A stretch of DNA of 64,000 nucleotides from Paracoccus sp. MBLB3053 (GTDB taxonomy: Bacteria; Pseudomonadota; Alphaproteobacteria; Rhodobacterales; Rhodobacteraceae), in assembly GCF_031822435.1 (NCBI RefSeq), contig NZ_JAVQLW010000001.1:1993501-2057500 (forward strand), in the 5' to 3' direction. The translations under genes and the position numbers were made by a program. Positions 1 through 64,000 of the stretch are shown one piece after another; position 1 is the first letter of the stretch, and each line of letters starts with the position of its first letter. Under the pieces are notes generated by a model, which searched no databases, was not told the DNA's origin, and saw nothing but the letters and a program-made list of their open reading frames with translations.

Positions 1-2
1 TT

Positions 3-224
3 TCTGCCGCACGTCGTGCCCAGATCGAGGGGGTCCGCGTTGCATCAAGCCATCGAGGCCAGCGCATCGGCGAGGCGTTGATGCGCGATGCCGAGGCACG
101 TGCCCGCGAGGCGGGCTGCGCGCTTTTGCAGTTCACGACGAACAGGTCAAGAGCGGATGCGCATCGTTTCTACGACCGCCTCGGCTTTACCCCTTCCCAT
201 ATCGGCTATAAGAAATCACTGTGA
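3..224 (+). CDS. GNAT-family N-acetyltransferase, C-terminal part
   Basis: The window opens inside this gene, and only the last 73 codons are visible, ending with TGA at 222-224. The readable part contains the acetyl-CoA pyrophosphate-binding loop of GNAT enzymes (V-A-S-S-H-R-G-Q-R-I-G, a variant of the Q/R-x-x-G-x-G/A motif) and the later N-R-S-R-A-D-A-H-R-F-Y-D-R-L-G-F segment. These two motifs in this order are diagnostic of a GNAT acetyltransferase that moves an acetyl group from acetyl-CoA to an amine. The substrate cannot be deduced because the N-terminal half is missing. It is transcribed in the same direction as trpB, 52 bp upstream of it. Confidence 0.85.
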   Translation, partial: SAARRAQIEGVRVASSHRGQRIGEALMRDAEARAREAGCALLQFTTNRSRADAHRFYDRLGFTPSHIGYKKSL

Positions 225-276
225 GGGGCGGCAGCCCTTCTTCTGATCCAATTCCCGACCGCGCGCGAGGAGAGCC

Positions 277-1509
<1,233 letters not shown>

Positions 1510-1539
1510 TTTTCGCGGACGGTGACCAGGGACGAGATG

Positions 1540-1570
1540 GGGCGACGGGCCAACCAGCCGTCGCCCTTTT
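1540..1570 (+). terminator. Rho-independent terminator after trpB
   Basis: A perfect 9-bp inverted repeat (GGGCGACGG at 1540-1548 and CCGTCGCCC at 1558-1566) is followed by TTTT. It lies 30 bp after the trpB stop codon. It separates trpB from the converging DsbA-like gene and implies that trpB transcription ends here without trpA. Confidence 0.85.
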
Positions 1571-1631
1571 CCAATTCGGGGTCTTCGGAAAGCTCGCGTC
1601 TATGCCGAGCTTGCGGGCCCGCAGCTTGCGC

Positions 1632-2249
1632 TTATTTGCCCGAACGGGCCTCGGCCACCAGTTCGGCGAGATCGGCTTGGGGCAGGGCGCCGAAGACCGC
1701 GCGATTGCCTGCCACGAAGCTTGGTGTTCCGACCAGTCCGATATCATCCGCAAGGCCCAGCGATTTCTCGATCTGGGCCGTGATCTCGGGCGATTCCATG
1801 TCCTTTTTCAGGCGCGCGATGTCGAGCCCAAGATCGCGTGCGACGCGCATGACCGAAGCTTCCTCGGCACGGCCATTCATGCCCATGAGGGCGCGGTGGA
1901 ACTCGGGATAACGGCCCTGCTTGGCGGCGGCGAGCGCGGCCTTTGCCGCGAAGCGTGACCCATCGCCGAAGATCGGGATCTCATGCACGACGAGCTTGAT
2001 GCCGGGATCGGATTTCAGCAAGCCCATCACAACCGGCATGGACTTTCGGCAGAAGCCGCAATTGTAGTCCGAAAACTCGACCAGGGTGACGTCTCCGGCC
2101 GGGTTTCCCATCACGGGCGAAGCAGGATCGTTGAAGACCGCGTTCTTGATCGCGGCGATCTCTGCCGCGGTCATGTCCTGGGCGGATGCCGCACCGCAGG
2201 ACAGCGTGATCAGCAGGGTCGCGGCGATTGCGGCAAGTTTGCGGCGCAT
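1632..2249 (-). CDS. Periplasmic DsbA/Com1-like thiol-disulfide oxidoreductase
   Basis: The 205-residue product begins with a Sec signal peptide (M-R-R-K, hydrophobic stretch, then A-S-A-Q around residues 21-24) and continues with a thioredoxin-fold DsbA domain. The redox motif is C-G-F-C (Cys64 and Cys67), and the cis-proline loop is T-P-S-F near residue 175. Proteins of this type oxidise or isomerise cysteines of exported proteins. The start at 2249 is supported by AAAGGAG about 8 bp upstream on the minus strand. Upstream in-frame codons exist but would destroy the signal peptide. It converges with trpB. A dedicated partner such as DsbB or DsbD is not nearby, so oxidase and isomerase roles cannot be told apart. 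Confidence 0.9.
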   Translation of the reverse strand: MRRKLAAIAATLLITLSCGAASAQDMTAAEIAAIKNAVFNDPASPVMGNPAGDVTLVEFSDYNCGFCRKSMPVVMGLLKSDPGIKLVVHEIPIFGDGSRFAAKAALAAAKQGRYPEFHRALMGMNGRAEEASVMRVARDLGLDIARLKKDMESPEITAQIEKSLGLADDIGLVGTPSFVAGNRAVFGALPQADLAELVAEARSGK

Positions 2250-2337
2250 GGGATGCTCCTTTCGCTTCTTGCATTCTGGGCCTGACTGGCCATGGCTGGT
2301 CAAGGGGCTTGAAATGACAATCATGTGGGAGAGAAGG

Positions 2338-2976
2338 ATGGAATCCGACCTTTTCGGTGACCGGCGGGACGAAATCATCGCCCCCGGAGCGATGATCCTG
2401 CGCGGCATTGGGGCTGACCGCGATCTTCTGGCCGGTCTCGCCTCGGTCGAAGCCCGTGCGCCTTTTCGACGCATGATGACGCCGGGAGGGCGTCAGATCG
2501 GGGTCGAGATGACGAATTGCGGGATGCTTGGCTGGGTCAGCGACCGGCGTGGCTACCGCTATGAAACGCACGATCCAGAAAGCGGCCGGCCCTGGCCCGA
2601 CATGCCCCCCTGTTTCGTGGAACTGGCGCATGAGGCCGCGCTCATCGCCGGGTTCGAAGCTTTCGAACCCGACGCCTGCCTGATCAACCGTTATGCGCCG
2701 GGCGTGAAGATGGGCCTGCACCAGGACCGGGACGAGGCCGGTTTCGATGCGCCCATCGTTTCGGTGTCCCTTGGGTTGCCCGCGACCTTCCAGTTCGGCG
2801 GCACCGATCGCAAGGACCCGGTGCGGCGGCATGAATTGCACCATGGCGACGTGGCCGTGTGGGGCGGGCCGTCGCGTCTGGCCTGGCACGGTATCCTGAC
2901 CCTGAAACCAGGCGAGCACCCCGAAACCGGGCGCTGCCGGATCAACCTGACATTCCGACAGGCCGGTCAGAGATAG
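2338..2976 (+). CDS. alkB: AlkB-family 2-oxoglutarate/Fe(II) dioxygenase
   Basis: The 212-residue product fits AlkB, which removes methyl lesions (1-methyladenine, 3-methylcytosine) from DNA and RNA by oxidative demethylation. The Fe(II) ligands are visible: H-Q-D in G-L-H-Q-D-R-D-E and the distal histidine in A-W-H-G-I. The 2-oxoglutarate-binding arginines lie in the C-terminal R-I-N-L-T-F-R. The N-x-Y motif (N-R-Y) is also present. The ATG at 2338 has GGAGAGAAGG immediately upstream. The frame is open further upstream, but those codons overlap the divergent DsbA-like gene. The 3' end overlaps the converging glyoxalase gene by 10 bp. Confidence 0.92.
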   Translation: MESDLFGDRRDEIIAPGAMILRGIGADRDLLAGLASVEARAPFRRMMTPGGRQIGVEMTNCGMLGWVSDRRGYRYETHDPESGRPWPDMPPCFVELAHEAALIAGFEAFEPDACLINRYAPGVKMGLHQDRDEAGFDAPIVSVSLGLPATFQFGGTDRKDPVRRHELHHGDVAVWGGPSRLAWHGILTLKPGEHPETGRCRINLTFRQAGQR

Positions 2977-3362
2977 CGACCGCCCCGCTGCAGCACTTCG
3001 ATCTGGTAGCCATCCGGATCGGCGATGAAGAAGAACCGCGCGATGACCTCTCCGCCCGGCGCGAAATCGACCAGCTTGCGGGGCTCAAGACCGGCTTCGG
3101 ACAGCCGGGCATGTTCCGCCGCGACATCTTCGACCGAAACCGCGAGATGGCCATATCCGTCGCCCAGATCATAGGGCGCGGTGCGATCCTTGTTGACCGT
3201 CAACTCAAGCTCGAATTCTGTTTCTGGGTTCGACAGGTAGATCAGCGTGAAGCTGTCGAAGTCCAGGCGATCTGCGACCTTGAGCCCGAAGGCGGTCTCG
3301 TAGAAGGCGAGCGAGCGGGCCTCGTCGAGCACGCGGATCATCGAATGGATTGCCTTGGCCAT
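2967..3362 (-). CDS. gloA: Lactoylglutathione lyase (glyoxalase I)
   Basis: This is a 131-residue VOC-fold protein. It carries the glyoxalase I signature with the N-terminal metal histidine (M-A-K-A-I-H-S-M-I-R-V), the glutamates of E-F-E-L-E-L-T, the second histidine in Y-G-H-L-A-V-S-V-E-D-V, and the C-terminal D-P-D-G-Y-Q-I-E-V glutamate. Glyoxalase I converts the methylglyoxal-glutathione hemithioacetal to S-lactoylglutathione in the cytoplasm. Length and motif spacing match the short proteobacterial class. It stands alone on the minus strand, with an AGGAGATACCC ribosome site before ATG. Confidence 0.95.
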   Translation of the reverse strand: MAKAIHSMIRVLDEARSLAFYETAFGLKVADRLDFDSFTLIYLSNPETEFELELTVNKDRTAPYDLGDGYGHLAVSVEDVAAEHARLSEAGLEPRKLVDFAPGGEVIARFFFIADPDGYQIEVLQRGGRYL

Positions 3363-3408
3363 GGGTATCTCCTGTTTTCGGGCAATCTAGCGGCGGGTCG
3401 GCAAATGC

Positions 3409-3428
3409 AAAAGGGGCCCGAAGGCCCC
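3409..3428 (-). terminator. Rho-independent terminator of the puuE-allE operon
   Basis: Read on the minus strand this is GGGGCC, a TTCG tetraloop, GGCCCC and then TTTT. That is a compact, near-ideal intrinsic terminator. It begins 5 bp after the stop codon of the ureidoglycine aminohydrolase gene. Confidence 0.88.
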
Positions 3429-3432
3429 GATC

Positions 3433-4272
3433 TCAGCGCCAGAGCGGCGCGTGGCGGTTCACGTCCTTGTAGAGCAGGTAGCGGAAGTTCCCCGGGCCGC
3501 CTGCGTAGCAGCATTGCGGGCAGAAGGCGCGCAGCCACATGAAATCGCCGGGGCCGACCTCGACCCAGTCGCGGTTCAGGCGATAGACCGCCTTGCCCTC
3601 GATGACGAATAGCCCGTGCTCCATGACATGGGTCTCGGCAAAGGGGATGGTGCCGCCGGGGCTCAGGGTCACGATGGTGATATGCATGTCATGGCGCATA
3701 TCGGTCGGGTCCATGAAGCGGGTCGTGGCCCAGCTGCCGCCGGTATCAGGCATCGGGATCGGCGCGATGTCGCGTTCATTGGCGATGATGACATCGGGCT
3801 TCTCGACACCCTCGACCGCCTGCCAGCGCTTGCGCCACCAATGGAAGCGCGAGACCTGGTCGCCATTCGCGACCGACCAGTCCATGCCTGCCGGGATATA
3901 GGCGAAACCGCCGGGGGTCAGTTCATGGGTTTTGCCGTCGATGGTCAGGGTCACGCTGCCATCGGTGACAAAGATCGCGGCCTGCGCGCCCTCGTCGGTC
4001 TCGGGCTGGGCCGAGCCGCCGCCGGGTTGCAGCTCCACGACATATTGGCTGAAGGTCTCGGCAAAGCCCGAAAGCGGGCGGGCGATCACCCACATCCGCA
4101 TCCCGGTCCAACCGGGCAGGAAGCTGGTGACGATGTCGCGCATCGTCGAAGCCGGGATCACCGCATAGGCTTCGGTGAAGACCGCGGTATCGGTCGACAG
4201 GTCCGTCTGCGGCGGCAGGCCTGCAAGGGGCCCGGCATAGCGGGGTGCGCTGACTTCGCTCATCTTGTTCAT
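3433..4272 (-). CDS. allE: (S)-ureidoglycine aminohydrolase (bicupin)
   Basis: The 279-residue product is a two-cupin protein of the ureidoglycine aminohydrolase family. This enzyme releases ammonia from (S)-ureidoglycine to give ureidoglycolate in allantoin breakdown. The C-terminal cupin has the expected manganese ligands in F-A-E-T-H-V-M-E-H and a glutamine in F-C-P-Q-C. The N-terminal cupin is recognisable around D-G-S-V-T-L-T-I-D-G but lacks metal ligands, as in the family. Its ATG overlaps the stop codon of the upstream allantoinase-UraD gene (ATGA), indicating translational coupling. The next Met (codon 4) is an alternative start. Function is from family knowledge plus the strong context. 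Confidence 0.88.
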   Translation of the reverse strand: MNKMSEVSAPRYAGPLAGLPPQTDLSTDTAVFTEAYAVIPASTMRDIVTSFLPGWTGMRMWVIARPLSGFAETFSQYVVELQPGGGSAQPETDEGAQAAIFVTDGSVTLTIDGKTHELTPGGFAYIPAGMDWSVANGDQVSRFHWWRKRWQAVEGVEKPDVIIANERDIAPIPMPDTGGSWATTRFMDPTDMRHDMHITIVTLSPGGTIPFAETHVMEHGLFVIEGKAVYRLNRDWVEVGPGDFMWLRAFCPQCCYAGGPGNFRYLLYKDVNRHAPLWR

Positions 4273-5687
4273 CCTTTCAGCGCGTCCTTCAGGCGCAGCT
4301 CTGCGATGCGCATGACCTGACGTTCGGCCGTGTCGCGCTCGGTTTTCGTGTCATTGGCAAGGCGGGCCTGCATCGCGGCCATGATGCCAGCCTTGTCATG
4401 GTCGCGCACGGCGATGATGAAGGGAAAGCCGTGCTTTTCCACATATTCGGTGTTCACGCGCTGGAACTCGGCGCGTTCCGCATCGGTCAGGGCATCCAAT
4501 CCCGCCGAGGCCTGTTCGGACGTGCTTTCCGCGGTCAGCCGCTTGGCCTCGGCTAGCTTGCCTGCAAGGTCGGGGTGGGCGATCAGCACGCCAAGGCGTT
4601 CCTCGTCGCTGGCCGCGCGGAAGACCTGCGCCATGCGTGCGGAAAGCCCGCCCGGTGTGTCGTGGACCCTTCCCATCTCGCCGTCCCAGACGCGCTCGGC
4701 GATGAAGGGGGAATGCTCGTAGATGCCACCGAAGGTCGAGACGAAAACGTCGCGCTCCATCTCCGAGGGGCGCAGGCGGGGCTGGTAGGGATGTTCTTTC
4801 GCCCAGTGCCGGGCAATGTCCAGGCGCGAGGCGAACCAGACCCCCTCATGCGCGCGGGCGTGTTCCAGGAACTTCTGGATGGCGATGGCGCGGCCCGGAC
4901 GGCCGGCGAGGCGGCAATGCAGCCCGATCGACATCATCTTCGGCGCGCCGGCCGCGCCTTCGGCATAGAGCACGTCGAAGCTGTCGCGCAGGTAGTCGAA
5001 GAACTCGACCCCGGTGCCGAAACCCTGGCCCGACGAGAAGCGCATGTCATTGGCATCCATCGTATAGGGCACCATGAGCTGCGGCTTGCCTTGGTGGACA
5101 TGCCAGTAGGGCAGGTCGTCGGCGATGGTGTCGGCGAGATATTCAAACCCGCCTTCCTCGCATCCCAGCGCCACCGTGTTCATCGAGGTGCGGCCCTGGT
5201 AGAAGCCGCGGGGACGTTCGCCGGTGACGCGGGTATGCAGTTCGACGGCCTTGGCGATGTGCTCGGCCTCGACCTCGCGCGGGATGTTGCGATAGTCGAT
5301 CCACTTGTAGCCATGGGTCGCGATTTCCCAGCCGGCGCGCTGCATCGCGGCCACCTGTTCGGGCGCGCGTTCAAGCGCGGTGGCGACCCCGTAGACGGTG
5401 ACCGGAATATCCTTCAGCAGGCGGTGCAGCCGCCAGAAGCCCGCGCGTGCGCCATAGTCGTAGATCGATTCCATGTTCCAGTGCCGCTGCCCCGGCCAGG
5501 GCTGGGCGCCGATGATCTCGGACAGGAATGCCTCGGATGCCGCGTCGCCGTGCTCGATGCTGTTCTCGCCGCCTTCCTCGTAATTCATCACGATCTGAAC
5601 GGCGATCCTGGCGCCGCCCGGCCATCTCGGGTCGGGGGCGTTTTCGCCATATCCGATCATGTCGCGGCTATATCGCATCGCTTGCAT
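4269..5687 (-). CDS. puuE: Allantoinase PuuE fused to OHCU decarboxylase UraD
   Basis: This 472-residue protein joins two enzymes. Residues 1 to about 305 form a NodB-like polysaccharide-deacetylase fold of the cofactor-light allantoinase PuuE family (motifs N-Y-E-E-G-G-E, T-H-G-Y-K-W, H-C-R-L-A-G-R-P), which opens allantoin to allantoate. Residues about 310-472 are a UraD domain (F-G-G-I-Y-E-H-S-P, I-A-H-P-D-L-A-G, N-x-x-Y-x-x-K-H-G-F-P-F-I), which decarboxylates 2-oxo-4-hydroxy-4-carboxy-5-ureidoimidazoline to S-allantoin. The fusion places consecutive urate-pathway steps on one chain. The start at 5687 gives M-Q-A-M-R-Y, and codon 4 is an alternative. It is the first gene of an operon with the aminohydrolase and is divergent from the purine permease. 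Confidence 0.93.
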   Translation of the reverse strand: MQAMRYSRDMIGYGENAPDPRWPGGARIAVQIVMNYEEGGENSIEHGDAASEAFLSEIIGAQPWPGQRHWNMESIYDYGARAGFWRLHRLLKDIPVTVYGVATALERAPEQVAAMQRAGWEIATHGYKWIDYRNIPREVEAEHIAKAVELHTRVTGERPRGFYQGRTSMNTVALGCEEGGFEYLADTIADDLPYWHVHQGKPQLMVPYTMDANDMRFSSGQGFGTGVEFFDYLRDSFDVLYAEGAAGAPKMMSIGLHCRLAGRPGRAIAIQKFLEHARAHEGVWFASRLDIARHWAKEHPYQPRLRPSEMERDVFVSTFGGIYEHSPFIAERVWDGEMGRVHDTPGGLSARMAQVFRAASDEERLGVLIAHPDLAGKLAEAKRLTAESTSEQASAGLDALTDAERAEFQRVNTEYVEKHGFPFIIAVRDHDKAGIMAAMQARLANDTKTERDTAERQVMRIAELRLKDALKG

Positions 5688-5719
5688 CCCTTTCGCATTT
5701 CCGGCTGTAATGCAGCATC

Positions 5720-5744
5720 ACCTTGCCACCGCCATCGGCAAGGT
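5720..5744. promoter_or_regulatory. Candidate operator palindrome between puuE and the purine permease
   Basis: ACCTTGCC (5720-5727) and GGCAAGGT (5737-5744) form a perfect inverted repeat with a 9-nt spacer. It lies 33 bp upstream of puuE, on the shared divergent control region, and about 150 bp upstream of the permease start. Size and position suit a dimeric repressor or activator of purine catabolism. No regulator gene is adjacent, so the binding protein is unknown. Confidence 0.4.
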
Positions 5745-5895
5745 AAGAAATGCTATAATCAGAGACCAGCTTTCATTGAAAATGGTGCTTTACTCATAAA
5801 GCGTTGAAACTCTGTCGCTGGAGCCGGCATTTGCGTTGAAGATGGCTGGTCCTAGTCTGTCCGCCTCGGTGGGCAAACCGCCAAAGGGAGGATCA

Positions 5896-7197
5896 ATGCT
5901 AGACAGACAATTTGGCCTTGCGGCCAAGGGCACCAGCGTGAGGACAGAGGTGGTCGCGGGGATCACGACCTTCCTGACGATGGCCTATATCATCTTCGTG
6001 AACCCTGATATCCTGTCGACGACCGGAATGGATCGCAACGCGGTCTTCGTCGCCACCTGCCTTGCAGCCGCCCTGGGCTCGGCCATCATGGCGCTCTGGG
6101 CCAACTGGCCCATCGGCATGGCGCCGGGGATGGGGCTCAACGCGTTCTTCGCCTTTACCGTGGTTGGAACGCTGGGCTTCACCTGGCAGCAGGCGCTGGG
6201 GGCGGTCTTCATATCCGGCCTCGTCTTCCTGTTCCTTTCGGTCACCGGGATACGGCGCTGGCTGATCGCGGGCATCCCGACATCAATGCGCAGTGCCATC
6301 GCGGCGGGGATCGGCATGTTCCTTGGCCTTATCGCGCTGAAGAATGCAGGGCTTGTCGTGGACAATCCCGCGACGCTGGTCGGGCTTGGCGACCTGACCC
6401 AGACGCCGACATTGCTTGCCGCGGCCGGCTTCTTCATCATCGCCGCGCTTGACGCGCTCAAGATCCGCGGCTCGATCCTGATCGGCATCCTCGTGATCAC
6501 CGTGATCTCGATCGCGATTGGAGCGAGCCCTTTCGGAGGCGTGTTGTCGATGCCGCCCTCGATCGCGCCGACCTTCCTGCAGCTTGACGTTGCCGGAGCC
6601 CTGACCGTCGGAATTTTCCATGTCATCCTGGTGATGGTCCTTGTCGAGGTGTTCGACGCGACCGGCACGCTGATCGGTGTTGCCAAGCGCGCCGGGTTGC
6701 TGACGCAAGGACCGACACATACGAACCCTAATCTCGGACGCGCGCTGATGGCGGATTCGACCGCGATCCTTGCAGGCTCGCTTCTGGGAACCAGTTCGAC
6801 GACCGCCTATGTCGAAAGCGCCTCGGGCGTGCAGGCGGGGGGGCGGACGGGCCTGACAGCATTGGTCGTGGCCGGACTTTTCCTGCTTGCGATCTTCTTT
6901 GCCCCTCTCGCGGGTTCGGTTCCCGCCTACGCGACCGCGCCTGCGCTGCTATACGTGGCATGCCTGATGGTGCGCGAGTTCGAAGAAATCGAGTGGCGTG
7001 ACGTGACCGAGTCGGCCCCGGCCGTGCTGACCGCTCTGATGATGCCTTTCACCTATTCGATCGCGAACGGTCTGGCCTTCGGCTTTGTCAGCTATGCGCT
7101 GATCAAGCTGCTGACAGGTCGGGTCCGTGAGGTGCATCTGGCGACCTGGGTAGTCGCGGGGCTTTTCGTGATCCGATTTGCCTTCTTCATGGAATGA
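5896..7197 (+). CDS. AzgA-type NCS2 purine (guanine/hypoxanthine) permease
   Basis: The 433-residue polytopic membrane protein has about 12-13 hydrophobic segments and the AzgA/PbuG subfamily signatures M-A-Y-I-I-F-V-N-P, G-M-G-L-N-A-F-F, and the later E-V-F-D-A-T-G-T and T-A-Y-V-E-S-A-S-G-V blocks. Such proteins import purine bases by proton symport. The start at 5896 has GGGAGG 6 bp upstream. An in-frame ATG at 5836 would add 20 unconserved residues. It is divergent from the urate/allantoin degradation operon, so the likely role is to supply purines for that pathway. The xanthine/uric acid branch of NCS2 is less likely because the AzgA motifs are clear. Confidence 0.9.
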   Translation: MLDRQFGLAAKGTSVRTEVVAGITTFLTMAYIIFVNPDILSTTGMDRNAVFVATCLAAALGSAIMALWANWPIGMAPGMGLNAFFAFTVVGTLGFTWQQALGAVFISGLVFLFLSVTGIRRWLIAGIPTSMRSAIAAGIGMFLGLIALKNAGLVVDNPATLVGLGDLTQTPTLLAAAGFFIIAALDALKIRGSILIGILVITVISIAIGASPFGGVLSMPPSIAPTFLQLDVAGALTVGIFHVILVMVLVEVFDATGTLIGVAKRAGLLTQGPTHTNPNLGRALMADSTAILAGSLLGTSSTTAYVESASGVQAGGRTGLTALVVAGLFLLAIFFAPLAGSVPAYATAPALLYVACLMVREFEEIEWRDVTESAPAVLTALMMPFTYSIANGLAFGFVSYALIKLLTGRVREVHLATWVVAGLFVIRFAFFME

Positions 7198-7295
7198 CGC
7201 TTTGCCCCGGGGGGGTGTTGCCCCCCAGTTCCACGTCTGATGTGGTCCAAAACCCCAACCCTGCCAGAGGCGGGAAACCGCGTCGGCATCCAGGT

Positions 7296-7535
7296 ATCGC
7301 GCATCAACGCCGCAAGGTCCGGTTCTTCTCGACCATGGAACTGGTCAACCCGCCCGAACAGGAAAGGCCAGGGGAAAAGCTGGCCAACTCGTGGAAACCC
7401 TGATCCGGCTGGATGTCGTTCACCGGGCAAACGGCCGCCAGGTCCGTTTGCCCGATCCGCCTCACTGGTGGATGAACTGGGATATTTGCCGATCAGCGCC
7501 TCCGGAGGTGTGCGATTGACGGCGCAGGATCGGGC
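7296..7535 (+). pseudogene. Degenerate istB (IS21-family ATP-binding helper) fragment
   Basis: Two stretches in different frames match consecutive parts of IstB. One is R-R-K-V-R-F-F-S-T-M-E-L-V-N (about 7311-7355). The other is D-E-L-G-Y-L-P-I-S-A-S-G-G (about 7465-7506), where intact proteins have V-x-L-D-E-L-G-Y-L-P-F-S. A stop codon and frameshifts separate them, and the Walker A region is missing. The fragment is a relic of an IS21 insertion between the permease and the DUF3604 cassette. No istA or terminal repeats are recognisable. The rest of 7198-7787 contains no convincing gene. Confidence 0.75.
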
Positions 7536-7721
7536 CTGATCTTCCCTGATTTGTTACACGCCTTGAGGCTCGCAGACGCGAGCGAGCAACCCACCGTTGA
7601 GAAGGGGTAAGAACCCGCCTTGCGTCACCGCGGCGCGTCTTTCCTGAGGGAAGCGCGGGCTCCGCCAGACCGGCCATTTGGGCCTTGTGCGGTCATTTCA
7701 GGCTTGCGGCAGCTTCGGAGA

Positions 7722-7746
7722 AGGTTCTTACTTACAGTAAGGACCT
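7722..7746. promoter_or_regulatory. Inverted repeat upstream of the first DUF3604 gene
   Basis: AGGTTCTTACT (7722-7732) and AGTAAGGACCT (7736-7746) form an 11-bp inverted repeat with a single mismatch around a 3-nt centre. It ends 41 bp before the start codon at 7788. The tight spacing would suit a protein-binding operator or a leader hairpin. There is no T tract, so it is not a typical terminator. Confidence 0.4.
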
Positions 7747-7787
7747 GACTCATGACTTCCTCGCCTTAACAGCCGCAGGGTATTCAC

Positions 7788-9707
7788 ATGTCCCGTCATA
7801 TTCTCCTTCTCGCGCTCTCTTCGACTTTCCTTGCCAGCCCTCTCGCGGCGCAGGTCAATACCGATGCGGGCGAGATAAACCCAAAGATGATCGAGCGCTT
7901 CTTCAACCAGCCGGGCTATTCGCCCTATGCCGGGCGCAAATTCGCGACTGAACCGCTCTGGGGTGAGATCCATCTGCACACCAGCTGGTCGCCCGATGCC
8001 TTTGCCGGGGGGACCCGCGTCGGGCCGGATGAAGCATTGAAATATGCCGAGGGCGAGACGATCACCTCGAGCACCGGACAGCCGGTGCGCCTGTCGCGAC
8101 CCTATGACTTCCTGATGGTGGCGGACCACTCCGACGCGATGGGCGTCGTCGCCAGCATTTATGAGGGTGACCAGGCGATGATGGCCGACCCGGTGCTCAA
8201 GCGCTGGCATGAAGAGATGCAGAAGGGGGGCGAGGCTGCCAGCAAGGTGGTGATCGAGATGATCACCCTTCAGGGACAAGGCAAGATCCCGAAGCCCATG
8301 ACCGATCCCAACACCCAGATGGATATCTGGCACAAGATGACCGAGATCGTCGAAAGCCATAACAACCCGGGCAAGTTCACCGCCCTGATCGGCTACGAAT
8401 GGACCTCGAATTACGGTGGGGGCAACAACCTGCACCGCAACGTGGTCTATCGCGACGGCAAGGACAAGGCCGACATGGTGCGGCCCTACACGACCTTCGA
8501 TAGCGAGCTGCCGAACCAGTTCTGGGAATGGATGCAGGCCTACGAGGATAAGACCGGCGGCCAGGTTCTGGCCGTGCCCCATAACGGCAACCTGTCGAAC
8601 GGGCTGATGTTCGCGACCGAGACGCCGGACGGGAAGCCCATTGACGCCGCCTGGGCCGAGACCCGCGCCAGGTGGGAACCCCTCTACGAGGTCACGCAGG
8701 GCAAGGGTACGTCCGAGCAGCACCCGTCGCTGGCACCCAGCGACGAATTCGCCGATTTCGAGATCTGGGACAAGGGGAACCTGAACGTCGTACCGAAAGA
8801 ACCGGGCATGATCGATTACGAATATGCCCGCGAGGCGCTGAAGCGGGGCTTGAAGCTGGAGGACGAGTTCGGCACCAACCCCTTCAAGTTCGGCCTGATT
8901 GGCTCGACCGACGCGCATACCGGCATCTCCTCGACGGAAGAGAACAACTTCTGGGGCAAGTTCCCTGCCAGCGAACCGGGACCGGAACGCTCGACCGCCA
9001 ACGCCTTCGATTTCGACGGCCGCACCGTCAAGGACTGGAAGCTTGGTGCCTCGGGGCTGACCGCTGTCTGGGCGCCCGAGAATACCCGCGCCTCGATCTG
9101 GGATACGATGAAACGCAAGGAGGTCTATGGCACCACGGGGACGCGCATCACGCTGCGCTTCTTCGGCGGCTGGGACTTTGTTCCCGAGGATGCGCTGGGG
9201 CGGACGCCGGCCAATATCGGCTATGGCAAGGGTGTGCCGATGGGCAGCGACCTGATGCCCGCGCCAGAAGGGGCCTCTGCGCCCAGTTTCCTGGTCGCGG
9301 CGCTGAAGGACCCGTTCTCGGGCAATCTCGACCGCATCCAGATCGTCAAGGGCTGGGTCGATGCCGCGGGCGAGATGCAGGAAAAGATCTATGACGTTGC
9401 CTGGTCGGGCGACCGCAAGCCGGATGCGGATGGCAAGCTGCCCTTGGTCGGCAATACGGTCGATGTCGAGAAGGCGACCTTCACCAATACGATCGGCGCC
9501 CCGGAACTGATCACGGTCTGGACCGATCCCGAGTTCGACCCGGCGCTCAAGGCCTTCTACTATGCCCGGGTACTCGAGATCCCGACGCCGCGCTGGACGG
9601 CCTATGACGCGGCCTATTTCGAGGATGCGAATTTCTCCGACGACGTGCCGATGACCGTGAACGAGCGCGCCTACAGCTCGCCGATCTGGTATGGCCCGGC
9701 CAAGTGA
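7788..9707 (+). CDS. Secreted DUF3604 (PHP-like) protein, copy 1
   Basis: The 639-residue product has a Sec signal peptide (M-S-R-H-I-L..., cleavage near L-A-A-Q, residues 19-22) and one long DUF3604 region. Motifs resemble the metal-binding positions of PHP-superfamily hydrolases: W-G-E-I-H-L-H-T-S (His62, His64), V-A-D-H-S-D (Asp113, His114), a central V-P-H-N-G-N, and G-S-T-D-A-H-T-G. A periplasmic or outer-surface metal-dependent hydrolase is inferred; no substrate is established. It is the first gene of a four-gene same-strand run (DUF302, foldase, HupE-like) with gaps of 3 and 6 bp and a final 4-bp overlap. A related gene at 12799 heads a second copy of the cassette. Confidence 0.9.
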   Translation: MSRHILLLALSSTFLASPLAAQVNTDAGEINPKMIERFFNQPGYSPYAGRKFATEPLWGEIHLHTSWSPDAFAGGTRVGPDEALKYAEGETITSSTGQPVRLSRPYDFLMVADHSDAMGVVASIYEGDQAMMADPVLKRWHEEMQKGGEAASKVVIEMITLQGQGKIPKPMTDPNTQMDIWHKMTEIVESHNNPGKFTALIGYEWTSNYGGGNNLHRNVVYRDGKDKADMVRPYTTFDSELPNQFWEWMQAYEDKTGGQVLAVPHNGNLSNGLMFATETPDGKPIDAAWAETRARWEPLYEVTQGKGTSEQHPSLAPSDEFADFEIWDKGNLNVVPKEPGMIDYEYAREALKRGLKLEDEFGTNPFKFGLIGSTDAHTGISSTEENNFWGKFPASEPGPERSTANAFDFDGRTVKDWKLGASGLTAVWAPENTRASIWDTMKRKEVYGTTGTRITLRFFGGWDFVPEDALGRTPANIGYGKGVPMGSDLMPAPEGASAPSFLVAALKDPFSGNLDRIQIVKGWVDAAGEMQEKIYDVAWSGDRKPDADGKLPLVGNTVDVEKATFTNTIGAPELITVWTDPEFDPALKAFYYARVLEIPTPRWTAYDAAYFEDANFSDDVPMTVNERAYSSPIWYGPAK

Positions 9708-9710
9708 GCC

Positions 9711-10037
9711 ATGACTGGACTGGGCTCAAGCGTGACCCTCGACCGCCCCTTCGACGCGGCGGTCGAGGCGGTTACCGCGGCGCTCTCGGCCGAAGGTTTC
9801 GGGATGACCGCGCGGATCGATCTCGACCGGGCCTTCGCCGAGAAGCTGGGTCCCGACTTCCGCCGCTATGCCGTGGAGCAAAGCCCCGGCGGCTGCCTTG
9901 TCCGGATCGCCGATGCGGGCGCGATGATGGGCATTGGCAATCTGGGAGAAAGTCCCGAGATCGCCACACTTGCCACGGATGCCGCGGCCCGGCTGATCCG
10001 CGTGACAATGCCCCTGCAGGGCGCGACAAAGGGTTGA
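9711..10037 (+). CDS. DUF302-domain protein
   Basis: This short 108-residue protein has the DUF302 core: A-L-S-A-E-G-F-G followed by D-L-D-R-A-F-A-E-K-L-G and D-F-R-R-Y. DUF302 proteins are small alpha-beta proteins, some periplasmic or linked to metal or heme chemistry, without an assigned reaction. No signal peptide is visible. It starts 3 bp after the DUF3604 stop and ends 6 bp before the foldase gene, so it belongs to this operon. The second cassette has no equivalent, so it is dispensable to the core three-gene unit. Confidence 0.8.
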   Translation: MTGLGSSVTLDRPFDAAVEAVTAALSAEGFGMTARIDLDRAFAEKLGPDFRRYAVEQSPGGCLVRIADAGAMMGIGNLGESPEIATLATDAAARLIRVTMPLQGATKG

Positions 10038-10043
10038 AGGACG

Positions 10044-10895
10044 ATGCTGAAGACCAGGTTCCGGGCGATCCTTGCCTCGCCGCTCCTGCATTTCTTCGTT
10101 CTTGGGGGGCTTGTCTTCGGCTATTACAGCCTCAAGAACCCGGCCTCGGAACAGCCCCCGACCGATGACGTGCTGCGGCTCTCCGAAACCGACGCCCAGC
10201 GGCTGGTGGTCGACTTCTTCACCACCTGGCATCGCGCCCCGACCCGCGAGGAATTGCGCGGCCAGATCCGCGACTGGGCCATCGAGGAAGCCTCGGTGCG
10301 CGAGGCCCTGGCCCTTGGCCTTGACCAGGGCGACGCGATGATCCGCAACCGGCTGCGCAACAAGGTCGAGTTCCTGGCCGAGGCTCCGGCCGCCGCGCTG
10401 ACCCCCGACGAGGCCACCCTTGCGGCCTATTACCGGGCCAATGCCGCGCGTTTCAGCCATGACGGAGAGCTGAGCTTTGCGCAGGTCCTGCTGCCCGCGA
10501 ATGCCGGGCCGGACGAGGTCGAGGCGGTAAAGGCAGAGCTCGAACAGGGGGCCGACCCGGGCGCGCTCAGCAATTCCAGCATGCTGCCGCCCCAGGTCGA
10601 GGGCATGGCCGCGCCCGCGGTCGAGCGCCTCTTCGGCAAGGGCTTCGGCAAGGAGGTCGCGGGCCTGCCGCTGGACCGCTGGTCCGGTCCGCTGCAAAGC
10701 GGCTATGGCGCGCATCTCGTGCGGCTCGAAAAGCGCCTGGAAGGAGTGCTGCCCCCGCTATCCCAGGTGCGTGAACGCGTGCTCGGGGAATGGCGCGCCG
10801 ACGAAGCCCGCAAGCTGCGCGAGGACTATACCGCCAACCTCCTGCAGCGCTATCGGCTGGAACTGCCGGAAATCCCCGACGAGGTTAGGCAATGA
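10044..10895 (+). CDS. Membrane-anchored parvulin-like peptidyl-prolyl isomerase, copy 1
   Basis: The 283-residue protein has an N-terminal membrane anchor (L-L-H-F-F-V-L-G-G-L-V-F-G, about 14-27) followed by a periplasmic part. The second half resembles PpiC-type parvulin domains (L-S-F-A-Q-V-L-L, G-F-G-K-E-V-A-G-L-P, W-S-G-P-L-Q-S-G-Y-G-A-H-L-V-R-L). The first half resembles the chaperone lobe of SurA/PrsA-like foldases. The domain is shorter and more diverged than in PpiC, so isomerase activity is not certain. ATG follows GAAGGA. It sits between DUF302 and HupE genes, overlapping the latter by 4 bp. An attractive inference is a foldase dedicated to the secreted DUF3604 protein. Confidence 0.85.
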   Translation: MLKTRFRAILASPLLHFFVLGGLVFGYYSLKNPASEQPPTDDVLRLSETDAQRLVVDFFTTWHRAPTREELRGQIRDWAIEEASVREALALGLDQGDAMIRNRLRNKVEFLAEAPAAALTPDEATLAAYYRANAARFSHDGELSFAQVLLPANAGPDEVEAVKAELEQGADPGALSNSSMLPPQVEGMAAPAVERLFGKGFGKEVAGLPLDRWSGPLQSGYGAHLVRLEKRLEGVLPPLSQVRERVLGEWRADEARKLREDYTANLLQRYRLELPEIPDEVRQ

Positions 10896-11890
10896 CCCTT
10901 CGCACGGCCATGCTTGCCCTTTTGCTGGCGGTCCTGCATCCGATCTTGGCGCTCGCCCATGCATTGGACCCCGGCTACCTGGAATTATCCGCCATGGGCA
11001 AGGACCGCTGGCGCGTGACGTGGCGGATGCCCGATGTGAGCGGCCGCCCCATGGGCATCACGCCCGCGCTGCCCGCGAATTGCGGCGCCGAACCGCCCCC
11101 GGCGCCGCATTTCGACGGGCGCGGCTGGAGCACGGCCTATGTCGCGACCTGTCCCGGCGGGCTGGCCGGTGGGCAGATCCGCATCGAAGGGCTGGAAAAT
11201 ACCCGCACCGATACCCTCGTCCGCTACGAGATGACGCCGGGCAAGGCGGTGACGCAGCGCCTGACCGCCGACGCCCCGGGCTTCACCGTCCCCGCCGACC
11301 CCGGCGCCTTCGAGGTCTTCACCAGCTATGTCTCGCTCGGCGTGACGCATATCCTAGAGGGGATCGACCACCTGCTGTTCGTGCTGGCGCTGCTGCTGCT
11401 CGTGCGGGACCCCCGCCGCCTTCTCTGGGCGGTGACGGCCTTTACCCTCGCGCACAGCATCACGCTGGCCGCCGCGTCCATGGGCTGGCTGACGCTGCCC
11501 TCGGCCCCGGTCGAGGTGGTGATCGCGCTGTCGATCGTCTTCCTGGCCTATGAGCTTGCCAAGCCGCCAGCGCGCCGCGACCAGATCGCCGTGCGTTTTC
11601 CCGCGCTGGTATCGTTCGGCTTCGGCCTGGTCCATGGACTTGGCTTCGCCGGTGCCCTGCGCGAGATCGGCCTGCCGCAAGGCGACATCCCGATGGCGCT
11701 GCTGTCCTTCAATATCGGTGTCGAGACCGGTCAGCTCATCTTCATCGGGGCCGTCCTCACGCTTGGCTGGATCGCCCGGCGCCTGTTGCCCGCTGTCCTG
11801 ACCGCCAGCCCCTGGACAAATCGTGCGGCCAGCTACGCGATCGGCAGCACGGCCGCATTCTGGGTCATCGAGCGCCTTCAGACTTTCTGA
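10892..11890 (+). CDS. HupE/UreJ-type membrane protein, copy 1
   Basis: The 332-residue product begins with a signal peptide (cleavage near A-L-A-H, about 20-23), has a periplasmic domain to about residue 145, and then six or so membrane segments of the HupE/UreJ_2 family. The family-typical block L-G-V-T-H-I-L-E-G-I-D-H-L-L-F (about 150-164) and the later F-G-L-V-H-G-L-G-F-A-G-A-L are present, with histidines that could bind a metal. Classical HupE/UreJ proteins carry nickel or cobalt. This long form with an extracytoplasmic domain has no proven cargo. It overlaps the foldase gene by ATGA and is the last gene of cassette 1. Confidence 0.87.
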   Translation: MTLRTAMLALLLAVLHPILALAHALDPGYLELSAMGKDRWRVTWRMPDVSGRPMGITPALPANCGAEPPPAPHFDGRGWSTAYVATCPGGLAGGQIRIEGLENTRTDTLVRYEMTPGKAVTQRLTADAPGFTVPADPGAFEVFTSYVSLGVTHILEGIDHLLFVLALLLLVRDPRRLLWAVTAFTLAHSITLAAASMGWLTLPSAPVEVVIALSIVFLAYELAKPPARRDQIAVRFPALVSFGFGLVHGLGFAGALREIGLPQGDIPMALLSFNIGVETGQLIFIGAVLTLGWIARRLLPAVLTASPWTNRAASYAIGSTAAFWVIERLQTF

Positions 11891-11953
11891 GGCCGCAGCT
11901 CAACCGGGCAGTTCCGGCCACCGGCAAGGTTCACGACCAGCCGTCATTCACTC

Positions 11954-12682
11954 TCACCGATCCAGCGCCACGTTCCGCTCATGCAACATCGCGGTATCGA
12001 CGATTTCGATGCCGCGATATCCAAGCCGGATGGCCCCGGAATGGGCCAGATGCCGAAGCGCGTCGCCTGCGGCATTCCGTGACAGGTTGGCGATCTCGGC
12101 GAATTCCGTCTGGGAGATCGGCAGCACCGGCGGATCGAGTGCTGCGCCGGCGGCGAAATGCAGCCCCTCGCCAAGAAGGATGCGAAGCGTCAATGCTGCG
12201 CGCTGGATCGGCTGCTGCGTCCTGTTCGCGGCGATCACCGCGAAGGCGTGGTCGATCACCCCGACCGAGATATGGGCGATGTTGCGCCAGGCCTCGAACC
12301 CGGCGCGATCCAGCCGGCCTGCGGCCTCGGCGGGCAGATAGGCGATCCGGCAGGGCGTGCGGGCAATATGAGCGCCCCGCTTCGGGCTTTGGGTCAGCAG
12401 CGCGCTGTCCCCGAACCACCAGCCGGTCGTCGCCACATGAACCAGCGTCGGATCCAGCGCGCCGGGCGAGATCAGCACGTCGAGCCACCCCTCGATCAGC
12501 CCGTAAAGGCCGCCAGATTCGTCGCCGAGATGCATCGCGCTGTCGCCCCGCTCCATCCCCAGCAGCATGCAATTGTCCAGAACAGCATCCGCGAAGGGCA
12601 GGGGGCGGCCATGCAACCAGCCGCGCCCGCGAAGGGTGCGCCGGTCCGATTGCGTAAGGGCAATATTCTTCGAATTTCCCAT
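11954..12682 (-). CDS. Crp/Fnr-family transcriptional regulator
   Basis: The 242-residue protein has an N-terminal cyclic-nucleotide-like beta-barrel (G-L-Y-G-L-I-E-G-W-L-D-V, about 59-70; G-W-W-F-G-D-S-A-L, about 87-95) and a C-terminal winged helix (P-I-S-Q-T-E-F-A-E-I-A-N-L-S-R-N-A-A-G, about 188-206). The cysteines of an Fnr iron-sulfur cluster are absent, and the cAMP-binding R-x-S motif is not seen, so the effector is unknown. It lies between the two DUF3604 cassettes, divergent from the second one with 116 bp between start codons. It is the obvious candidate regulator of one or both cassettes. Confidence 0.88.
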   Translation of the reverse strand: MGNSKNIALTQSDRRTLRGRGWLHGRPLPFADAVLDNCMLLGMERGDSAMHLGDESGGLYGLIEGWLDVLISPGALDPTLVHVATTGWWFGDSALLTQSPKRGAHIARTPCRIAYLPAEAAGRLDRAGFEAWRNIAHISVGVIDHAFAVIAANRTQQPIQRAALTLRILLGEGLHFAAGAALDPPVLPISQTEFAEIANLSRNAAGDALRHLAHSGAIRLGYRGIEIVDTAMLHERNVALDR

Positions 12683-12733
12683 AGATGGGCAATTCTAGCA
12701 GACGGCCGGGTCTAATCTAGGCCTCTCGTCATG

Positions 12734-12761
12734 AGCGACAGCATGCTAAGCTGTTATCGCT
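12734..12761. promoter_or_regulatory. Interrupted palindrome between the Crp/Fnr gene and DUF3604 copy 2
   Basis: AGCGACAGC (12734-12742) is mirrored by GCTG and, after a TTA bulge, TCGCT (12750-12761). It sits in the 116-bp divergent intergenic region, 38 bp before the start at 12799. A binding site for the neighbouring Crp/Fnr-type protein is possible. The sequence does not match the standard CRP or FNR consensus. Confidence 0.3.
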
Positions 12762-12798
12762 GGACTTTTCGATTCCCACCGGAGCGAGGAGAAATGCC

Positions 12799-14619
12799 AT
12801 GATCCGACCAGGTTGCGCGCATATCCTTGGAATTGGTCTGCTTGCCGCCATGCCGGCCCCTGCGGCGATGGCCCAGACCGCCGAAAGCGACGTCCCGAAG
12901 AACCCCCTCAAGGAGGCCTATTTCGGCGAGCAGCATGTCCATACCGGCGTGTCGATGGACGCCTTCATCGCCGGCAACCGTCTGACGCCCGACGACGCCT
13001 ATCGCTTCGCCCAGGGCGAAGAGATCATGGTCAATGGCAGCATGCACAAGATCAAGCGGCCGCTCGATTTCGTCGCCGTTACCGATCATTCCGAATTCAT
13101 GGGCGAGGCCTATAGCCTGATGAACGAGGGCGCGCCGGGCTATGACGACGAGGTCGCTGTCGCGTTTCGCGAGGCGCCCGACCTTAAGACCGCGCTTGGG
13201 CTCTATGCCGAGTATGTTCTGACCCCCTTGGCTGGCGGCGGTGATCCTCATCCGGAATTCTTCCAGGGTGAAGAAGCGATCAAGTCGACCTGGAAGAAGA
13301 ATTTCGAGGCCACTGAAAAGCACTACAAGCCGGGCAAGTTCACGACGATTCATGCCTATGAATGGACCTCGGCGCCGGGTGGGTCGAACCAGCATCGCAA
13401 TGTCTTCTTCCGCGACACCAATGTGCCCGACATGCCGTTTTCCTCGAACGAGGGGGCGGATCCGGAGATGCTCTGGGCCTGGATGCAGGCGCAGCGCGAC
13501 GACGGCAAGAAGGTTTTCGCAATCCCGCATAACTCGAATGAATCCAAGGGGCTGCTTTTCGCCGAGGCCAGCCTGACCGGCGTGCCGATCGGCAAGGATT
13601 ATGCCGAGACGCGCGCCAGCATGGAGCCGTTGATCGAGATGATGCAGATCAAGGGCAATTCCGAGGTGGTGCCGAATTTCTGGCCCAGGGACGAATTCGC
13701 GGATTTCGAGAACGCGACCACGATCCAGCAGTTCAACGGTCGCGGCTTCGTCAAGGAGAATTTCGTCCGCTACGGGCTTGGGCGCGGCGTCAAGTACCAT
13801 GCCGACCTGGGTGTGAACCCGTTCAAATACGGCTTCGTCGGCGGCACGGACAGCCATAACGGCACGCCCAGCAATGTCGAGGAGGACAATTATAGCGTGG
13901 GCAGCCACGGCTTGGCCGACCGGACCGCCGAGGTGCGCGCGACCAGCAATCTCGAGGGCGAGATGCTTGTCGCGGACATGAACCCGGGGGCGCTGACCGC
14001 GGTCTGGGCGGAATCGAACACCCGTGGCGCGATCTGGGATTCCATGATGGCCAAGGAGACCTTCGCCACCTCGGGGCCGCGGATGAAGGTGCGGGTCTTT
14101 GCCGGCCAAGGCTTTGCCGACAAGTATGACAGCTATGAGGCCATGGTCACCGACGGCTATGCCAAGGGCGTGCCGATGGGCGGGGATTACACAGGAAGTG
14201 AAGCACCGCAATTCCTGGTCTGGGCGATGAAGGACCCGATCGGTCCCAATCTGGACCGCATCCAGATCATCAAGGGCTGGTACGCGGATGGCGAGATGAA
14301 GGACCGCGTTTATGACGTGGTTGCCTCGGGCGACCGGCTGCAGGCGGATGGCAAGGTGACGCCGATCGATGCGCCGATCAACCTGGAAACTGGCGCGTTC
14401 AATGCCGAGAAGGGCGATCCCGAGCTGATGGCCGTCTGGACCGATCCCGAATGGGATGCCGCGCAGGAGGCATTCTACTATGTCCGAGTGCTTCAGCTGC
14501 CGACCGCGCGCTGGACGCTTTACGACGAGTTGCGTGCGGGTGTGAAATATCCCGACAACGTCAAGCGCGAGATCGTCGAGCGGGCCTGGGCCTCGCCGAT
14601 CTGGCATGAAGTGAACTGA
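12799..14619 (+). CDS. Secreted DUF3604 (PHP-like) protein, copy 2
   Basis: The 606-residue product carries a signal peptide (cleavage near A-M-A-Q, residues 23-26) and the same domain as the gene at 7788. Equivalent motifs are F-G-E-Q-H-V-H-T-G (His46, His48), V-T-D-H-S-E (Asp96, His97), I-P-H-N-S-N and G-G-T-D-S-H-N-G. The two paralogues differ clearly along their length, so this is an old duplication or separate acquisition rather than a recent repeat. ATG follows GCGAGGAG. An ATG 6 bp upstream is in another frame and hits a stop at once. It is first in the second cassette and divergent from the Crp/Fnr regulator. Confidence 0.9.
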   Translation: MIRPGCAHILGIGLLAAMPAPAAMAQTAESDVPKNPLKEAYFGEQHVHTGVSMDAFIAGNRLTPDDAYRFAQGEEIMVNGSMHKIKRPLDFVAVTDHSEFMGEAYSLMNEGAPGYDDEVAVAFREAPDLKTALGLYAEYVLTPLAGGGDPHPEFFQGEEAIKSTWKKNFEATEKHYKPGKFTTIHAYEWTSAPGGSNQHRNVFFRDTNVPDMPFSSNEGADPEMLWAWMQAQRDDGKKVFAIPHNSNESKGLLFAEASLTGVPIGKDYAETRASMEPLIEMMQIKGNSEVVPNFWPRDEFADFENATTIQQFNGRGFVKENFVRYGLGRGVKYHADLGVNPFKYGFVGGTDSHNGTPSNVEEDNYSVGSHGLADRTAEVRATSNLEGEMLVADMNPGALTAVWAESNTRGAIWDSMMAKETFATSGPRMKVRVFAGQGFADKYDSYEAMVTDGYAKGVPMGGDYTGSEAPQFLVWAMKDPIGPNLDRIQIIKGWYADGEMKDRVYDVVASGDRLQADGKVTPIDAPINLETGAFNAEKGDPELMAVWTDPEWDAAQEAFYYVRVLQLPTARWTLYDELRAGVKYPDNVKREIVERAWASPIWHEVN

Positions 14620-14627
14620 GACCCGAC

Positions 14628-15497
14628 ATGCTGCGACAGATTGCGCGCGAGCCGCTTTTCCATTTCCTTGTTCTGGGCGGGCTCATCTTCGTGGCCTGGT
14701 CCTGGCTGGCGCCGCCCGAGCCGGCCGGGTCCGGGGATGAGGTGATCGTGATCGACCAGTCCCGGCTCGACCATCTTCAGACGATGTGGAAGGCGCAATG
14801 GAAGCGCGATCCCGCCCCCGAGGACGTTGCCGCGATCATCGACCGGCATCTGCAGCAAGAGGTCTTCTATCGCGAGGCGCTGCAGATGGGGCTGGATCGC
14901 GACGACGAGATCATCCGAACCCGTCTGGCCCAGAAGATGGAGGCGGTGGCGAGCGACCTGAGCAGCCTGATGCAGCCCGCGACCGAAGAGAAGCTGCGGG
15001 CCTTCCATGCGGCGCGGCCCGATCTCTTCACCCTGCCGCAGGCCTTCGCCTTCCGGCAGGTGCTGTATCTTCCCTCCGAGGCGGGCGATGCCCGTATCAA
15101 GACCACGCTTGCCACGCTGCGTTCGGGGGGTGCGGTGCCCGCCGATCGGCGCAGCAAGCTATCGCTGCCGCTCGACTGGCCGCTGACCTCGGGCCAGGAT
15201 CTGAACAATGCCTTTGGCGGAGGCTTTGCGAAGGCCTTGGCGAAGCTACCCGTCGGCAGTTGGTCCGGTCCGGTCCGTTCTGGGCTGGGGCTTCACCTGG
15301 TGCAGGTCACCGAAATTCAGCCCGAGCGGCTCGCACCCTTCGACGAGATCCGCGATGAGGTCGCCCGGCAATACGAATATTACACCGTGCTCGACGCGCA
15401 GCAGCGCGTCTTCAAGGAACTGCTTGGCAAGTACAGGGTCCGCTTCGACGCGCAGGGCGTCCCCGACGCGGTGATCCAGGAATATGCACGGCCATGA
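14628..15497 (+). CDS. Membrane-anchored parvulin-like peptidyl-prolyl isomerase, copy 2
   Basis: The 289-residue protein is the counterpart of the one at 10044. It has an N-terminal anchor (P-L-F-H-F-L-V-L-G-G-L-I-F-V-A), a helical chaperone-like part with E-V-F-Y-R-E-A-L-Q-M-G-L-D-R-D-D (about 78-93), and a C-terminal parvulin-like region with F-R-Q-V-L-Y-L and W-S-G-P-V-R-S-G-L-G-L-H-L-V-Q-V. It begins 8 bp after the DUF3604 stop and overlaps the next gene by 4 bp. As in copy 1, the isomerase domain is short. A chaperone role for the upstream exported protein is inferred from the conserved order. Confidence 0.85.
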   Translation: MLRQIAREPLFHFLVLGGLIFVAWSWLAPPEPAGSGDEVIVIDQSRLDHLQTMWKAQWKRDPAPEDVAAIIDRHLQQEVFYREALQMGLDRDDEIIRTRLAQKMEAVASDLSSLMQPATEEKLRAFHAARPDLFTLPQAFAFRQVLYLPSEAGDARIKTTLATLRSGGAVPADRRSKLSLPLDWPLTSGQDLNNAFGGGFAKALAKLPVGSWSGPVRSGLGLHLVQVTEIQPERLAPFDEIRDEVARQYEYYTVLDAQQRVFKELLGKYRVRFDAQGVPDAVIQEYARP

Positions 15498-16486
15498 CCC
15501 TGCGCTTCCTCCTTGCCCTGTTCCTGAGCCTCGCCGCCCTGGCGCCGCGCGCGCAGGCGCATGAGATCCGCCCGGCCTATCTTCAGATCGACGAGCAGAC
15601 CCCGCACCACTACAAGCTGCTGTGGAAGGTGCCCACGCGCGACGGCATGGTGCAGGATATCCGGCCCGCATTCGAGCCCGGCTTCACCCTGACCCCGCTT
15701 CCGGGCGAGAGCGTCGTGAACGGCTTCGTGCTTTTCCGCTACACCCTGACCGGCGAGAGGGCCCTGCCGGGGACGGTGGTCAAGATCGACAATCTGGAAC
15801 GCACCGCGATCGACGCGCTGGTCGAGATCAGGCTTCTCGACGGGACACGGCACAGCTTTCTGCTGAAGCCCCGGGACAGCGCGCGCCTGGTGCCCAAGGC
15901 ACCCTCAGCCTGGGAGGTGGTCACGACTTATACCCGGCTCGGGGTCGAGCATATCCTGGCGGGCGTAGATCACCTGGCTTTCGTCGCGGCGCTGATCCTG
16001 GTCGTGCGCGGTTGGCCGATGCTGTTGAAGACGGTGACCGCCTTCACCGTGGCCCATTCGATCACGCTGGCGCTGGCGACGTTTGGCTATGTCTCGCTGC
16101 CGTCGCCCCCGGTCGAGGCGCTGATCGCGCTGAGCATCGTGCTGATCGCGGTCGAGGCCGTCCACCTGCGCCGCGGCCGCGAAAGCCTTGCCACGCGCTG
16201 GCCCTGGATCGTCGCCTTCGCCTTCGGCCTGCTGCACGGGCTGGGCTTCGCGGGTGCTTTGCGCGAAATCGGCCTGCCGCAGGGCGACATCCCGCTGGCG
16301 CTGCTGTTCTTCAACATCGGCGTCGAGTTGGGCCAGCTTTGCTTCATTGCGCTGCTGTCGGGACTTGTCGCACTGGCACGGCGGCTGGTGTCGCTGCCCC
16401 GGATCGCACCCGTCGCTGCCGCCTATGCCATCGGCGCGGTGGCCATGTTCTGGGTCATCCAGCGCCTCGACGGAATGTTCCTGTAA
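15494..16486 (+). CDS. HupE/UreJ-type membrane protein, copy 2
   Basis: The 330-residue product has a signal peptide (cleavage near A-Q-A-H, about 20-23), a periplasmic domain and a C-terminal multi-helix HupE/UreJ_2 domain. The domain carries L-G-V-E-H-I-L-A-G-V-D-H-L-A-F and F-G-L-L-H-G-L-G-F-A-G-A-L-R-E-I-G-L-P-Q. That last block is almost identical in copy 1, while the periplasmic domains differ, suggesting the membrane part is under stronger constraint. ATGA overlap with the foldase gene indicates coupling. It ends the second cassette; no terminator is evident. Confidence 0.87.
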   Translation: MTLRFLLALFLSLAALAPRAQAHEIRPAYLQIDEQTPHHYKLLWKVPTRDGMVQDIRPAFEPGFTLTPLPGESVVNGFVLFRYTLTGERALPGTVVKIDNLERTAIDALVEIRLLDGTRHSFLLKPRDSARLVPKAPSAWEVVTTYTRLGVEHILAGVDHLAFVAALILVVRGWPMLLKTVTAFTVAHSITLALATFGYVSLPSPPVEALIALSIVLIAVEAVHLRRGRESLATRWPWIVAFAFGLLHGLGFAGALREIGLPQGDIPLALLFFNIGVELGQLCFIALLSGLVALARRLVSLPRIAPVAAAYAIGAVAMFWVIQRLDGMFL

Positions 16487-17516
16487 GCTGAGATCACGTA
16501 GGCCGTCGAGGAGGGACCTGCAGCACTGCTCGCGCTTCGCTTTGTCTGCTTCGGCAAGCCTCGTGCTGCCATTCGAAGCGCGTTGCTTGTGTGGCCGCTT
16601 CCCTAGGTTTTTGCTGGCACAATGCAGCGCCGACCCAATCCTGCTTTCCGCCCGATTTGTGTTGTGAGTGGTCCTGTCGCGCTGCGCCTTGCCTGACGAC
16701 CGCTTCCGAGATTTTGCCGTGGCTGCCATGCCACATCGCGGCAGACTGCACTCCGCCCGTCACGGGCCGCTGGGCCGGGTGATCGCTGCGCCGCGCACGA
16801 GTGTCCGCTTTCCCAAGTTTCTGCAGCTGCAACGCCGCACCTCCATCAGGCCGCTCGCCGCCCTCTCGCGGGGGATCCGCCTGGGCTCTCGCTGCGGCAC
16901 CTCCGAACGGCTGCTCCGACAAGTTGCTGCAGCTGCAACGCCGCACCGCCATCAGGCTGCTCTCCGCCCGCGAGACCTGTCCAAGATCCAGACGGCGCTC
17001 TGATGCCGTTGGCTCAGTGGCGCTCAACGTGGGGACGCGGCCTACCGCGAATGTTGACGCCGTGATCGTGTCGCGCTGTTCATTTCGTGAGCAAGTTTCG
17101 GGCCCACCTTCGCAATGCGGGCAACGGCGCCGTTGGATGGTCGGCGATGCTTTGTCACGCGCAAATAAGATAGAGGAAAGCGCATGGGTGCGGTGGCAAA
17201 TTCTCGATGTCAGGGGCAGGAAAGCTGATGCCCCCAGCGTCGAAACTGCTTTCCCTCCAATGATTTTCTAAATGAAAAACAGGTCTTTAATGGCACTTCA
17301 CCGAAACGGGCTCAGTCAACTGCTCGAGAGAGAACGGCGGTCGGAGAATGAAAATCAGGCTCGACTTGACGGGGTGGGTGAAACGACCATCACACACAAC
17401 CCTCGAAAACAACGAGAAAATCCTACTGTGACGGTGTGGGTAGATTTGTTTTGCCAAGCCAAGTGGCGGAGCGGTTGGGCCTGGGGTCGAACATTCTCCG
17501 TCCGTCAGTAGGCCGC
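16487..17516. other. Gene-poor region between cassette 2 and mcrC
   Basis: About 1 kb holds no supported gene. The left half is occupied by the degenerate tandem repeats. The right half (about 17000-17516) shows lower GC and several short frames without recognisable motifs or ribosome sites. It probably marks the edge of an acquired region that begins with mcrC. Confidence 0.6.
16580..16995. repeat. Four degenerate ~100-106-bp tandem repeats
   Basis: Units start near 16580, 16680, 16784 and 16890, each opening with a CGCTGCG-like word and carrying, about 85 bp later, a CTGC-TCCGCCC-like word. The last two units are closest: a stretch of about 48 bp around CTGCAGCTGCAACGCCGCAC differs by only a few bases. 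The first two are more eroded. No gene is convincingly encoded, and the reading frames across the block change between units. This may be an eroded mobile repeat or a non-coding repeat family. Confidence 0.6.
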
Positions 17517-18848
17517 TTATCTGCTGTCGGTTCCGGGGCCAGTTGCTTCGACTATGGCCTGATCGCCGACAAGCAATCTTCGGAGTCTATCGAGTATGTT
17601 GGCACTATTCGCCACGTCTATGCTGGCGGTCTCAAGGATCGTGGCATGCCCGGTGATGCGATGGCGGGCATGGACAACGTCTTCGGTTCCGAGGCCGGGG
17701 TGATGGGGATAGAGTAGCGTTAAGCGGGGAGCGCGATAGAGCTGCGCATAGGCCATCATCTGATAGACGTCGGCCTGAGAGACGCCTTGCTTGGGATCGT
17801 CAATCCGCGAAGATATCCGCTTCCACTTGGTATCGATGACATGGGTTACGGCACCACGCCTTCGGATCAGGATGTCGGGCCTGGTCTGGAACAGCCCGCG
17901 TTCACTGTCCTGCGCGCTGAGGCAGAACAGGCGACCCCCTTGGAGCGAAGCGGTAAATCCAGTTCCCGCCAGAGCGCGAGCGACCAGCCGTCCGACATAT
18001 TCTTCGAACAGTGCGTTCGTTTCGAAAAGCATCGCGGTTCCTTCGCCAGTCCCGCCCGTCGTCGTCTGGTAGCGGTCATGCAGGAAGAGACGCGCCATGG
18101 CGAACAGCTCTCGCCAGGACCGGTTGGTCCGGTCCATGACGACCTCGTCCCATCGCAGAGCGAGGACCGGAACATCGGCGATGTCGGCATAAACAAATGC
18201 CAGTTCGCGCAGGCGCTTCTGGTTGGCGCTGCTCCGGGAGAGGCGAAACAGGTGAACCATTGCTGCCTTCATGATCCGGTTGAGCGGCGTATCTTCCGAT
18301 AGAAGATCGAAACGGCAGGCGAGGCGCGACGGATTGACCGCATGGCGGGTGAACTGACGGTTCACGTCGAGTTGGCCACGCAAAGTCGGCAAGTCTTCTT
18401 CGCGCCCGACATAACGGCGCGGCATGCCTTTGCGCAGCGTTTCGGTCAGCTTGTCGCAAAAAATGCGAATCAAGATTTCCAAGAGCGTTTCGCGCTGCCA
18501 GGCGAGATCGGTAATGACACCGAGGTCAATCTTGAGATCAAGCGCGACGGCAAGCATATGGACCAGACGTTTTCGGATCGCGGCGTTCTGGTGAACGGGT
18601 GTTTCTCCGGGTGCCACATCGATCTTTGGCAGGATCTCAAGGCTTGCATCACCCGCCGCCAGAATTCCGACAACCCCGCGGGCACGCAAGGCGTTCCTGC
18701 CATGCTCTAGCACCCCACTGCCGCCGCGTCCGGCGAAGGCCGAGCGGGCCGCCAGCCCTGCCAAACGGTCGGCATGGTGCACCGCGATCTGACCTTCGGC
18801 CTCGCCGTAGACGAGCTTGTCCCACTCACGAACCGTATAAGCGGGCAT
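17517..18848 (-). CDS. mcrC: McrC-family restriction subunit
   Basis: The 443-residue protein matches McrC, the nuclease subunit that joins the GTPase McrB to cut modified DNA. The C-terminal PD-(D/E)xK nuclease is visible as T-R-P-D-I-L-I-R (about 337-344) and V-I-D-T-K-W-K (about 352-358). The N-terminal part has the McrC bridging-domain pattern (R-G-V-V-G-I-L-A-A-G-D, L-E-I-L-P-K-I). An intact mcrB is absent: only a short 3' fragment of an upstream gene remains, overlapping the mcrC start as TGATG. Without an McrB motor the system is probably inactive, unless a partner lies elsewhere. Confidence 0.88.
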   Translation of the reverse strand: MPAYTVREWDKLVYGEAEGQIAVHHADRLAGLAARSAFAGRGGSGVLEHGRNALRARGVVGILAAGDASLEILPKIDVAPGETPVHQNAAIRKRLVHMLAVALDLKIDLGVITDLAWQRETLLEILIRIFCDKLTETLRKGMPRRYVGREEDLPTLRGQLDVNRQFTRHAVNPSRLACRFDLLSEDTPLNRIMKAAMVHLFRLSRSSANQKRLRELAFVYADIADVPVLALRWDEVVMDRTNRSWRELFAMARLFLHDRYQTTTGGTGEGTAMLFETNALFEEYVGRLVARALAGTGFTASLQGGRLFCLSAQDSERGLFQTRPDILIRRRGAVTHVIDTKWKRISSRIDDPKQGVSQADVYQMMAYAQLYRAPRLTLLYPHHPGLGTEDVVHARHRITGHATILETASIDVANSANILDRLRRLLVGDQAIVEATGPGTDSR

Positions 18849-19060
18849 CAGGCAGCGAAGCCTGAAAAATCAAAGGCGGTCTTCACGCTCCAGCGTCGTT
18901 TTTCTCCGGCCAGATCATCATCGGTGAAGCCGGCGGGGGCCACCAACCGTCTGGATTCAAGGAAACAGTATCTCACGATGCCAGGAACGAGCGCGCATAC
19001 TCCGCGGGCGGAATTTGGGTAGGCCCGCGGGCTATCGCCGGCCCCGGCACCAGCCATCAA
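18848..19060 (-). pseudogene. Truncated 3' end of the gene upstream of mcrC
   Basis: The frame encodes 70 residues. Only the C-terminal ~40 look like an original protein (R-Y-C-F-L-E-S-R-R-L-V-A-P-A-G-F-T, later K-R-R-W-S-V-K-T-A-F-D-F). Its stop overlaps the mcrC start by one base (TGATG), as expected for an operon partner. In McrBC loci this position is taken by mcrB or an associated gene, so it is probably the remnant of that partner. I cannot place the motif within McrB with certainty. The N-terminal ~25 residues come from the junction with foreign DNA. Confidence 0.5.
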
Positions 19061-19349
19061 ACCGAGCGTAGATCGTGACCGCTATGCCGCCGAGCGCGAC
19101 CGCGATGAACACCCAACGCAGCGTGTTGAGATACGGCACGAGCGGCAGGATTGCGGATTGGGTCTTCGCGAGGACGCTCTGCGCCCTCTCGACCCCGGCC
19201 GCGCAGAGCGTCGCGACACCCGCCACCCCGCGGCCCTTCATCGTACGGCTGTCGGCCAGCACCTCCCGCGCGGGCGGTGTCTCGGCTGCAAAACCGAATG
19301 AACGCGCAGCGTTGATCACCTCGAAGCACATCCTTTCGAGACCGACCAT
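19032..19349 (-). pseudogene. Fragment resembling the C-terminus of a phage lysozyme/holin-type protein
   Basis: The 105-residue frame ends with a single transmembrane segment (W-V-F-I-A-V-A-L-G-G-I-A-V-T-I-Y-A) and a basic tail (C-R-G-R-R). It is preceded by an alanine-rich stretch with S-R-T-M-K-G-R-G-V-A-G. This layout is seen at the C-terminus of prophage lysozymes and related peptidoglycan proteins of Rhodobacteraceae that have a membrane tail. No catalytic domain is present, so it is most likely the end of a deleted gene. An independent small membrane protein is the alternative. Confidence 0.4.
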
Positions 19350-19354
19350 TAGAT

Positions 19355-20302
19355 TCAGCGACCTTCCGGCGATTCAAGGCCGGTCCGATCGCCGGCTGCG
19401 CTGACAGTCTGGCGAGCTGTAAGGTCGACGCGACATTGAAATGTCTGTCGGAGCCAACTGCGAAACCGACGGAGGCCGGGCTGTCGCAGCCGTCTTTCGT
19501 GAAACTCGAAACGGTAGGAATCTGCGATCCGGCAATCGTCGAATAGGGTAACAAGGCGCCCCGTCGCCAGTTCCTGCCGAACCAATGGAGTTCGGACGAT
19601 TGCGATACCCAACCCCTCCACCGCGGCCGGAAGTTCAAACCCCGCACCGTCAAAGTCCATGAACCTGCAACCGGGCTTCAGGCAGGAAAGGTTGCGGTCA
19701 AGCCATCGATCCCAGTTCCGTCGAAATTCGGCCGATCGAAGCAGGACGTGGTGAGCCAGATCCTCCGGCCGATCCAACGGAGGCGATCGAAGCTTGTAGC
19801 CGGGCGAGCAGACAAGGATGAGATCGCCTTCGATCAGTTTGTCCACGACGAGGTTTGCTGCCGGTTCTCTGCCCACAAAGATCCTGCCATCCACGCCGTC
19901 CACATTCGGTCCGTCCACCTGTAGCGTGACCTGGACCTCGGGATGGTTGGCGAAGAAGCTGCCCAACACCGGGATAAGGCATGACTGCAGGAAAACGCGC
20001 GGACAGGCGATGATCAGCGCACGATTCCCGCTGCTCTGCCCAAGCGTGTCCGTCGCCGAGCGGATGTCCGACAGCGCGGTGTTGATGGCGGTCCAGTATG
20101 CACGCCCCTCGTCAGTGAAGGTGATCCGGCGGTGTCCTCTCTCGAAAAGCAGACAGCCGACGTGATCCTCAAGGTTCCTGATCTGTCGGCTGACCGCGCC
20201 AGGGGTCAGATTAAGCTCTTGCGCGGCACGGGCGACGCTCAGGTGCCGGCCGACAGCGGCAAAGACCGGCAGGGCCGTCATCGGCGGATGTCTCGAATTC
20301 AT
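19355..20302 (-). CDS. LysR-family transcriptional regulator (GcvA-like)
   Basis: The 315-residue protein has an N-terminal winged helix-turn-helix (F-A-A-V-G-R-H-L-S-V-A-R-A-A-Q-E-L-N-L-T, then S-R-Q-I-R-N-L-E) and a periplasmic-binding-fold effector domain. The start at 20302 has GGGAGG 8 bp upstream on the minus strand; an in-frame codon at 20344 is less likely. It is divergent from the ABC transporter/lyase operon starting at 20443, the classical arrangement for a LysR activator of the divergent operon. The inducer is probably the imported compound or a derivative. Confidence 0.92.
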   Translation of the reverse strand: MNSRHPPMTALPVFAAVGRHLSVARAAQELNLTPGAVSRQIRNLEDHVGCLLFERGHRRITFTDEGRAYWTAINTALSDIRSATDTLGQSSGNRALIIACPRVFLQSCLIPVLGSFFANHPEVQVTLQVDGPNVDGVDGRIFVGREPAANLVVDKLIEGDLILVCSPGYKLRSPPLDRPEDLAHHVLLRSAEFRRNWDRWLDRNLSCLKPGCRFMDFDGAGFELPAAVEGLGIAIVRTPLVRQELATGRLVTLFDDCRIADSYRFEFHERRLRQPGLRRFRSWLRQTFQCRVDLTARQTVSAAGDRTGLESPEGR

Positions 20303-20442
20303 GATCGGGCCTCCCAACCTCCGAGACGACGAATAGCGTTCCATTGAGAAAAACTCAACGGAGAGGAGAAATCGTCGATTTCAATCGGCCGACGCGCGGC
20401 GCTAGGCTTTGAACGTCCCGAGGGAGAACGGGGAGTTTCTAA

Positions 20443-22059
20443 ATGGGGGGAGAGATGGAAAAGCGCAGCGTGGTGCAGGGAGCGATTTTGGCCGGCATCG
20501 TCGCGGTACTGCCCTTGGGGGTGATGGCCCAAGAGTTGCGGGTCGGGGTCGCGGCGCTCGCGACTTCGGCCGATCCGCATTTTCACCGCGCGGGCTACAA
20601 TTTCGACCTGCGGGAAAACACCTCGGACGCGCTGACCTATGCGAATGGTGTGACTGGGGATCTGGAACCGCGCTTGGCCCGAGAGTGGAAGATCGTCGGT
20701 GACACAGAATGGCTGCTGACGCTGGAGCCGAAGGCCGTGTTCGCGAGCGGGCAGCCGCTTGGTGCAGACGATGTGATCTATTCCATTTGCCGCGTGCGAA
20801 ACGTGCCGAACAGTCCGGGGCTTTACACCAGCTTCATCGAATCCGTCGCGGATGTGACCGATGCCGGCAACGGCCAGATCACGATCCGCACCAAGACACC
20901 GGACCCGAACCTGCTGCGCAGCCTCAGCAATATCGGCATCGTCGAGAACCCGACGGGCAAGACGCTGACCTTTGACGACTCGACTTGCGGCAATGACAAC
21001 TGGCTGGAGACCAACGGTTTCAACGACGGCAGCATCTCGACCGGGATCGGGCACTACAAGCTGGCCAGCTTCACGCCGGACACTGAAATCCGGCTGGAAC
21101 GCAATGACAGCTACTACGGGACACCAGCCGGGTATCAGACCGTCACCATCAAGTCGCTGCCCGACAACAGCGCGCGAATCGCCGCGCTGCTGGGCAATGC
21201 GGTCGACGTGATCAACGCGGTCCCGATCAACGCGATCGACAGCATCGAGACCGCAGGCAACATCCATCTGGCCGACATGCCCTCAACGCTTCTGATCTTC
21301 CTGCTGCCGGACCAGCATCAGGAGCCGACGCCGAAGGTATCGGGCACAGACGGCAAGAACCCGTATCTGGACCCCCGCGTGCGGCGCGCGCTGAACCTCG
21401 CGATCAACCGCGACGAAATCGCTGAGACCGTCATGGGCGGCATGGCCCAACCGGCCAGCCAGATCATTCTGGAGGGTGTCTTCGGTCACAACCCCGACCT
21501 CGCCCCATATCCCTATGATCCGGCCAAGGCGCGCGAATTGCTGGCCGAAGCCGGATACCCCGATGGCTTCTCGCTGACACTGACCGCGCCCAGCGACCGC
21601 TATGTGAACGGCGCGCAGGTGGCGCAGGCAGTGGCGGCAATGCTGTCGCAGATCGGCTTGGACGTGACGCTGGAGACATTCCCCCGCAGCATCTACTTCA
21701 ACAAGGCCAGCGCCTATGAATATTCGCTGTACCTTGCCGGGGCGGCAGCCGACACGGGCGAAGGTCTGAGCCAGATGATCAACCTTGCAGCCACGCGCGA
21801 CAGCAAGCCCGGTTGGGGCGGGGCCAATCGCGGGCGCTATTCCAGCAAGGTGACCGACGGGTATCTTGAGAAGGCGCAGTCGACGCTGGACGATGCCGAA
21901 CGCGAGAGCCTGGTGCGCGCGGCGGCGAAACAGTCCCACGAGGATGACGGCATCATTCCGCTCTATCACGAGCTGGGTGTCTGGGCGGTGCGGGACGGGG
22001 TCCATTTCGAACCCAATGCCAACCTGCTGAACATCTACTATACAGCGCGGCCCGAGTAA
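20443..22059 (+). CDS. ABC transporter substrate-binding protein (SBP_bac_5, dipeptide/oligopeptide type)
   Basis: The 538-residue exported protein has a signal peptide (G-A-I-L-A-G-I-V-A-V-L-P-L-G-V-M-A-Q, cleavage near M-A-Q). It continues as a family-5 solute-binding protein, with T-L-E-P-K-A-V-F-A-S-G-Q-P-L and the typical V-R-R-A-L-N-L-A-I-N-R-D-E-I motif around residues 311-323. It captures the substrate for the permeases and ATPases encoded downstream. The ligand may be a peptide, opine, aminopolycarboxylate or similar. The start at 20443 has GGGGAG upstream. An ATG at 20455 behind GGGGGGAGAG is equally plausible. Confidence 0.92.
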   Translation: MGGEMEKRSVVQGAILAGIVAVLPLGVMAQELRVGVAALATSADPHFHRAGYNFDLRENTSDALTYANGVTGDLEPRLAREWKIVGDTEWLLTLEPKAVFASGQPLGADDVIYSICRVRNVPNSPGLYTSFIESVADVTDAGNGQITIRTKTPDPNLLRSLSNIGIVENPTGKTLTFDDSTCGNDNWLETNGFNDGSISTGIGHYKLASFTPDTEIRLERNDSYYGTPAGYQTVTIKSLPDNSARIAALLGNAVDVINAVPINAIDSIETAGNIHLADMPSTLLIFLLPDQHQEPTPKVSGTDGKNPYLDPRVRRALNLAINRDEIAETVMGGMAQPASQIILEGVFGHNPDLAPYPYDPAKARELLAEAGYPDGFSLTLTAPSDRYVNGAQVAQAVAAMLSQIGLDVTLETFPRSIYFNKASAYEYSLYLAGAAADTGEGLSQMINLAATRDSKPGWGGANRGRYSSKVTDGYLEKAQSTLDDAERESLVRAAAKQSHEDDGIIPLYHELGVWAVRDGVHFEPNANLLNIYYTARPE

Positions 22060-22090
22060 CGGCCGCGCCCCTCCTCCGGAAGGCAGAAAT

Positions 22091-23488
22091 ATGGGCATCG
22101 ACTTCAACGACAGGCTGTCGGCGCAGCTGGATTATCGCGGATTGCGCGCCGCCTTTGCACCAGAGGCGATCTATCAGGCCTTTCTGGACGTGGAACGCGC
22201 CGTGGCCCTTGCCCAAGGGAAACTCGGGATGATCCCGGCGAACTCTGCGGCCGCCATCGCAGCGGCCTGCAATGTCGAGCGTTTGGACAGGTCGCGCATC
22301 GAGATGGGCTTCGCGACCACCCGGCACCCGCTGATGCCGCTGATCAATGAACTTGTCCGTGTCGTGGGAGAGCCACATGGCGGTTACGTGCACTGGGGCA
22401 TCACGACGCAGAACGTCATCCAAAGCGGCATCCTGCTGCTCGCGCAAAGAGCGCAGGCAACGCTCGACGAACTTCTGTCCGAGATACTGGCGCATCTCGG
22501 TCGTCATGCCCGCGCGCACGCGACAACGACCATGGCGGGGCGAACGCATTATCGCCATGCCGTTCCCATCACTTTCGGTTTCAAGGTCGCCGTATGGATC
22601 GATGAACTGCTGCAGGCCATCGATCGCCTGAACGAGGTCAGGGCCCGCGCCTTTGTCGTGATGTCGGGCGGTGCGGTGGGCTGCTTTTCCGCCCTCGGTC
22701 CGCAAGGGCCGGCGTTCCAGCGCGAGGTGGCGCAACTTCTTGGCATGGGTGAAATGGCGATCCCGTCGCGCGCGATCCGGACGCACATGTGCGACTACAT
22801 GAACGCGCTGGGCCTTGCTGCCGCTGTCTGTCACCGTATCGCCGAGGAAGTCTATCAGACCAGCGCGGAAGAATATGACGAGATCCACGAAGGTCGCGTC
22901 GCCGGTTCGATCGGCTCGTCCACTATGCCGCAAAAAATCAATCCGATCCTCGCCTATGGTATCATCGCCGGGGCAGAGCGGCTTTACGCGCTGGCAGGGA
23001 TGCTGATGTCCCTGGCGCACAGGCCTTTCGAATCCGACGGTTCGGCGAACCAGATCTTCGAGGACGCCATGCCCGATGCGATCGGCGCCATGGCCGACGT
23101 TCTGGTCAGGACCGAGGCGATGCTGCGTGATCTCGTCGTCGATCCCGCACGCATGCTGGTGAATCTGAACCTTTCGCATGGCGCGATCCACGGCGAACTC
23201 GCCATGATGCAGTTGGGGCGCACACTGGGCAAGCATACAGCGCATGAGAAGGTCCATGACATTGCCGTTAGTGCGGCAGACGGGGGGCGGGCGTTTATGG
23301 AGCAGATCGCAAGCTTGCCGGGCGGAGGGGAACTGCGCGCAGAGATCGACAGACGCCTTTCCGGTGGCGGCAGCAACGGGATCTGCGCCGAGTATGCGCT
23401 TCACTTCGGCGCTTTGGCCGAGCGCGCCGCGAATGGCACGCTTCCGACACCTGCGGAACGCTTGCTGCACGTGGAGCCGCCATGCTGA
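22091..23488 (+). CDS. Fumarase/aspartase-superfamily lyase (adenylosuccinate lyase/CMLE-like)
   Basis: The 465-residue protein carries the superfamily signature G-S-I-G-S-S-T-M-P-Q-K-I-N-P (about 274-287), whose flexible loop contains the catalytic serine. It also has a T-x-x-H-Y-R-H-A-V-P region with the conserved histidine (about 153-162). These enzymes cleave C-N or C-O bonds with release of fumarate or a related acid. Genuine PurB is unlikely because the gene sits inside a peptide-type ABC transporter operon. A catabolic lyase for an imported N-substituted aspartate (as in EDDS lyase) or a cycloisomerase is more likely. It overlaps the next gene by 7 bp. Confidence 0.88.
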   Translation: MGIDFNDRLSAQLDYRGLRAAFAPEAIYQAFLDVERAVALAQGKLGMIPANSAAAIAAACNVERLDRSRIEMGFATTRHPLMPLINELVRVVGEPHGGYVHWGITTQNVIQSGILLLAQRAQATLDELLSEILAHLGRHARAHATTTMAGRTHYRHAVPITFGFKVAVWIDELLQAIDRLNEVRARAFVVMSGGAVGCFSALGPQGPAFQREVAQLLGMGEMAIPSRAIRTHMCDYMNALGLAAAVCHRIAEEVYQTSAEEYDEIHEGRVAGSIGSSTMPQKINPILAYGIIAGAERLYALAGMLMSLAHRPFESDGSANQIFEDAMPDAIGAMADVLVRTEAMLRDLVVDPARMLVNLNLSHGAIHGELAMMQLGRTLGKHTAHEKVHDIAVSAADGGRAFMEQIASLPGGGELRAEIDRRLSGGGSNGICAEYALHFGALAERAANGTLPTPAERLLHVEPPC

Positions 23489-24465
23489 ATTTCGCTCTGA
23501 AACGGTTGGGACAAAGCCTTATCGTCGTGCTGGTCCTTTCCATCGTGCTGTTCGTCGGGGTCTGGATGATCGGCAATCCGGTGGACGTGCTGATCTCATC
23601 CGAGGCAAGCCCGGCAGAGCGACTGGCGGCGATCCGCAGCCTCGGCCTCGACAAGCCACTCTGGCAGCAATACCTGATCTTTCTCGGCAATGCGATGCAA
23701 GGCGACTGGGGCACGTCTTTCGTCTACCACGAGCCGGTGACCGACATCCTGCTCCAGCGGCTCCCGGCCAGCATCGAACTGGCCATGGTCGCCTTCGTCA
23801 TTGCGATGGCCATCTCGATTCCCGCGGGCCTTTATGCCGGGCTAAAGCCGAACTCCCTCGGCGCGAAATCTATTATGGGGTTTTCGCTGATCGGGGTCAG
23901 CATCCCTACATTCTGGCAAGGGATGCTGCTGATCATCGCATTTGGCCTGACGATCCCTCTGGTTCCGGTGGGGGACAGGGGCGACGTCGCGACACGGTTC
24001 GGCATCACATCCTCGCTCTGGACGCTGGACGGCTGGTGGCACGTGATCCTGCCGGCCATAAGTCTTGCACTGCTCAAGATGTCGCTGCTGATCCGCGTCA
24101 CGCGCGCCGCGACGATGGAACTGACCCGCGTGGACTTCGTGAAATACGCTTATGCCAAGGGGGTTCCGACGCGAAAGGTCGTGTGGCGCCACATCTTCCG
24201 TAACGCACTGATCCCGCTGATTACCGTCGTGGGGATCGAACTCGGCAACCTGCTGGCCTATGGCGTGATAACGGAGACAGTGTTCTCGTGGCCAGGACTG
24301 GGCAAGCTGCTGATCAATTCAATCAGAGTGCTGGACCGTCCGATGATCGTGGCGCAGCTGACCTATACCGCGCTTCTCTTCATCTTCATCAACTTCATGG
24401 TCGACATCCTCTACATGGTCATTGACCCGCGCGTGCGCTCGGCCATGGGAAGGCGGGCGGTATGA
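23482..24465 (+). CDS. ABC transporter permease, DppB type
   Basis: The 327-residue integral membrane protein starts with the typical first helix (L-N-F-A-L-K-R-L-G-Q-S-L-I-V-V-L-V-L-S). It carries the EAA motif region that contacts the ATPase (D-F-V-K-Y-A-Y-A-K-G-V-P, about 215-226) near the C-terminus. About six transmembrane segments are apparent. It pairs with the DppC-type permease downstream, overlapping it by ATGA. The start overlaps the end of the lyase gene, so the lyase and transporter are translated as one coupled operon. Confidence 0.93.
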   Translation: MLNFALKRLGQSLIVVLVLSIVLFVGVWMIGNPVDVLISSEASPAERLAAIRSLGLDKPLWQQYLIFLGNAMQGDWGTSFVYHEPVTDILLQRLPASIELAMVAFVIAMAISIPAGLYAGLKPNSLGAKSIMGFSLIGVSIPTFWQGMLLIIAFGLTIPLVPVGDRGDVATRFGITSSLWTLDGWWHVILPAISLALLKMSLLIRVTRAATMELTRVDFVKYAYAKGVPTRKVVWRHIFRNALIPLITVVGIELGNLLAYGVITETVFSWPGLGKLLINSIRVLDRPMIVAQLTYTALLFIFINFMVDILYMVIDPRVRSAMGRRAV

Positions 24466-25667
24466 ACACCTCTTTCACCGACTACGCCCGGCGTTTCGCC
24501 GAAAGTCCGCTTGCGGTGCTGAGCCTCGCCATAACGCTTGTCTGCATCCTGTGCGCCATCTTTGCTCCGCTGATCGCGCCGACCAACCCATATGACCTGT
24601 CGAAGCTGCAACTCTCTGACGCGCTTAAACCCACCGGCTCGGCGCAAGTGGTACCGGGCGAGGAACTTCGGACCGACATCCGCATCGCTGACGGCCAGGT
24701 CGCATCGGTCTCGGCCGCTGGTTCTGCCGTCACCAGTTTTCGGGCGGCGATCTGCGGGGAAGGGTGCCTTGATCTTTCCGCTCTGCCCGAGGGTGTCGCG
24801 TTATCCAGCCTTGAGCTTCGCGATCTGCCTCGCGGGGTCACGGTCGAGGGCGGGAGAAAACATCCGGTCCGGCCGTGGTGGACGGTTCGGAACCCTGCGG
24901 GATCGACCGTGCGCCTTACCTCGGACACGGCACTCCCCGCATCCTTCGACATCATGGCCATCGCGCGCGCCGAACCGCGGGAAACAGGGCTCGTCTTCCT
25001 TCTCGGGACTGACAGTTTCGGTCGCGACATGCTGTCCGCCATCCTCTACGGCATCCGGATCAGCGTTCTCGTCGGGCTGGTCGCGGCTGGCGGTGCCATG
25101 GTGATCGGAACAGCGCTGGGCCTTTTTGCGGCATGGCGCGGCGGCGTCACCGATGCCCTGATCATGCGCGCGGTGGATTTCATGCTGGGCTTCCCGGCGC
25201 TGCTGGTCGGTCTTGCCATCCTGGCCATATTGGGCAGCGGCGTGGGCAAGGTCATCGTCGCGATCGTCCTTGTGCAATGGTGCTATTACGCCCGCACGAC
25301 GCGATCCGTCGCGCTGAGCGAACTGGGCAAGGAATATGTCGAGGCCGCCCGCTGTCTGCGCCTTTCGCCCACGCGCACGATGGTCCGCCATGTATTGCCG
25401 AACTGCCTGCCACAGGTCATCGTGCTCTTCACCCTGAACATCGCGGCCGCAATCTCGCTGGAATCCTCGCTGAGCTTTCTGGGCATCGGCCTGCCGGTGA
25501 CAAGGCCCTCGCTCGGTATGCTCATCGCCAACGGCTACGAGTTCATCTTCTCGCACAAGTACTGGATCAGCATCTATCCGGGCATCGCGCTGCTGGTGAT
25601 GATCGTCGCCATGAACCTGCTCGGTGACCGCCTTCGCGATCTGAACAACCCGAGGCTGGAACGATGA
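24462..25667 (+). CDS. ABC transporter permease, DppC type, with enlarged periplasmic segment
   Basis: At 401 residues this is about 100 longer than typical DppC (near 300). The extra length lies between the first helix (about 20-40) and the G-T-D-S-F-G-R-D-M-L-S-A block (about 184-195) that in DppC follows closely. The inserted ~120 residues contain a pair of cysteines (C-G-E-G-C, about 104-108) and look beta-rich. The EAA loop (E-L-G-K-E-Y-V-E-A-A-R) is normal. The insert would face the periplasm and may contact the binding protein or substrate. Overlaps on both sides are ATGA-type. Confidence 0.92.
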   Translation: MNTSFTDYARRFAESPLAVLSLAITLVCILCAIFAPLIAPTNPYDLSKLQLSDALKPTGSAQVVPGEELRTDIRIADGQVASVSAAGSAVTSFRAAICGEGCLDLSALPEGVALSSLELRDLPRGVTVEGGRKHPVRPWWTVRNPAGSTVRLTSDTALPASFDIMAIARAEPRETGLVFLLGTDSFGRDMLSAILYGIRISVLVGLVAAGGAMVIGTALGLFAAWRGGVTDALIMRAVDFMLGFPALLVGLAILAILGSGVGKVIVAIVLVQWCYYARTTRSVALSELGKEYVEAARCLRLSPTRTMVRHVLPNCLPQVIVLFTLNIAAAISLESSLSFLGIGLPVTRPSLGMLIANGYEFIFSHKYWISIYPGIALLVMIVAMNLLGDRLRDLNNPRLER

Positions 25668-26647
25668 ACGCGCCGATGACCTCAGAGCCGTTCTTTGCCG
25701 TCGACTGTTTGAACACCTGGTTTCACACCCGCGCCGGCGTGGTGAAATCCGTGCGCGACGTGTCATTCGACCTGCGAAAGGGCGAAGTTCTGGGCATTGT
25801 CGGGGAATCCGGCTCGGGCAAGTCGGTCACCGGCATGTCGATCATGGGACAGGTCGATGATCCGGGCCGGATCGAATCCGGCTCGATCCGACTGAATGGC
25901 GAGGAGTTGACTCGGCTGAGCTTCGAGGAGATGCGCCATTATCGCGGGCGGCGCATTGCGATGATCTTTCAGAACCCGTTGATGACACTGGACCCGCTAC
26001 TGCGCATCCGCGAGCAGATGTTCGAGGCAATATCTTCGCACGAACGGGTGCCACGTCGAGAGATGGAGCGGCGCTGCATTGAGGCGCTGAAGGCGGTAGG
26101 CATCCCGTCGCCGCAGGAGCGGCTGGACGCCTATCCACACGAGTTCTCGGGCGGGATGCGGCAACGTATCGTCATCGCCATCGCGCTGCTGATGGAGCCG
26201 GAACTGATTATCGCGGACGAGCCGACCACCGCGCTTGACGTGACGATACAGGCACAGATCATCTACGAGATGCGCCGCCAGATCGACGCACGCGGGTTGG
26301 GGATGATCTGGATTTCCCATGATCTCGCGACGTTGTCCGAACTCGCCGACCGGATCATGGTGATGTATGCGGGCGCGGTGATGGAGATCGGCACGACTAC
26401 CGAGATAATCGGCAGCGCGCGCCATCCATATACTCGGAAACTTCTCGAATCCGTGCCTTCGCGCAATGCGCCGGGAACGATGCTGAAACAGATAGCGGGG
26501 ACGATGCCCTCGATCCTCTCCTTGGGGCCGGGTTGTCCGTTTGCCGGGCGCTGCGACCGGGCCACCGACGCGTGTAAGGTGCTGGTACCGGTCGCCGAGA
26601 CATCGCCCACGCATCGCATTTGGTGCGTCCATCCGCATGAGGAATGA
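25664..26647 (+). CDS. ABC transporter ATP-binding protein, DppD type
   Basis: The 327-residue ATPase has Walker A G-E-S-G-S-G-K-S (about 46-53), signature F-S-G-G-M-R-Q-R, Walker B L-I-I-A-D-E-P and the H-loop I-S-H-D-L-A. The C-terminal oligopeptide-transporter tail is present, with C-P-F-A-G-R-C and its cysteines (C-x6-C pattern, about residues 290-305), which in this family can hold an iron-sulfur cluster. It powers uptake together with the DppF-type subunit. It overlaps the preceding gene by ATGA. Confidence 0.94.
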   Translation: MNAPMTSEPFFAVDCLNTWFHTRAGVVKSVRDVSFDLRKGEVLGIVGESGSGKSVTGMSIMGQVDDPGRIESGSIRLNGEELTRLSFEEMRHYRGRRIAMIFQNPLMTLDPLLRIREQMFEAISSHERVPRREMERRCIEALKAVGIPSPQERLDAYPHEFSGGMRQRIVIAIALLMEPELIIADEPTTALDVTIQAQIIYEMRRQIDARGLGMIWISHDLATLSELADRIMVMYAGAVMEIGTTTEIIGSARHPYTRKLLESVPSRNAPGTMLKQIAGTMPSILSLGPGCPFAGRCDRATDACKVLVPVAETSPTHRIWCVHPHEE

Positions 26648-27635
26648 ACTCGTGACCGCCCCCATCTTTGAAGCCGAGGCGATGAGCCGCACCTTTGCCG
26701 GATCCCGCAGTATGTTTCAGCAACTCACCGAACGCTGGACCGGAGCCGAGCCGCTGGCGGTGCGCGCGGTGGATCGCGTGTCGCTGCAACTGGCTGAAGG
26801 AGAGACGCTGGGAATCGTCGGAGAATCCGGATGCGGCAAATCTACGCTGGCGCGTATGATCGCGGGGATTCTGCCAACGACCTCGGGCAGCCGGCGTTTC
26901 CGAGGCGAGGTTTATGACTCGTTTCTGCGCCGTACTCGCGACGCGCTGAAGGTCCAGATGATTTTTCAGGACCCGATGTCATCGCTGAACCCCCGCCTGC
27001 GAGTCGAGGATATCATCGGAGAGGCGGCGATCCTGCATGGCATCGTTGCTCGGCGCGAAGCGCGACCATACGTGTTGGACCTGCTGGAACGTGTGGGGCT
27101 TCCTGAGGACGCGTTGCGCCGCTATCCGCACCAGTTTTCGGGCGGGCAGCGGCAGCGGATCGGCGTTGCGCGCGCACTAGCTGTGAAGCCACACATGCTG
27201 ATCTGCGACGAGGCGGTGGCGGCGCTGGATGTCTCGGTCCAGGCTCAGATCATAAATCTGCTCATTAAGATCCGGCAAGACAGTGGGCTGGCCATGATCT
27301 TTATCAGTCACGATCTTGGGGTGATACGCCATCTCTGCGACCGGGTCGCGGTCATGTATCTTGGGCGCGTGGTGGAACTTGCCCCAGCGGATGAGTTGTT
27401 CGATGCGCCGAAACACCCCTATACCCGCATGCTGCTGGAAGGCATGCCACGCATCTCGTCGGAGCGCCGTTCCTTTCTGCCTATCCGCGGTGAAATTCCA
27501 TCGCCGCTCCACCCGCCGCTGGGTTGCCATTTTCACCCGCGCTGTCCTATCGCGTCCGCTCATTGCCAAGCGATCGTACCAGAGCTGCGGCAAGCCGGCC
27601 CGGGTCATCTTCATGCCTGTCTGAACACTGCATAG
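26637..27635 (+). CDS. ABC transporter ATP-binding protein, DppF type
   Basis: The ATPase of about 332 residues has Walker A G-E-S-G-C-G-K-S, F-S-G-G-Q-R-Q-R, and L-I-C-D-E-A-V-A-A-L-D-V-S. That Walker B has alanine where most DppF proteins have proline (D-E-A versus D-E-P), a common tolerated variant. The C-terminal tail has the C-x-F-H-P-R-C-P pattern. The ATG at 26637 overlaps the previous gene by 11 bp. GTG at 26652 has an AGGA site 8 bp upstream and may be the true start. This is the last gene of the operon. Confidence 0.93.
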   Translation: MRNELVTAPIFEAEAMSRTFAGSRSMFQQLTERWTGAEPLAVRAVDRVSLQLAEGETLGIVGESGCGKSTLARMIAGILPTTSGSRRFRGEVYDSFLRRTRDALKVQMIFQDPMSSLNPRLRVEDIIGEAAILHGIVARREARPYVLDLLERVGLPEDALRRYPHQFSGGQRQRIGVARALAVKPHMLICDEAVAALDVSVQAQIINLLIKIRQDSGLAMIFISHDLGVIRHLCDRVAVMYLGRVVELAPADELFDAPKHPYTRMLLEGMPRISSERRSFLPIRGEIPSPLHPPLGCHFHPRCPIASAHCQAIVPELRQAGPGHLHACLNTA

Positions 27636-27829
27636 GCCCGCGGATCAGTCAGTCACCAATACCGTAACGGCCTAGGAACATTTTCAATGATCCTTGATCG
27701 TGGCTACTCGCCCGGATGTGGTGCCGCCTGAGCCGGTTGCCCGCGGTCGAGTCCAAGCGCCGCAACTAAGGTTGCAGTCGATCTCATAGCGCGGCACGCT
27801 AGCTGGAAAGGGTACTGGGAACGCTGACC

Positions 27830-30769
27830 TTGTCTCTACTGCAACAACGTAGACTGCTGGCACTGCTGAGGAACCCGTTCGGCAATGGCGTCCGGATCGT
27901 CGAACTCTCTGACGATCACCTGCGCGTCAAGCGGCGAGACAGCATCGCCTCCGTGTCCTTGCGATCTTTGAAGAGGCCTCCGGCTCTCCGGAAAGGGATA
28001 CTCGGAACGGTCGTCACCATGAGGCTGGAGGACCAGGACGATGTCGTGCTTAATGGCGCGGACCCTTTGGCGGCCCGACTATTCTCCGAAGAGGTGAAGG
28101 AGGCTTGGGTTCGATTCAACCTTTCGGTGCTCGATAAGGAAGCGGCGCGTCTCGAGAGGATCCTAGCAGCCGTCAATGCGCTGGGCGCACCTCTTCGATA
28201 TGCGGCCGCGTGTCAGATGGCGCCGTTGCTCGAAGAAGCCCGCGGGTTGGATGCTTCGCTCCTCTCGAAGCTGCAAGACGAGGCCATCGGTCCAGAGATG
28301 GTCGCGCGCATTGCACCTGTCCGAAAGTTCGTCGCAGATCCGCGAACGGCACGAGCCAAGGGTATCGCCGCCTTCGTCACTGCCGAACTGGAACGCTGGA
28401 ATGAGTTCTTCGATACCATCGAGAGTAAGCCGCTGACACCGGAGCAGCGGCTATCCGTAGTCGTGGATGAAGATGCGACCCTCGTTTTGGCCGGCGCGGG
28501 ATCTGGCAAGACCAGCGTCATCACCGCGAAGGCGGCCTATCTGGTCAAAGCGGGGATACGACAACCAGAGGAAATCCTGCTTCTGGCCTTCGCGAAGAAT
28601 GCGGCAGAAGAGATGTCGGAGCGTGTCGAAGCCCGATCCGGGGGGCCTGTCGTGGCGCGGACCTTCCACGCGATTGCCTATGACGTCATCGGTATCGTGG
28701 AAGGGTCAAAGCCTGCTCTGGCCGACCACGCCACCGACGACCTCGCCTTTACCAATCTGATCAAGCAGATCCTGAAGGACCTTGTCCACCGGCTGTCGGA
28801 TGTCTCGAAGGCGATCATCCAGTGGTTTGCGCATTTTTTGGTCGAGCCGAAGACCGAATGGGAGTTCAAGACCAAGCACGAATTCTACACTCACATGGAA
28901 GCGCAGGACCTCCGCACACTGCAGGGAGAAAAGGTCAAGAGCTACGAAGAGCTGCAAATCGCCAACTGGCTCTATGAAAATGGCGTCGCCTACGAGTACG
29001 AGCCTCTGTACGAGCACAAGATCCCGAAAACCGGCAGACGCGATTACCAGCCGGATTTCCGGCTGACCGAAAGCGGCATCTACATCGAACATTTCGGCGT
29101 GCGGCGCCACAAGATGGCTGACGGCCGCGAGCGGTTGGTCACCGCGCCCTTCGTCGACCGCGACGAGTATCTCGCTGGTATGGAATGGAAACGGCAGATC
29201 CACGCCGAGAACGAGACAAACCTGATCGAGACCTACAGCTACGAACGGCAGGAGGGGCGCCTTCTGACCGGCCTTGCCGAGAAGTTGGCACCATACGTCA
29301 CTCTGAACCCCCTCCCGGCCAACACGATCTATGACCGGATCGTCGAGCTGAAGCAGGTCGATGACTTCTCCAAGCTGCTTGGAACCTTTCTTCGCAAGTT
29401 CAAGAGTGGTGGCTATACTCTGGATGACTGTGAGGCGAAGTCAGAAAGCATGACATTGGGCAGGCGCGCCCGGGCATTCCTCGATGTCTTCGCGCCGGTC
29501 TTCGCGGAGTACCAGAAGAGGTTGGGAGGAAGGATCGACTTTGAGGACATGATCCTGCGCGCCGCGCGCTATGTCGAGACCGGCCGCTATGTCAGCCCGT
29601 TCCGCCACATCCTTGTCGACGAGTTCCAGGACATCTCGCAAAGCCGTGCCCGGCTGCTGAAGGCACTGAAGGCCCAACACCCCGATGTGCGCATCTTTGC
29701 AGTGGGCGATGACTGGCAGTCGATCTTCCGCTTTGCCGGGTCCGACATCCATCTGATGCGCCATTTCGGGGAGGAATTCGGCGGCAACTTCGACGGGCAA
29801 ACTGGTGTGCACCGAACGGTCGATCTTGGCCGCACCTTCCGGTCGATCGACCAGATAGCGTTTGCGGCGAGGACCTTTGTCCTTCGCAACCCAGCCCAGA
29901 TCGAGAAGAAAATTGTTCCCGCAGGGGCAGCAACAGAACCGGCGATTAGGATCGTGACCGTCTCGAAAGGCGAGGATGAGCAGAGGCTATCCAGCGTACT
30001 CGAGGCAATAGCCACCAAGCTTGAAGGGAGGTCACAGCCGGAAAGTGTGCTTCTGCTCGGGCGCTATCGATACCTGGAACCCGACATGCGTGGTCTCAAG
30101 CACGACTTCCCGCAGCTGCGCATTAGTTTCAAAACCATTCATGCGTCAAAGGGCCTCGAGGCGGATCACGTCATCCTCCTGAATGCCGACAGCGGCAGGA
30201 CCGGCTTTCCCTCCGAGATCGTCGACGATCCCCTGCTGTCGCTTGTCTCGCCCGAGGAGGAAGCGTTCCAGAACGCGGAAGAGCGGCGTGTGATGTATGT
30301 GGCCATGACGCGGGCGCGCCATACGCTGACAATCCTCGCTTCCAAAGCACGACCATCGTCGTTCGTCACCGAGCTGAGGAACGACCCGGCCTACGGCATT
30401 GCAGCGGCGCTGGGCGCGGAAGCGAAGGCTTATCTCTGCGGTAAATGCGGTGGACGATTGCTCGGCGTCACAGGGAAGGACGGTCGCATCTGGTATCGCT
30501 GCGAGCATGTCCAGCATTGCGGAAACCTGCTCCCGGCCTGTCCGTCATGTGGCACAGCGCTGCCACGTCGCGCAGGGAGAACAACGGAGGCCCTATGTGA
30601 CTGCGGTGCCGGCTACTCGAACTGTCCAGAATGCAGCGATGGCTGGCTGGTTGAACGCAGCGGGCGATACGGGCAATTCCTCGGTTGCGTGCGATATCCG
30701 GCGTGCTTGGGGAAGATTCGGGTTTCAGTTCCGAAAGGGCGCATTTCCAAGGTGGACACGAAGCCATAG
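27830..30769 (+). CDS. UvrD/helicase IV-like SF1 helicase with embedded nuclease-like domain and C-terminal zinc ribbon
   Basis: The 979-residue protein starts with a helicase IV-like N-terminal region (1-200). The SF1 motor follows: Walker A A-G-A-G-S-G-K-T (221-228), Walker B I-L-V-D-E-F-Q-D (about 600), motif III G-D-D-W-Q-S-I-F-R-F, and C-terminal Y-V-A-M-T-R-A-R. Between the two RecA halves lies a PD-(D/E)xK-like block (S-Y-E-E-L-Q-I-A-N-W-L, Q-P-D-F-R-L, I-Y-I-E-H-F-G; about 383-430). The end has topoisomerase-type zinc ribbons (C-G-K-C-G-G, C-P-E-C-x-D-G-W-L). The start codon is TTG. Similar proteins appear in defence islands, and its neighbourhood fits that. Confidence 0.88.
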   Translation: MSLLQQRRLLALLRNPFGNGVRIVELSDDHLRVKRRDSIASVSLRSLKRPPALRKGILGTVVTMRLEDQDDVVLNGADPLAARLFSEEVKEAWVRFNLSVLDKEAARLERILAAVNALGAPLRYAAACQMAPLLEEARGLDASLLSKLQDEAIGPEMVARIAPVRKFVADPRTARAKGIAAFVTAELERWNEFFDTIESKPLTPEQRLSVVVDEDATLVLAGAGSGKTSVITAKAAYLVKAGIRQPEEILLLAFAKNAAEEMSERVEARSGGPVVARTFHAIAYDVIGIVEGSKPALADHATDDLAFTNLIKQILKDLVHRLSDVSKAIIQWFAHFLVEPKTEWEFKTKHEFYTHMEAQDLRTLQGEKVKSYEELQIANWLYENGVAYEYEPLYEHKIPKTGRRDYQPDFRLTESGIYIEHFGVRRHKMADGRERLVTAPFVDRDEYLAGMEWKRQIHAENETNLIETYSYERQEGRLLTGLAEKLAPYVTLNPLPANTIYDRIVELKQVDDFSKLLGTFLRKFKSGGYTLDDCEAKSESMTLGRRARAFLDVFAPVFAEYQKRLGGRIDFEDMILRAARYVETGRYVSPFRHILVDEFQDISQSRARLLKALKAQHPDVRIFAVGDDWQSIFRFAGSDIHLMRHFGEEFGGNFDGQTGVHRTVDLGRTFRSIDQIAFAARTFVLRNPAQIEKKIVPAGAATEPAIRIVTVSKGEDEQRLSSVLEAIATKLEGRSQPESVLLLGRYRYLEPDMRGLKHDFPQLRISFKTIHASKGLEADHVILLNADSGRTGFPSEIVDDPLLSLVSPEEEAFQNAEERRVMYVAMTRARHTLTILASKARPSSFVTELRNDPAYGIAAALGAEAKAYLCGKCGGRLLGVTGKDGRIWYRCEHVQHCGNLLPACPSCGTALPRRAGRTTEALCDCGAGYSNCPECSDGWLVERSGRYGQFLGCVRYPACLGKIRVSVPKGRISKVDTKP

Positions 30770-31031
30770 GGCGCCTGTCCGAATGCAGTGCGCCGGAGTC
30801 GGCAGCATAGAAGCTTAGTAAGCTCGTTGGCGACGCGCTAAAGGCCAACGACATTCGAGCGTTCCTTATGACTATCCTTGGGTCATATCGTTGTTCAAGA
30901 GTCCATTGCGGTCCACACCGTAACGGGATAGCCCTCGCTTCATATACTCGCTCCCTTGGCCGGAAATCGTCTCTTTTGTCGTCGATGAACTGCAAGAAAC
31001 ATTAGCTGCTCTTGATGAAGTACAGGATGGC

Positions 31032-31634
31032 ATGTGGGTTTCACAGATTGTGCATGCACATGACGGCATAGTCGAACTTGAAGAACAACGCTCAGCCCAA
31101 CTCAGAGGCCTGGACGGCAATCCGGCGGATCTGAGCGAACCGACAATTCTACTTGCATGCAAGCGAGGGTGCTCGCCCACCGGAGACTTGCATTTCGCTG
31201 ATCCATACGAACGAGAGCTCGCGCGGCTTCTAAAGCTGGCATCAGAGGACAAATTGTCCTTCGATATACTCAACCACCATGCAACCTTTCTTCTCGGAAA
31301 AGGCGCCCCGCTTCCGGTACAGCTACGCTTGTTTCTGATGGGCGTTCTGACCGGTCGGCTCAGTTCGCCCTCGATTTCAGGCAGGCCGAAAATTCCGAGC
31401 TTGCGTGACGAGTACATACACGACCTAGTGGGTGAGGTGGCGCAGAAATTCCACCTGAAACCAACACGCAACGACTCTCCGGGTGCGAATGCGTTCAGCG
31501 CAAGTGACGCAGTCGCTCAGGCGATGGTCCAGCTTCGTCGTCGTCCACAGTCTTATGATGTCATTCGAAAAATCTGGCTCAGAGGCCCGTATCCGGAATC
31601 GGGCCTCGGCATAGGCGAATTGGACCTGCTGTAG
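31032..31634 (+). CDS. Uncharacterised island protein
   Basis: The 200-residue product has no motif I can assign. The C-terminal part (about 105-190) is rich in basic and polar residues, with P-Q-S-Y-D-V-I-R-K-I-W-L-R-G. Similar proteins appear beside AlpA and integrase genes in alphaproteobacterial islands, an impression from context rather than a proven family. The same frame is open without a normal start codon for 36 codons upstream, back to a stop at 30921. That stretch also reads like protein (W-P-E-I-V-S-F-V-V-D-E-L). The gene may therefore have lost its original 5' end. Confidence 0.55.
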   Translation: MWVSQIVHAHDGIVELEEQRSAQLRGLDGNPADLSEPTILLACKRGCSPTGDLHFADPYERELARLLKLASEDKLSFDILNHHATFLLGKGAPLPVQLRLFLMGVLTGRLSSPSISGRPKIPSLRDEYIHDLVGEVAQKFHLKPTRNDSPGANAFSASDAVAQAMVQLRRRPQSYDVIRKIWLRGPYPESGLGIGELDLL

Positions 31635-32050
31635 CCGTCGCGCACCTCTAGCGCGATCGGGCCGGTTCGTGGAGGCGAGATTGCCAGTAGAGCACGGATG
31701 GTGAGGTCGCGGCAGCAGAAAAAAGGATGATGGCGCATCCTAGTAAAGCTGTCGATGCGCGTGGTTCGACTGCCTGACGTTCCCTGTTTGCCCCTAGGCT
31801 TGCGACCAAGTCTGCAAAGTGGCTGCACGTTGTTGCCTCCCGAGAGGCGAACGCAAGGACTGCCTGAGCTGTCCCCTCAGTGAGACGCCCTGACGTAGTC
31901 TCTTTCGAGCTGCCGCCGCTAGAATCGTGCCTGCGCACCTCAAGGTGCGGACACAAACAAAAAAACCGCCCATTAAAAGCCCCACGAAGTCCGCACCCCA
32001 CGCGTGTCATGTGTCCAGAGAGGTTCAAACACTTCTTGAAAGGACCATGA
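31635..32050. other. Intergenic region before alpA
   Basis: About 416 bp without a supported gene. A minus-strand frame of 145 codons exists but has no recognisable motif and no good ribosome site. The region ends with AAAGGA, the ribosome site of the alpA gene. Confidence 0.5.
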
Positions 32051-32236
32051 ATGACCGAAGAAATCTGGCGGCTTCCGCGCGTCATCGCGACGGTGGGGAT
32101 GGGACGGAGCTGGATCTACTGGGCCGTCGGCGCTGGGCGCTTCCCGTCGCCCCTGCGTCTAGGCGCCCGCGCCGTGGGCTGGAAGCGCAGCGAGGTTGAA
32201 GCCTGGGTCAACAACCGTACGCGGGGAGGCCTGTAG
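32051..32236 (+). CDS. alpA: AlpA-family regulator (excisionase-like HTH)
   Basis: The 61-residue protein has the MerR-like winged helix typical of AlpA/Xis regulators (W-R-L-P-R-V-I-A-T-V-G-M-G-R-S-W-I-Y, later V-G-W-K-R-S-E-V-E-A-W-V). AlpA proteins activate or steer excision of integrative elements. Its start has AAAGGA 5-6 bp upstream. It shares context with the gene at 31032 and the small gene at 32238, but no integrase is directly adjacent. It therefore looks like part of a broken-up island. Confidence 0.88.
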   Translation: MTEEIWRLPRVIATVGMGRSWIYWAVGAGRFPSPLRLGARAVGWKRSEVEAWVNNRTRGGL

Positions 32237-32237
32237 G

Positions 32238-32462
32238 ATGCCGACCCCTGCGAATTCGCAAAACCCGGACGAGGAAGGAGGCGGCATCTCGAAGGATGAT
32301 CGCGACCTCATCCGTCCGCGTCGCCTGTACGAACTGCATCGCGTTGTTTCCTGCTGGGGCCTGAAGGTGACGGCCCTTACCGGCCGGTCGGTCTCGTACA
32401 ATGCTGCGCGGCGGCACTCACCGAAACCGCCATTCGAGACGGGGTGCAGCATCTCGAACTAA
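32238..32462 (+). CDS. Small uncharacterised protein after alpA
   Basis: This 74-codon frame starts one base after the alpA stop codon, so it may be translationally coupled. The product has a charged N-terminal half (D-E-E-G-G-G-I-S-K-D-D-R-D-L-I-R-P-R-R-L-Y-E-L-H) without a known domain. Position is the main support. Confidence 0.4.
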   Translation: MPTPANSQNPDEEGGGISKDDRDLIRPRRLYELHRVVSCWGLKVTALTGRSVSYNAARRHSPKPPFETGCSISN

Positions 32463-32609
32463 TGAACGTATGGAGTGCGGACTTAGTTGCCTTTTGCTGC
32501 TGCGGCGTAGCGACCGTGGGTGCAGGATACCGCAGTGGAAATTCGTCAACCAAAGCCAACTCGGTGTGGAAAGTCATATCGCATCAATGCGATGCCCGGT
32601 TGATGCAAG

Positions 32610-33323
32610 ATGTTAGAACTAGAGAATCGCGTTGCAGTCGGCTTGGTACTCGGGCAACCTCTCCTCGACCTCAGCATGAAAGCGATTTTTCTCCCCATGA
32701 TCGACGCCGCTACAATTAAAGATATCGAAGAACGAATTGGGGAACGTGACAAGGGTAATTACATTGCCCTCGTTCTTTTTTGCCGTTATCGCGACGATGA
32801 ATTGAGCGTGCCTTGGCGAGTTGCGGCAAACTTTATCAACTATCACTTTAGCTCTGGCAGAGACTTAGACATTTTTGTTCCTGGATTCTCATTTTACGGC
32901 GCTAACCATAGAGATGATCTCGGGCATGCAGTGAAGCTAAGAAACTCAAAACCTCAAGGTTATTATTACCCTAAGGCTCTAGTTGATGCGGAAGAATTTC
33001 TTACAGAAAATATGCCAGGCTTTCACCTCGGAAGTTCCGTGACTGCGGTTGCTATTGAGGTAGAAGATGACGTGCCAGACTGGAAAAATGGCGCTGTAAT
33101 AAACCTCTCAAATGGCCCGATGGAAGAGGTTGAACGGCAAATTATGGAAATCATCAACGGGTCCAAGATCTCTCAAGGGACGGTGGACCCAAGTAGCGCC
33201 AAATTTCGTAGGAACTTTCGGCTGAACAGCTTAGTAAAGGTCTTAGTTGAGCACGGTTGGGATGCTGCATCCGCATTCTCAGGTATTGGCGCACTTGTTC
33301 TTACGTTGGCCTCATCCAGTTAA
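32610..33323 (+). CDS. Uncharacterised protein of low-GC island DNA
   Basis: This gene of up to 237 codons has visibly lower GC than its surroundings, a sign of recent transfer. No domain is recognised. The sequence suggests a compact alpha/beta protein: hydrophobic strand Y-I-A-L-V-L-F-C-R-Y (about 50-59), D-L-D-I-F-V-P-G-F-S-F-Y-G (about 85-97), and a C-terminal hydrophobic stretch I-G-A-L-V-L-T-L-A (about 225-233) that might touch a membrane. Three in-frame ATGs (32610, 32676, 32700) lack clear ribosome sites, so the start is uncertain. Its place among defence-type genes makes a defence accessory possible, but nothing in the protein proves it. Confidence 0.6.
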   Translation: MLELENRVAVGLVLGQPLLDLSMKAIFLPMIDAATIKDIEERIGERDKGNYIALVLFCRYRDDELSVPWRVAANFINYHFSSGRDLDIFVPGFSFYGANHRDDLGHAVKLRNSKPQGYYYPKALVDAEEFLTENMPGFHLGSSVTAVAIEVEDDVPDWKNGAVINLSNGPMEEVERQIMEIINGSKISQGTVDPSSAKFRRNFRLNSLVKVLVEHGWDAASAFSGIGALVLTLASSS

Positions 33324-33805
33324 TCCTAAGGGCGGGGCAGAAATTGACAGGTTTGGCTCAGGCGAGTGTCATGATCCCCAGATGGGAAGGCCGGCCCTCC
33401 AACAGCCGGCCGTACGCTAAGGACTCGGCACTACAATGCGGACGGAGTTACCAGTTGTTGCACCTGCGTTCTGCGGGCCAAGTAGCTACCGCTACATCGA
33501 GGTTTCGGGCGGAGAGCCAACCTTCACCGCTCACCAGATGAACACCCACGAATCGGAAGAAGCTATGGTCTGAGAAAAACGAAGAAATGTCTCGACTAGG
33601 GGCAGATTGCGGACGCTTCAATTCGAGGCGCGAAATCTCCCGAGTTGCCCTTCCGTTTTCTGATCGTGGCATCGAGCCTAGCCCGTGCCGCTCAGTAGGT
33701 GACGGCTCACATCAGGCGCGCTCAAGCCCCGGAAATACCGCATTGTCAGATCTTTAAGCTACGACTAGCCTTGGGGGTCGCGACTAGAGTCGGGGGGAGC
33801 GCACA
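33324..33805. other. Intergenic region with a short palindrome
   Basis: About 480 bp without a supported gene. It contains a 7-bp inverted repeat (GGCCGGC at 33388-33394 and GCCGGCC at 33404-33410) about 65 bp after the preceding gene. This might act as a weak terminator, although no T tract follows. Confidence 0.5.
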
Positions 33806-34681
33806 ATGGACGGACGGAGGCTCCAAGGTTTCTGGAATCAGGAAGTTCTGGCGCTCCTTGCGGTGTACCGACAATTCGAAACTCTACTGCCTAGCCCTCA
33901 CTTTGAAGGCGCGGAGCATCGCGGCGAGGATGGCCGCTACGTGGAAGCCTTGCTCCGCAATTACCTGCAAAAATATCTTCCCAAGGATCTCGAAGTGCTC
34001 ACTGGCTTTATTTTGCGGCCGGCAGTTAAGACAGGCAAGAACACGCGCAACAGGAAGAACGAAGCGGACCAGCATTCGACTCAACTGGATATTATTGTGT
34101 ATGACACCGGCACCTACCCGGTTTTTCAGAGGATGGGTGAGACGGCAATCGTGCCGCCTGAGGGCGTCATTGCTGTACTGTCGGTAAAGAAAACGCTGCG
34201 CGATGCAGATTTATCAGCCGAATGTAGGGCCTTGGCAACCGCAGGCCATATCTGCCGCTCGGATGAAGGCCAGCCAGAGGATCGCCGTCGCGGTCCATTT
34301 CTTGCCCTGGTGGGTGCGGGCTCGCAATTTGCTGACAAATTAGTGGCAAAGGAAACGAAGATTTTCCAGAAGCTACAAGATCTTTACGCCGACAGGTCCA
34401 AGTTCGATGATATGGTCGGCTTCATCGGCGATCTTTCGGGTTGGTATGTCTTCAAAGCCCGCCCAACAACGAGTCCTACAGCCGACAGCGGCGTGGCAAG
34501 ATATTTTTACCTGTCACTTGAGAAAGATGAGTTGCATCACAGCTTTCAGTTTCTCATCTCCGGCATTTTATCTGTCTATTACGACGACACTCGGCGAAAC
34601 GTGAAAAGGCCCGGATATACAGCATTCCCGGCCATGCCAGCTCAAAAACTTGGCGGCATCCCTTTCAAAGGGCTTCGGTAA
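33806..34681 (+). CDS. DUF6602-domain protein (nuclease-like fold suspected)
   Basis: The 291-residue protein matches the DUF6602 pattern. It has F-E-G-A-E-H-R-G-E-D-G-R-Y-V-E-A-L-L-R near residues 33-51, S-T-Q-L-D-I-I-V-Y-D (about 91-100), and P-P-E-G-V-I-A-V-L-S-V-K-K-T-L (about 116-130). A glutamate, then Q-L-D, then S-V-K-K at this spacing is the layout of a PD-(D/E)xK restriction-like active site, so a DNA- or RNA-cleaving role is plausible but inferred. Genes with this domain are frequent in accessory and defence regions. It appears to be transcribed alone, and a strong hairpin follows it by 50 bp. Confidence 0.75.
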   Translation: MDGRRLQGFWNQEVLALLAVYRQFETLLPSPHFEGAEHRGEDGRYVEALLRNYLQKYLPKDLEVLTGFILRPAVKTGKNTRNRKNEADQHSTQLDIIVYDTGTYPVFQRMGETAIVPPEGVIAVLSVKKTLRDADLSAECRALATAGHICRSDEGQPEDRRRGPFLALVGAGSQFADKLVAKETKIFQKLQDLYADRSKFDDMVGFIGDLSGWYVFKARPTTSPTADSGVARYFYLSLEKDELHHSFQFLISGILSVYYDDTRRNVKRPGYTAFPAMPAQKLGGIPFKGLR

Positions 34682-34733
34682 CGGCCTGCGATTACAGGGT
34701 TACTTGAAAACAGCCGCGAACCCTTATAATCGA

Positions 34734-34764
34734 AAGAGCAGCTTTGGAAACCAAAGCTGCTCTT
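34734..34764 (+). terminator. Strong hairpin after the DUF6602 gene
   Basis: AAGAGCAGCTTTGG and CCAAAGCTGCTCTT form a perfect 14-bp inverted repeat around AAA. There is no T run immediately after, but TTTTTT occurs about 8 bp later. It probably stops or stabilises transcripts of the DUF6602 gene. Confidence 0.6.
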
Positions 34765-35089
34765 AATCCGGTTTTTTCCGCTATAAGCCATCAGGAGTGA
34801 CCGGAAACACACTTTGGCTATCTCGTCGGTAAGTATAGCCCTCACCAGTGCTCATACAACTACAGCGGCTTGCGAATTGTTTCAAGGGTTACTTCATCTC
34901 ATGCGCCGACCCGATTGCAAGCTGCAGCATCGGTCATCCAGCACGCCGCTGAAAAATGCACGGCAGATGGAAGATTATTCTTCGATAGCCAGTGAGGGCT
35001 GCGCACCCGACGGTTGGCCCGCCGAAATGGCGGGCTCCGCATTATGACGCGAGCAATCTGGGCAGGCGCGCAAGATTGCAGGCTGCCAT

Positions 35090-35534
35090 CGGGTGCCATC
35101 GACCGAGAAATGCTCGTCCGACAATAGCGGTGCCACGTCGCGATGCGCCTAGATTGCCGCCATTACCTTGCGCGACATCTCGATCGTCAGCAGCCGGTCG
35201 CGGTTCTTGGTGAAGACCGTCGGGACCCAGACTGCATCATCGATCCCGAGGCCGACGAACCAGCGGAACAACAGGTTGTACTGCATCTGTTCCATTAGTT
35301 GCCGCTTGGAGGGATCGAGAACAGGATTTACAGCAGGCTGGCCCGGATCAGACGTTCAGGTGCGATCGACGGTCGACCGCCCATGGCATAAAGCCGATCG
35401 AATTCACCATCGAGGCTGACGAGCGCGTCATTCACCACCTGTTGGATCTTGCTCAACGGATGCCGGGCAGGGATGCGCTGCTCAAGATCAACGTAGCTGA
35501 AGAGCGAACCGCTCGCCTCGTCCGATCCCCGCAT
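35090..35534 (-). pseudogene. Broken IS5-family transposase
   Basis: The minus strand reads M-R-G-S-D-E-A-S-G-S-L-F-S-Y-V-D-L-E and then G-R-P-S-I-A-P-E-R-L-I-R-A-S-L-L, the start of an IS5-type transposase, up to a stop near 35328. After the stop and a frameshift it resumes as R-Q-L-M-E-Q-M-Q-Y-N-L-L-F-R-W-F-V-G-L-G-I and then P-L-L-S-D-E-H-F-S-V-D-G-T. These are the next blocks of the same protein. The catalytic C-terminal half is missing, so it cannot move by itself. Confidence 0.85.
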
Positions 35535-36012
35535 CCACTTTCCCTCTCGTCTTGCAGGAACCGTGAATCATGTTCTGCGTCCAGCGTCGACCCCGTCGTT
35601 TTTCAGCAACGTGCTAGGTTGTGGATCGGTCACGCGCCGTGTCAGCTTTGATTGTCAGCAATGGCTCCGAGCAACGTGCTGCGGCACAGCAGCCGGCAGG
35701 TTCGCTGTCCTCATCTGTGTCACACGCACCGCACGCGGGGCGGCCCATGGCGGTCGGTCGAGCCTTGCCTATGCCGCATGGCGGCATTCAACGAAGCGGC
35801 CGTTCAGGCGTCGTGCAGCGAAATTTTAACCGTTACAGCCAAATTGCGGATCTTGCTGGCCCTCAGAGCCCGTTACTGCCGAGGCATCAAAGCGGCTGAG
35901 CAGCGGAGACATCCCGCATATATCGATTGAGAGATGAGGATTTTCAAGTATCGTCAGGTCGATACTTAATGACGTTTTTGTATCGCAGTTTGATATGCTG
36001 CTTGGAGAGGCA

Positions 36013-38976
36013 ATGCTTAGTTCAGGATCGCGATGGCTTCGTTGGGAGCCGCATATTCATGCCCCTGGCACCGTGCTTAATGACCAGTTCAAGGGCGCCG
36101 ATTCCTGGGAGGAGTATCTCGAGAAGATAGAGGCTGCGACACCATGTATCCGAGCACTCGGTGTCACAGACTACTACCTCCTCGACACATACGAGAAAGT
36201 AAGTGCGGCGAAGGCCAACGATGGGCGCCTATCCAATGTCGACCTTATCTTTCCAAATATCGAGTTGCGGTTAGGCCTCGGCACCATCAAGGGCAATTGG
36301 GTGAATTGCCACCTTCTTGTCAGTCCTGAAGACCCCGACCACGTCGGCGCGGCGCAGCGGTTCCTGCAACAATTGACGTTCGATGCCTACGATGATCGTT
36401 TCACCTGCACCCCTGCTGACCTCACCCGCTTGGGCATGAATGTTGATGCGAGCTTGTCGGGCCGGGCTGCGCTTGCGCGCGGCGCGACACAGTTCAAGGT
36501 CAATTTCGAACAGCTGGTTGAAGTCTACCGGGCTGTCGGTTGGGCGAACGAAAACATTCTCATCGCAGTTGCCGGCAGCGAGCACGACGGGACGTCTGGT
36601 CTTCGGGGTGAGTCTGAAGGTGCGCTTCGCGCCGAAGTGGAAAAATTTGCCCATATCATCTTCGCCAGCAGCGCCAGCCAGCGTGACTTCTGGCTCGGTC
36701 GCAAGCCAAGCGCGACACCTTTCGATATCCGTAAGCGCTATGGTGCTCTGAAACCATGTCTTCACGGTAGCGATGCCCATGAGACACAGAGGATCGGCGC
36801 CCCAGATGGCGATCGCTACTCTTGGGTGAAGGGCGCGGCTCAGTTCGACACGTTGCGCCAGGCAGTAATTGATCCTGCGGGCCGCGCCTATGTCGGCCTG
36901 ATACCCCCGACGCGGGCAACGCCCTCACAGGTCATCGCCTCGATCGGAATTCAAAATGCGACATGGGCAGAGACGCCATTCCTATCACTTAACCCAGGCT
37001 TGGTCGCGATCATCGGCGCACGCGGATCTGGTAAGACGGCATTGGCGGATGCGATTGCTGCCGGTTGCGATGCTGCATCGGAAAATCTCAGCGCCGCCTC
37101 TTTTCTCGTTCGTGCCGGTGACCTCTTGGGCGGGGTCAGTGTCGAGCTAGGTTGGGGTTCTGGCGATCCCTCCCGCCGCGATATGCTTGACTATACCTAC
37201 GATCCCGAGCGGGATGGCCGCTTCCCGCGGGCTCGCTACCTGTCGCAAAAGTTCGTTGAAGAGCTCTGCTCGGCTGACCGTATCACCGACGCGTTGCTCT
37301 CCGAGATCGAGCGGGTTATTTTCGAAGCGCACCCCGACAAGGACGGCACCTTTAGTTTCGCCGAGCTTCTCGAGATGAGAGCCTCGCGGCATCGTCTTGC
37401 CCGCGAGCGTGAGGAGGAGGCGATAGAAACCCTATCAGATGAAATCGGTTCGGAGCGCGAAAAGCGGCTTCGCGTCCCAAGTCTGAAACAGCAGATCCTT
37501 CAAAAGGAACAGCTCGTGAAAGGCCTCGAGACCGATCGCGGCAAGCTGGTCGTCAAGGGGAGCGAGGAACGGGCAGCAAGGCTCACGGAGATCGTGAATG
37601 CCGCCGAGAAGGTCCGGTCATACCTTCGCTTCTTCGTCAATCAGGAGGCATCGGTTCTCGGCCTGCAAGATGAGGTGAAGGCTTTCCGTCAGAACACGGC
37701 ACCCGAGGCCCTACGCCAAACCAAGGCAAGCTATGTGGCCGCCCGCCTCGATGAAGGTGACTGGAATGCGTTCCTTCTCGAATACCATGGAAATGTCGAT
37801 GAAGCGCTGAGCGCGAAGTTAGAAAAGGCGCGCAAGGGGACGGCTGCATGGCGAGGGGTGGCACCGGAACCCTTGTTCGATCGAATGCAATCCTACCTCG
37901 ACGACGGAGCCGATCCTGAAAAGACGCCGTTGGCCATGCTCGAAGCTGAGGCGAAGCGGCTACAAGGTCTCATCAATGTTGATACCGAGACGGCCAGCAA
38001 ATTCACGGCTCTCGTAAGGCGGATAGCCGAGGAAAATGCACAGATTGAGTCGCTGCGGACATCGCTCACCGACTGCGAAGGTGCCGCGGAAAGGATGCGT
38101 AAACTCAGCGGTGATCGCCAGGACACTTACCTTCGCGTCTTCGAAGCGATCCTCGCCGAGGAGCAGGTTCTTCGAGATCTTTATCAACCGCTGGTGGATC
38201 GCTTGCACACCGCGGAAGGCACATTGCGGAAACTATCCTTTTCAGCGACACGCCGCGCCGATGTAGGAAGGTGGGCCGCAATGGGTGAGCAGCTGTTCGA
38301 TCTTCGCCAGGCGGGCGATTTCAAAGGCAAGGGATCGATTGCACAATGGGCCAACCGGCATATGCGTGCCGCTTGGGAGAGAGGTGACGTCTCGGCGATT
38401 GGTCAGGCGCTCAAGCTCTTCACGGAAGCTTGGCAGGATGAGTTGACCGCTGTCGCGAAGGTTCCGGCCAATGACGCTCCGGCATATCGTAGCTGGCTGA
38501 TGCGGTTTGCTAAATGGCTGTTCAGCACCGACCACATCCAGATCGAATATAGCATTGACTATGAAGGGACCGACATCAGCAAGCTGTCGCCCGGCACCCG
38601 CGGCATAGTTCTGCTTCTTCTTTACCTCGCGCTCGATGACACCGATCACCGCCCCCTAATTATCGACCAGCCCGAGGAGAACCTTGATCCGAAGTCGATT
38701 TTCGACGAACTGGTCAGCCTGTTCATATCCGCCAAGACGAAACGTCAGGTTATCATGGTTACGCACAACGCCAATCTGGTCATCAATACGGATGCTGATC
38801 AGATCATCGTTGCGACTGCCGGACATCATAGTCCCGGCGAATTGCCGCCGATCACGTATGTGACGGGCGGGCTCGAGGATTCAGAGATTCGCCGGCAGGT
38901 ATGTGACATTCTGGAAGGGGGCGAGGCGGCGTTCAAGGAGCGTGCGCGCCGCTTACGTGTGCGGCTACAACGTTGA
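36013..38976 (+). CDS. TrlF-family protein: PHP domain fused to an SMC/ABC-type ATPase
   Basis: The product is about 987 residues. The N-terminus has PHP phosphoesterase motifs: R-W-E-P-H-I-H-A-P-G (His13, His15) and L-H-G-S-D-A-H-E (about 252-259). An ABC/SMC ATPase head follows: Walker A I-G-A-R-G-S-G-K-T (about 335-343), a long coiled coil (about 450-760), and L-I-I-D-Q-P-E-E-N-L-D-P (about 882) with H-loop V-T-H-N-A-N-L-V. The pairing of a predicted nuclease or phosphatase with a coiled-coil ATPase is typical of defence proteins. The ATG at 36013 follows GGAGAGG; ATG 35995 lacks a ribosome site. No partner gene is adjacent apart from the fragment at 39286. Confidence 0.88.
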   Translation: MLSSGSRWLRWEPHIHAPGTVLNDQFKGADSWEEYLEKIEAATPCIRALGVTDYYLLDTYEKVSAAKANDGRLSNVDLIFPNIELRLGLGTIKGNWVNCHLLVSPEDPDHVGAAQRFLQQLTFDAYDDRFTCTPADLTRLGMNVDASLSGRAALARGATQFKVNFEQLVEVYRAVGWANENILIAVAGSEHDGTSGLRGESEGALRAEVEKFAHIIFASSASQRDFWLGRKPSATPFDIRKRYGALKPCLHGSDAHETQRIGAPDGDRYSWVKGAAQFDTLRQAVIDPAGRAYVGLIPPTRATPSQVIASIGIQNATWAETPFLSLNPGLVAIIGARGSGKTALADAIAAGCDAASENLSAASFLVRAGDLLGGVSVELGWGSGDPSRRDMLDYTYDPERDGRFPRARYLSQKFVEELCSADRITDALLSEIERVIFEAHPDKDGTFSFAELLEMRASRHRLAREREEEAIETLSDEIGSEREKRLRVPSLKQQILQKEQLVKGLETDRGKLVVKGSEERAARLTEIVNAAEKVRSYLRFFVNQEASVLGLQDEVKAFRQNTAPEALRQTKASYVAARLDEGDWNAFLLEYHGNVDEALSAKLEKARKGTAAWRGVAPEPLFDRMQSYLDDGADPEKTPLAMLEAEAKRLQGLINVDTETASKFTALVRRIAEENAQIESLRTSLTDCEGAAERMRKLSGDRQDTYLRVFEAILAEEQVLRDLYQPLVDRLHTAEGTLRKLSFSATRRADVGRWAAMGEQLFDLRQAGDFKGKGSIAQWANRHMRAAWERGDVSAIGQALKLFTEAWQDELTAVAKVPANDAPAYRSWLMRFAKWLFSTDHIQIEYSIDYEGTDISKLSPGTRGIVLLLLYLALDDTDHRPLIIDQPEENLDPKSIFDELVSLFISAKTKRQVIMVTHNANLVINTDADQIIVATAGHHSPGELPPITYVTGGLEDSEIRRQVCDILEGGEAAFKERARRLRVRLQR

Positions 38977-39285
38977 GTCGAGCAATGTCCACCCGTGTCT
39001 CCAGCAGTTAAACACAAGACACCTCCCTTCCAGGCAGCCCCCATTGTGCCGCCAATCGGCTTGTTTATTGAGGGGCCTGGGATTGAAGGCAGTAATGTCA
39101 GCAATTGATACGCTGCAGGATTGCTTCATGCACCAGCCTGAGACGGCCAAGCCAAAGTCTTCTACCCATCGCTTTTGCAAAAATAGCGACAGCCCTGTGA
39201 TCCATGTTGCCACTTTAGCCCACGCGCCCACACGCCAAGATTGGCATGTTCAGGATCCTTACTACTGCCTTTGATGGCCTTTTTT
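38977..39285. other. Intergenic region after the TrlF-type gene
   Basis: About 310 bp with no supported gene. It contains no clear terminator. Composition is mixed and lower in GC than the gene before it. Confidence 0.4.
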
Positions 39286-39507
39286 ATGAAGTGTGTTTCG
39301 ATGACCGAGCCTATCAAAGCAACTCCGATCCCAGCAGACGCAACCGGTGCTACTGCCGCGCTGGCTGGTTATGATTATCAGCTCGACGTCTCCATCCTAG
39401 TGGCCTTGCGGATACTTTTTGTCACTAAGTCGGCGTCACGCATCACGCTTGAACCGGCGAATGCCGACGATATCGAGGTCGAGCTTGAGGAAGACGATCC
39501 TACCCAC
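39286..39507 (+). pseudogene. Truncated N-terminus resembling a Cap4/DUF4297-type nuclease
   Basis: From Met codons at 39286 and 39301 the frame encodes about 70 residues, including G-A-T-A-A-L-A-G-Y-D-Y-Q-L-D-V-S and I-T-L-E-P-A-N-A-D-D-I-E-V-E-L. A G-Y-x-Y-Q start followed by a D-D-I-E-V-E strand matches the beginning of DUF4297/Cap4-like PD-(D/E)xK nucleases of anti-phage systems. That assignment is by pattern only. Near 39505 the sequence switches to DNA antisense to an integrase relic, although the frame stays open to 39849. The rest of the gene has been lost, and the long open frame is a chimera. Confidence 0.5.
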
Positions 39508-39912
39508 GCTGTTCTGCCACTGCTGCCGATGCTTGGCATTCTGCCAGCTAGGCGCGTTGGCCTCGTAATACGAATCGAAGACCTGCCCGAATGTGATGCC
39601 CCGACCAGCGCCGTGCTTGTCGGGGGCAGGGGGCTTGCCCAAGGGGTCGATGCCCTGCGCGACCTGTTCGCGCAGTTTTGCTGCCTTACGGCGGGCTGCG
39701 GCCAGTGGCAGTGTATCCGCGCTGCCAAGTCCCATCTCGCGCCTGCGGCCCGTGCCCGGTTCGGAATACCGGAAGGCCCAGCTTTTCGACCCCGGCTTGA
39801 CGCTCAGGTAAAGCCCGCCCCCATCGGCGTGGAATCCAGGCCCCGATGATTTTACGGCACCGCTGCCCAACTTGTGAATCGCACCCCTTGGCAAAACTGT
39901 CCTCCGAACCAA
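39505..39912 (-). pseudogene. Truncated tyrosine integrase (N-terminal part)
   Basis: From ATG 39912 the minus strand encodes about 136 residues of a P4/CP4-type integrase N-terminus. It has the arm-binding DUF4102 region (G-P-G-F-H-A-D-G-G-G-L-Y-L-S-V-K) and the beginning of the core-binding domain (S-W-Q-N-A-K-H-R-Q-Q-W-Q-N-S). Homology stops at about 39507, and the catalytic domain is absent. The start lies 116 bp left of the attL repeat and reads away from it. That is how an island integrase sits next to its tRNA target, so it is probably the relic of an older island at the same tRNA-Ser site. Confidence 0.85.
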
Positions 39913-39965
39913 CGCGCAGTCCCACGCAACTAACGCGACTGCCTCGGACTAATCCAGACAGGTTC

Positions 39966-40015
39966 GACAGTCGTAGTACAGTTTTTGCTGGGTTTTCGTG
40001 ACAGTCTGGACAGTC
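39966..40015. repeat. Three GACAGTC repeats beside attL
   Basis: GACAGTC occurs at 39966-39972, 40000-40006 and 40009-40015, just left of the attachment repeat and upstream of the integrase relic. Short direct repeats in this place often serve as arm-type binding sites for integrase. Here they would belong to the older, broken element. Confidence 0.4.
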
Positions 40016-40027
40016 TCGACCGTTAGG

Positions 40028-40041
40028 TGGCGGAGGAGGTG
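40028..40041. repeat. attL (14-bp copy of the tRNA-Ser 3' end)
   Basis: TGGCGGAGGAGGTG is identical to 58933-58946. On the minus strand it is the last 14 nt of tRNA-Ser including CCA. Its place just before the integrase gene marks the left end of the element. Confidence 0.88.
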
Positions 40042-40136
40042 TCCACATATGCACCTTCTCACGCCTTCCCAAGTGGTCCTAAGTATCTTGAACTGAAACA
40101 AAAAATTTCCAAACTTGCGTCTTGAATGTTCCCGCT

Positions 40137-41405
40137 ATGTCCCATACCTTCACAATCACGCTGGGGGAACACTTGGGGGATCGATTGCAGGAAACCACAA
40201 CCCGCAGGACCGGCAATAGGCTCACTGCCGCGCTTGTCCGCAGCCCGCTTGAGCCGGGCAAGTATCACGACAGTGGCGGCATGGGGCTTTACCTCATGGT
40301 CAAGCCGAACGGTTCGCGCTTCTGGGTGCAGCGGATCATGATCCACGGCAAGCGGCGCGAGCTTGGTCTCGGTAGCCCTCCGGTCGTGACATTGGCGAAG
40401 GCTCGAGAGATCGCGCTTGAGAACAAGCGGTCTGTGCGCGACGGGGTGGACCCGCTCAAGGCGCGCATGGAGGCCGAGGCGATCCCGACATTCGCCGAAG
40501 CCGCGCACACGGTCCACAAGCTTCACCTGCCGACATGGCGCAATGAGAAGCATGGCCAGCAGTTCATCTCGACGCTGGAGACCTACGCCTTCCCGCGCAT
40601 CGGCAAGATGAAGGTCGGCGACGTGAGCACGGCTGACGTGCTGGCTGTCCTTGCCCCGATCTGGAACGAGAAGCGCGAGACGGCGCGGCGCACCAAGCAG
40701 CGCATCGGCATGGTGATGAAGTGGGCCGTCGCGAAGGGCTGGCGGCAAGACGACCCGTCGATGGCAATCACGCAGGCGCTGCCGAAGGATAAGCAAGAGA
40801 AGGTGCACCGCAAGGCGCTGCCGTATGGCGAAGTGGCGACCTGCATGAAGGTGGTCGAAAGCAGCGGGGCAGGGGTCTCGACAAAGCTGGCTTTCCGCCT
40901 GCTGGTGCTGACGGCTAGCCGATCGAATGAAGTCAGGCTAGCGCGATGGGGGCAGGTGAACTGGAACGCCGAGGGTGGCCCTGTCTGGACCCGGCCGGCT
41001 GACGTGATGAAGGCCAAGAAGCCGCACAGCATCCCTCTGTCGAAGGCCGGCGCCGAGGTGTTGAAGCTCGCCAAGGAGATCTCGAACAGCGACGATCCCG
41101 ACGCGCTGATCTTCCCTGGAACCGTGAAGGGCAAGCCGCTCTCCGACGCCACGCTGCTCAAGCTGGTGCGCGAGAATGGTTATGACATCGACATTCACGG
41201 CTTCCGCACCTCCTTCCGAACGTGGACGCAGGAGAAGACCACCTTCCCCCGCGAGGTGGCCGAAGCGGCGCTGGCGCACACGATCAAGGACAAGGCCGAG
41301 GCGGCTTATGCCCGCTCGGAACTGATGGATAAGCGCCGCGCCTTGGGCGAGGCATGGGCAATGTATCTGGCGCAGGAGAGCGCCAAAGTCGTGAGGATTG
41401 GGTGA
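40137..41405 (+). CDS. int: Tyrosine-type site-specific integrase
   Basis: The 422-residue integrase has an N-terminal DUF4102 arm-binding domain (D-S-G-G-M-G-L-Y-L-M-V-K), a core-binding domain (W-R-N-E-K-H-G-Q-Q-F) and the catalytic domain. All catalytic residues are visible: Arg in L-T-A-S-R-S-N-E-V-R (about 262), H-G-F-R (about 353), His in L-A-H-T-I (about 380) and Tyr in A-A-Y-A-R (about 391). It lies 96 bp inside attL and should catalyse integration at tRNA-Ser. TTG at 40122 could add five residues. Its N-terminal half is related to the relic at 39505-39912, but the two are distinct genes. Confidence 0.94.
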   Translation: MSHTFTITLGEHLGDRLQETTTRRTGNRLTAALVRSPLEPGKYHDSGGMGLYLMVKPNGSRFWVQRIMIHGKRRELGLGSPPVVTLAKAREIALENKRSVRDGVDPLKARMEAEAIPTFAEAAHTVHKLHLPTWRNEKHGQQFISTLETYAFPRIGKMKVGDVSTADVLAVLAPIWNEKRETARRTKQRIGMVMKWAVAKGWRQDDPSMAITQALPKDKQEKVHRKALPYGEVATCMKVVESSGAGVSTKLAFRLLVLTASRSNEVRLARWGQVNWNAEGGPVWTRPADVMKAKKPHSIPLSKAGAEVLKLAKEISNSDDPDALIFPGTVKGKPLSDATLLKLVRENGYDIDIHGFRTSFRTWTQEKTTFPREVAEAALAHTIKDKAEAAYARSELMDKRRALGEAWAMYLAQESAKVVRIG

Positions 41406-42145
41406 TGTGGTGCCCTGACGGTTTTATTAGCTTGGCTGAAATTTATGAGAAATTTGCCGAAATCTCTAGCCAGTGGCGGTTGGCGACGCCAAATCAATAC
41501 GACGTCCAGCAGGAAGAAAAGAGATCTTGGCTAGATTTTAACGTAGATCTCGGCTGGGATCGAGAATTGGCCTATAAGGTTTGGCTCATGAACTGCTTTC
41601 TAAACGCGGAGGAGGGAAACTTATATGCCGCTCACCCTAACGGGAATTCTGTAAAGCTATCAACCATCGTGGTTCGGCGTGGTAAAGTTTACGATGGAGA
41701 TTTCCAGGATGATCCGCAAGGCTGGAGAAGCATAATTGATCACCTGAAAGATCCGTTCATGTTCGTGGAGGATTTATTTTACACAATCGATTTGCGGGAC
41801 GTCACTGACTCACCTGATATGGATGAATGGGCAGCGGCATACCATATATTGAAGCCGCTGGACCGGTGTCCTGTGTGTTGGAAAATGCCGACCGGCAGCG
41901 AGCCCGACTGGAAGAAAGTGTGCGGAATAGGTGACGGTGAGGAAGGTCGTCGGCCGGGCAGGCCGTCGAAAGTCGGAAAGTTCGCAGCGGCTTATAAGGC
42001 AGAGTTCCCCAATGGTAGCGAAGGTAAAAACCGCAAAGCCGTCCTCGCGCACCTTCAGCGAGTGACTGGAATCAGCGGCTCACTTGACACGCTCGACAGG
42101 GCTATGGCCATGGCGAACGATGCGCAAAAGTCTACCGCAAAATAG
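41405..42145 (+). CDS. Uncharacterised protein coupled to the integrase
   Basis: The 246-residue product begins at the ATG that overlaps the integrase stop (TGATG). Base composition is lower in GC than the integrase. No domain is recognised in the first two thirds, which are acidic and aromatic-rich. The last ~75 residues, from G-R-R-P-G-R-P-S-K-V-G, are basic and then helical and may bind DNA. A role in regulation, or as cargo carried next to the integrase, is possible. Confidence 0.7.
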   Translation: MWCPDGFISLAEIYEKFAEISSQWRLATPNQYDVQQEEKRSWLDFNVDLGWDRELAYKVWLMNCFLNAEEGNLYAAHPNGNSVKLSTIVVRRGKVYDGDFQDDPQGWRSIIDHLKDPFMFVEDLFYTIDLRDVTDSPDMDEWAAAYHILKPLDRCPVCWKMPTGSEPDWKKVCGIGDGEEGRRPGRPSKVGKFAAAYKAEFPNGSEGKNRKAVLAHLQRVTGISGSLDTLDRAMAMANDAQKSTAK

Positions 42146-42210
42146 CCGCAAAAATCGAATGCTGAAATGCGTATTTTGCTAATATTCCCAACCTGAAGGC
42201 TTTCCACAAA

Positions 42211-42246
42211 TCATTCCTGCACTGACCCAAAACAGCGCAGGAATGA
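42211..42246. promoter_or_regulatory. Palindrome covering the ribosome site of the element's alpA
   Basis: TCATTCCTGC (42211-42220) and GCAGGAATGA (42237-42246) form a perfect 10-bp inverted repeat ending 4 bp before the alpA start at 42251. The right arm contains the only Shine-Dalgarno-like bases (CAGGAA). The structure could be an operator or an RNA hairpin that masks the ribosome site. Confidence 0.55.
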
Positions 42247-42250
42247 CCAT

Positions 42251-42433
42251 ATGTCACGTCGCTATATCCGCCGTACCGAAGTCGAGGCCCTGACCGGCCT
42301 TAGCCGCTCGACAATTTATCGAATGATGGATGCGGGCGATTTCCCGAAGCCCGTCAAGCTCACCCGCAAAGCCGTTGGCTGGCCTGAAGATCAGGTTGCC
42401 GAATGGCTGGCCTCGCGCCCTGTCGCAGCGTGA
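42251..42433 (+). CDS. alpA: AlpA-family regulator
   Basis: The 60-residue protein is a standard AlpA: R-Y-I-R-R-T-E-V-E-A-L-T-G-L-S-R-S-T-I-Y, then D-F-P-K-P-V-K-L and V-G-W-P-E-D-Q-V-A-E-W-L. AlpA proteins are the switch proteins of many P4-like and PICI-like satellites, where they turn on excision and replication genes. Here it stands at the head of the replication genes and behind a strong palindrome. Confidence 0.93.
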   Translation: MSRRYIRRTEVEALTGLSRSTIYRMMDAGDFPKPVKLTRKAVGWPEDQVAEWLASRPVAA

Positions 42434-42440
42434 GGTGAAA

Positions 42441-42878
42441 ATGAGGTTCAATCGGGCAGAGCGACGAGCAAATAAATCACGGGCAAAAGAACTGGCCGGC
42501 AAGTTCGCAACAAAATCTTACGATTACGATACGTCCGGCATTCTGATCAGAGTGGAGAACCCCAAGGCAATAGCCGTGCTGCGCCGTGCTTTCACCCATC
42601 TATTGGAGAGAGGCGGCGACCCTTATGCCATGCAGATCACCCGCGCCGAGGCTGCCGCCTTTCCCAGACCTAGCGCCCCAGAAGGGGTGCAGCACTCCTT
42701 AGCAGTTGGCATCGACGTGACCTCGAGGGCGACGTATTCGTTAGCCTGGGCATACACTGACGTAGACGGATCTTCCACCGACGCCACCTTGCTGGCCGAG
42801 GCCAAGGCACTCGACAATCTGGCGGAAAGCATGCGCGTTGCCGGATTCCCCGTCCCCAAGACCACGGGGCGCGCATGA
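42441..42878 (+). CDS. Uncharacterised early-region protein
   Basis: The 145-residue product starts at an ATG preceded by GAGGTGAAA. The N-terminus is strongly basic (R-F-N-R-A-E-R-R-A-N-K-S-R-A-K), which suggests nucleic-acid binding. The rest has no known domain. It overlaps the next gene by ATGA and follows alpA by 7 bp, so it belongs to the same early operon. Confidence 0.75.
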   Translation: MRFNRAERRANKSRAKELAGKFATKSYDYDTSGILIRVENPKAIAVLRRAFTHLLERGGDPYAMQITRAEAAAFPRPSAPEGVQHSLAVGIDVTSRATYSLAWAYTDVDGSSTDATLLAEAKALDNLAESMRVAGFPVPKTTGRA

Positions 42879-43321
42879 ACCGCATCAAGGCTCTCCCGGT
42901 AGGTCAGGACAGTGCCCCACTTCTTGTCGGCTGGGATTCGAAGACAAGCCGAGACCCTGATCAGATCGCCCAAAAGAAAGCGCAGGTCGCGCTAGCTGGC
43001 GCAACCGAGGTCGAAATCGAAAGCTTTTGGGACTGGGCAGAGATCAACGCAGATCGCCAGGCCAAGGCAAGCAAAGTTATCGAATCGGTGATGGATTGCG
43101 AGCCAGAGGACCGCGTGTTGTTCCTCGAAACGATTCTCGACCAGATCCGTCCTGGCTGGCCCAAATCCTTCAACATCGACGTGATGGAAGAGGCGGGCTG
43201 GTGGGCCGACACCGCCACGACGCCCGAGCGCAAGGCTTACATGCTGGCGTGCTATCGCCGCCTATCCCGCGCTGACCGGGCCGCGTTCCTGACCTACATC
43301 ACCGGGGGGGATGCGGCATGA
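42875..43321 (+). CDS. Uncharacterised early-region protein
   Basis: The 148-residue product has no recognised domain. It is mainly helical and acidic, with two tryptophan-rich spots (E-S-F-W-D-W-A-E and E-E-A-G-W-W-A-D). ATGA overlaps at both ends couple it to the preceding gene and to the RepA-type ATPase, suggesting a helper of replication. Confidence 0.75.
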   Translation: MNRIKALPVGQDSAPLLVGWDSKTSRDPDQIAQKKAQVALAGATEVEIESFWDWAEINADRQAKASKVIESVMDCEPEDRVLFLETILDQIRPGWPKSFNIDVMEEAGWWADTATTPERKAYMLACYRRLSRADRAAFLTYITGGDAA

Positions 43322-44595
43322 AGGTGATGCAGCGAAATGACTTTTCGGAGATGGCCGACCTGGACCGCAAGCACATGCAGGCGGCTGGGCCGCGCTCCTA
43401 CGCGAATCTGACCGGTCGGGCGCTCGACCTGTCGGGAGCAATCCGCCCGCTGCACAAGATCAAGCCGGTTCTCAAGTCCCGGTATCTGGTCAAAGGCTGG
43501 CTCGACCGTGGCGCGTCCAGTGTCATTTATGGCGAGAGCAATGTCGGCAAGACATTCTTTGCACTCGATCTGGCTTTGCACGTTGCCGCGGGCGAGGATT
43601 GGCACGGCAACCGCGTCCCGACCGGCGAGAAGTGGGCCGGGCCGGTGATCTATGTCGCGTGCGAAGGTGGCAGCGGCATCAATAACCGCATCGAGGCGAT
43701 GCGCCGCGACAAGCCCAAACTGATGGAGCGAATTGAGGACAACAGCGACTTTGCCTTGCTGCCCGCGCCGCTTGACCTCTGCACATCCGAGGACGCCAGC
43801 TATCTGATTGATGCGATCCGCGAGGTTGTCGACCAGATGCCAAGCCTGATCGTGGTCGACACCTTGGCCCGCACCATGGGCGCAGGCGACGAAAACACCG
43901 CCCAGGACATGGGCATGTTCATCAAGAGCATTGACCTGCTGCGCGAGGCGACCGGGGCGCATGTGATGGTGATCCACCACAGCGGCAAGGACGCCAGCAA
44001 GGGCGCGCGAGGATCTGGGAGTCTTCGGGCCGCAGTCGATACGGAGATCGAGCTGACCCGCACCGACGACGTGGTGACGGCTGAGGCACGCAAGCAACGT
44101 GACATGCCCTGCGACGGCGTGTTCGCCTATCGGCTCAAGGGTGTGTTCCTCGGGCACGACGAGGACGGCGACAAGGTGACTTCTGCCGTGGTGGAGGCGA
44201 CCGAAGCACCGGCCAAGCGCGTCAGGCTCAACGGCTCCGACAAGATCGCCTTGCAGGCGCTTTCCGATGCGATCGCGCAGCATGGCAAGGTGATGCACAG
44301 CGACATGTTCCCTGCCAACCGGCAAGTGGTGTCTGTCGAGAATTGGCGGGAGATGTGCGACCGGCATTCGCTGTCGGCTGGTGACAGTCCTAGCGCAGCA
44401 CGCACAGCCTTTGGGCGCGTAAGAACACGCCTTCAGGATAGAGAGCAGATCCGGATTGTTGACAACTATGTCTGGCGCGTTTTGGCCGAGGATAAGGCGT
44501 CACAACCGTCACAGCGCGTCACAAGTGACCAGTGTGACGCCGGTCAAGCTACCGTCACAACCGTCACACCCCCCTATAAAGGGTGTGACGTGTGA
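43318..44595 (+). CDS. RepA-type AAA ATPase/helicase (AAA_25)
   Basis: The 425-residue protein contains a RecA-fold ATPase with Walker A G-E-S-N-V-G-K-T (72-79), Walker B L-I-V-V-D-T-L-A-R-T (about 178-187) and V-M-V-I-H-H-S-G-K (about 219-227). It resembles RepA/DnaB-like helicases that start replication of phages, satellites and plasmids. The C-terminal ~110 residues could form a winged-helix domain (S-D-K-I-A-L-Q-A-L-S-D-A-I). No primase domain is evident in the gene or its neighbours. Confidence 0.85.
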   Translation: MKVMQRNDFSEMADLDRKHMQAAGPRSYANLTGRALDLSGAIRPLHKIKPVLKSRYLVKGWLDRGASSVIYGESNVGKTFFALDLALHVAAGEDWHGNRVPTGEKWAGPVIYVACEGGSGINNRIEAMRRDKPKLMERIEDNSDFALLPAPLDLCTSEDASYLIDAIREVVDQMPSLIVVDTLARTMGAGDENTAQDMGMFIKSIDLLREATGAHVMVIHHSGKDASKGARGSGSLRAAVDTEIELTRTDDVVTAEARKQRDMPCDGVFAYRLKGVFLGHDEDGDKVTSAVVEATEAPAKRVRLNGSDKIALQALSDAIAQHGKVMHSDMFPANRQVVSVENWREMCDRHSLSAGDSPSAARTAFGRVRTRLQDREQIRIVDNYVWRVLAEDKASQPSQRVTSDQCDAGQATVTTVTPPYKGCDV

Positions 44596-44700
44596 CGCAG
44601 ACCCAAACCAGAACAAGACTGCGCAACGGTGCCTTCCAGATCTCGAAGAATTCGACCTCGAGGCATGGGCCTGTTCAACGCCAACGCAACGAGGGCCGAC

Positions 44701-44859
44701 ATGGCTGATCCCATTAATTTCACCATCCAAAAGCTGAACGTCATCGACGGCCCGCCTAGCGAGCGGGGCACGCGTCTCTTGGCCACGTTCAATCTCGGCT
44801 TCCCCGGCGTCATCGTCCATGGCTGTGTCCTGGTCGAGCGAACAGGCGGATCGAGATGA
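44701..44859 (+). CDS. Small phage-type protein
   Basis: The 52-residue product starts behind GAGGG and reads M-A-D-P-I-N-F-T-I-Q-K-L-N-V-I-D, then L-A-T-F-N-L-G-F-P-G-V-I-V-H-G-C. It looks like a small beta-rich phage protein. Function is unknown. It overlaps the next frame by 41 bp. Confidence 0.5.
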   Translation: MADPINFTIQKLNVIDGPPSERGTRLLATFNLGFPGVIVHGCVLVERTGGSR

Positions 44860-45040
44860 CCGTGCCCATGTCGATGCCGCGCTCGATGCCATTCACGATC
44901 ATCTGGCCGTCAGCGGTGGCACGATGATGGTGTTGGCCGAACGCATGGGCATCACTGCCGAGGTCGAGGCGACGATAGTGCAACGGCGGCAGCGTCTCGC
45001 GAACCTGCAAGCCAGCGGGGGCCTGCGTGGTCGGGCATGA
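44819..45040 (+). CDS. Small uncharacterised protein
   Basis: The 73-residue frame is helical and charged (H-V-D-A-A-L-D-A-I-H-D-H-L, then V-Q-R-R-Q-R-L-A-N-L-Q). Third-position GC supports coding. The start is uncertain because this ATG lies inside the previous frame. Internal Met codons near 44924 are alternatives. Confidence 0.5.
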   Translation: MAVSWSSEQADRDDRAHVDAALDAIHDHLAVSGGTMMVLAERMGITAEVEATIVQRRQRLANLQASGGLRGRA

Positions 45041-45126
45041 CCGGGGGTGGTCTGGAACTTTGGCCTAATGGCGGGGACCGGCGCGGGGAGCAGCGCGCAA
45101 GATATGACGGAATTGGAGATTTACGG

Positions 45127-45351
45127 ATGACCCAAAAACCCGAGCATCCGCCGCTTGATCGCTGGCGTGCAGACGAGGTTCTGGAGCCGGATCGGCAACT
45201 GTGGGGGCTGCCCGAAATCGCCCGCGTGGCAGGGGTAAGCATTGACACGGTGCGCCGTTGGCATAGAAAGACGGATGCGCCGATCAGCAAGCCTGGCGGT
45301 CGCTATTACTCCACCAAGACCGCGCTCAAGAACTGGCTCTGCGCCAGATAA
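45127..45351 (+). CDS. MerR/excisionase-type HTH protein
   Basis: The 74-residue protein contains a helix-turn-helix of the HTH_17/MerR kind: W-G-L-P-E-I-A-R-V-A-G-V-S-I-D-T-V-R-R-W, then a wing with S-K-P-G-G-R-Y-Y. The start at 45127 follows GGAG, and a frame open to 45037 offers a longer version. Its position just before the portal gene suggests control of the late genes or a packaging-recognition role. Confidence 0.7.
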   Translation: MTQKPEHPPLDRWRADEVLEPDRQLWGLPEIARVAGVSIDTVRRWHRKTDAPISKPGGRYYSTKTALKNWLCAR

Positions 45352-45413
45352 ACCTATGATTTGCAATGTTTTGCAATCTGACGTGGTAAGTCGTGGGGCC
45401 GTATCTTGGCCCT

Positions 45414-46649
45414 ATGAAACTCTGGCCCTTCTCTCGCAAAGCTCAACCGGTTGAACAGAAGTCTCTGGCGTCGCCGGATCAGGCGTTGCTGGCGGCTTTC
45501 GGCCTGACCGAGGCGACCTCCACCGGCATCGTGGTGTCCCAAACGGACGCAATGCAGGTGCCCGTGGTGGCGAATGCGATCCAGCTGATCTCCGAGGCGG
45601 TGGCCTCGCTGGATATCTACGTGAAGCGCATCGAGGGCGAGACCGAGATCGATGTGCCCGACCATCCCCTTCTCAGCCTGCTGCGCAACGAGTCGAACGA
45701 CTGGACATCCGGCTTCGAGATGATCCGGCAGATCGTCAGGGACGCCCTGATGGATGACCGTGGCGGGCTGGCTTGGGTGAACCGCATCGGTGGCGAGCCG
45801 CGCGAGATCATCCGCTACCGCCGCGCGGTGCTGCAATTCGACATCGACCTGGAAACCGGCGAGCGGAAATACAACCTCGGCAATCGGCCCATCGTGGCGC
45901 GCGACGTGATCCACCTGCTGCCGCCTCTGGAACGGTCGCCGCTGACCCTGGCCCGTGAGGCGATCGGGATTGCCTTGGCGCTCGACCGTCACGCGGCCAA
46001 GCTCTTCGGCCGTGGTGCCCGTCCTTCCGGCGCGCTGCTGATCCCGAAGGGCATGGGCGAAGAAGCGATCAAGGCCGCTCGGGCTGCTTGGCGTGTCGCA
46101 CATGAGGGCGAGGATCAGGGCCGAACCGCCTTCCTGTTCGACGGGATGACCTTCGAGCCGTTCACGTTCAACTCGACCGATGCGCAGTTTCTCGAAAACC
46201 GCCGCTTCCAGATCGAGGAGATCGCCCGCTGCTTCAATATCCCTGCCCCGATGGTCGGCGACCTGAGCCGGGCGACCTGGAGCAATAGCGAGCAGAAGGG
46301 CCGCGAGTTCCTGAGCTACACCTTGGAACCTTGGCTTCGTGGCCTCGAAGGGGCGCTGCGCCGCGCCCTGTTCAATGACCAAGAACGTCAGAACCACGTC
46401 ATCCGCTTCGATCGCGACGACCTGACGCGGGCGGATCTCGCCACGCGCGCCACGACCATCAACAGCCTCATCGCCAGCCAGACCATCAACCCCAACGAGG
46501 GCCGGGAATGGCTTGGCCTGCCGCCCCGCGATGGCGGTGACGAGTTCCTGAACCCGAACATCAGCGCGGCGAAACCTGAGCCTGCCACAGGTTCTGCCGA
46601 TCCGCTCAAATCTGAGCGCAACCCCGAGGACGACAATGCAACTGAATGA
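45414..46649 (+). CDS. HK97-family phage portal protein
   Basis: The 411-residue protein matches HK97-type portals. It has an N-terminal M-K-L-W-P-F-S-R-K, the central V-A-N-A-I-Q-L-I-S-E-A-V-A-S-L region (about 46-60), and the C-terminal crown with I-E-E-I-A-R-C-F-N-I-P-A-P-M-V-G (about 269-284). It also has the acid-rich tail typical of the family. The portal forms the dodecameric DNA gate of the capsid. Here it comes first in the structural module, not after terminase as in most HK97-like phages. Confidence 0.94.
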   Translation: MKLWPFSRKAQPVEQKSLASPDQALLAAFGLTEATSTGIVVSQTDAMQVPVVANAIQLISEAVASLDIYVKRIEGETEIDVPDHPLLSLLRNESNDWTSGFEMIRQIVRDALMDDRGGLAWVNRIGGEPREIIRYRRAVLQFDIDLETGERKYNLGNRPIVARDVIHLLPPLERSPLTLAREAIGIALALDRHAAKLFGRGARPSGALLIPKGMGEEAIKAARAAWRVAHEGEDQGRTAFLFDGMTFEPFTFNSTDAQFLENRRFQIEEIARCFNIPAPMVGDLSRATWSNSEQKGREFLSYTLEPWLRGLEGALRRALFNDQERQNHVIRFDRDDLTRADLATRATTINSLIASQTINPNEGREWLGLPPRDGGDEFLNPNISAAKPEPATGSADPLKSERNPEDDNATE

Positions 46650-47022
46650 CATTCTCGCCGATGCGCAGGATCAGGACCGGGGGCGGGATTTCGACCTGCT
46701 CGACCCTGTGACCGGCAAGACGATCGGCATCACGCTTCGCATCGCGGGACCGGACAGCGCCACGCAAGCGCGCGCCCGGCTTCAGATGGTCGATGACCTG
46801 GCCGAAATGGCGGATGACGAAGGCCGGGTGTCCGCGATCAGCCGCGAAAAGGCCCGGCTCAATTCGCTGGCCCGCTGCGTGCTGGGCTGGAATGTCCAAG
46901 AGGACGGCGAGCAGGTTCCCTTCACCCATGCCAATGTCCTGCGCTTCCTCAAGGCGGCGCTCTGGGTGCAGCAGCAGGTCGATGGCTTTGCCTCTGACCG
47001 CGCCGCTTTCAGGGGGCGCTGA
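46636..47022 (+). CDS. Phage structural or assembly protein
   Basis: The 128-residue product is acidic, with F-D-L-L-D-P-V-T-G-K-T-I-G-I-T-L-R-I and A-R-C-V-L-G-W-N-V. The pattern resembles small tail or head assembly proteins, possibly a chaperone, but the family is not certain. It overlaps the portal gene by 14 bp and the capsid gene by one base (TGATG), so production is coupled to the capsid. Confidence 0.6.
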   Translation: MQLNDILADAQDQDRGRDFDLLDPVTGKTIGITLRIAGPDSATQARARLQMVDDLAEMADDEGRVSAISREKARLNSLARCVLGWNVQEDGEQVPFTHANVLRFLKAALWVQQQVDGFASDRAAFRGR

Positions 47023-48545
47023 TGGACCGGATCGAAATCAAGGCGCAGATCAGCGTGGACGAGGCAGGCGCGATCACCGGCATCGCGTGGCCTTTCGGCT
47101 CGGCTGACCGCGTGGGCGACGTGATCGAGCGTGGCGCTTTCTCCAAGGCCCTGCCGCCCCTGCCGATGCTCGCCAGCCACGATCAGAAGGACACGGTCGG
47201 CGTCTGGGACGAGATCGCAGAAACCTCCGAGGGTCTGACCGTCAAGGGACGGCTTCTCGTCAACGATGTGCAGCGTGCGGCCGAGGTTCGCTCGCTGATC
47301 CAGGCAGGTGCGCTTCGCGGCCTGTCGATTGGCTTTGCCTCTCGCAAGGCCCTGCCGCGCAAGGGCGGCGGTCGCGTGATCAGCGACCTCGAACTTCTCG
47401 AAATCAGCGTGGTGGCGGTGCCTGCCCATCCCGGCGCGCGGATCACGTCAGCAAAGGAAATGGACATGACGGACACCACCGAAACCCCGGACATTGCGGC
47501 GCTGGAAGCCAAGATGACCGAACTGGAGAAGAAGGCCGACCCCTCGGCGCTCGTCGCGCGTCTCGACAAGATCGAGGCGAAGATGAACCGCCCGCAGGGT
47601 GAGACCAAGGCCGAGAACGAACCCACCGAAGAGCGCAAGGCATTTGCCAATTACCTGCGTCTCGGCGGCCAGATCCCCGAAGCCGATCGCAAGGCCCTGA
47701 TCGTCGCCAGCGACCCGCAAGGCGGCTATCTGGCCCCGCCGGAACTGTCCTCGGAGATCATTCGCGACCTGATCGAGTTCTCGCCGATCCGTTCGGTCTC
47801 TTCGGTTCGCTCGACCAGCGCGCCCTCGGTCGTCTACCCGACGCGCGGCGACACCACCAATGCCCGCTGGGTGGGTGAGACGCAGACCCGCACAGAGTCG
47901 GATATCAGCTTCGGCCAGAAGGAACTGGAGCCGAAAGAGCTTGCCACCTTCGTGGATATCTCGAACCGCCTGCTGCAAGACGCGCCGCAGGCCGAAACCG
48001 AAGTGCGCCTCGCCCTCGCCGAGGACTTCGGACAGAAAGAGGCGACGGCCTTCGTCTGGGGCGAGGGTGTGCTGGAACCCGAAGGCTTCATGGTCAACGA
48101 GGACATTCTCAGCACGGCGAACGGCCACGCCACGAACCTCTCGGCAGATGCCCTGATCACGCTGCTCTATGCGCTGCCCGCGACCTATCGCAATCGCGGC
48201 GCCTGGGCGATGAACGGCACCACGCTTGGCGTCCTGCGCAAGCTGAAGGATGGACAGGGCAACTTCCTGTGGCAGCCGAGCTATCAGGCGGGCCAGCCCG
48301 AAACCATCCTCGGTCGCCCGGTGGTGGAAATGGTGGACATGCCCGATGTCGAGGCAGACGCCTTCCCGATCATCTACGGCGACTTCTCGGCCTACCGGAT
48401 CATCGACCGCACGCAGATGTCGGTCCTTGTCGATCCCTACACCCGCGCCACGAACGGCATCACCCGCATTCACGCGACCCGGCGTGTCGGCGGCGGTGTG
48501 CTGCAAGCCGCGCGCTTCCGCAAACTTCGCATGGCGACCAGCTGA
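47022..48545 (+). CDS. Fused HK97-type prohead protease and major capsid protein
   Basis: One 507-residue chain carries both functions. Residues 1 to about 145 are an S78 prohead protease with catalytic His53 (A-S-H-D-Q-K), Ser102 (G-L-S-I-G-F) and Glu127 (L-L-E-I-S-V). A charged helical delta-like scaffold domain follows (about 146-210). Residues about 220-507 are an HK97-fold capsid protein (G-Y-L-A-P-P-E-L, W-V-G-E-T-Q, A-T-A-F-V-W-G, R-V-G-G-G-V). Most phages use two genes. Self-cleavage would release the mature capsid subunit. No frameshift or internal stop is seen. Confidence 0.93.
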   Translation: MDRIEIKAQISVDEAGAITGIAWPFGSADRVGDVIERGAFSKALPPLPMLASHDQKDTVGVWDEIAETSEGLTVKGRLLVNDVQRAAEVRSLIQAGALRGLSIGFASRKALPRKGGGRVISDLELLEISVVAVPAHPGARITSAKEMDMTDTTETPDIAALEAKMTELEKKADPSALVARLDKIEAKMNRPQGETKAENEPTEERKAFANYLRLGGQIPEADRKALIVASDPQGGYLAPPELSSEIIRDLIEFSPIRSVSSVRSTSAPSVVYPTRGDTTNARWVGETQTRTESDISFGQKELEPKELATFVDISNRLLQDAPQAETEVRLALAEDFGQKEATAFVWGEGVLEPEGFMVNEDILSTANGHATNLSADALITLLYALPATYRNRGAWAMNGTTLGVLRKLKDGQGNFLWQPSYQAGQPETILGRPVVEMVDMPDVEADAFPIIYGDFSAYRIIDRTQMSVLVDPYTRATNGITRIHATRRVGGGVLQAARFRKLRMATS

Positions 48546-48557
48546 GGAGCATGACCG

Positions 48558-48938
48558 ATGCGTGACCTTTACTCGAACATCGCGGCCTTCCAGGCGCTCG
48601 CCCCGGCCGTTCAGACCGCAGCAGCGCAAGGCCCGGCGATCGATCTGCTTGGCGCGGGCCGCGTGGCCTTCGTGGTCAACACCGGGGCCATTGCCGGTTC
48701 CGGCGACTTCGGAGCGACCCTACAGGAAAGCGATGACGGTTCGACCGGCTGGACCGCAGTTGCAGCCGACGAAATGGACAGCAACGCCCCGGCCACGCTG
48801 GCGGCGACGAGCGTCTACCGGCTCGGCTATCGCGGCTACAAGCGCTATGTCCGCTTCTCCCTGACCCGGGCCAGCGGCACCAGCATCGCGGCAGGCGCAA
48901 CGGCGATCATCTCGCCCTACAGCCGCCCGGCCGCCTGA
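48558..48938 (+). CDS. Phage head-associated protein
   Basis: The 126-residue product has a good ribosome site (GAGGAG) and lies directly after the capsid gene. Its sequence (G-D-F-G-A-T-L-Q-E-S-D-D-G-S-T-G-W, R-L-G-Y-R-G-Y-K-R-Y-V-R-F) suggests a beta-sandwich that could decorate or stabilise the head. It ends with the TGATG junction to the HNH gene. Confidence 0.65.
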   Translation: MRDLYSNIAAFQALAPAVQTAAAQGPAIDLLGAGRVAFVVNTGAIAGSGDFGATLQESDDGSTGWTAVAADEMDSNAPATLAATSVYRLGYRGYKRYVRFSLTRASGTSIAAGATAIISPYSRPAA

Positions 48939-49318
48939 TGCCGGCGCGCGCGCCTCGCCTGTGTTCGTGCGGCAAGCAGGTGCCTTCGGGCAGCCGCTGC
49001 GCGTGCCAGGCGAAGCGTGACGCGGCCCGCAAGGCCAAGTTCGACAAGGCCCGGCCGTCCAGCAGCCAACGCGGTTACACGCGGGAATGGGAGCGGGCCA
49101 GCAAGGCCTTTCTGGAACGCTGCCCCTACTGCTCGCGCTGCGGCAAGTATCTCGACCTGAGCAAGCCCCGCGCGGCCGTGGTCGATCACAAGATCCCGCA
49201 CCGAGGCGACCAGAAGCTCTTCTGGGACAAGACCAACTGGTCCCGCCTCTGCACTCCCTGTCATTCCGGCGCGAAGCAACGTGAGGAGCGCCGTCATTCT
49301 GGAAAGGTTCAGCAATGA
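48938..49318 (+). CDS. HNH endonuclease
   Basis: The 126-residue protein contains an HNH domain with two zinc-binding pairs (C-P-Y-C and C-T-P-C) and the catalytic V-V-D-H-K-I-P-H. It has a second, N-terminal cysteine cluster (C-S-C-G-K, C-R-C-A). HNH proteins beside head genes assist terminase during packaging in HK97-like phages. Here it is separated from the terminase genes by about 2.4 kb. Confidence 0.9.
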   Translation: MPARAPRLCSCGKQVPSGSRCACQAKRDAARKAKFDKARPSSSQRGYTREWERASKAFLERCPYCSRCGKYLDLSKPRAAVVDHKIPHRGDQKLFWDKTNWSRLCTPCHSGAKQREERRHSGKVQQ

Positions 49319-49794
49319 CCATCTACGCAACGAACGGCACGCGCATCTACATTGGTGCTGCTCTCGCCGCCAAATCCAGCGACTTCATTCTCTCGGACTT
49401 CCCGACCACCGGCTGGGTGGAAATCGGCGAGACCGAGGGCCTTGGCACGGTCGGCGACACCTCGGCCGAGATCGCCTTCGACGGCATCAACTCGTCGCGC
49501 ACCCGACGCCTCAAGGGCACGCGCAATGCGGGCACGATGGAGATCGTCTGCGGCATCGACCCCGACGACCTCGGGCAGGCAGCGGTGATCGCGGCGGAAA
49601 AGACCCCGCATGACTATGCAATCAAGATGGTGCTGAACGATGCGCCGGCCGGTGGCACGCCGTCGGAGCGCTACTTCGTCGCCAAGGTCGCGGCAGCCAC
49701 CGAGCAATATGACAGCGCCAACTCGGTGATGAAGCTGAACATCTCGCTTTGGGTGAACTCGAACATCGTCAAGGTTGACGCGGCCGAGGCCTAA
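49315..49794 (+). CDS. Tail tube-like protein 1
   Basis: The 159-residue product looks like a phage tail tube protein. It has a repeated beta pattern with G-T-R-I-Y-I-G, T-G-W-V-E-I-G-E-T-E-G-L-G and the late Y-D-S-A-N-S-V-M-K-L-N-I-S. The neighbouring gene at 49798 shares both motifs and is its paralogue. It overlaps the HNH gene by ATGA. Confidence 0.75.
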   Translation: MTIYATNGTRIYIGAALAAKSSDFILSDFPTTGWVEIGETEGLGTVGDTSAEIAFDGINSSRTRRLKGTRNAGTMEIVCGIDPDDLGQAAVIAAEKTPHDYAIKMVLNDAPAGGTPSERYFVAKVAAATEQYDSANSVMKLNISLWVNSNIVKVDAAEA

Positions 49795-49797
49795 GCC

Positions 49798-50253
49798 GTG
49801 CTTTACCCGACCGCTGGCACACGCTTCTTCATCGCAGACGCCCCCGCGCTCGAACCGGGGGCGCTGCCCGCGTCTGGCTGGGTCGAGATCGGAGAGACCG
49901 AGGCGCTGGGGCTGGTCGGCATCGAATGGGAAATGGCGGAAGCCGACCTGGCGCATATGGCCGGTGGTGCGGGCAATGTCATCGCCCATGCCAAGCAATC
50001 ACGCCGGACGCTGCCAATGCAGATCATCCTGGGCAACGATCCCGAGGACGTGGGGCAGATCCTGCTCTGGCAGGCGGCGCACGCGGTCGAGCATTACCCG
50101 TTCCGCCTGTTGATGCCGGACGGCGTTCGGAGCCGAAGCTGGTTCGCGCTCGTCACTGCGATTTCCGAAGTCTTCGATGCCGCCAACTCGGTGATGAAGC
50201 TGCAGGTCGATCTCCAGCCGCATCACGCGCCCATCACACGATCGGAGGCCTGA
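49798..50253 (+). CDS. Tail tube-like protein 2
   Basis: The 151-residue product begins with GTG. It shares G-T-R-F-F-I-A, S-G-W-V-E-I-G-E-T-E-A-L-G and F-D-A-A-N-S-V-M-K-L-Q-V-D with the preceding gene. The two therefore arose by tandem duplication and then diverged. One may form the tube and the other a completion ring or cap. Confidence 0.72.
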   Translation: MLYPTAGTRFFIADAPALEPGALPASGWVEIGETEALGLVGIEWEMAEADLAHMAGGAGNVIAHAKQSRRTLPMQIILGNDPEDVGQILLWQAAHAVEHYPFRLLMPDGVRSRSWFALVTAISEVFDAANSVMKLQVDLQPHHAPITRSEA

Positions 50254-50254
50254 C

Positions 50255-50584
50255 ATGCCCGACAGCCTTATCCCGCTCGGCGAACTGAAGAACCAACTCG
50301 GCCTCACCTCCGATCAGGATGACGATGACGGCCTGATTCAGTCGAAGATCGATGCGGCCGAAAACCATATCGACCGGCTGCTCGGCTACCGGATGCGCGA
50401 GCGCTTCCCCGTCACCAACGCCGGGGACCCGGTGGCGTCGAACGTGCCTGCCTCGCTCCTTGAAGCCGTGAGGCAGCTTGCCGCGTGGTGGTTCGAGAAC
50501 CGCGAGGCCGCGACCGACATGAACCGCGTCCTGCCCTTCGGCGTGACCGATCTGATCAACGAATATCGCGAGTGGACCTTCTGA
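50255..50584 (+). CDS. Head-tail connector (gp6-like adaptor)
   Basis: The 109-residue, mostly helical protein begins L-I-P-L-G-E-L-K-N-Q-L-G-L and has K-I-D-A-A-E-N-H-I-D-R-L-L-G. This is the pattern of gp6-type adaptors that bind under the portal. A GGAGG ribosome site precedes the ATG. It overlaps the next gene as TGATG. Confidence 0.82.
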   Translation: MPDSLIPLGELKNQLGLTSDQDDDDGLIQSKIDAAENHIDRLLGYRMRERFPVTNAGDPVASNVPASLLEAVRQLAAWWFENREAATDMNRVLPFGVTDLINEYREWTF

Positions 50585-51006
50585 TGGCTGATGACGGTGG
50601 CCTTGCCCGGTTCCAGCAGCGCATGGAAGCAATTCCCCGCGCAGCGCGTCAGGCGGTGAAGCCTGCTCTGGTCAAAGCCGCGAACGGTGTGGCCGAGATC
50701 CAGCGCGGACTTGCCCCGGACGATCCCGCAACGAGCGCGCCTGACCTCAAGTCGAGTATTGTCGTGACCGGGCCGGGAGAGGCGACCCCTGCTTATTCGC
50801 AGCCGGGCGGGTCGGTGATCGTGCAGCCGAACCAGGCGCTGATCACCGTGGGCAACACCGATGTGCGCTATCCGCACCTTCAGGAATACGGCACCTCGCA
50901 TCACGCGGCGCAGCCTTTCTTCTGGCCGGGCTTCCGCCTCGGTCGCAAACGCGCCATGAGCAGCATCAAGCGGGCGATCGGCAAGGCAATCAGGGAGGCG
51001 AAATGA
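50584..51006 (+). CDS. HK97 gp10-like tail completion protein
   Basis: The 140-residue product has the gp10 family layout. A helical N-terminus (F-Q-Q-R-M-E-A-I-P-R-A-A-R-Q-A-V-K) is followed by beta strands and the conserved Y-P-H-L-Q-E-Y-G-T and Q-P-F-F-W-P-G-F-R near the end. These proteins help join head and tail. Confidence 0.85.
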   Translation: MADDGGLARFQQRMEAIPRAARQAVKPALVKAANGVAEIQRGLAPDDPATSAPDLKSSIVVTGPGEATPAYSQPGGSVIVQPNQALITVGNTDVRYPHLQEYGTSHHAAQPFFWPGFRLGRKRAMSSIKRAIGKAIREAK

Positions 51007-51410
51007 GCGTCGATCTCGAAGTGCAGAAAGCCATTCGCGCGCGCCTGACGACCTTCGGCGTGGGCGTGACCCCGGCGCAGATCCTCGACAGCAACCAACG
51101 CCCTTCGGTGCTGCCCGCGATCCTTCTGGGTGACAGTCAGGCCGTGGACGAGGAAACCAGCCTGCGCCGCACGCATACCCGCGTCTATCACACGCTGCAT
51201 GTCTGGAAGAAGGAACCCTCGCTGGAAGGCGTGAAGGTGATTGCCGGGAACATCCGGCGCGCGATCCATTCCGCCCGGCTGACGCTTGCCCCGGGGCTGC
51301 ATTGCGCCGATGCCCTGGTGTCCTCGATGCGCTTCCTGCGCGATCCCGATGGCGAGCATTCGCACGGGGTGGTCGTGGTCGAGGTGCTTGTGTCGGAGGC
51401 GGTGGCATGA
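51003..51410 (+). CDS. DUF3168 tail terminator/completion protein
   Basis: The 135-residue product matches DUF3168: V-Q-K-A-I-R-A-R-L-T at the start, then T-H-T-R-V-Y-H-T-L-H-V-W and a central L-P-A-I-L-L-G-D. In siphophages this protein caps the tail tube. It overlaps both neighbours by ATGA. Confidence 0.85.
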   Translation: MSVDLEVQKAIRARLTTFGVGVTPAQILDSNQRPSVLPAILLGDSQAVDEETSLRRTHTRVYHTLHVWKKEPSLEGVKVIAGNIRRAIHSARLTLAPGLHCADALVSSMRFLRDPDGEHSHGVVVVEVLVSEAVA

Positions 51411-51724
51411 GGTCGGGCACGCTTATTGAAACCATCCGCATCGAGCGGGCCACCACGGACATCAACGATGCCGGGACGCCGGTCGAGATCTGGGGCCGGG
51501 TGGCCGAGCTTCGCGCCGAACGGGTGGACCAGAGCACCGAGGAGTTCATTCGCGGCTTTGGCGCCAGCGACGAGGAACTGGTGATCTTCCGCGCCCGCAA
51601 CTTCGACGGCATCACCCCGAAGCACCGGCTCGTCTGGAAAGGCCAGCCCTTCAACATCAAGCAGGTGACGCCGATCGGGCGCCGCAAGGGCGTGGAACTG
51701 CGCTGCGTGAGGTGGCCGGGATGA
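51407..51724 (+). CDS. Head closure / head-tail adaptor protein
   Basis: The 105-residue beta-barrel-like protein has R-I-E-R-A-T-T-D-I-N-D-A-G-T-P-V-E-I-W and the C-terminal G-R-R-K-G-V-E-L-R-C-V-R. These are typical of SPP1 gp16/HK97 head closure proteins. It overlaps the small terminase gene by ATGA, an uncommon neighbour for an adaptor. Confidence 0.83.
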   Translation: MRSGTLIETIRIERATTDINDAGTPVEIWGRVAELRAERVDQSTEEFIRGFGASDEELVIFRARNFDGITPKHRLVWKGQPFNIKQVTPIGRRKGVELRCVRWPG

Positions 51725-52110
51725 AGGGCACCAAGCCTCAGATGCGGCAAGATGACGACGCAATCTTGCGTTCTCTCACCGCGCCCGACTGGCTGGCCGA
51801 GGAAGCCCGCAAGGAATGGGACCGGGTGATGCCGATCCTGACCGAGCGCCGCATCTTGACCGATGCCGATCTCGGGGGCCTGGAGAATTACTGCATCTGC
51901 ATCGGCCGGGTGCGCGATACCGAAGCCAAGATCCAGTCCGAAGAAGATGCCGAGATGATGCTGAAGCTGATCCGGGTGCAGGACAAGGCGATGGCCTCGG
52001 CGCGGCAGCTTGCCGCCGAACTGGGCCTCACGCCCGTGTCACGCTCGCGCCCCGCGATCCGTGAGGACGAGGACCAGGACGACAGCCCGAACCCGCTGGG
52101 GCTTCTCTGA
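51721..52110 (+). CDS. Small terminase subunit (P27 family)
   Basis: The 129-residue product matches P27-type small terminases: A-P-D-W-L-A-E-E-A-R-K-E-W-D-R-V, then L-T-D-A-D-L-G-G-L-E-N-Y-C. It recognises the packaging site and recruits the large subunit, whose gene overlaps as TGATG. A GTG at 51712 is an alternative start. The terminase pair follows the head-tail genes instead of preceding the portal. Confidence 0.88.
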   Translation: MKGTKPQMRQDDDAILRSLTAPDWLAEEARKEWDRVMPILTERRILTDADLGGLENYCICIGRVRDTEAKIQSEEDAEMMLKLIRVQDKAMASARQLAAELGLTPVSRSRPAIREDEDQDDSPNPLGLL

Positions 52111-53762
52111 TGGCCGGCACCTTCCCGGAATGGATCTATGACGGCTCGGAGATCCCGGACCCTTACGGCCATGGCGAACGGGCGGTGCAGTTCCTGCGCG
52201 CCCTGCGGCATCCGAAGTCGATCCTGCCGCACCGTGCTTTCCAGCTGGACCCGTGGCAGGAACGGATCGTGCGCCGGATCTACGGCCCGCGCCACGAGGA
52301 CGGCACGCGCATCGTCAACACGGTGGCCTTGCTCCTGCCGCGCGGCAACAGAAAGACCTCTCTATCGGCGGCTCTGGCGCTCCTGCACACCATCGGCCCT
52401 GAGCGCAGGCCGGGCGGCGAGGCGATCTTTGCCGCAGCCGATCGCAAGCAGGCCGGCATCGGCTTTCGCGAGGCGGCGGGCATCATCCGCGAAGACAAGC
52501 GGCTGGTCTCGGCGGTCAATATCTATGACGCGCATAACGCGCCGAAGAAGCTGCTCTATCGCAAGGAAGCATCCTATCTGGAGGTGATCTCCGGGGATGG
52601 CGGGCCGCAGCATGGCCGGACGCCCGGCTTCGTGCTGGCCGACGAGATCCATATCTGGAAGGGCCGCGATCTCTGGGAAGCCCTGACCACCGGGCTTGAG
52701 AAGATCGATGACAGCTTGCTTGTCGTCGCCTCGACGGCCGGGCGGGGGCAGGACAATCTCGCCTGGGAGTTCTTTGAGGACGCCCGCAATGTCGCGCGGG
52801 GCAAGGTCGATGATCCGTCCATCCTGCCCATTCTGTTCGAGGCCGAGCGCCGCGAGGATTGGGAAGACGAGGAACTTTGGCACCGGGTGAACCCCGGCTT
52901 GCAGCATGGCTATCCGAGCCTTGCGGGCTTCCGGCGCCACGCCAAGCGCTCGCAGCGCAGCGTGGGCGACCGGCAATCCTTCAAGCAGTTGAAGCTGAAC
53001 ATCTGGCTCGACGCTTCGACCGATCCCTTCGTGGACATGGATATCTACGATGCCGGGGCCAAGGACTTCGATCTGGACGCGCTCAGGGATGAACCCTGCT
53101 GGCTGGCGGTGGACCTGTCCTCGACCGTGGACCTCTCGGTGATCGTCGCCTGCTGGCGCCGGGCCGAGGGCTATGTCGTCAAGCCGTGGTTCTTCTGCCC
53201 GCTGGAGGCAATCGACAAGACCGACGACGGCCCTCTGGACGATGACGACGGCATCAGCGCGCGCGAGGATCGTTCCGGGGCGCCGTATCAGGCGTGGCAC
53301 GAGGAAGGGCTGATCACCGCCACCGAAGGCAGCGTCATCGACTATCAGGAGATCGAGACCAAGATCATCGACCTCTGCGCCGAATTGAACGTGCAGGAGA
53401 TCGCCTTCGACCCGCACATGGCGCGGCAGGTGCAGCCGAAGATCCTGGAGGCCGGTTTGCCGGCGGTGGACTTCCGGCAGGTGCCTTCGCTCATGATGCC
53501 TGCGGTCCTCGAACTGGAGCGGGCACTGCTCGGTGGCGAGTTCTTCCACGGCGGGCACCCGGTGCTGCGGCACTGCTTTGCCAATGTCGTGGTGAAGCGC
53601 AACGACCACGGCCATGTCGTGAAGTTCACCAAGCCCAAGCGCTGGCTTTCGATCGATGGCGCGGTGGCCTCGGCCATGGCTGTGGCCCGCGCCTCCACCA
53701 ATGAAAACGCCCTGACGACCAGCGCTAGCTGGTTCACCGAAGACCTTTGGTCGCCCGTATAG
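52110..53762 (+). CDS. Large terminase subunit
   Basis: The 550-residue packaging motor has an ATPase domain with a Walker A-like L-L-P-R-G-N-R-K-T (about 73-81) and Walker B F-V-L-A-D-E-I-H (about 173-180). A C-terminal nuclease follows with acidic clusters (A-V-D-L-S-S-T-V-D, about 332-340; D-P-H-M-A-R, about 434-439). It is of the terminase-1 (lambda-distant, HK97-like) type. The protein appears complete, so the element should be able to package its own DNA. Confidence 0.94.
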   Translation: MAGTFPEWIYDGSEIPDPYGHGERAVQFLRALRHPKSILPHRAFQLDPWQERIVRRIYGPRHEDGTRIVNTVALLLPRGNRKTSLSAALALLHTIGPERRPGGEAIFAAADRKQAGIGFREAAGIIREDKRLVSAVNIYDAHNAPKKLLYRKEASYLEVISGDGGPQHGRTPGFVLADEIHIWKGRDLWEALTTGLEKIDDSLLVVASTAGRGQDNLAWEFFEDARNVARGKVDDPSILPILFEAERREDWEDEELWHRVNPGLQHGYPSLAGFRRHAKRSQRSVGDRQSFKQLKLNIWLDASTDPFVDMDIYDAGAKDFDLDALRDEPCWLAVDLSSTVDLSVIVACWRRAEGYVVKPWFFCPLEAIDKTDDGPLDDDDGISAREDRSGAPYQAWHEEGLITATEGSVIDYQEIETKIIDLCAELNVQEIAFDPHMARQVQPKILEAGLPAVDFRQVPSLMMPAVLELERALLGGEFFHGGHPVLRHCFANVVVKRNDHGHVVKFTKPKRWLSIDGAVASAMAVARASTNENALTTSASWFTEDLWSPV

Positions 53763-53771
53763 GAGGCAAAT

Positions 53772-56210
53772 ATGGCAGATGACGAACGCCTTGTGGTGGC
53801 CCTAGAGGCGCGCATCAACCAGTTCGAGAAGTCGATGCAACGCGCCAACCAGGTGGGCACGCGGACCTATCAGGGGCTGCGCCGTGGCTCGCGCTCGGCA
53901 ACCCGGCAGATGGAACAGGACATGGCCCGCTCTGCCGCGAATATCCGGCAATCGGTCGCCAGCGTGGCGGGCAGCGTGGGCAGCCTCGGCAAGGCTCTGG
54001 CCGGGGGCTTTCTCGGCGGTGTTGCGGTGGGTGGTCTGGCCGAGGTGGTCGGCAGTTCGCGTGAGGTGGTGCGCGGCATGGCCGAGATCGGCAACGAGGC
54101 CAAGCGTGCCGGCATCTCGGCGCAGGCCTTCCAGGAATGGAAATACGTGGCCGATCAGAACCGGATCAGCGTCGATGCGCTGGTGGACGGCTTCAAGGAA
54201 CTCTCGCTGCGTGCCGACGAGTTCATAACGACCGGTGTTGGCCCTGCGGCAGAGGCTTTCGGGCGTCTCGGATTTCGTGCCGAAGACCTGAAGAAGAAGC
54301 TCAAGGACCCCTCGGCCCTGATGCTGGAAATCATGCAGCGGCTCGAAGGGCTGGATAAGGCGGCACAGATCCGCATTGCCGATGAGATCTTCGGCGGCAC
54401 GGGTGGCGAACGCTTCGTGGAACTGCTCGGGCAAGGCGAAGGCGCGCTGCGCGACACCATCGCCCGCGCGCACGAGACCGGCGCCGTCTTCGATGACGAA
54501 TTGATTGCCCGGGCCGAGGATCTCGACCGGCGCTTCCGCGACTTGCAGACCAGCGCGAGCAGCTTCTTCAAGCGGGTGATTGTCGAGGCGGCGGAAGCTG
54601 CGGTGGAAATCACCGACCTGCGCGCGAAGCTCGATGAGATCTTCGACAACGAGAAACAGGGCCGCGCGATCCTTGGCGACGAGGTATTCGACGCGCTGGA
54701 ACGCAACCGGGATGCGGTGGACGGGAACGCCGTCGCGCTCGGCACCCTCGAAGGCCAGTATCAATCCCTGACCGAGGAAGCGACCTCGGCCGGAATGGCG
54801 ATGCGTGACGCGATCGGCAAGCTCGATGCCTGGGGCTATGACGGTGCTGCCGATGCCCTGCGCCAGATCTCGGCCGAGATGGACGAGGTGGTGCGATCCT
54901 TCCGCGAGGGTGAAATCAGCGGCGACGACTTCGCCGTGAAACTCGGCGATCTCCAGTCGAAGGCGCGGGAGGCCTTTGAGGAACTGGAAGCCGGGGAGCG
55001 CGTGAGCTTCGAGGGTGTCATCAGCCAGCTTGGCAGGCTCGGCGGGGTGATCTCGGGCATCATCTCCCTCGCGAACCAGATGAAGAACGCGCTCGCCAGT
55101 GCGGCCGGTGTCTCGGCGGATCAGACGAGCCTCAAGGCCATGCGCGACCGTCACGCGGCCGAGCAGGCATCCATGGACAGCGCCGAAGCGATGACCGAGG
55201 CGAATGACAAGTTCACGGCGTCTGAAGAGGCGCGGAACTCCGCGACCAAGGAACAGGTCGCCCTCGAACGCGAAATGGCCGAGGTGCGCAAGCGGGCCAA
55301 GGAGATGGGCGCGACGCTGACCGACGCCGAGGTGCAGAGCTTTGCCCAATCGGCGCTCGCAGGCGATGCGACCCGATCCGCGTCCGGCAAGAAGGGCGGC
55401 GGATCGAAGGGCAAGAGCAAGGGCAGCGACAGCCTCAAGGGCTTCGACCGTGACGTGCAGCAGATCAAGGAACGCACGGATGCGCTGATCATCGAGGCGC
55501 AGGTGCTCACGGCAGCCGCTGCGAGCGGCGAGACCTATGGCGACGTGATGGCCTATGCCAGCGAGAAGGCCCGGCTCTTGGCAGCAGCGCAGGAAGAGGG
55601 ACGCGCGATCACGCCGGAACTGGTGGCGCAGATTGACCAGTTGGCACAGGCCTATGCCCGCGCGGGGCAAAGCGCCGAGGATGCGGCCGATCGCCTGAAG
55701 CAGGTGCAAGAGCAGGGCAAGGCCGGGGCCGATGCCGTCGCCAGCATATTCAGTTCCGCGCTGGAGGGGGCCGACTCAGCGAAAGAGGCGGTGATCCAAC
55801 TGATCCAGCAGATCATCCAGGTGCAGATCCAGAAGTCGCTGGCAGGCCTCGCGAGCGCGGGCGGCGGCGGTTTCCTCGGCGTGATCGGTTCGCTCCTGTC
55901 GATGGATGGTGGCGGCTACACCGGCAACGGTTCCCGCTCTGGTGGCCTCGATGGTAAGGGCGGCTTCCTCGCCGTCATGCACCCGCGCGAGACCGTGACC
56001 GACCACACGAAAGGCTCGTCGGGCAGTTCCGGCGGCGGCTCGACCGACGTGCATGTGACGGTCGGCGTGGACCCCAACAGCGGCAACCTGACCGCGTTCG
56101 TGGACAAGCGGGCCGGCGCGATCTCCAGCGCGCATCAGCGCCAGACGCTCCAGGTCTCGGAACGCAACGCTGCCGATTGGGTAGCCAATTCAAGGAAAAG
56201 GCGGTTCTGA
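53772..56210 (+). CDS. Tail tape measure protein
   Basis: The 812-residue protein has long coiled-coil and alanine-rich helical stretches and a hydrophobic segment (A-G-G-F-L-G-G-V-A-V-G-G-L). Its glycine-rich C-terminus has S-M-D-G-G-G-Y-T-G-N-G-S-R-S-G-G-L-D and V-M-H-P-R-E-T-V-T-D-H, the classical lambda-like tape measure ending. It would set a tail of moderate length. It follows AGGAGG closely and is the last large structural gene. No distal tail genes come after it. Confidence 0.92.
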   Translation: MADDERLVVALEARINQFEKSMQRANQVGTRTYQGLRRGSRSATRQMEQDMARSAANIRQSVASVAGSVGSLGKALAGGFLGGVAVGGLAEVVGSSREVVRGMAEIGNEAKRAGISAQAFQEWKYVADQNRISVDALVDGFKELSLRADEFITTGVGPAAEAFGRLGFRAEDLKKKLKDPSALMLEIMQRLEGLDKAAQIRIADEIFGGTGGERFVELLGQGEGALRDTIARAHETGAVFDDELIARAEDLDRRFRDLQTSASSFFKRVIVEAAEAAVEITDLRAKLDEIFDNEKQGRAILGDEVFDALERNRDAVDGNAVALGTLEGQYQSLTEEATSAGMAMRDAIGKLDAWGYDGAADALRQISAEMDEVVRSFREGEISGDDFAVKLGDLQSKAREAFEELEAGERVSFEGVISQLGRLGGVISGIISLANQMKNALASAAGVSADQTSLKAMRDRHAAEQASMDSAEAMTEANDKFTASEEARNSATKEQVALEREMAEVRKRAKEMGATLTDAEVQSFAQSALAGDATRSASGKKGGGSKGKSKGSDSLKGFDRDVQQIKERTDALIIEAQVLTAAAASGETYGDVMAYASEKARLLAAAQEEGRAITPELVAQIDQLAQAYARAGQSAEDAADRLKQVQEQGKAGADAVASIFSSALEGADSAKEAVIQLIQQIIQVQIQKSLAGLASAGGGGFLGVIGSLLSMDGGGYTGNGSRSGGLDGKGGFLAVMHPRETVTDHTKGSSGSSGGGSTDVHVTVGVDPNSGNLTAFVDKRAGAISSAHQRQTLQVSERNAADWVANSRKRRF

Positions 56211-56563
56211 TGGACAGGCTCAAGAAGCAACTCTGCGCCGCTGTGAAGGCGTCACTCACCGGCAAGAAGGCATATCCGCCCGAGGCTGGCCGGGACCTGT
56301 GGAACGCCTTTCAGGGCCTCTCTGGCACGCGCACCTATAACCCGGCCGGGCCGAACCCGATCCAGCCCTCGGAGATCGCGGCGTGGTGCCAGTTGATGCG
56401 CCTGCCGCTGGAGCCGCGGCACGTCGAGATCCTGATCGCGATGGATGCCGCCTGGTTGGATCACGCCTATGCCCGGACCAAGGCGCCGGACGGGGTGAAG
56501 GTCCTGCCGCAGATATCTCAGATGCCCATCACAACCGCGCTGCTGGACGCGATGATGGGATGA
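56210..56563 (+). CDS. Phage protein, tail assembly chaperone-like
   Basis: The 117-residue product overlaps the tape measure stop (TGATG). It contains S-E-I-A-A-W-C-Q-L-M-R-L-P-L-E-P-R-H-V and I-A-M-D-A-A-W-L-D-H-A-Y-A, a pattern seen in small phage tail assembly proteins. In standard siphophages the chaperone precedes the tape measure gene; here it follows. Function is inferred. Confidence 0.65.
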   Translation: MDRLKKQLCAAVKASLTGKKAYPPEAGRDLWNAFQGLSGTRTYNPAGPNPIQPSEIAAWCQLMRLPLEPRHVEILIAMDAAWLDHAYARTKAPDGVKVLPQISQMPITTALLDAMMG

Positions 56564-56796
56564 TTAGGGTTGGATGCACCTTATCCCGCCATGGCGGTTG
56601 AAGCATCTGGGGTAAGACGGTGAGTGCCCGGTCATGACATGGCCCACAAACCCCGTCACGGCGCAGCCTTCCCTCCAGGGGCGTGGCGCAGGCAGGCACA
56701 GTTCATACCTGGGGCTTGCCCGACCGGCTAGGCCGGATGGCCCGCGTTGGGGCAAGGGGCCGGGATGGCGCAGGGGATCTGCGTTCCCGGCTCCGA

Positions 56797-57189
56797 TCAT
56801 TTGGGGTCTGAGGGCTCTGGTCGCTCATCACTGGAAAGCTGCCGTTCACCTTGCTCGACGGCATCCAATAAGTTTTCCAAGGAGAGTTTGCCGCTCTTGG
56901 CCCTCAAAATTGCTGAATCTAAAATTCGCCACGCTATCGCATATCGACGGTAAATTTGCATTGGCTGTACAAATGCAAGAATGGCCGCGCAAAGACCCGC
57001 GACAACCCCGAAATACTTGGCGTGTTCCCAATGAAGAGGCGTGAGCGCTCCGCAAACCACACCGACCAGTCCCAAGACGTAATGCACGCGATGCGCGAAC
57101 TTGAAAACGAATCTCCAGTCATTCGCACGCTTCAGAACCTCGGGCGGAATTTCGAACGGCGGATCTTCCGGTGCATCTAGCGTCAACAT
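56797..57189 (-). CDS. Two-helix membrane protein (cargo group)
   Basis: The 130-residue protein has two transmembrane segments (Y-V-L-G-L-V-G-V-V-C-G-A-L, about 37-49; F-G-V-V-A-G-L-C-A-A-I-L-A-F-V, about 60-74) and soluble, charged ends. The layout recalls two-helix effector membrane proteins that respond to phage, but no family is assigned. It is the last of four minus-strand genes, 3 bp after the preceding one, opposite in direction to the structural genes. Confidence 0.75.
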   Translation of the reverse strand: MLTLDAPEDPPFEIPPEVLKRANDWRFVFKFAHRVHYVLGLVGVVCGALTPLHWEHAKYFGVVAGLCAAILAFVQPMQIYRRYAIAWRILDSAILRAKSGKLSLENLLDAVEQGERQLSSDERPEPSDPK

Positions 57190-57192
57190 GAG

Positions 57193-57420
57193 TTACCTCC
57201 GAGGCTGCGGCATTTCACCTGACGCGGTTATTCCAGCTTCGGTGATCATATAGCCTTCCTCATTCGTCACTGGTGATGAGACCCACCTAACCCATCCCTG
57301 CGCGACCATATTTGCCCACGTCACTTTCCCCACTCCCGGAAAGTTTGCCGGGTCTTCTATCGTGTTGATCATGAAGTACCGGAGGGCTTTGGATTCCTTG
57401 GGCGTGGGGCGTCTATCCAT
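57193..57420 (-). CDS. Small uncharacterised protein (cargo group)
   Basis: The 75-residue product starts behind AGAGG on the minus strand. It has K-E-S-K-A-L-R-Y-F-M-I-N-T and V-T-N-E-E-G-Y-M-I-T-E-A-G-I, a winged-helix-like pattern that might bind DNA. A frame open further upstream is less likely. The 3-bp gap to the membrane protein suggests co-expression. Confidence 0.65.
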   Translation of the reverse strand: MDRRPTPKESKALRYFMINTIEDPANFPGVGKVTWANMVAQGWVRWVSSPVTNEEGYMITEAGITASGEMPQPRR

Positions 57421-57500
57421 GACGGTTGCCTCTTGGGTTGCAGGGTGGGGGGTATTTATGGGGCTAGCCCGATAAAGCGTTGCCCTCCGAAGGCCAAGAC

Positions 57501-57869
57501 TCAAGCGGGCGGCTCCCTTTTATCACCGTCAATCACTTTGAGGGCAGGTCTTGGCGCTGCGTTCTCCGCAATAATCTTTTGAATTTCCTGAGAAATGTTT
57601 TCAAGTCTCTCGCGAAAAGCAACTGGCTCGTCAACTTCTTCGTCACGCGAGAAGACGACGCTCTTCCATTGAGAAAGCATATCCTCCAGCATAGCCCTCG
57701 TTGTTCCTTCTCGTGCATCATCAACTTTGATCATCCATGAAAGAACGGTCCGGGCGGCCAACACTTCGGTTTCGGCCTTATCAAGCCGCTCCGACAGTTT
57801 CGATATCTGGTCAGCGAGGTATTGCACTGCCTGATGCAAATTTTCGAAATTAAGCGTTTTCTGAACCAT
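57501..57869 (-). CDS. Coiled-coil protein (cargo group)
   Basis: The 122-residue product is largely helical, with an N-terminal coiled coil (L-H-Q-A-V-Q-Y-L-A-D-Q-I-S-K-L-S-E-R-L-D) and a second helix region near R-E-R-L-E-N-I-S-Q-E-I. No catalytic motif is visible. It is 10 bp downstream of the gene at 57880 on the same strand. Confidence 0.7.
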   Translation of the reverse strand: MVQKTLNFENLHQAVQYLADQISKLSERLDKAETEVLAARTVLSWMIKVDDAREGTTRAMLEDMLSQWKSVVFSRDEEVDEPVAFRERLENISQEIQKIIAENAAPRPALKVIDGDKREPPA

Positions 57870-57879
57870 GCCACACTAC

Positions 57880-58074
57880 CTAATTGCTATTCTTTTTTCT
57901 GGAAGGCTCTCTTCGCCAATCAACTAAATCAAAGGGATCTACCTCTCGTTCGTCGCCGTCGCGCAGAGTTACCTTGATCTCGCCGTCTTTGATTGTCACG
58001 CTCGCTACCTTGACGCCGGAATTTTCCAGCGCCGCGACCAGACGGGCCGCTCGCGTCTCGACTGTCATCGCCAA
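57880..58074 (-). CDS. Small uncharacterised protein (first gene of the cargo group)
   Basis: The 64-residue product may start at Met1 (58074) or Met3 (58068). It has V-K-V-A-S-V-T-I-K-D-G-E-I-K-V-T-L-R-D-G, a small beta-strand motif, and a basic end (R-R-E-P-S-R-K-K). A TTGACA-like -35 box lies about 60 bp upstream on the minus strand (58134-58139). The group therefore probably has its own promoter. Confidence 0.65.
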   Translation of the reverse strand: MAMTVETRAARLVAALENSGVKVASVTIKDGEIKVTLRDGDEREVDPFDLVDWRREPSRKKNSN

Positions 58075-58331
58075 AGGCGCACCTCAAACTCTGGATAGGT
58101 CAAAGATTGAATGCTTCGGCAGGCGCAGAGCAATGTCAAGCGGCCGCCCCGAGGGGCAGACTTGACCATGTCGTCATGTTGGATGTCGCCTAATCGCGGA
58201 GCCTGAGAACTCCCGAAGCGGTCCCTTGCCGGGGATGGCGCTTCAACCGCGATAAGAGTGACCAGCCTTGCCGGGCATCGGCCCCTCTGAATATAGCGCG
58301 CCCATTTGCCGTGGGCGTGACCGGCACCACT

Positions 58332-58478
58332 ATGCCGGGAGTGCCACGGTTATGCAAGACCCGAAAGGGGAAGGCCGTGGCGCATGTTCTCGCGGACATG
58401 TTCTCAGACTCCCGGCGCCAGTGCCGATCGCTGGCATTGGAACTTGTGCAAGAAATTGCCGAAGTTCCCCGGCCCTGA
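58332..58478 (+). CDS. Possible small basic protein
   Basis: A 48-codon frame encodes P-G-V-P-R-L-C-K-T-R-K-G-K-A-V-A-H-V-L and a helical acidic end. The frame stays open upstream without a start codon, and there is no clear ribosome site. Support is weak. Otherwise the 58075-58508 interval holds no gene I can defend. Confidence 0.25.
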   Translation: MPGVPRLCKTRKGKAVAHVLADMFSDSRRQCRSLALELVQEIAEVPRP

Positions 58479-58508
58479 GAAGCCGGTTCAGACCGCGAGT
58501 AGAAACCT

Positions 58509-58799
58509 ATGACCCATATGAATCCACCCGACCTGATAGCGCCGACAGAGCGGCTTGATGGTGCTCCCATGCCATGTGAGTTGGAGCAGCACCTTGGCAA
58601 CATTCAGCACAAAGCGGTGCAACTTGAGGCGATCACCGTGGCAATCGAGGCGATGCTGATCGGAGGAAAGGTCGGACGAAAGATCATCGCCGAACTTAAC
58701 TCGGTGGCGATCAGCTTCTCCATCGATATCCAGCGCGACCTAGATTCCCTGAGCTCGGTCGTGAAAAACTGTGAGACGGGCAGGTCAGCCTCGAGGTAA
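58509..58799 (+). CDS. Small helical protein at the right end of the element
   Basis: The 96-residue product is helical (L-E-Q-H-L-G-N-I-Q-H-K-A-V-Q-L-E-A-I-T-V, then V-A-I-S-F-S-I-D-I-Q-R-D-L). It is transcribed toward attR, opposite to the cargo genes. No domain is recognised. It is the last gene before the attachment repeat. Confidence 0.55.
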   Translation: MTHMNPPDLIAPTERLDGAPMPCELEQHLGNIQHKAVQLEAITVAIEAMLIGGKVGRKIIAELNSVAISFSIDIQRDLDSLSSVVKNCETGRSASR

Positions 58800-58932
58800 T
58801 GCCCCGTCAAAGGAGGGAACATCCTTCCCGAGCCGTCTCGCATATTCTCAAATCAGGTGGGGGAACAACTGTGGGGACCGGCTGATGATCTGGGTAATTT
58901 TTTAAGTAAAATCAACGCATTGCCGGATATGA

Positions 58933-58946
58933 TGGCGGAGGAGGTG
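58933..58946. repeat. attR (14 bp inside the tRNA-Ser gene)
   Basis: TGGCGGAGGAGGTG repeats attL exactly. It comprises the encoded CCA, the discriminator base and the 3' acceptor strand of the tRNA, so integration restores a complete tRNA. Confidence 0.88.
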
Positions 58947-59022
58947 GGATTCGAACCCACGGTGGAGTTGCCCCCACGTCGGTTTTCAAGACCGGTGCAT
59001 TAAACCACTCTGCCACTCCTCC
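58933..59022 (-). tRNA. tRNA-Ser (anticodon UGA)
   Basis: The 90-nt gene, with CCA encoded, folds with a 7-bp acceptor stem (GGAGGAG with CTCCTCC), an anticodon loop C-T-T-G-A-A-A giving TGA, a long variable arm (ACGTGGGGGCAACTCCACCGT region) and the T loop GTTCGAATC. The long variable arm and anticodon identify it as serine tRNA. Its 3' end is the integration site of the element to its left. Confidence 0.97.
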
Positions 59023-59058
59023 GACCGCACGGAACTAGCGTGAAGCGACAGGATGGGC

Positions 59059-59080
59059 AAGGGGGCCGGAGCCCCCTTTT
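59059..59080. terminator. Hairpin terminator between preA and tRNA-Ser
   Basis: GGGGGC, CGGA and GCCCCC form a perfect 6-bp stem. It is followed on the plus strand by TTTT and on the minus strand by only two Ts. It lies 12 bp after the preA stop and should end the preTA transcript before the tRNA gene. Confidence 0.65.
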
Positions 59081-59088
59081 CGAGAGTT

Positions 59089-60387
59089 TCATTCGGCTGC
59101 CTGAGCCATGGGATTATTGGGATGGGTCGTCCAGTTTGCATAGGGGCGGACGGGGTTGCCGGTTCTTGCGTCGATCTCGCCGATAGCCAGCTCGCGCATG
59201 GTGATGCAATTCTCGACCGGGCAGACGTCAAGGCAAAGATTGCAGGCGACGCATTCCTCTTCCTTGACCGAAAAGACGCGCCCCGGCCCCATCGCGATGG
59301 CCTGGTGCGAGGTGTCCTCGCATGCGGCGTAGCAACGGCCGCACTTGATGCAGGCGTCCTGATCGATCACCGCCTTGGTCGTGTAATTGAGGTTCAGGTA
59401 TTGCCAATCAGTGACATTGGGAACCGCGCGGCCGACGAGATCTGAAAGGCCGATCTCCTTTTCATCGAGATATTCGCGCAGGCCCGAGATCATTTCCTGG
59501 ACGATCTTGAACCCATAGGTCATGGCGGCAGTGCAGACTTGCACGTTGCCGGCGCCCAGTGCCATGAATTCGGCCGCGTCTCGCCAGGTGGTGATGCCGC
59601 CGATGCCGGAGATCGGCAGTCCGGCCGTCGCCGGATTGCGCGCGATCTCGGCCACCATGTTCAGCGCGATCGGTTTCACTGCCGGGCCGCAATATCCGCC
59701 GTGGCTGCCCTTGCCGTCGATCGTGGGTTGCGGCGCAAAAAGGTCCAGATCGACCGAGGTGATCGAGTTCACCGTGTTGATCAGGCTGACCGCATCCGCC
59801 CCGCCGCGCTTGGCGGCCTCGGCTGGCTTGCGGACATCGGTGATGTTCGGGGTCAGCTTGACGATGCAGGGCATGCGCGAATGCTGTTTGACCCAGCGCG
59901 TGACCATCTCGATATATTCCGGGACCTGGCCCACGGCCGAGCCCATGCCGCGTTCGGCCATGCCATGCGGGCAGCCGAAATTCAGCTCGACCCCGTCTGC
60001 GCCGGTATCCTCGACCTGCTTCAGGATCGCCTTCCAGCTTTCCTCGTCGCAGGGGACCATCAGGCTGATGACCAGCGCGCGGTCGGGATAGTCCCGCTTG
60101 ACCGACTTGATCTCGCGCAGATTGACCTCGAGCGGGCGGTCGGTGATCAGCTCGATATTGTTGATGCCGAGAACCCGGCGGTCGGCGCCATAGACGACTC
60201 CGTAGCGCGGTCCGTTGACGTTGACGACGGGCGGGCCTTCGCTGCCCAGCGTCTTCCAGACGACGCCGCCCCAGCCGGCCTGGAAGGCACGGCGGACATT
60301 CACCTCTTTGTCGGTGGGTGGCGCGGAAGCCAGCCAGAACGGGTTCGGGGATTTGATCCCCACGAAATTCGAGCGCAGATCAGCCAT
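59089..60387 (-). CDS. preA: NAD-dependent dihydropyrimidine dehydrogenase, subunit PreA
   Basis: The 432-residue protein has an FMN-binding TIM barrel (V-E-L-N-F-G-C-P-H-G; A-V-S-L-I-N-T-V-N-S; G-I-G-G-I-T-T-W) related to dihydroorotate dehydrogenase. C-terminal ferredoxin clusters follow: C-I-K-C-G-R-C-Y-A-A-C and C-V-A-C-N-L-C-L-D-V-C-P. With PreT it reduces uracil and thymine to dihydropyrimidines using NADH, the first step of reductive pyrimidine degradation. Its start overlaps the preT end by 8 bp. Confidence 0.96.
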   Translation of the reverse strand: MADLRSNFVGIKSPNPFWLASAPPTDKEVNVRRAFQAGWGGVVWKTLGSEGPPVVNVNGPRYGVVYGADRRVLGINNIELITDRPLEVNLREIKSVKRDYPDRALVISLMVPCDEESWKAILKQVEDTGADGVELNFGCPHGMAERGMGSAVGQVPEYIEMVTRWVKQHSRMPCIVKLTPNITDVRKPAEAAKRGGADAVSLINTVNSITSVDLDLFAPQPTIDGKGSHGGYCGPAVKPIALNMVAEIARNPATAGLPISGIGGITTWRDAAEFMALGAGNVQVCTAAMTYGFKIVQEMISGLREYLDEKEIGLSDLVGRAVPNVTDWQYLNLNYTTKAVIDQDACIKCGRCYAACEDTSHQAIAMGPGRVFSVKEEECVACNLCLDVCPVENCITMRELAIGEIDARTGNPVRPYANWTTHPNNPMAQAAE

Positions 60388-61732
60388 GAGCGGCCCCCAT
60401 CAGTTTCGCGTGGATATCTTCGGCCGCGTCGCGGCCCTCGGCTACCGCGGTGACGGTCAGGTCGTCGCCGCCCACGGCACAATCCCCCCCGGCCCAGACG
60501 CCGGAAAGCGATGTCCGCCCGGGTCCGGTGACGTCGATCTTGCCGCCTGCGACCGCGAGCCCTTCAGGTGCGCCGTCAAGCTTCTGGCCGATCGCGCGCA
60601 GAAGCTGATCCGCCGGAAGGCGGAAGCGCTCGCCGGTATCTTCGAGACCGTTCGCGCCTTCGCGGGTAAACATGAACTCGACCTCACGCACCGCCCCGTT
60701 GCCATGAACTTTCAGCGGTGCGGCGTTGCAGATGATGCGCACGCCGCTATGGGTGGCATGATCCCGCTCGTGCTGGCTGGCAGACATGCGCTCACGTTCG
60801 CGACGATAGACGATCGTGACGTTCTGCGCACCCAGAAGCTTTGCCTGCACCGCAGCATCGACTGCAGTCATGCCGCCGCCGATGACGACGACATCCCTGC
60901 CCACGGGAAGGCCGGAGAGATCCTTCGCCTGACGAAGCTCGCGGATGAAGTCGACGGCATGATCGACATTCGCGCGCTCTTCACCCTCGGCTCGCATTGC
61001 GTTCACGCCTTGCAGGCCAAGCCCCAGGAAGACGGCATCGTATTCGCTGCGCAGGCTTTCAAGCGTGAAATCGCGCCCCAAGGCCTTGCCGCTTTCAAGG
61101 GTGATCCCGCCGATGCCCATGAGCCAGTCGACTTCGCGCGCTGCAAAGCCGTCAACGGCCTTGTAGCTTGCAATTCCATATTCGTTCAGGCCGCCCGCCT
61201 TGGGACGCGCGTCGAATACAGTCACGTCATGGCCCTTGGCCGCCAAGCGATGTGCTGCCGAAAGTCCGGCGGGCCCGGCACCGACGACGGCGATGCGCTT
61301 GCCCGTTGCCGGGCCGCGTTGGAATGGATGTTCGCCCTGCGCCATCAAGTGGTCGGTCGCATAGCGTTGCAGCGCCCCGATTTCCACCGGCTTGCCTTCG
61401 GCCTCCATGCGCACACAGGAACCTTCACACAGGTTCTCGGTCGGGCAGACGCGGGCGCAGATGCCTCCAAGAATATTCTGGTGAAAGATGGTCAGCGCGG
61501 CTGCGTCCGCCGTGCCGGTGGCGATCTGGCGGATGAACAAGGGAATGTCGATTGAGGTGGGGCAGGCGGTGACGCAGGGCGCGTCATAGCAGAAATAGCA
61601 CCTGTCCGCCGCAATGCGCGCCTCGTTCGACTGAAGCGGTGGAGCGACGTCTGTAAAATTCGCGGCGTAGTCGTTCGCGCGCAAACGCCCCGGCACCACG
61701 CCGGGCGTGAGCTGGCTGTTGGTCATTGGCAT
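60380..61732 (-). CDS. preT: NAD-dependent dihydropyrimidine dehydrogenase, subunit PreT
   Basis: The 450-residue flavoprotein has N-terminal iron-sulfur cysteines (C-Y-F-C-Y-D-A-P-C-V-T-A-C-P, C-A-R-V-C-P). It continues with FAD-binding G-A-G-P-A-G-L (about 182-188) and NAD-binding G-G-G-M-T-A-V-D (about 314-321) motifs, as in the glutamate synthase small subunit family. It passes electrons from NADH to PreA. Codon 3 (ATG at 61726) has better spacing from GGGAGG and is probably the true start. It is the first gene of the preTA operon. Confidence 0.95.
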   Translation of the reverse strand: MPMTNSQLTPGVVPGRLRANDYAANFTDVAPPLQSNEARIAADRCYFCYDAPCVTACPTSIDIPLFIRQIATGTADAAALTIFHQNILGGICARVCPTENLCEGSCVRMEAEGKPVEIGALQRYATDHLMAQGEHPFQRGPATGKRIAVVGAGPAGLSAAHRLAAKGHDVTVFDARPKAGGLNEYGIASYKAVDGFAAREVDWLMGIGGITLESGKALGRDFTLESLRSEYDAVFLGLGLQGVNAMRAEGEERANVDHAVDFIRELRQAKDLSGLPVGRDVVVIGGGMTAVDAAVQAKLLGAQNVTIVYRRERERMSASQHERDHATHSGVRIICNAAPLKVHGNGAVREVEFMFTREGANGLEDTGERFRLPADQLLRAIGQKLDGAPEGLAVAGGKIDVTGPGRTSLSGVWAGGDCAVGGDDLTVTAVAEGRDAAEDIHAKLMGAAHG

Positions 61733-61785
61733 GACCTCCCTGCTTGCTTGTTCTTATGGGAATCAGGCTGACACAGGTCCGTTTT

Positions 61786-61803
61786 TTTATCAAACGGTCA
61801 GAT
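61786..61803. promoter_or_regulatory. Candidate RutR-like box upstream of preT
   Basis: On the minus strand the sequence reads CTGACCGTTTGATAAA, about 60 bp before the preT start. It resembles an imperfect TTGACC-N4-GGTCAA operator of TetR-type pyrimidine regulators (RutR). The right half is poor, so this is tentative. Confidence 0.25.
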
Positions 61804-61931
61804 TATTTTTGTGACTGGGTGTGCGCGGTTGTGCTTTGTTGTGCGCAAGGCGCTGATTTCGCAGGCAAACGCTGGACAAGTGACTGTTTTGGAACGACTA
61901 AAATCCCCTCGGTTGAGAGGGAGTATTTGGT

Positions 61932-63185
61932 ATGAGTTTCAGCGGAAAAACTGGGCGGAAGCGCGAGCGGCACGTCTTCACAGGCGAAGAAGGGCTGGCG
62001 AAGATTCCTTTTGCGAGAAATGCAACCCGAGAAGTGCACCATGATTCGGAGAATGCCGTTCTGAAGGTCTATGCCAACAAGCGGTCGCTTTCGTTCGTGG
62101 TCGAGAAGTTCCACAATGGCGAATTCCTCACGAAGAAGCTGGGAGCAGTCGGGAGTTTGTCGCTGGCACAGGCACAGGAACTGGCGACGCAATGGGCGAA
62201 GCAGTTCATCGATGGAACTCTCAGTCAGCTTCAGTCAGATGCCGCGATGGAAACGCTGACTCTGGCTGACGGGTTCGCGTTGGCCGTTCAAAACTATGAT
62301 CGAGCGGCCACGCGCAGCTACTACGCCAGCGTGTGGGCGAACCATCTTGAGCCGAAGTTTGGCAAAAGGCGCATGGTTGAACTGTCAAAGTCAATCGACG
62401 AGGTGAAGGCTTGGTATCGCACGATGAAGGAGAAGAACAAGTTCATTGCCGACGCCTGCGTGAAGACGATGAACTCGATCTACCTCCACAGCCGCGACCA
62501 CTTCCATCACCTCCCGCGTTCGCCTGGACTTTATGCCAAGGACAAGAAGCGCGGGAAATACGTTCCGAAGCGCTATGACATCAGCGAGAGGTCTTTGCAC
62601 GAACACCACGCTGCGATTGCACGGGCGACAAATGAGCCGGTGAAGCAGGCGTTCCTCGATTTCGTCTATTTCACCGGAATGCGCCCTCGCACGGTGCGCG
62701 AGCTACGCTGGTCTTGGTTCATGGAAGGCGACGATTTCCAGCCGGCAGGCTTCCTTGTTCCAGCAGACTTCATGAAAGTTCCGAACGAGTTCTTTTGCCC
62801 GCTCACAGACCAACTGCTCGAAGTTATAGCCCGCGTCAGCCACCTCGGTAGCGAGTTCGTATTCCCGTCGCCAAGCACTGGCGGTCGGATTGGCGACTAC
62901 AAGTTACCTGGCGCATGGCTGGCGTCGCGGCTGCGGAAGCATTTTGCAACCGCCGCACATAAGGTTTTAGGCAACTGGGCAATGGGTGAGGCCCTCATGG
63001 CGCATACTTTGCCTGCACTGGGCAAAAGCTACGTCCATCCGACGCATGAAGACCTAGCGGAAGCTGCGGCCAAGGTCCATTCTGTGCTCGCTGCTAAAGG
63101 AGGATACCATGAACGAGGAACTGACCGGATGGCCGAAGGAAGGGTCTTGCAGCTCACTTTCCAAGTCGGAGAAGGCGAAGGTTGA
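61932..63185 (+). CDS. int: Tyrosine-type integrase with altered catalytic motif
   Basis: The 417-residue protein has a SAM-like core-binding domain (A-T-R-S-Y-Y-A-S-V-W-A-N-H-L) and a catalytic domain with the first Arg in F-T-G-M-R-P-R-T-V-R-E-L (about 249). A nucleophile Tyr lies in G-K-S-Y-V-H-P-T (about 367) with an upstream His in M-A-H-T-L. In the position of H-x-x-R it reads S-R-L-R-K-H-F, so the usual His is replaced by Ser. The C-terminus beyond the tyrosine overlaps the next gene by 77 bp in another frame. It starts a second element, running to the right end. Confidence 0.88.
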   Translation: MSFSGKTGRKRERHVFTGEEGLAKIPFARNATREVHHDSENAVLKVYANKRSLSFVVEKFHNGEFLTKKLGAVGSLSLAQAQELATQWAKQFIDGTLSQLQSDAAMETLTLADGFALAVQNYDRAATRSYYASVWANHLEPKFGKRRMVELSKSIDEVKAWYRTMKEKNKFIADACVKTMNSIYLHSRDHFHHLPRSPGLYAKDKKRGKYVPKRYDISERSLHEHHAAIARATNEPVKQAFLDFVYFTGMRPRTVRELRWSWFMEGDDFQPAGFLVPADFMKVPNEFFCPLTDQLLEVIARVSHLGSEFVFPSPSTGGRIGDYKLPGAWLASRLRKHFATAAHKVLGNWAMGEALMAHTLPALGKSYVHPTHEDLAEAAAKVHSVLAAKGGYHERGTDRMAEGRVLQLTFQVGEGEG

Positions 63186-63465
63186 CCGGACTTCAAATCG
63201 CATCGAACTCATGCTGTTGAAGCCTCCGGCGCGCACCGATGCTGAGGCCGTTTCCGCAGAGATTGCTCGTCTCAATGCGCTGGCGGGCCGGAAATGGCTC
63301 AGGTCAAAGGAAGCCGCCGAGTTTCTCGGAAAGCAAACAGACGACCAATTGCGGAAATGGCGGCGCATAGGAGGGAAGGGGCCTCCATTCGTAAAGAAGC
63401 ACGGAAGGATAGAATATCCGCTAGACCTTTTGGTTAAGTGGCGCGAAGAAAACCAAGACGAATAA
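63109..63465 (+). CDS. Excisionase-like helix-turn-helix protein
   Basis: The 118-residue product has an unusually strong ribosome site (AAAGGAGGATACC before ATG). The C-terminal half is a MerR/HTH_17-like DNA-binding domain (W-L-R-S-K-E-A-A-E-F-L-G-K-Q-T, K-W-R-R-I-G-G-K-G-P-P-F, I-E-Y-P-L-D-L-L-V-K-W). It begins inside the integrase gene and probably controls excision. Confidence 0.8.
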   Translation: MNEELTGWPKEGSCSSLSKSEKAKVDRTSNRIELMLLKPPARTDAEAVSAEIARLNALAGRKWLRSKEAAEFLGKQTDDQLRKWRRIGGKGPPFVKKHGRIEYPLDLLVKWREENQDE

Positions 63466-63475
63466 ACCAACCACG

Positions 63476-63510
63476 GGGCGCATTTGGAAAATCCGATTGC
63501 GCCCTTCTTA
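63476..63510 (+). terminator. Terminator after the excisionase-like gene
   Basis: GGGCGCA (63476-63482) and TGCGCCC (63498-63504) form a perfect 7-bp stem followed by TTCTTATTT. It lies 10 bp after the stop codon. Confidence 0.75.
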
Positions 63511-63577
63511 TTTGGCTTGCGGCGATATTGGATCTGCTAAAAACTTGCTTTAGCAATGCAATTAAGGAGCAAGGCAA

Positions 63578-63838
63578 GTGTTAATCCGTGCAGCCTTCGT
63601 GGCTATTTCCGTTGCGTGGCTTTCTGCTTGCGGGAATATGCACGAAGTCGAAGATGCCATGATGCTGACAGACAAAAAGGCTATGGCGGAATACGCGGAC
63701 AAGGATCGCCTCAATTCCATTCGTGAAACGCGGAAAAAGATCGACGCAATGCCGCGCTGCTCGACCGTAACCACCACTGGATATATCAGAGGATACGGAT
63801 CGACTTATTCGAGTTTCCATACCTGCGTTTCTTATTAA
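63578..63838 (+). CDS. Small lipoprotein
   Basis: The 86-residue product starts with GTG behind AAGGAG. The signal peptide ends with the lipobox L-S-A-C (Cys18). The mature part has a charged helix (D-K-K-A-M-A-E-Y-A-D-K-D-R) and two more cysteines near the end. It would be anchored to a membrane facing the periplasm. Function is unknown. Confidence 0.75.
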   Translation: MLIRAAFVAISVAWLSACGNMHEVEDAMMLTDKKAMAEYADKDRLNSIRETRKKIDAMPRCSTVTTTGYIRGYGSTYSSFHTCVSY

Positions 63839-63914
63839 TCCGCCGCAGTCTTTGCTATATGTATGAGGTCGTCTTGCTATAATGTTTGCAGCATTCATAG
63901 CGGGATTGACCCTA

Positions 63915-64000
63915 TGCGAAACCAACCCATTCCGATTATCCTGCCCACCGTCACCCTAAAAGACGGAACCTCGGTAAAACTATCTGCCGCGTTCACTCAA
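63915..64000 (+). CDS. Start of an unidentified gene, cut by the window end
   Basis: A frame from ATG 63915 encodes R-N-Q-P-I-P-I-I-L-P-T-V-T-L-K-D-G-T-S-V and continues beyond 64000. The beta-strand pattern suggests a small DNA-binding or structural protein, but only 28 residues are visible. The start codon has no strong ribosome site. Confidence 0.4.

Follow-up and report, generated by a model that had tools for sequence, protein, structure and literature searches.

Phage satellites are usually split into those that steal both heads and tails from a helper phage and those that steal tails only. AlpA serves as a marker of PICIs, and the heads of canonical capsid-forming PICIs (cf-PICIs), which were reportedly described by Alqurainy et al. 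in 2023, take whole helper tails. By the definition in the available text of PMC10690885, cf-PICIs need a helper only for tails. The same text deals with MulchRoom and MiniFlayer, Streptomyces satellites that carry their own capsid and packaging genes, have virulent phages as helpers and, as far as this text goes, show no significant homology to cf-PICIs; the term 'tape measure' is absent from its main text. In 2026, chimeric tails were demonstrated for the PLE satellites of Vibrio cholerae, and putative tape measure protein (TMP) genes were reported in a sampling of cf-PICIs (PMC12987554, available part). PLE tails are contractile; their tube and sheath, like the capsid proteins, are supplied by phage ICP1. 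For the tmp-bearing cf-PICIs (Extended Data Fig. 10b of the same paper), the available part mentions TMP and integrase, but not tube, terminator or helper matching.

We analysed a 64-kb stretch of DNA from Paracoccus sp. MBLB3053 (64,000 nucleotides, hereafter the window), in which positions 40028-58946 are likely occupied by an intact integrated phage satellite, i.e. a cf-PICI-like element with an additional tail module that would receive tip, fibres and lysis functions from a helper siphophage. As the earlier note on this DNA had proposed, exact 14-bp att repeats bound the 18.9-kb unit. The window contains two exact copies of TGGCGGAGGAGGTG and no more, at 40028-40041 and 58933-58946 (neither copy assigned to a strand); shuffled sequences average 0.03 matches when one mismatch is tolerated, and 0 of 100 shuffles reached two. 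The right-hand copy forms the 3' end of a tRNA-Ser(TGA) gene found by ARAGORN (58933-59022, minus strand), the integration target, and the copy distal to the tRNA repeats it exactly.

Within these borders, the early genes comprise the integrase, AlpA and RepA-type ATPase that had been named before, all recovered by Pfam (features are on the plus strand unless stated otherwise). The tyrosine integrase (40122-41405; Phage_int_M, Arm-DNA-bind_3 and Phage_integrase) may have its true start inside the open reading frame (ORF). It is followed by a 263-aa ORF without Pfam, PADLOC or PHROG match (41354-42145), the AlpA-type regulator (42251-42433; Phage_AlpA 1.1e-19), an ORF without Pfam family that is given at its longest extent (42330-42878) and probably starts downstream of alpA, and a 148-aa ORF to which several relatives have similar ORFs (42875-43321). 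The RepA-like ATPase (43318-44595; AAA_25 6.7e-40, PHROG primase/helicase families) is a probable replication protein. A 73-aa ORF with nothing above the Pfam cut-off (44819-45040) and an excisionase- or regulator-like HTH protein directly 5' of the portal gene (45037-45351; HTH_17/MerR_1, phrog_66 3.6e-7) complete this region. At the other end, the ORF list contains four small ORFs on the minus strand that form a variable cargo end (56797-58074) and one further ORF (58509-58799); the ORF at 56797-57189 shows a weak likeness to SLATT_1 (0.0028, below cut-off). A role of the cargo in defence was considered and dropped, as a PADLOC scan of eight element ORFs gave a weak mads_1 match to the HTH protein as its sole result.

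The complete packaging and HK97-type head set, likewise predicted earlier, can be followed by Pfam matches from the portal through the large terminase subunit. It consists of the portal (45414-46649; Phage_portal 1.7e-81 for the ORF from 45393), a fused prohead protease and major capsid protein (47022-48545; Peptidase_S78 4.9e-22, Phage_capsid 1.1e-80), a conserved head-module protein (48558-48938; phrog_5707 9e-33) that by alignment also occurs in head-only relatives, an HNH endonuclease (48938-49318; HNH 2.1e-5), a gp6-like head-tail connector (50255-50584; Phage_connect_1 2.8e-17), an HK97 gp10-like protein (50581-51006; HK97-gp10_like 4.8e-4, just at the cut-off), a head completion protein (51407-51724; Phage_HCP 1.4e-16) and the terminase subunits TerS (51712-52110; Terminase_4 3.4e-19) and TerL (52110-53762; TerL_nuclease and TerL_ATPase, placed by the family tree). 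Among solved sequences, the RcGTA capsid is nearest to that of the element (5e-43).

Interspersed with these genes is a partial tail. The two tube-like proteins noticed earlier are major-tail-protein paralogues with 36% identity: tube protein 1 (49315-49794) has a major-tail-protein PHROG match and a predicted lambda gpV tube fold, and tube protein 2 (49798-50253) is recognised at phrog_158 8.4e-5 only. Terminator and tape measure also proved to be present, as a gp17-like tail completion protein (51003-51410; Tail_completion_gp17 9.6e-18) and an 812-aa TMP (53772-56210; phrog_10574 3.2e-126). In addition to the genes listed earlier, we found two tail assembly chaperones (46636-47022, phrog_313 3.6e-16; 56210-56563, Phage_TAC_18 1.4e-11 for the ORF from 56177).

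The locus thus resembles cf-PICIs in having its own capsid, protease, portal, connectors, TerS, TerL and HNH protein, together with integrase, AlpA-type regulator and site-specific integration. Unlike cf-PICIs as defined, which have no tail genes of their own, it also encodes tube, gp17-like terminator, chaperones and TMP. When compared by gene type, satellite-encoded TMP and tail chaperone are shared with PLEs, for which the combination with helper tip and fibres has been shown, whereas for the element it is predicted; unlike PLEs, the element has its own capsid and tube, and a sheath was not recognised (PLE data from the available part of PMC12987554). The cf-PICIs with putative tmp genes in that paper are, like our element, cf-PICIs with a TMP, and possibly belong to the same family as some of the loci described below. 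Own capsid and packaging genes also occur in MulchRoom and MiniFlayer (PMC10690885, available text). The suggestion of a new kind of satellite is therefore too strong, since head, packaging and HNH content are those of cf-PICIs, and both putative TMP genes in cf-PICIs and chimeric PLE tails have been reported (PMC12987554, available part). What is new is the element's own tube, a graded ownership of the tail, and TMP ends resembling those of co-resident phages.

A complete temperate siphophage would have tip hub, fibres and lysis genes. In accordance with the earlier view that lysis and tail-tip genes are missing, scans of 28 element ORFs with Pfam, and of 15 of these with PHROGs as well, did not recognise any endolysin, holin, fibre protein, hub or CI-type repressor. 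The claim that a repressor is lacking holds in so far as these scans recognised none; real absence does not follow, because several early ORFs have no assigned role. The tip-hub domain PF13550, which all 21 host genomes contain, gave 41 matches and DUF2460 gave 34, none of them inside the elements, in a search by two Pfam models that more diverged tip genes would escape.

The same gene set with the same kind of borders was found in other genomes. Of 22 loci examined, the window itself included, 16 are flanked by direct repeats derived from a tRNA gene, with a spacing of 15,517-18,920 bp (median 17.7 kb), and all 16 carry portal, capsid, gp6, gp10, head completion protein, TerL and TMP. Gene content was counted in those 83 of 118 loci that have enough flank, these being loci and not independent events, since some genomes overlap: HNH is present in 82, capsid in 82, TerS in 81 and portal in 81, and a related TMP lies beside terL in 66 (79 of the 83 have distinct terL DNA, 63 of these with TMP). 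Gene order is conserved, with the neck genes on one side of terS-terL and the TMP gene on the other. The whole set of tube, gp10, gp17, TMP and two chaperones occurs in 34 of the 83 loci, and 16 lack every tail gene tested. An unrelated TMP-like protein is found in five loci, i.e. four of the 16 tail-less ones and one other; one of these proteins is split and lies partly on the opposite strand. No TMP was detected in 12 of the 83 relatives, which share the TerL family and look like head-only cf-PICIs. A second subfamily apparently has a TMP and chaperones, with a tube not recognised; its conserved 200-aa protein c12, considered as a hidden tube, instead gave weak matches to the tail chaperone family PF09550 (best 7.9e-6; 19 of 24 members scanned, 29 listed). 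The structural genes of the window are open and of the same length class as those of the relatives; its TMP has 812 aa, compared to 809-861 aa in those relatives that show 66-85% identity to it in the front part, and residues 1-550 of its TerL are matched in L033 and L035. Judged from these comparisons, the element is apparently intact and a member of a widespread alphaproteobacterial family. Recurrence and gene content thus support the proposal that the element is maintained, stands between satellite and phage, and is short of distal tail and lysis functions only.

Tip and cell lysis are probably borrowed from helper phages. Upon induction, the element would excise from tRNA-Ser and be replicated by the RepA-like ATPase. 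Its own TerS, TerL and HNH proteins would package its DNA into its own HK97-type capsid. Neck and tail tube would also be the element's own products, with its TMP setting the length of the tube. A helper siphophage would contribute tip, fibres (and hence host range) and lysis, its tip complex being joined to the tail end of the TMP. This end would be the one that meets the tip, as in solved siphophage tails.

Alternatively, the tail genes could serve interference, with TMP and chaperones sequestering tip or tube of the helper and crippling its tails while the satellite heads take whole helper tails. The 12 relatives without detected TMP still persist, and one protein encoded by a PLE is known to restrict the assembly of helper tails (PMC12987554, available part). 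Such a device, however, would need no tube, terminator or chaperones, and the whole set is kept together in the 34 loci mentioned above, which makes this explanation unlikely.

We also considered that the element might be autonomous, an unrecognised small protein closing the tail so that infection or DNA delivery by the particle requires no helper. Several ORFs have no assigned role, and four relatives (G250, G475, G452 and G604) each have one distal-tail or virion protein after the TMP. Yet the genes 3' of the TMP differ from element to element, and neither a tip nor a lysis gene was recognised in the window; autonomy is accordingly very doubtful.

For the preferred reading, a satellite completed by the tip of a helper siphophage, the TMP end is the part of interest. 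Ends were compared by windowed identities, as typing by regular expressions was too narrow. The same genome harbours three prophages in which tip- and fibre-sized genes lie 3' of the TMP, and each has only this tail end in common with the element (E<=1e-3): their TMPs match that of the window with 41% identity over residues 526-786, 31% over 537-794 and 39% over 526-753. Because the three are related, they count as one observation. The TMP is mosaic. The first prophage is 58% identical over residues 691-812 (the last 122 residues) and 27% over 1-300, whereas satellites with 93% identical TerL reach 46-57% and 82-84%, respectively. One satellite, L035, equals the prophage in its match to the end (59%). 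In satellites whose TMP end matches that of the window to at least residue 260 of the 292-residue query, a matching co-resident phage was found in about 3 of 11 genomes, and for the remaining satellites in 1 of 29 (three of the 29 being genomes seen twice), a grouping that is post hoc and small and for which we claim no statistical link.

The tip donor might also be a gene transfer agent (GTA) of the host itself and not a phage. PF13550 and DUF2460 are present in all 21 hosts, 13 of which have a single such pair, and of these 13 loci, 11 were inspected and proved to be GTA clusters; the nearest solved capsid is that of RcGTA, and the window TMP end aligns with the GTA tail region of its own genome at a non-significant E of 0.53. 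However, 16 satellite TMPs gave no match at E<=0.01 to 12 GTA regions, while the window TMP does match those of the co-resident prophages, and we rejected the GTA as a highly improbable donor. Since so many single PF13550 loci are GTA clusters, there is often no resident helper to be seen, and one has to assume that a superinfecting phage takes this role.

A full-length parent did not come to light. The phages collection contained no close match at the DNA level; TerL matched 1258 phage records, with 30-33% identity among the 20 listed, and the 38 IMG/VR loci found are on contigs of 4.2-20.1 kb. Thus, neither of the two findings that had been named beforehand as speaking against a maintained element was made: no 35-45-kb parent was seen among the phages collection, the phage TerL matches listed and the IMG/VR loci, and the structural frames are open. 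Although no tip or lysis gene was recognised, and much of the window TMP is related to the TMPs of the phage regions L076 and L081 and part of it to that of L082, we dismiss as extremely improbable that the element is a deletion remnant of an ordinary siphoprophage, the 'particle-producing remnant' of the earlier note, given the size class and tRNA borders shared by 16 of 22 loci, the conserved gene order, the open frames of family length and the lack of a related full-length phage in the sources searched.

One terminase family spans several degrees of tail ownership. It is conceivable, though we would rate it at somewhat less than even, that a cf-PICI lineage moved stepwise into tail assembly, with head only, TMP without recognised tube, TMP plus tube, and TMP plus distal ring protein as the steps, and that the TMP end is an exchangeable plug matching the available helper tips. 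If this is true, the satellite would own the whole particle except the receptor-binding tip. Because the gradation occurs within a single terminase family, it becomes testable how much of a virion can be kept while an element still depends on a helper, and likewise whether acceptance of a particular helper tip is determined by the TMP end. Our results further suggest that many alphaproteobacterial elements of 16-19 kb that are labelled prophages are satellites.

The 14-bp repeat that the earlier note had taken for the att borders occurs exactly twice in the window, at both ends of 40028-58946, and the right-hand one forms the 3' end of tRNA-Ser(TGA). None of 100 shuffles of the window reached two matches, even when one mismatch was allowed. 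The G+C content of the element is 0.624 versus 0.61 for the remainder of the window, with 0.557 at the cargo end. All 28 genes of the element are open frames, but they were chosen as such. They appear whole because their lengths compare with those of relatives; for example, the terminase large subunit (TerL) aligns over residues 1-550, and the tape measure protein (TMP; 53772..56210, + strand) has 812 aa versus 809-861 aa in close relatives whose front part resembles it. Two neighbouring features lie outside the left att copy. One (39436-39912, - strand) starts about 116 bp from it and encodes only the N-terminal part of another tyrosine integrase, probably left behind by a different element that used this tRNA-Ser site. 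A 993-aa AAA/SMC-like ATPase (35995-38976, + strand; PADLOC Ppl match, 1.2e-31) adjoins the element and is a candidate defence gene.

Recurrence with the same gene set and borders, which the earlier note had looked to as a mark of a maintained element, was borne out. IMG/VR yielded 38 loci (best-segment identity 45-94%; contigs of 4,231-20,139 bp), and a relative is encoded in 172 stretches of GTDB genome contigs, the best 80 of which were used. With the own genome counted, 26 of 390 sampled genomes of the order match TerL at E<=1e-80. A search for full-length borders in 22 loci, the window and 21 others, revealed in 16 of them a paired repeat derived from a tRNA end, spaced 15,517-18,920 bp apart (median 17,717), at tRNA genes for Ser, His, Glu, Val, Leu, Cys, Gln, Pro and Trp. 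For the remaining six, no tRNA was found in three, two had a tRNA but no repeat (one on a short contig), and in one nothing beyond chance matches of 11 bp turned up. All 16 bordered loci contain portal, capsid, gp6, gp10, head completion protein, TerL and TMP; gp17 and the terminase small subunit were called in 15. Two shorter loci were also seen. L228 (G612:C23, approximately 7541-16149 after reversal) encodes protease, capsid and TMP (parts of it 46-48% identical) and has a gp10-like gene and an integrase-size gene, with neither a portal nor a terminase match; it may be a satellite of smaller size or else a copy in decay. L227 (G646:C35), a second element fragment in a Gemmobacter genome, has a partial terL, TMP and chaperone beside the contig end.

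The tail-tip families PF13550 and DUF2460 gave 41 and 34 matches, respectively, in 21 satellite-bearing genomes, and comparison of positions by eye placed none of them within an element or the retrieved sequence surrounding it. In 13 of these genomes there is one PF13550 locus and one DUF2460 match, 4-5 kb apart, and all 11 such regions that were read are gene transfer agent (GTA) clusters. Lysis genes were sought by profile search in the window and by reading of gene lists in the relatives.

The host genome has four PF13550 loci, one of which is a GTA cluster, and three siphovirus-like prophages (C1, 1.398-1.437, 2.304-2.336 and 2.705-2.750 Mb). Each prophage carries head-size genes, a TMP and, after it, genes of about 210, 206-207, 108-147 and 1130-1139 aa, the longest of which contains PF13550, as well as fibre-size and, from reading of gene lists, possibly lysis genes. 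A Pfam scan of ten proteins of the first prophage identified GpA terminase, lambda-type portal, ClpP protease and capsid, lambda-like tube, TMP_2, DUF6950 and Phage-tail_3, with three of the ten lacking a match. When 29 proteins, 28 of them the element's, were searched against the prophage stretches, the sole similarity in each was the tail end of TMP (41% identity over residues 526-786, 31% over 537-794 and 39% over 526-753). By analogy with solved siphophage tails, this end would meet the tip.

Global alignment gave 27% identity between the TMPs of the element and the first prophage over residues 1-300, yet 58% over 691-812. Satellites with a 93% identical TerL show 82-84% and 46-57% over the same two regions, and satellite L035 85% and 59%; in loci L037 and L103 (TerL 87% and 83%) the TMP is 41-50% identical at the tail end and 35% over 1-300. 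Since these end-by-end identities diverge, the TMP is, as judged from sequence, a mosaic. Parts of it also recur in phage regions from further genomes (L076, L081, L082, L087, L088 and, on a short contig, L086), all of which except L086 have tip-size genes after TMP, judged by size.

Tail genes were scored in those 83 of 118 IMG/VR and GTDB loci in which at least 7.5 kb precedes terL and at least 5 kb follows it. A TMP homologue is present in 66, mostly about 1.6 kb past the terL start. Tube, gp10, gp17, TMP and both chaperones occur together in 34 loci; 27 lack a recognised tube but have TMP, gp10, gp17 and a different pair of chaperone-like proteins (c11 and c12), 16 have none of the tail genes tested, and six are mixed. 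c12 matches Phage_TAC_6 weakly (19 of 24 members scanned). We take c11 to be a chaperone because GTA gp10, the namesake of the related Pfam family, has this role; since c11 matches phrog_8985, labelled 'tail tube protein', this subfamily may have a tube after all. In the element, the two tail chaperones (46636-47022 and 56210-56563) flank the structural operon, an unusual order, as chaperones usually lie between tube and TMP.

Of the 17 loci that lack a TMP homologue, five encode TMP-like proteins with a different sequence, and no TMP was detected in the other 12. In L104, L106 (Xanthobacteraceae bacterium 501b), L058 and L125, which share the TerL family, the TMP-like protein after terL is largely unrelated, which suggests independent acquisitions. 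On a quick TerL tree (95 rows, SH-aLRT support only) the tail-gene state changes at least eight times, seven forced by well supported branches. With shuffled labels the mean is 11.6 changes, which shows that the state is clustered as well. Even close kin differ: Martelella loci L141 and L143 are head-only, whereas L112 and L116 are tailed. In four elements (in genomes G250, G452, G604 and G475) one extra protein follows TMP, with a match to a family of distal tail, minor tail or virion proteins (of G452 and G604, G452 was scanned).

Vibrio cholerae PLEs place their own TMP in otherwise helper-made tails, to which PLE11 contributes a baseplate hub as well, and a figure legend of the same paper reports putative tmp genes in a sampling of cf-PICIs (PMC12987554). 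Satellites with their own tail tube appeared in no paper of the literature searched, many subscription papers being outside its scope. We infer the mechanism from the sequences, and its main putative step is dependence on a helper. According to PMC10690885, cf-PICIs encode head, packaging and HNH and need a helper only for tails; in contrast, the window element, a cf-PICI-like variant of known satellites, adds a self-made tube and TMP.
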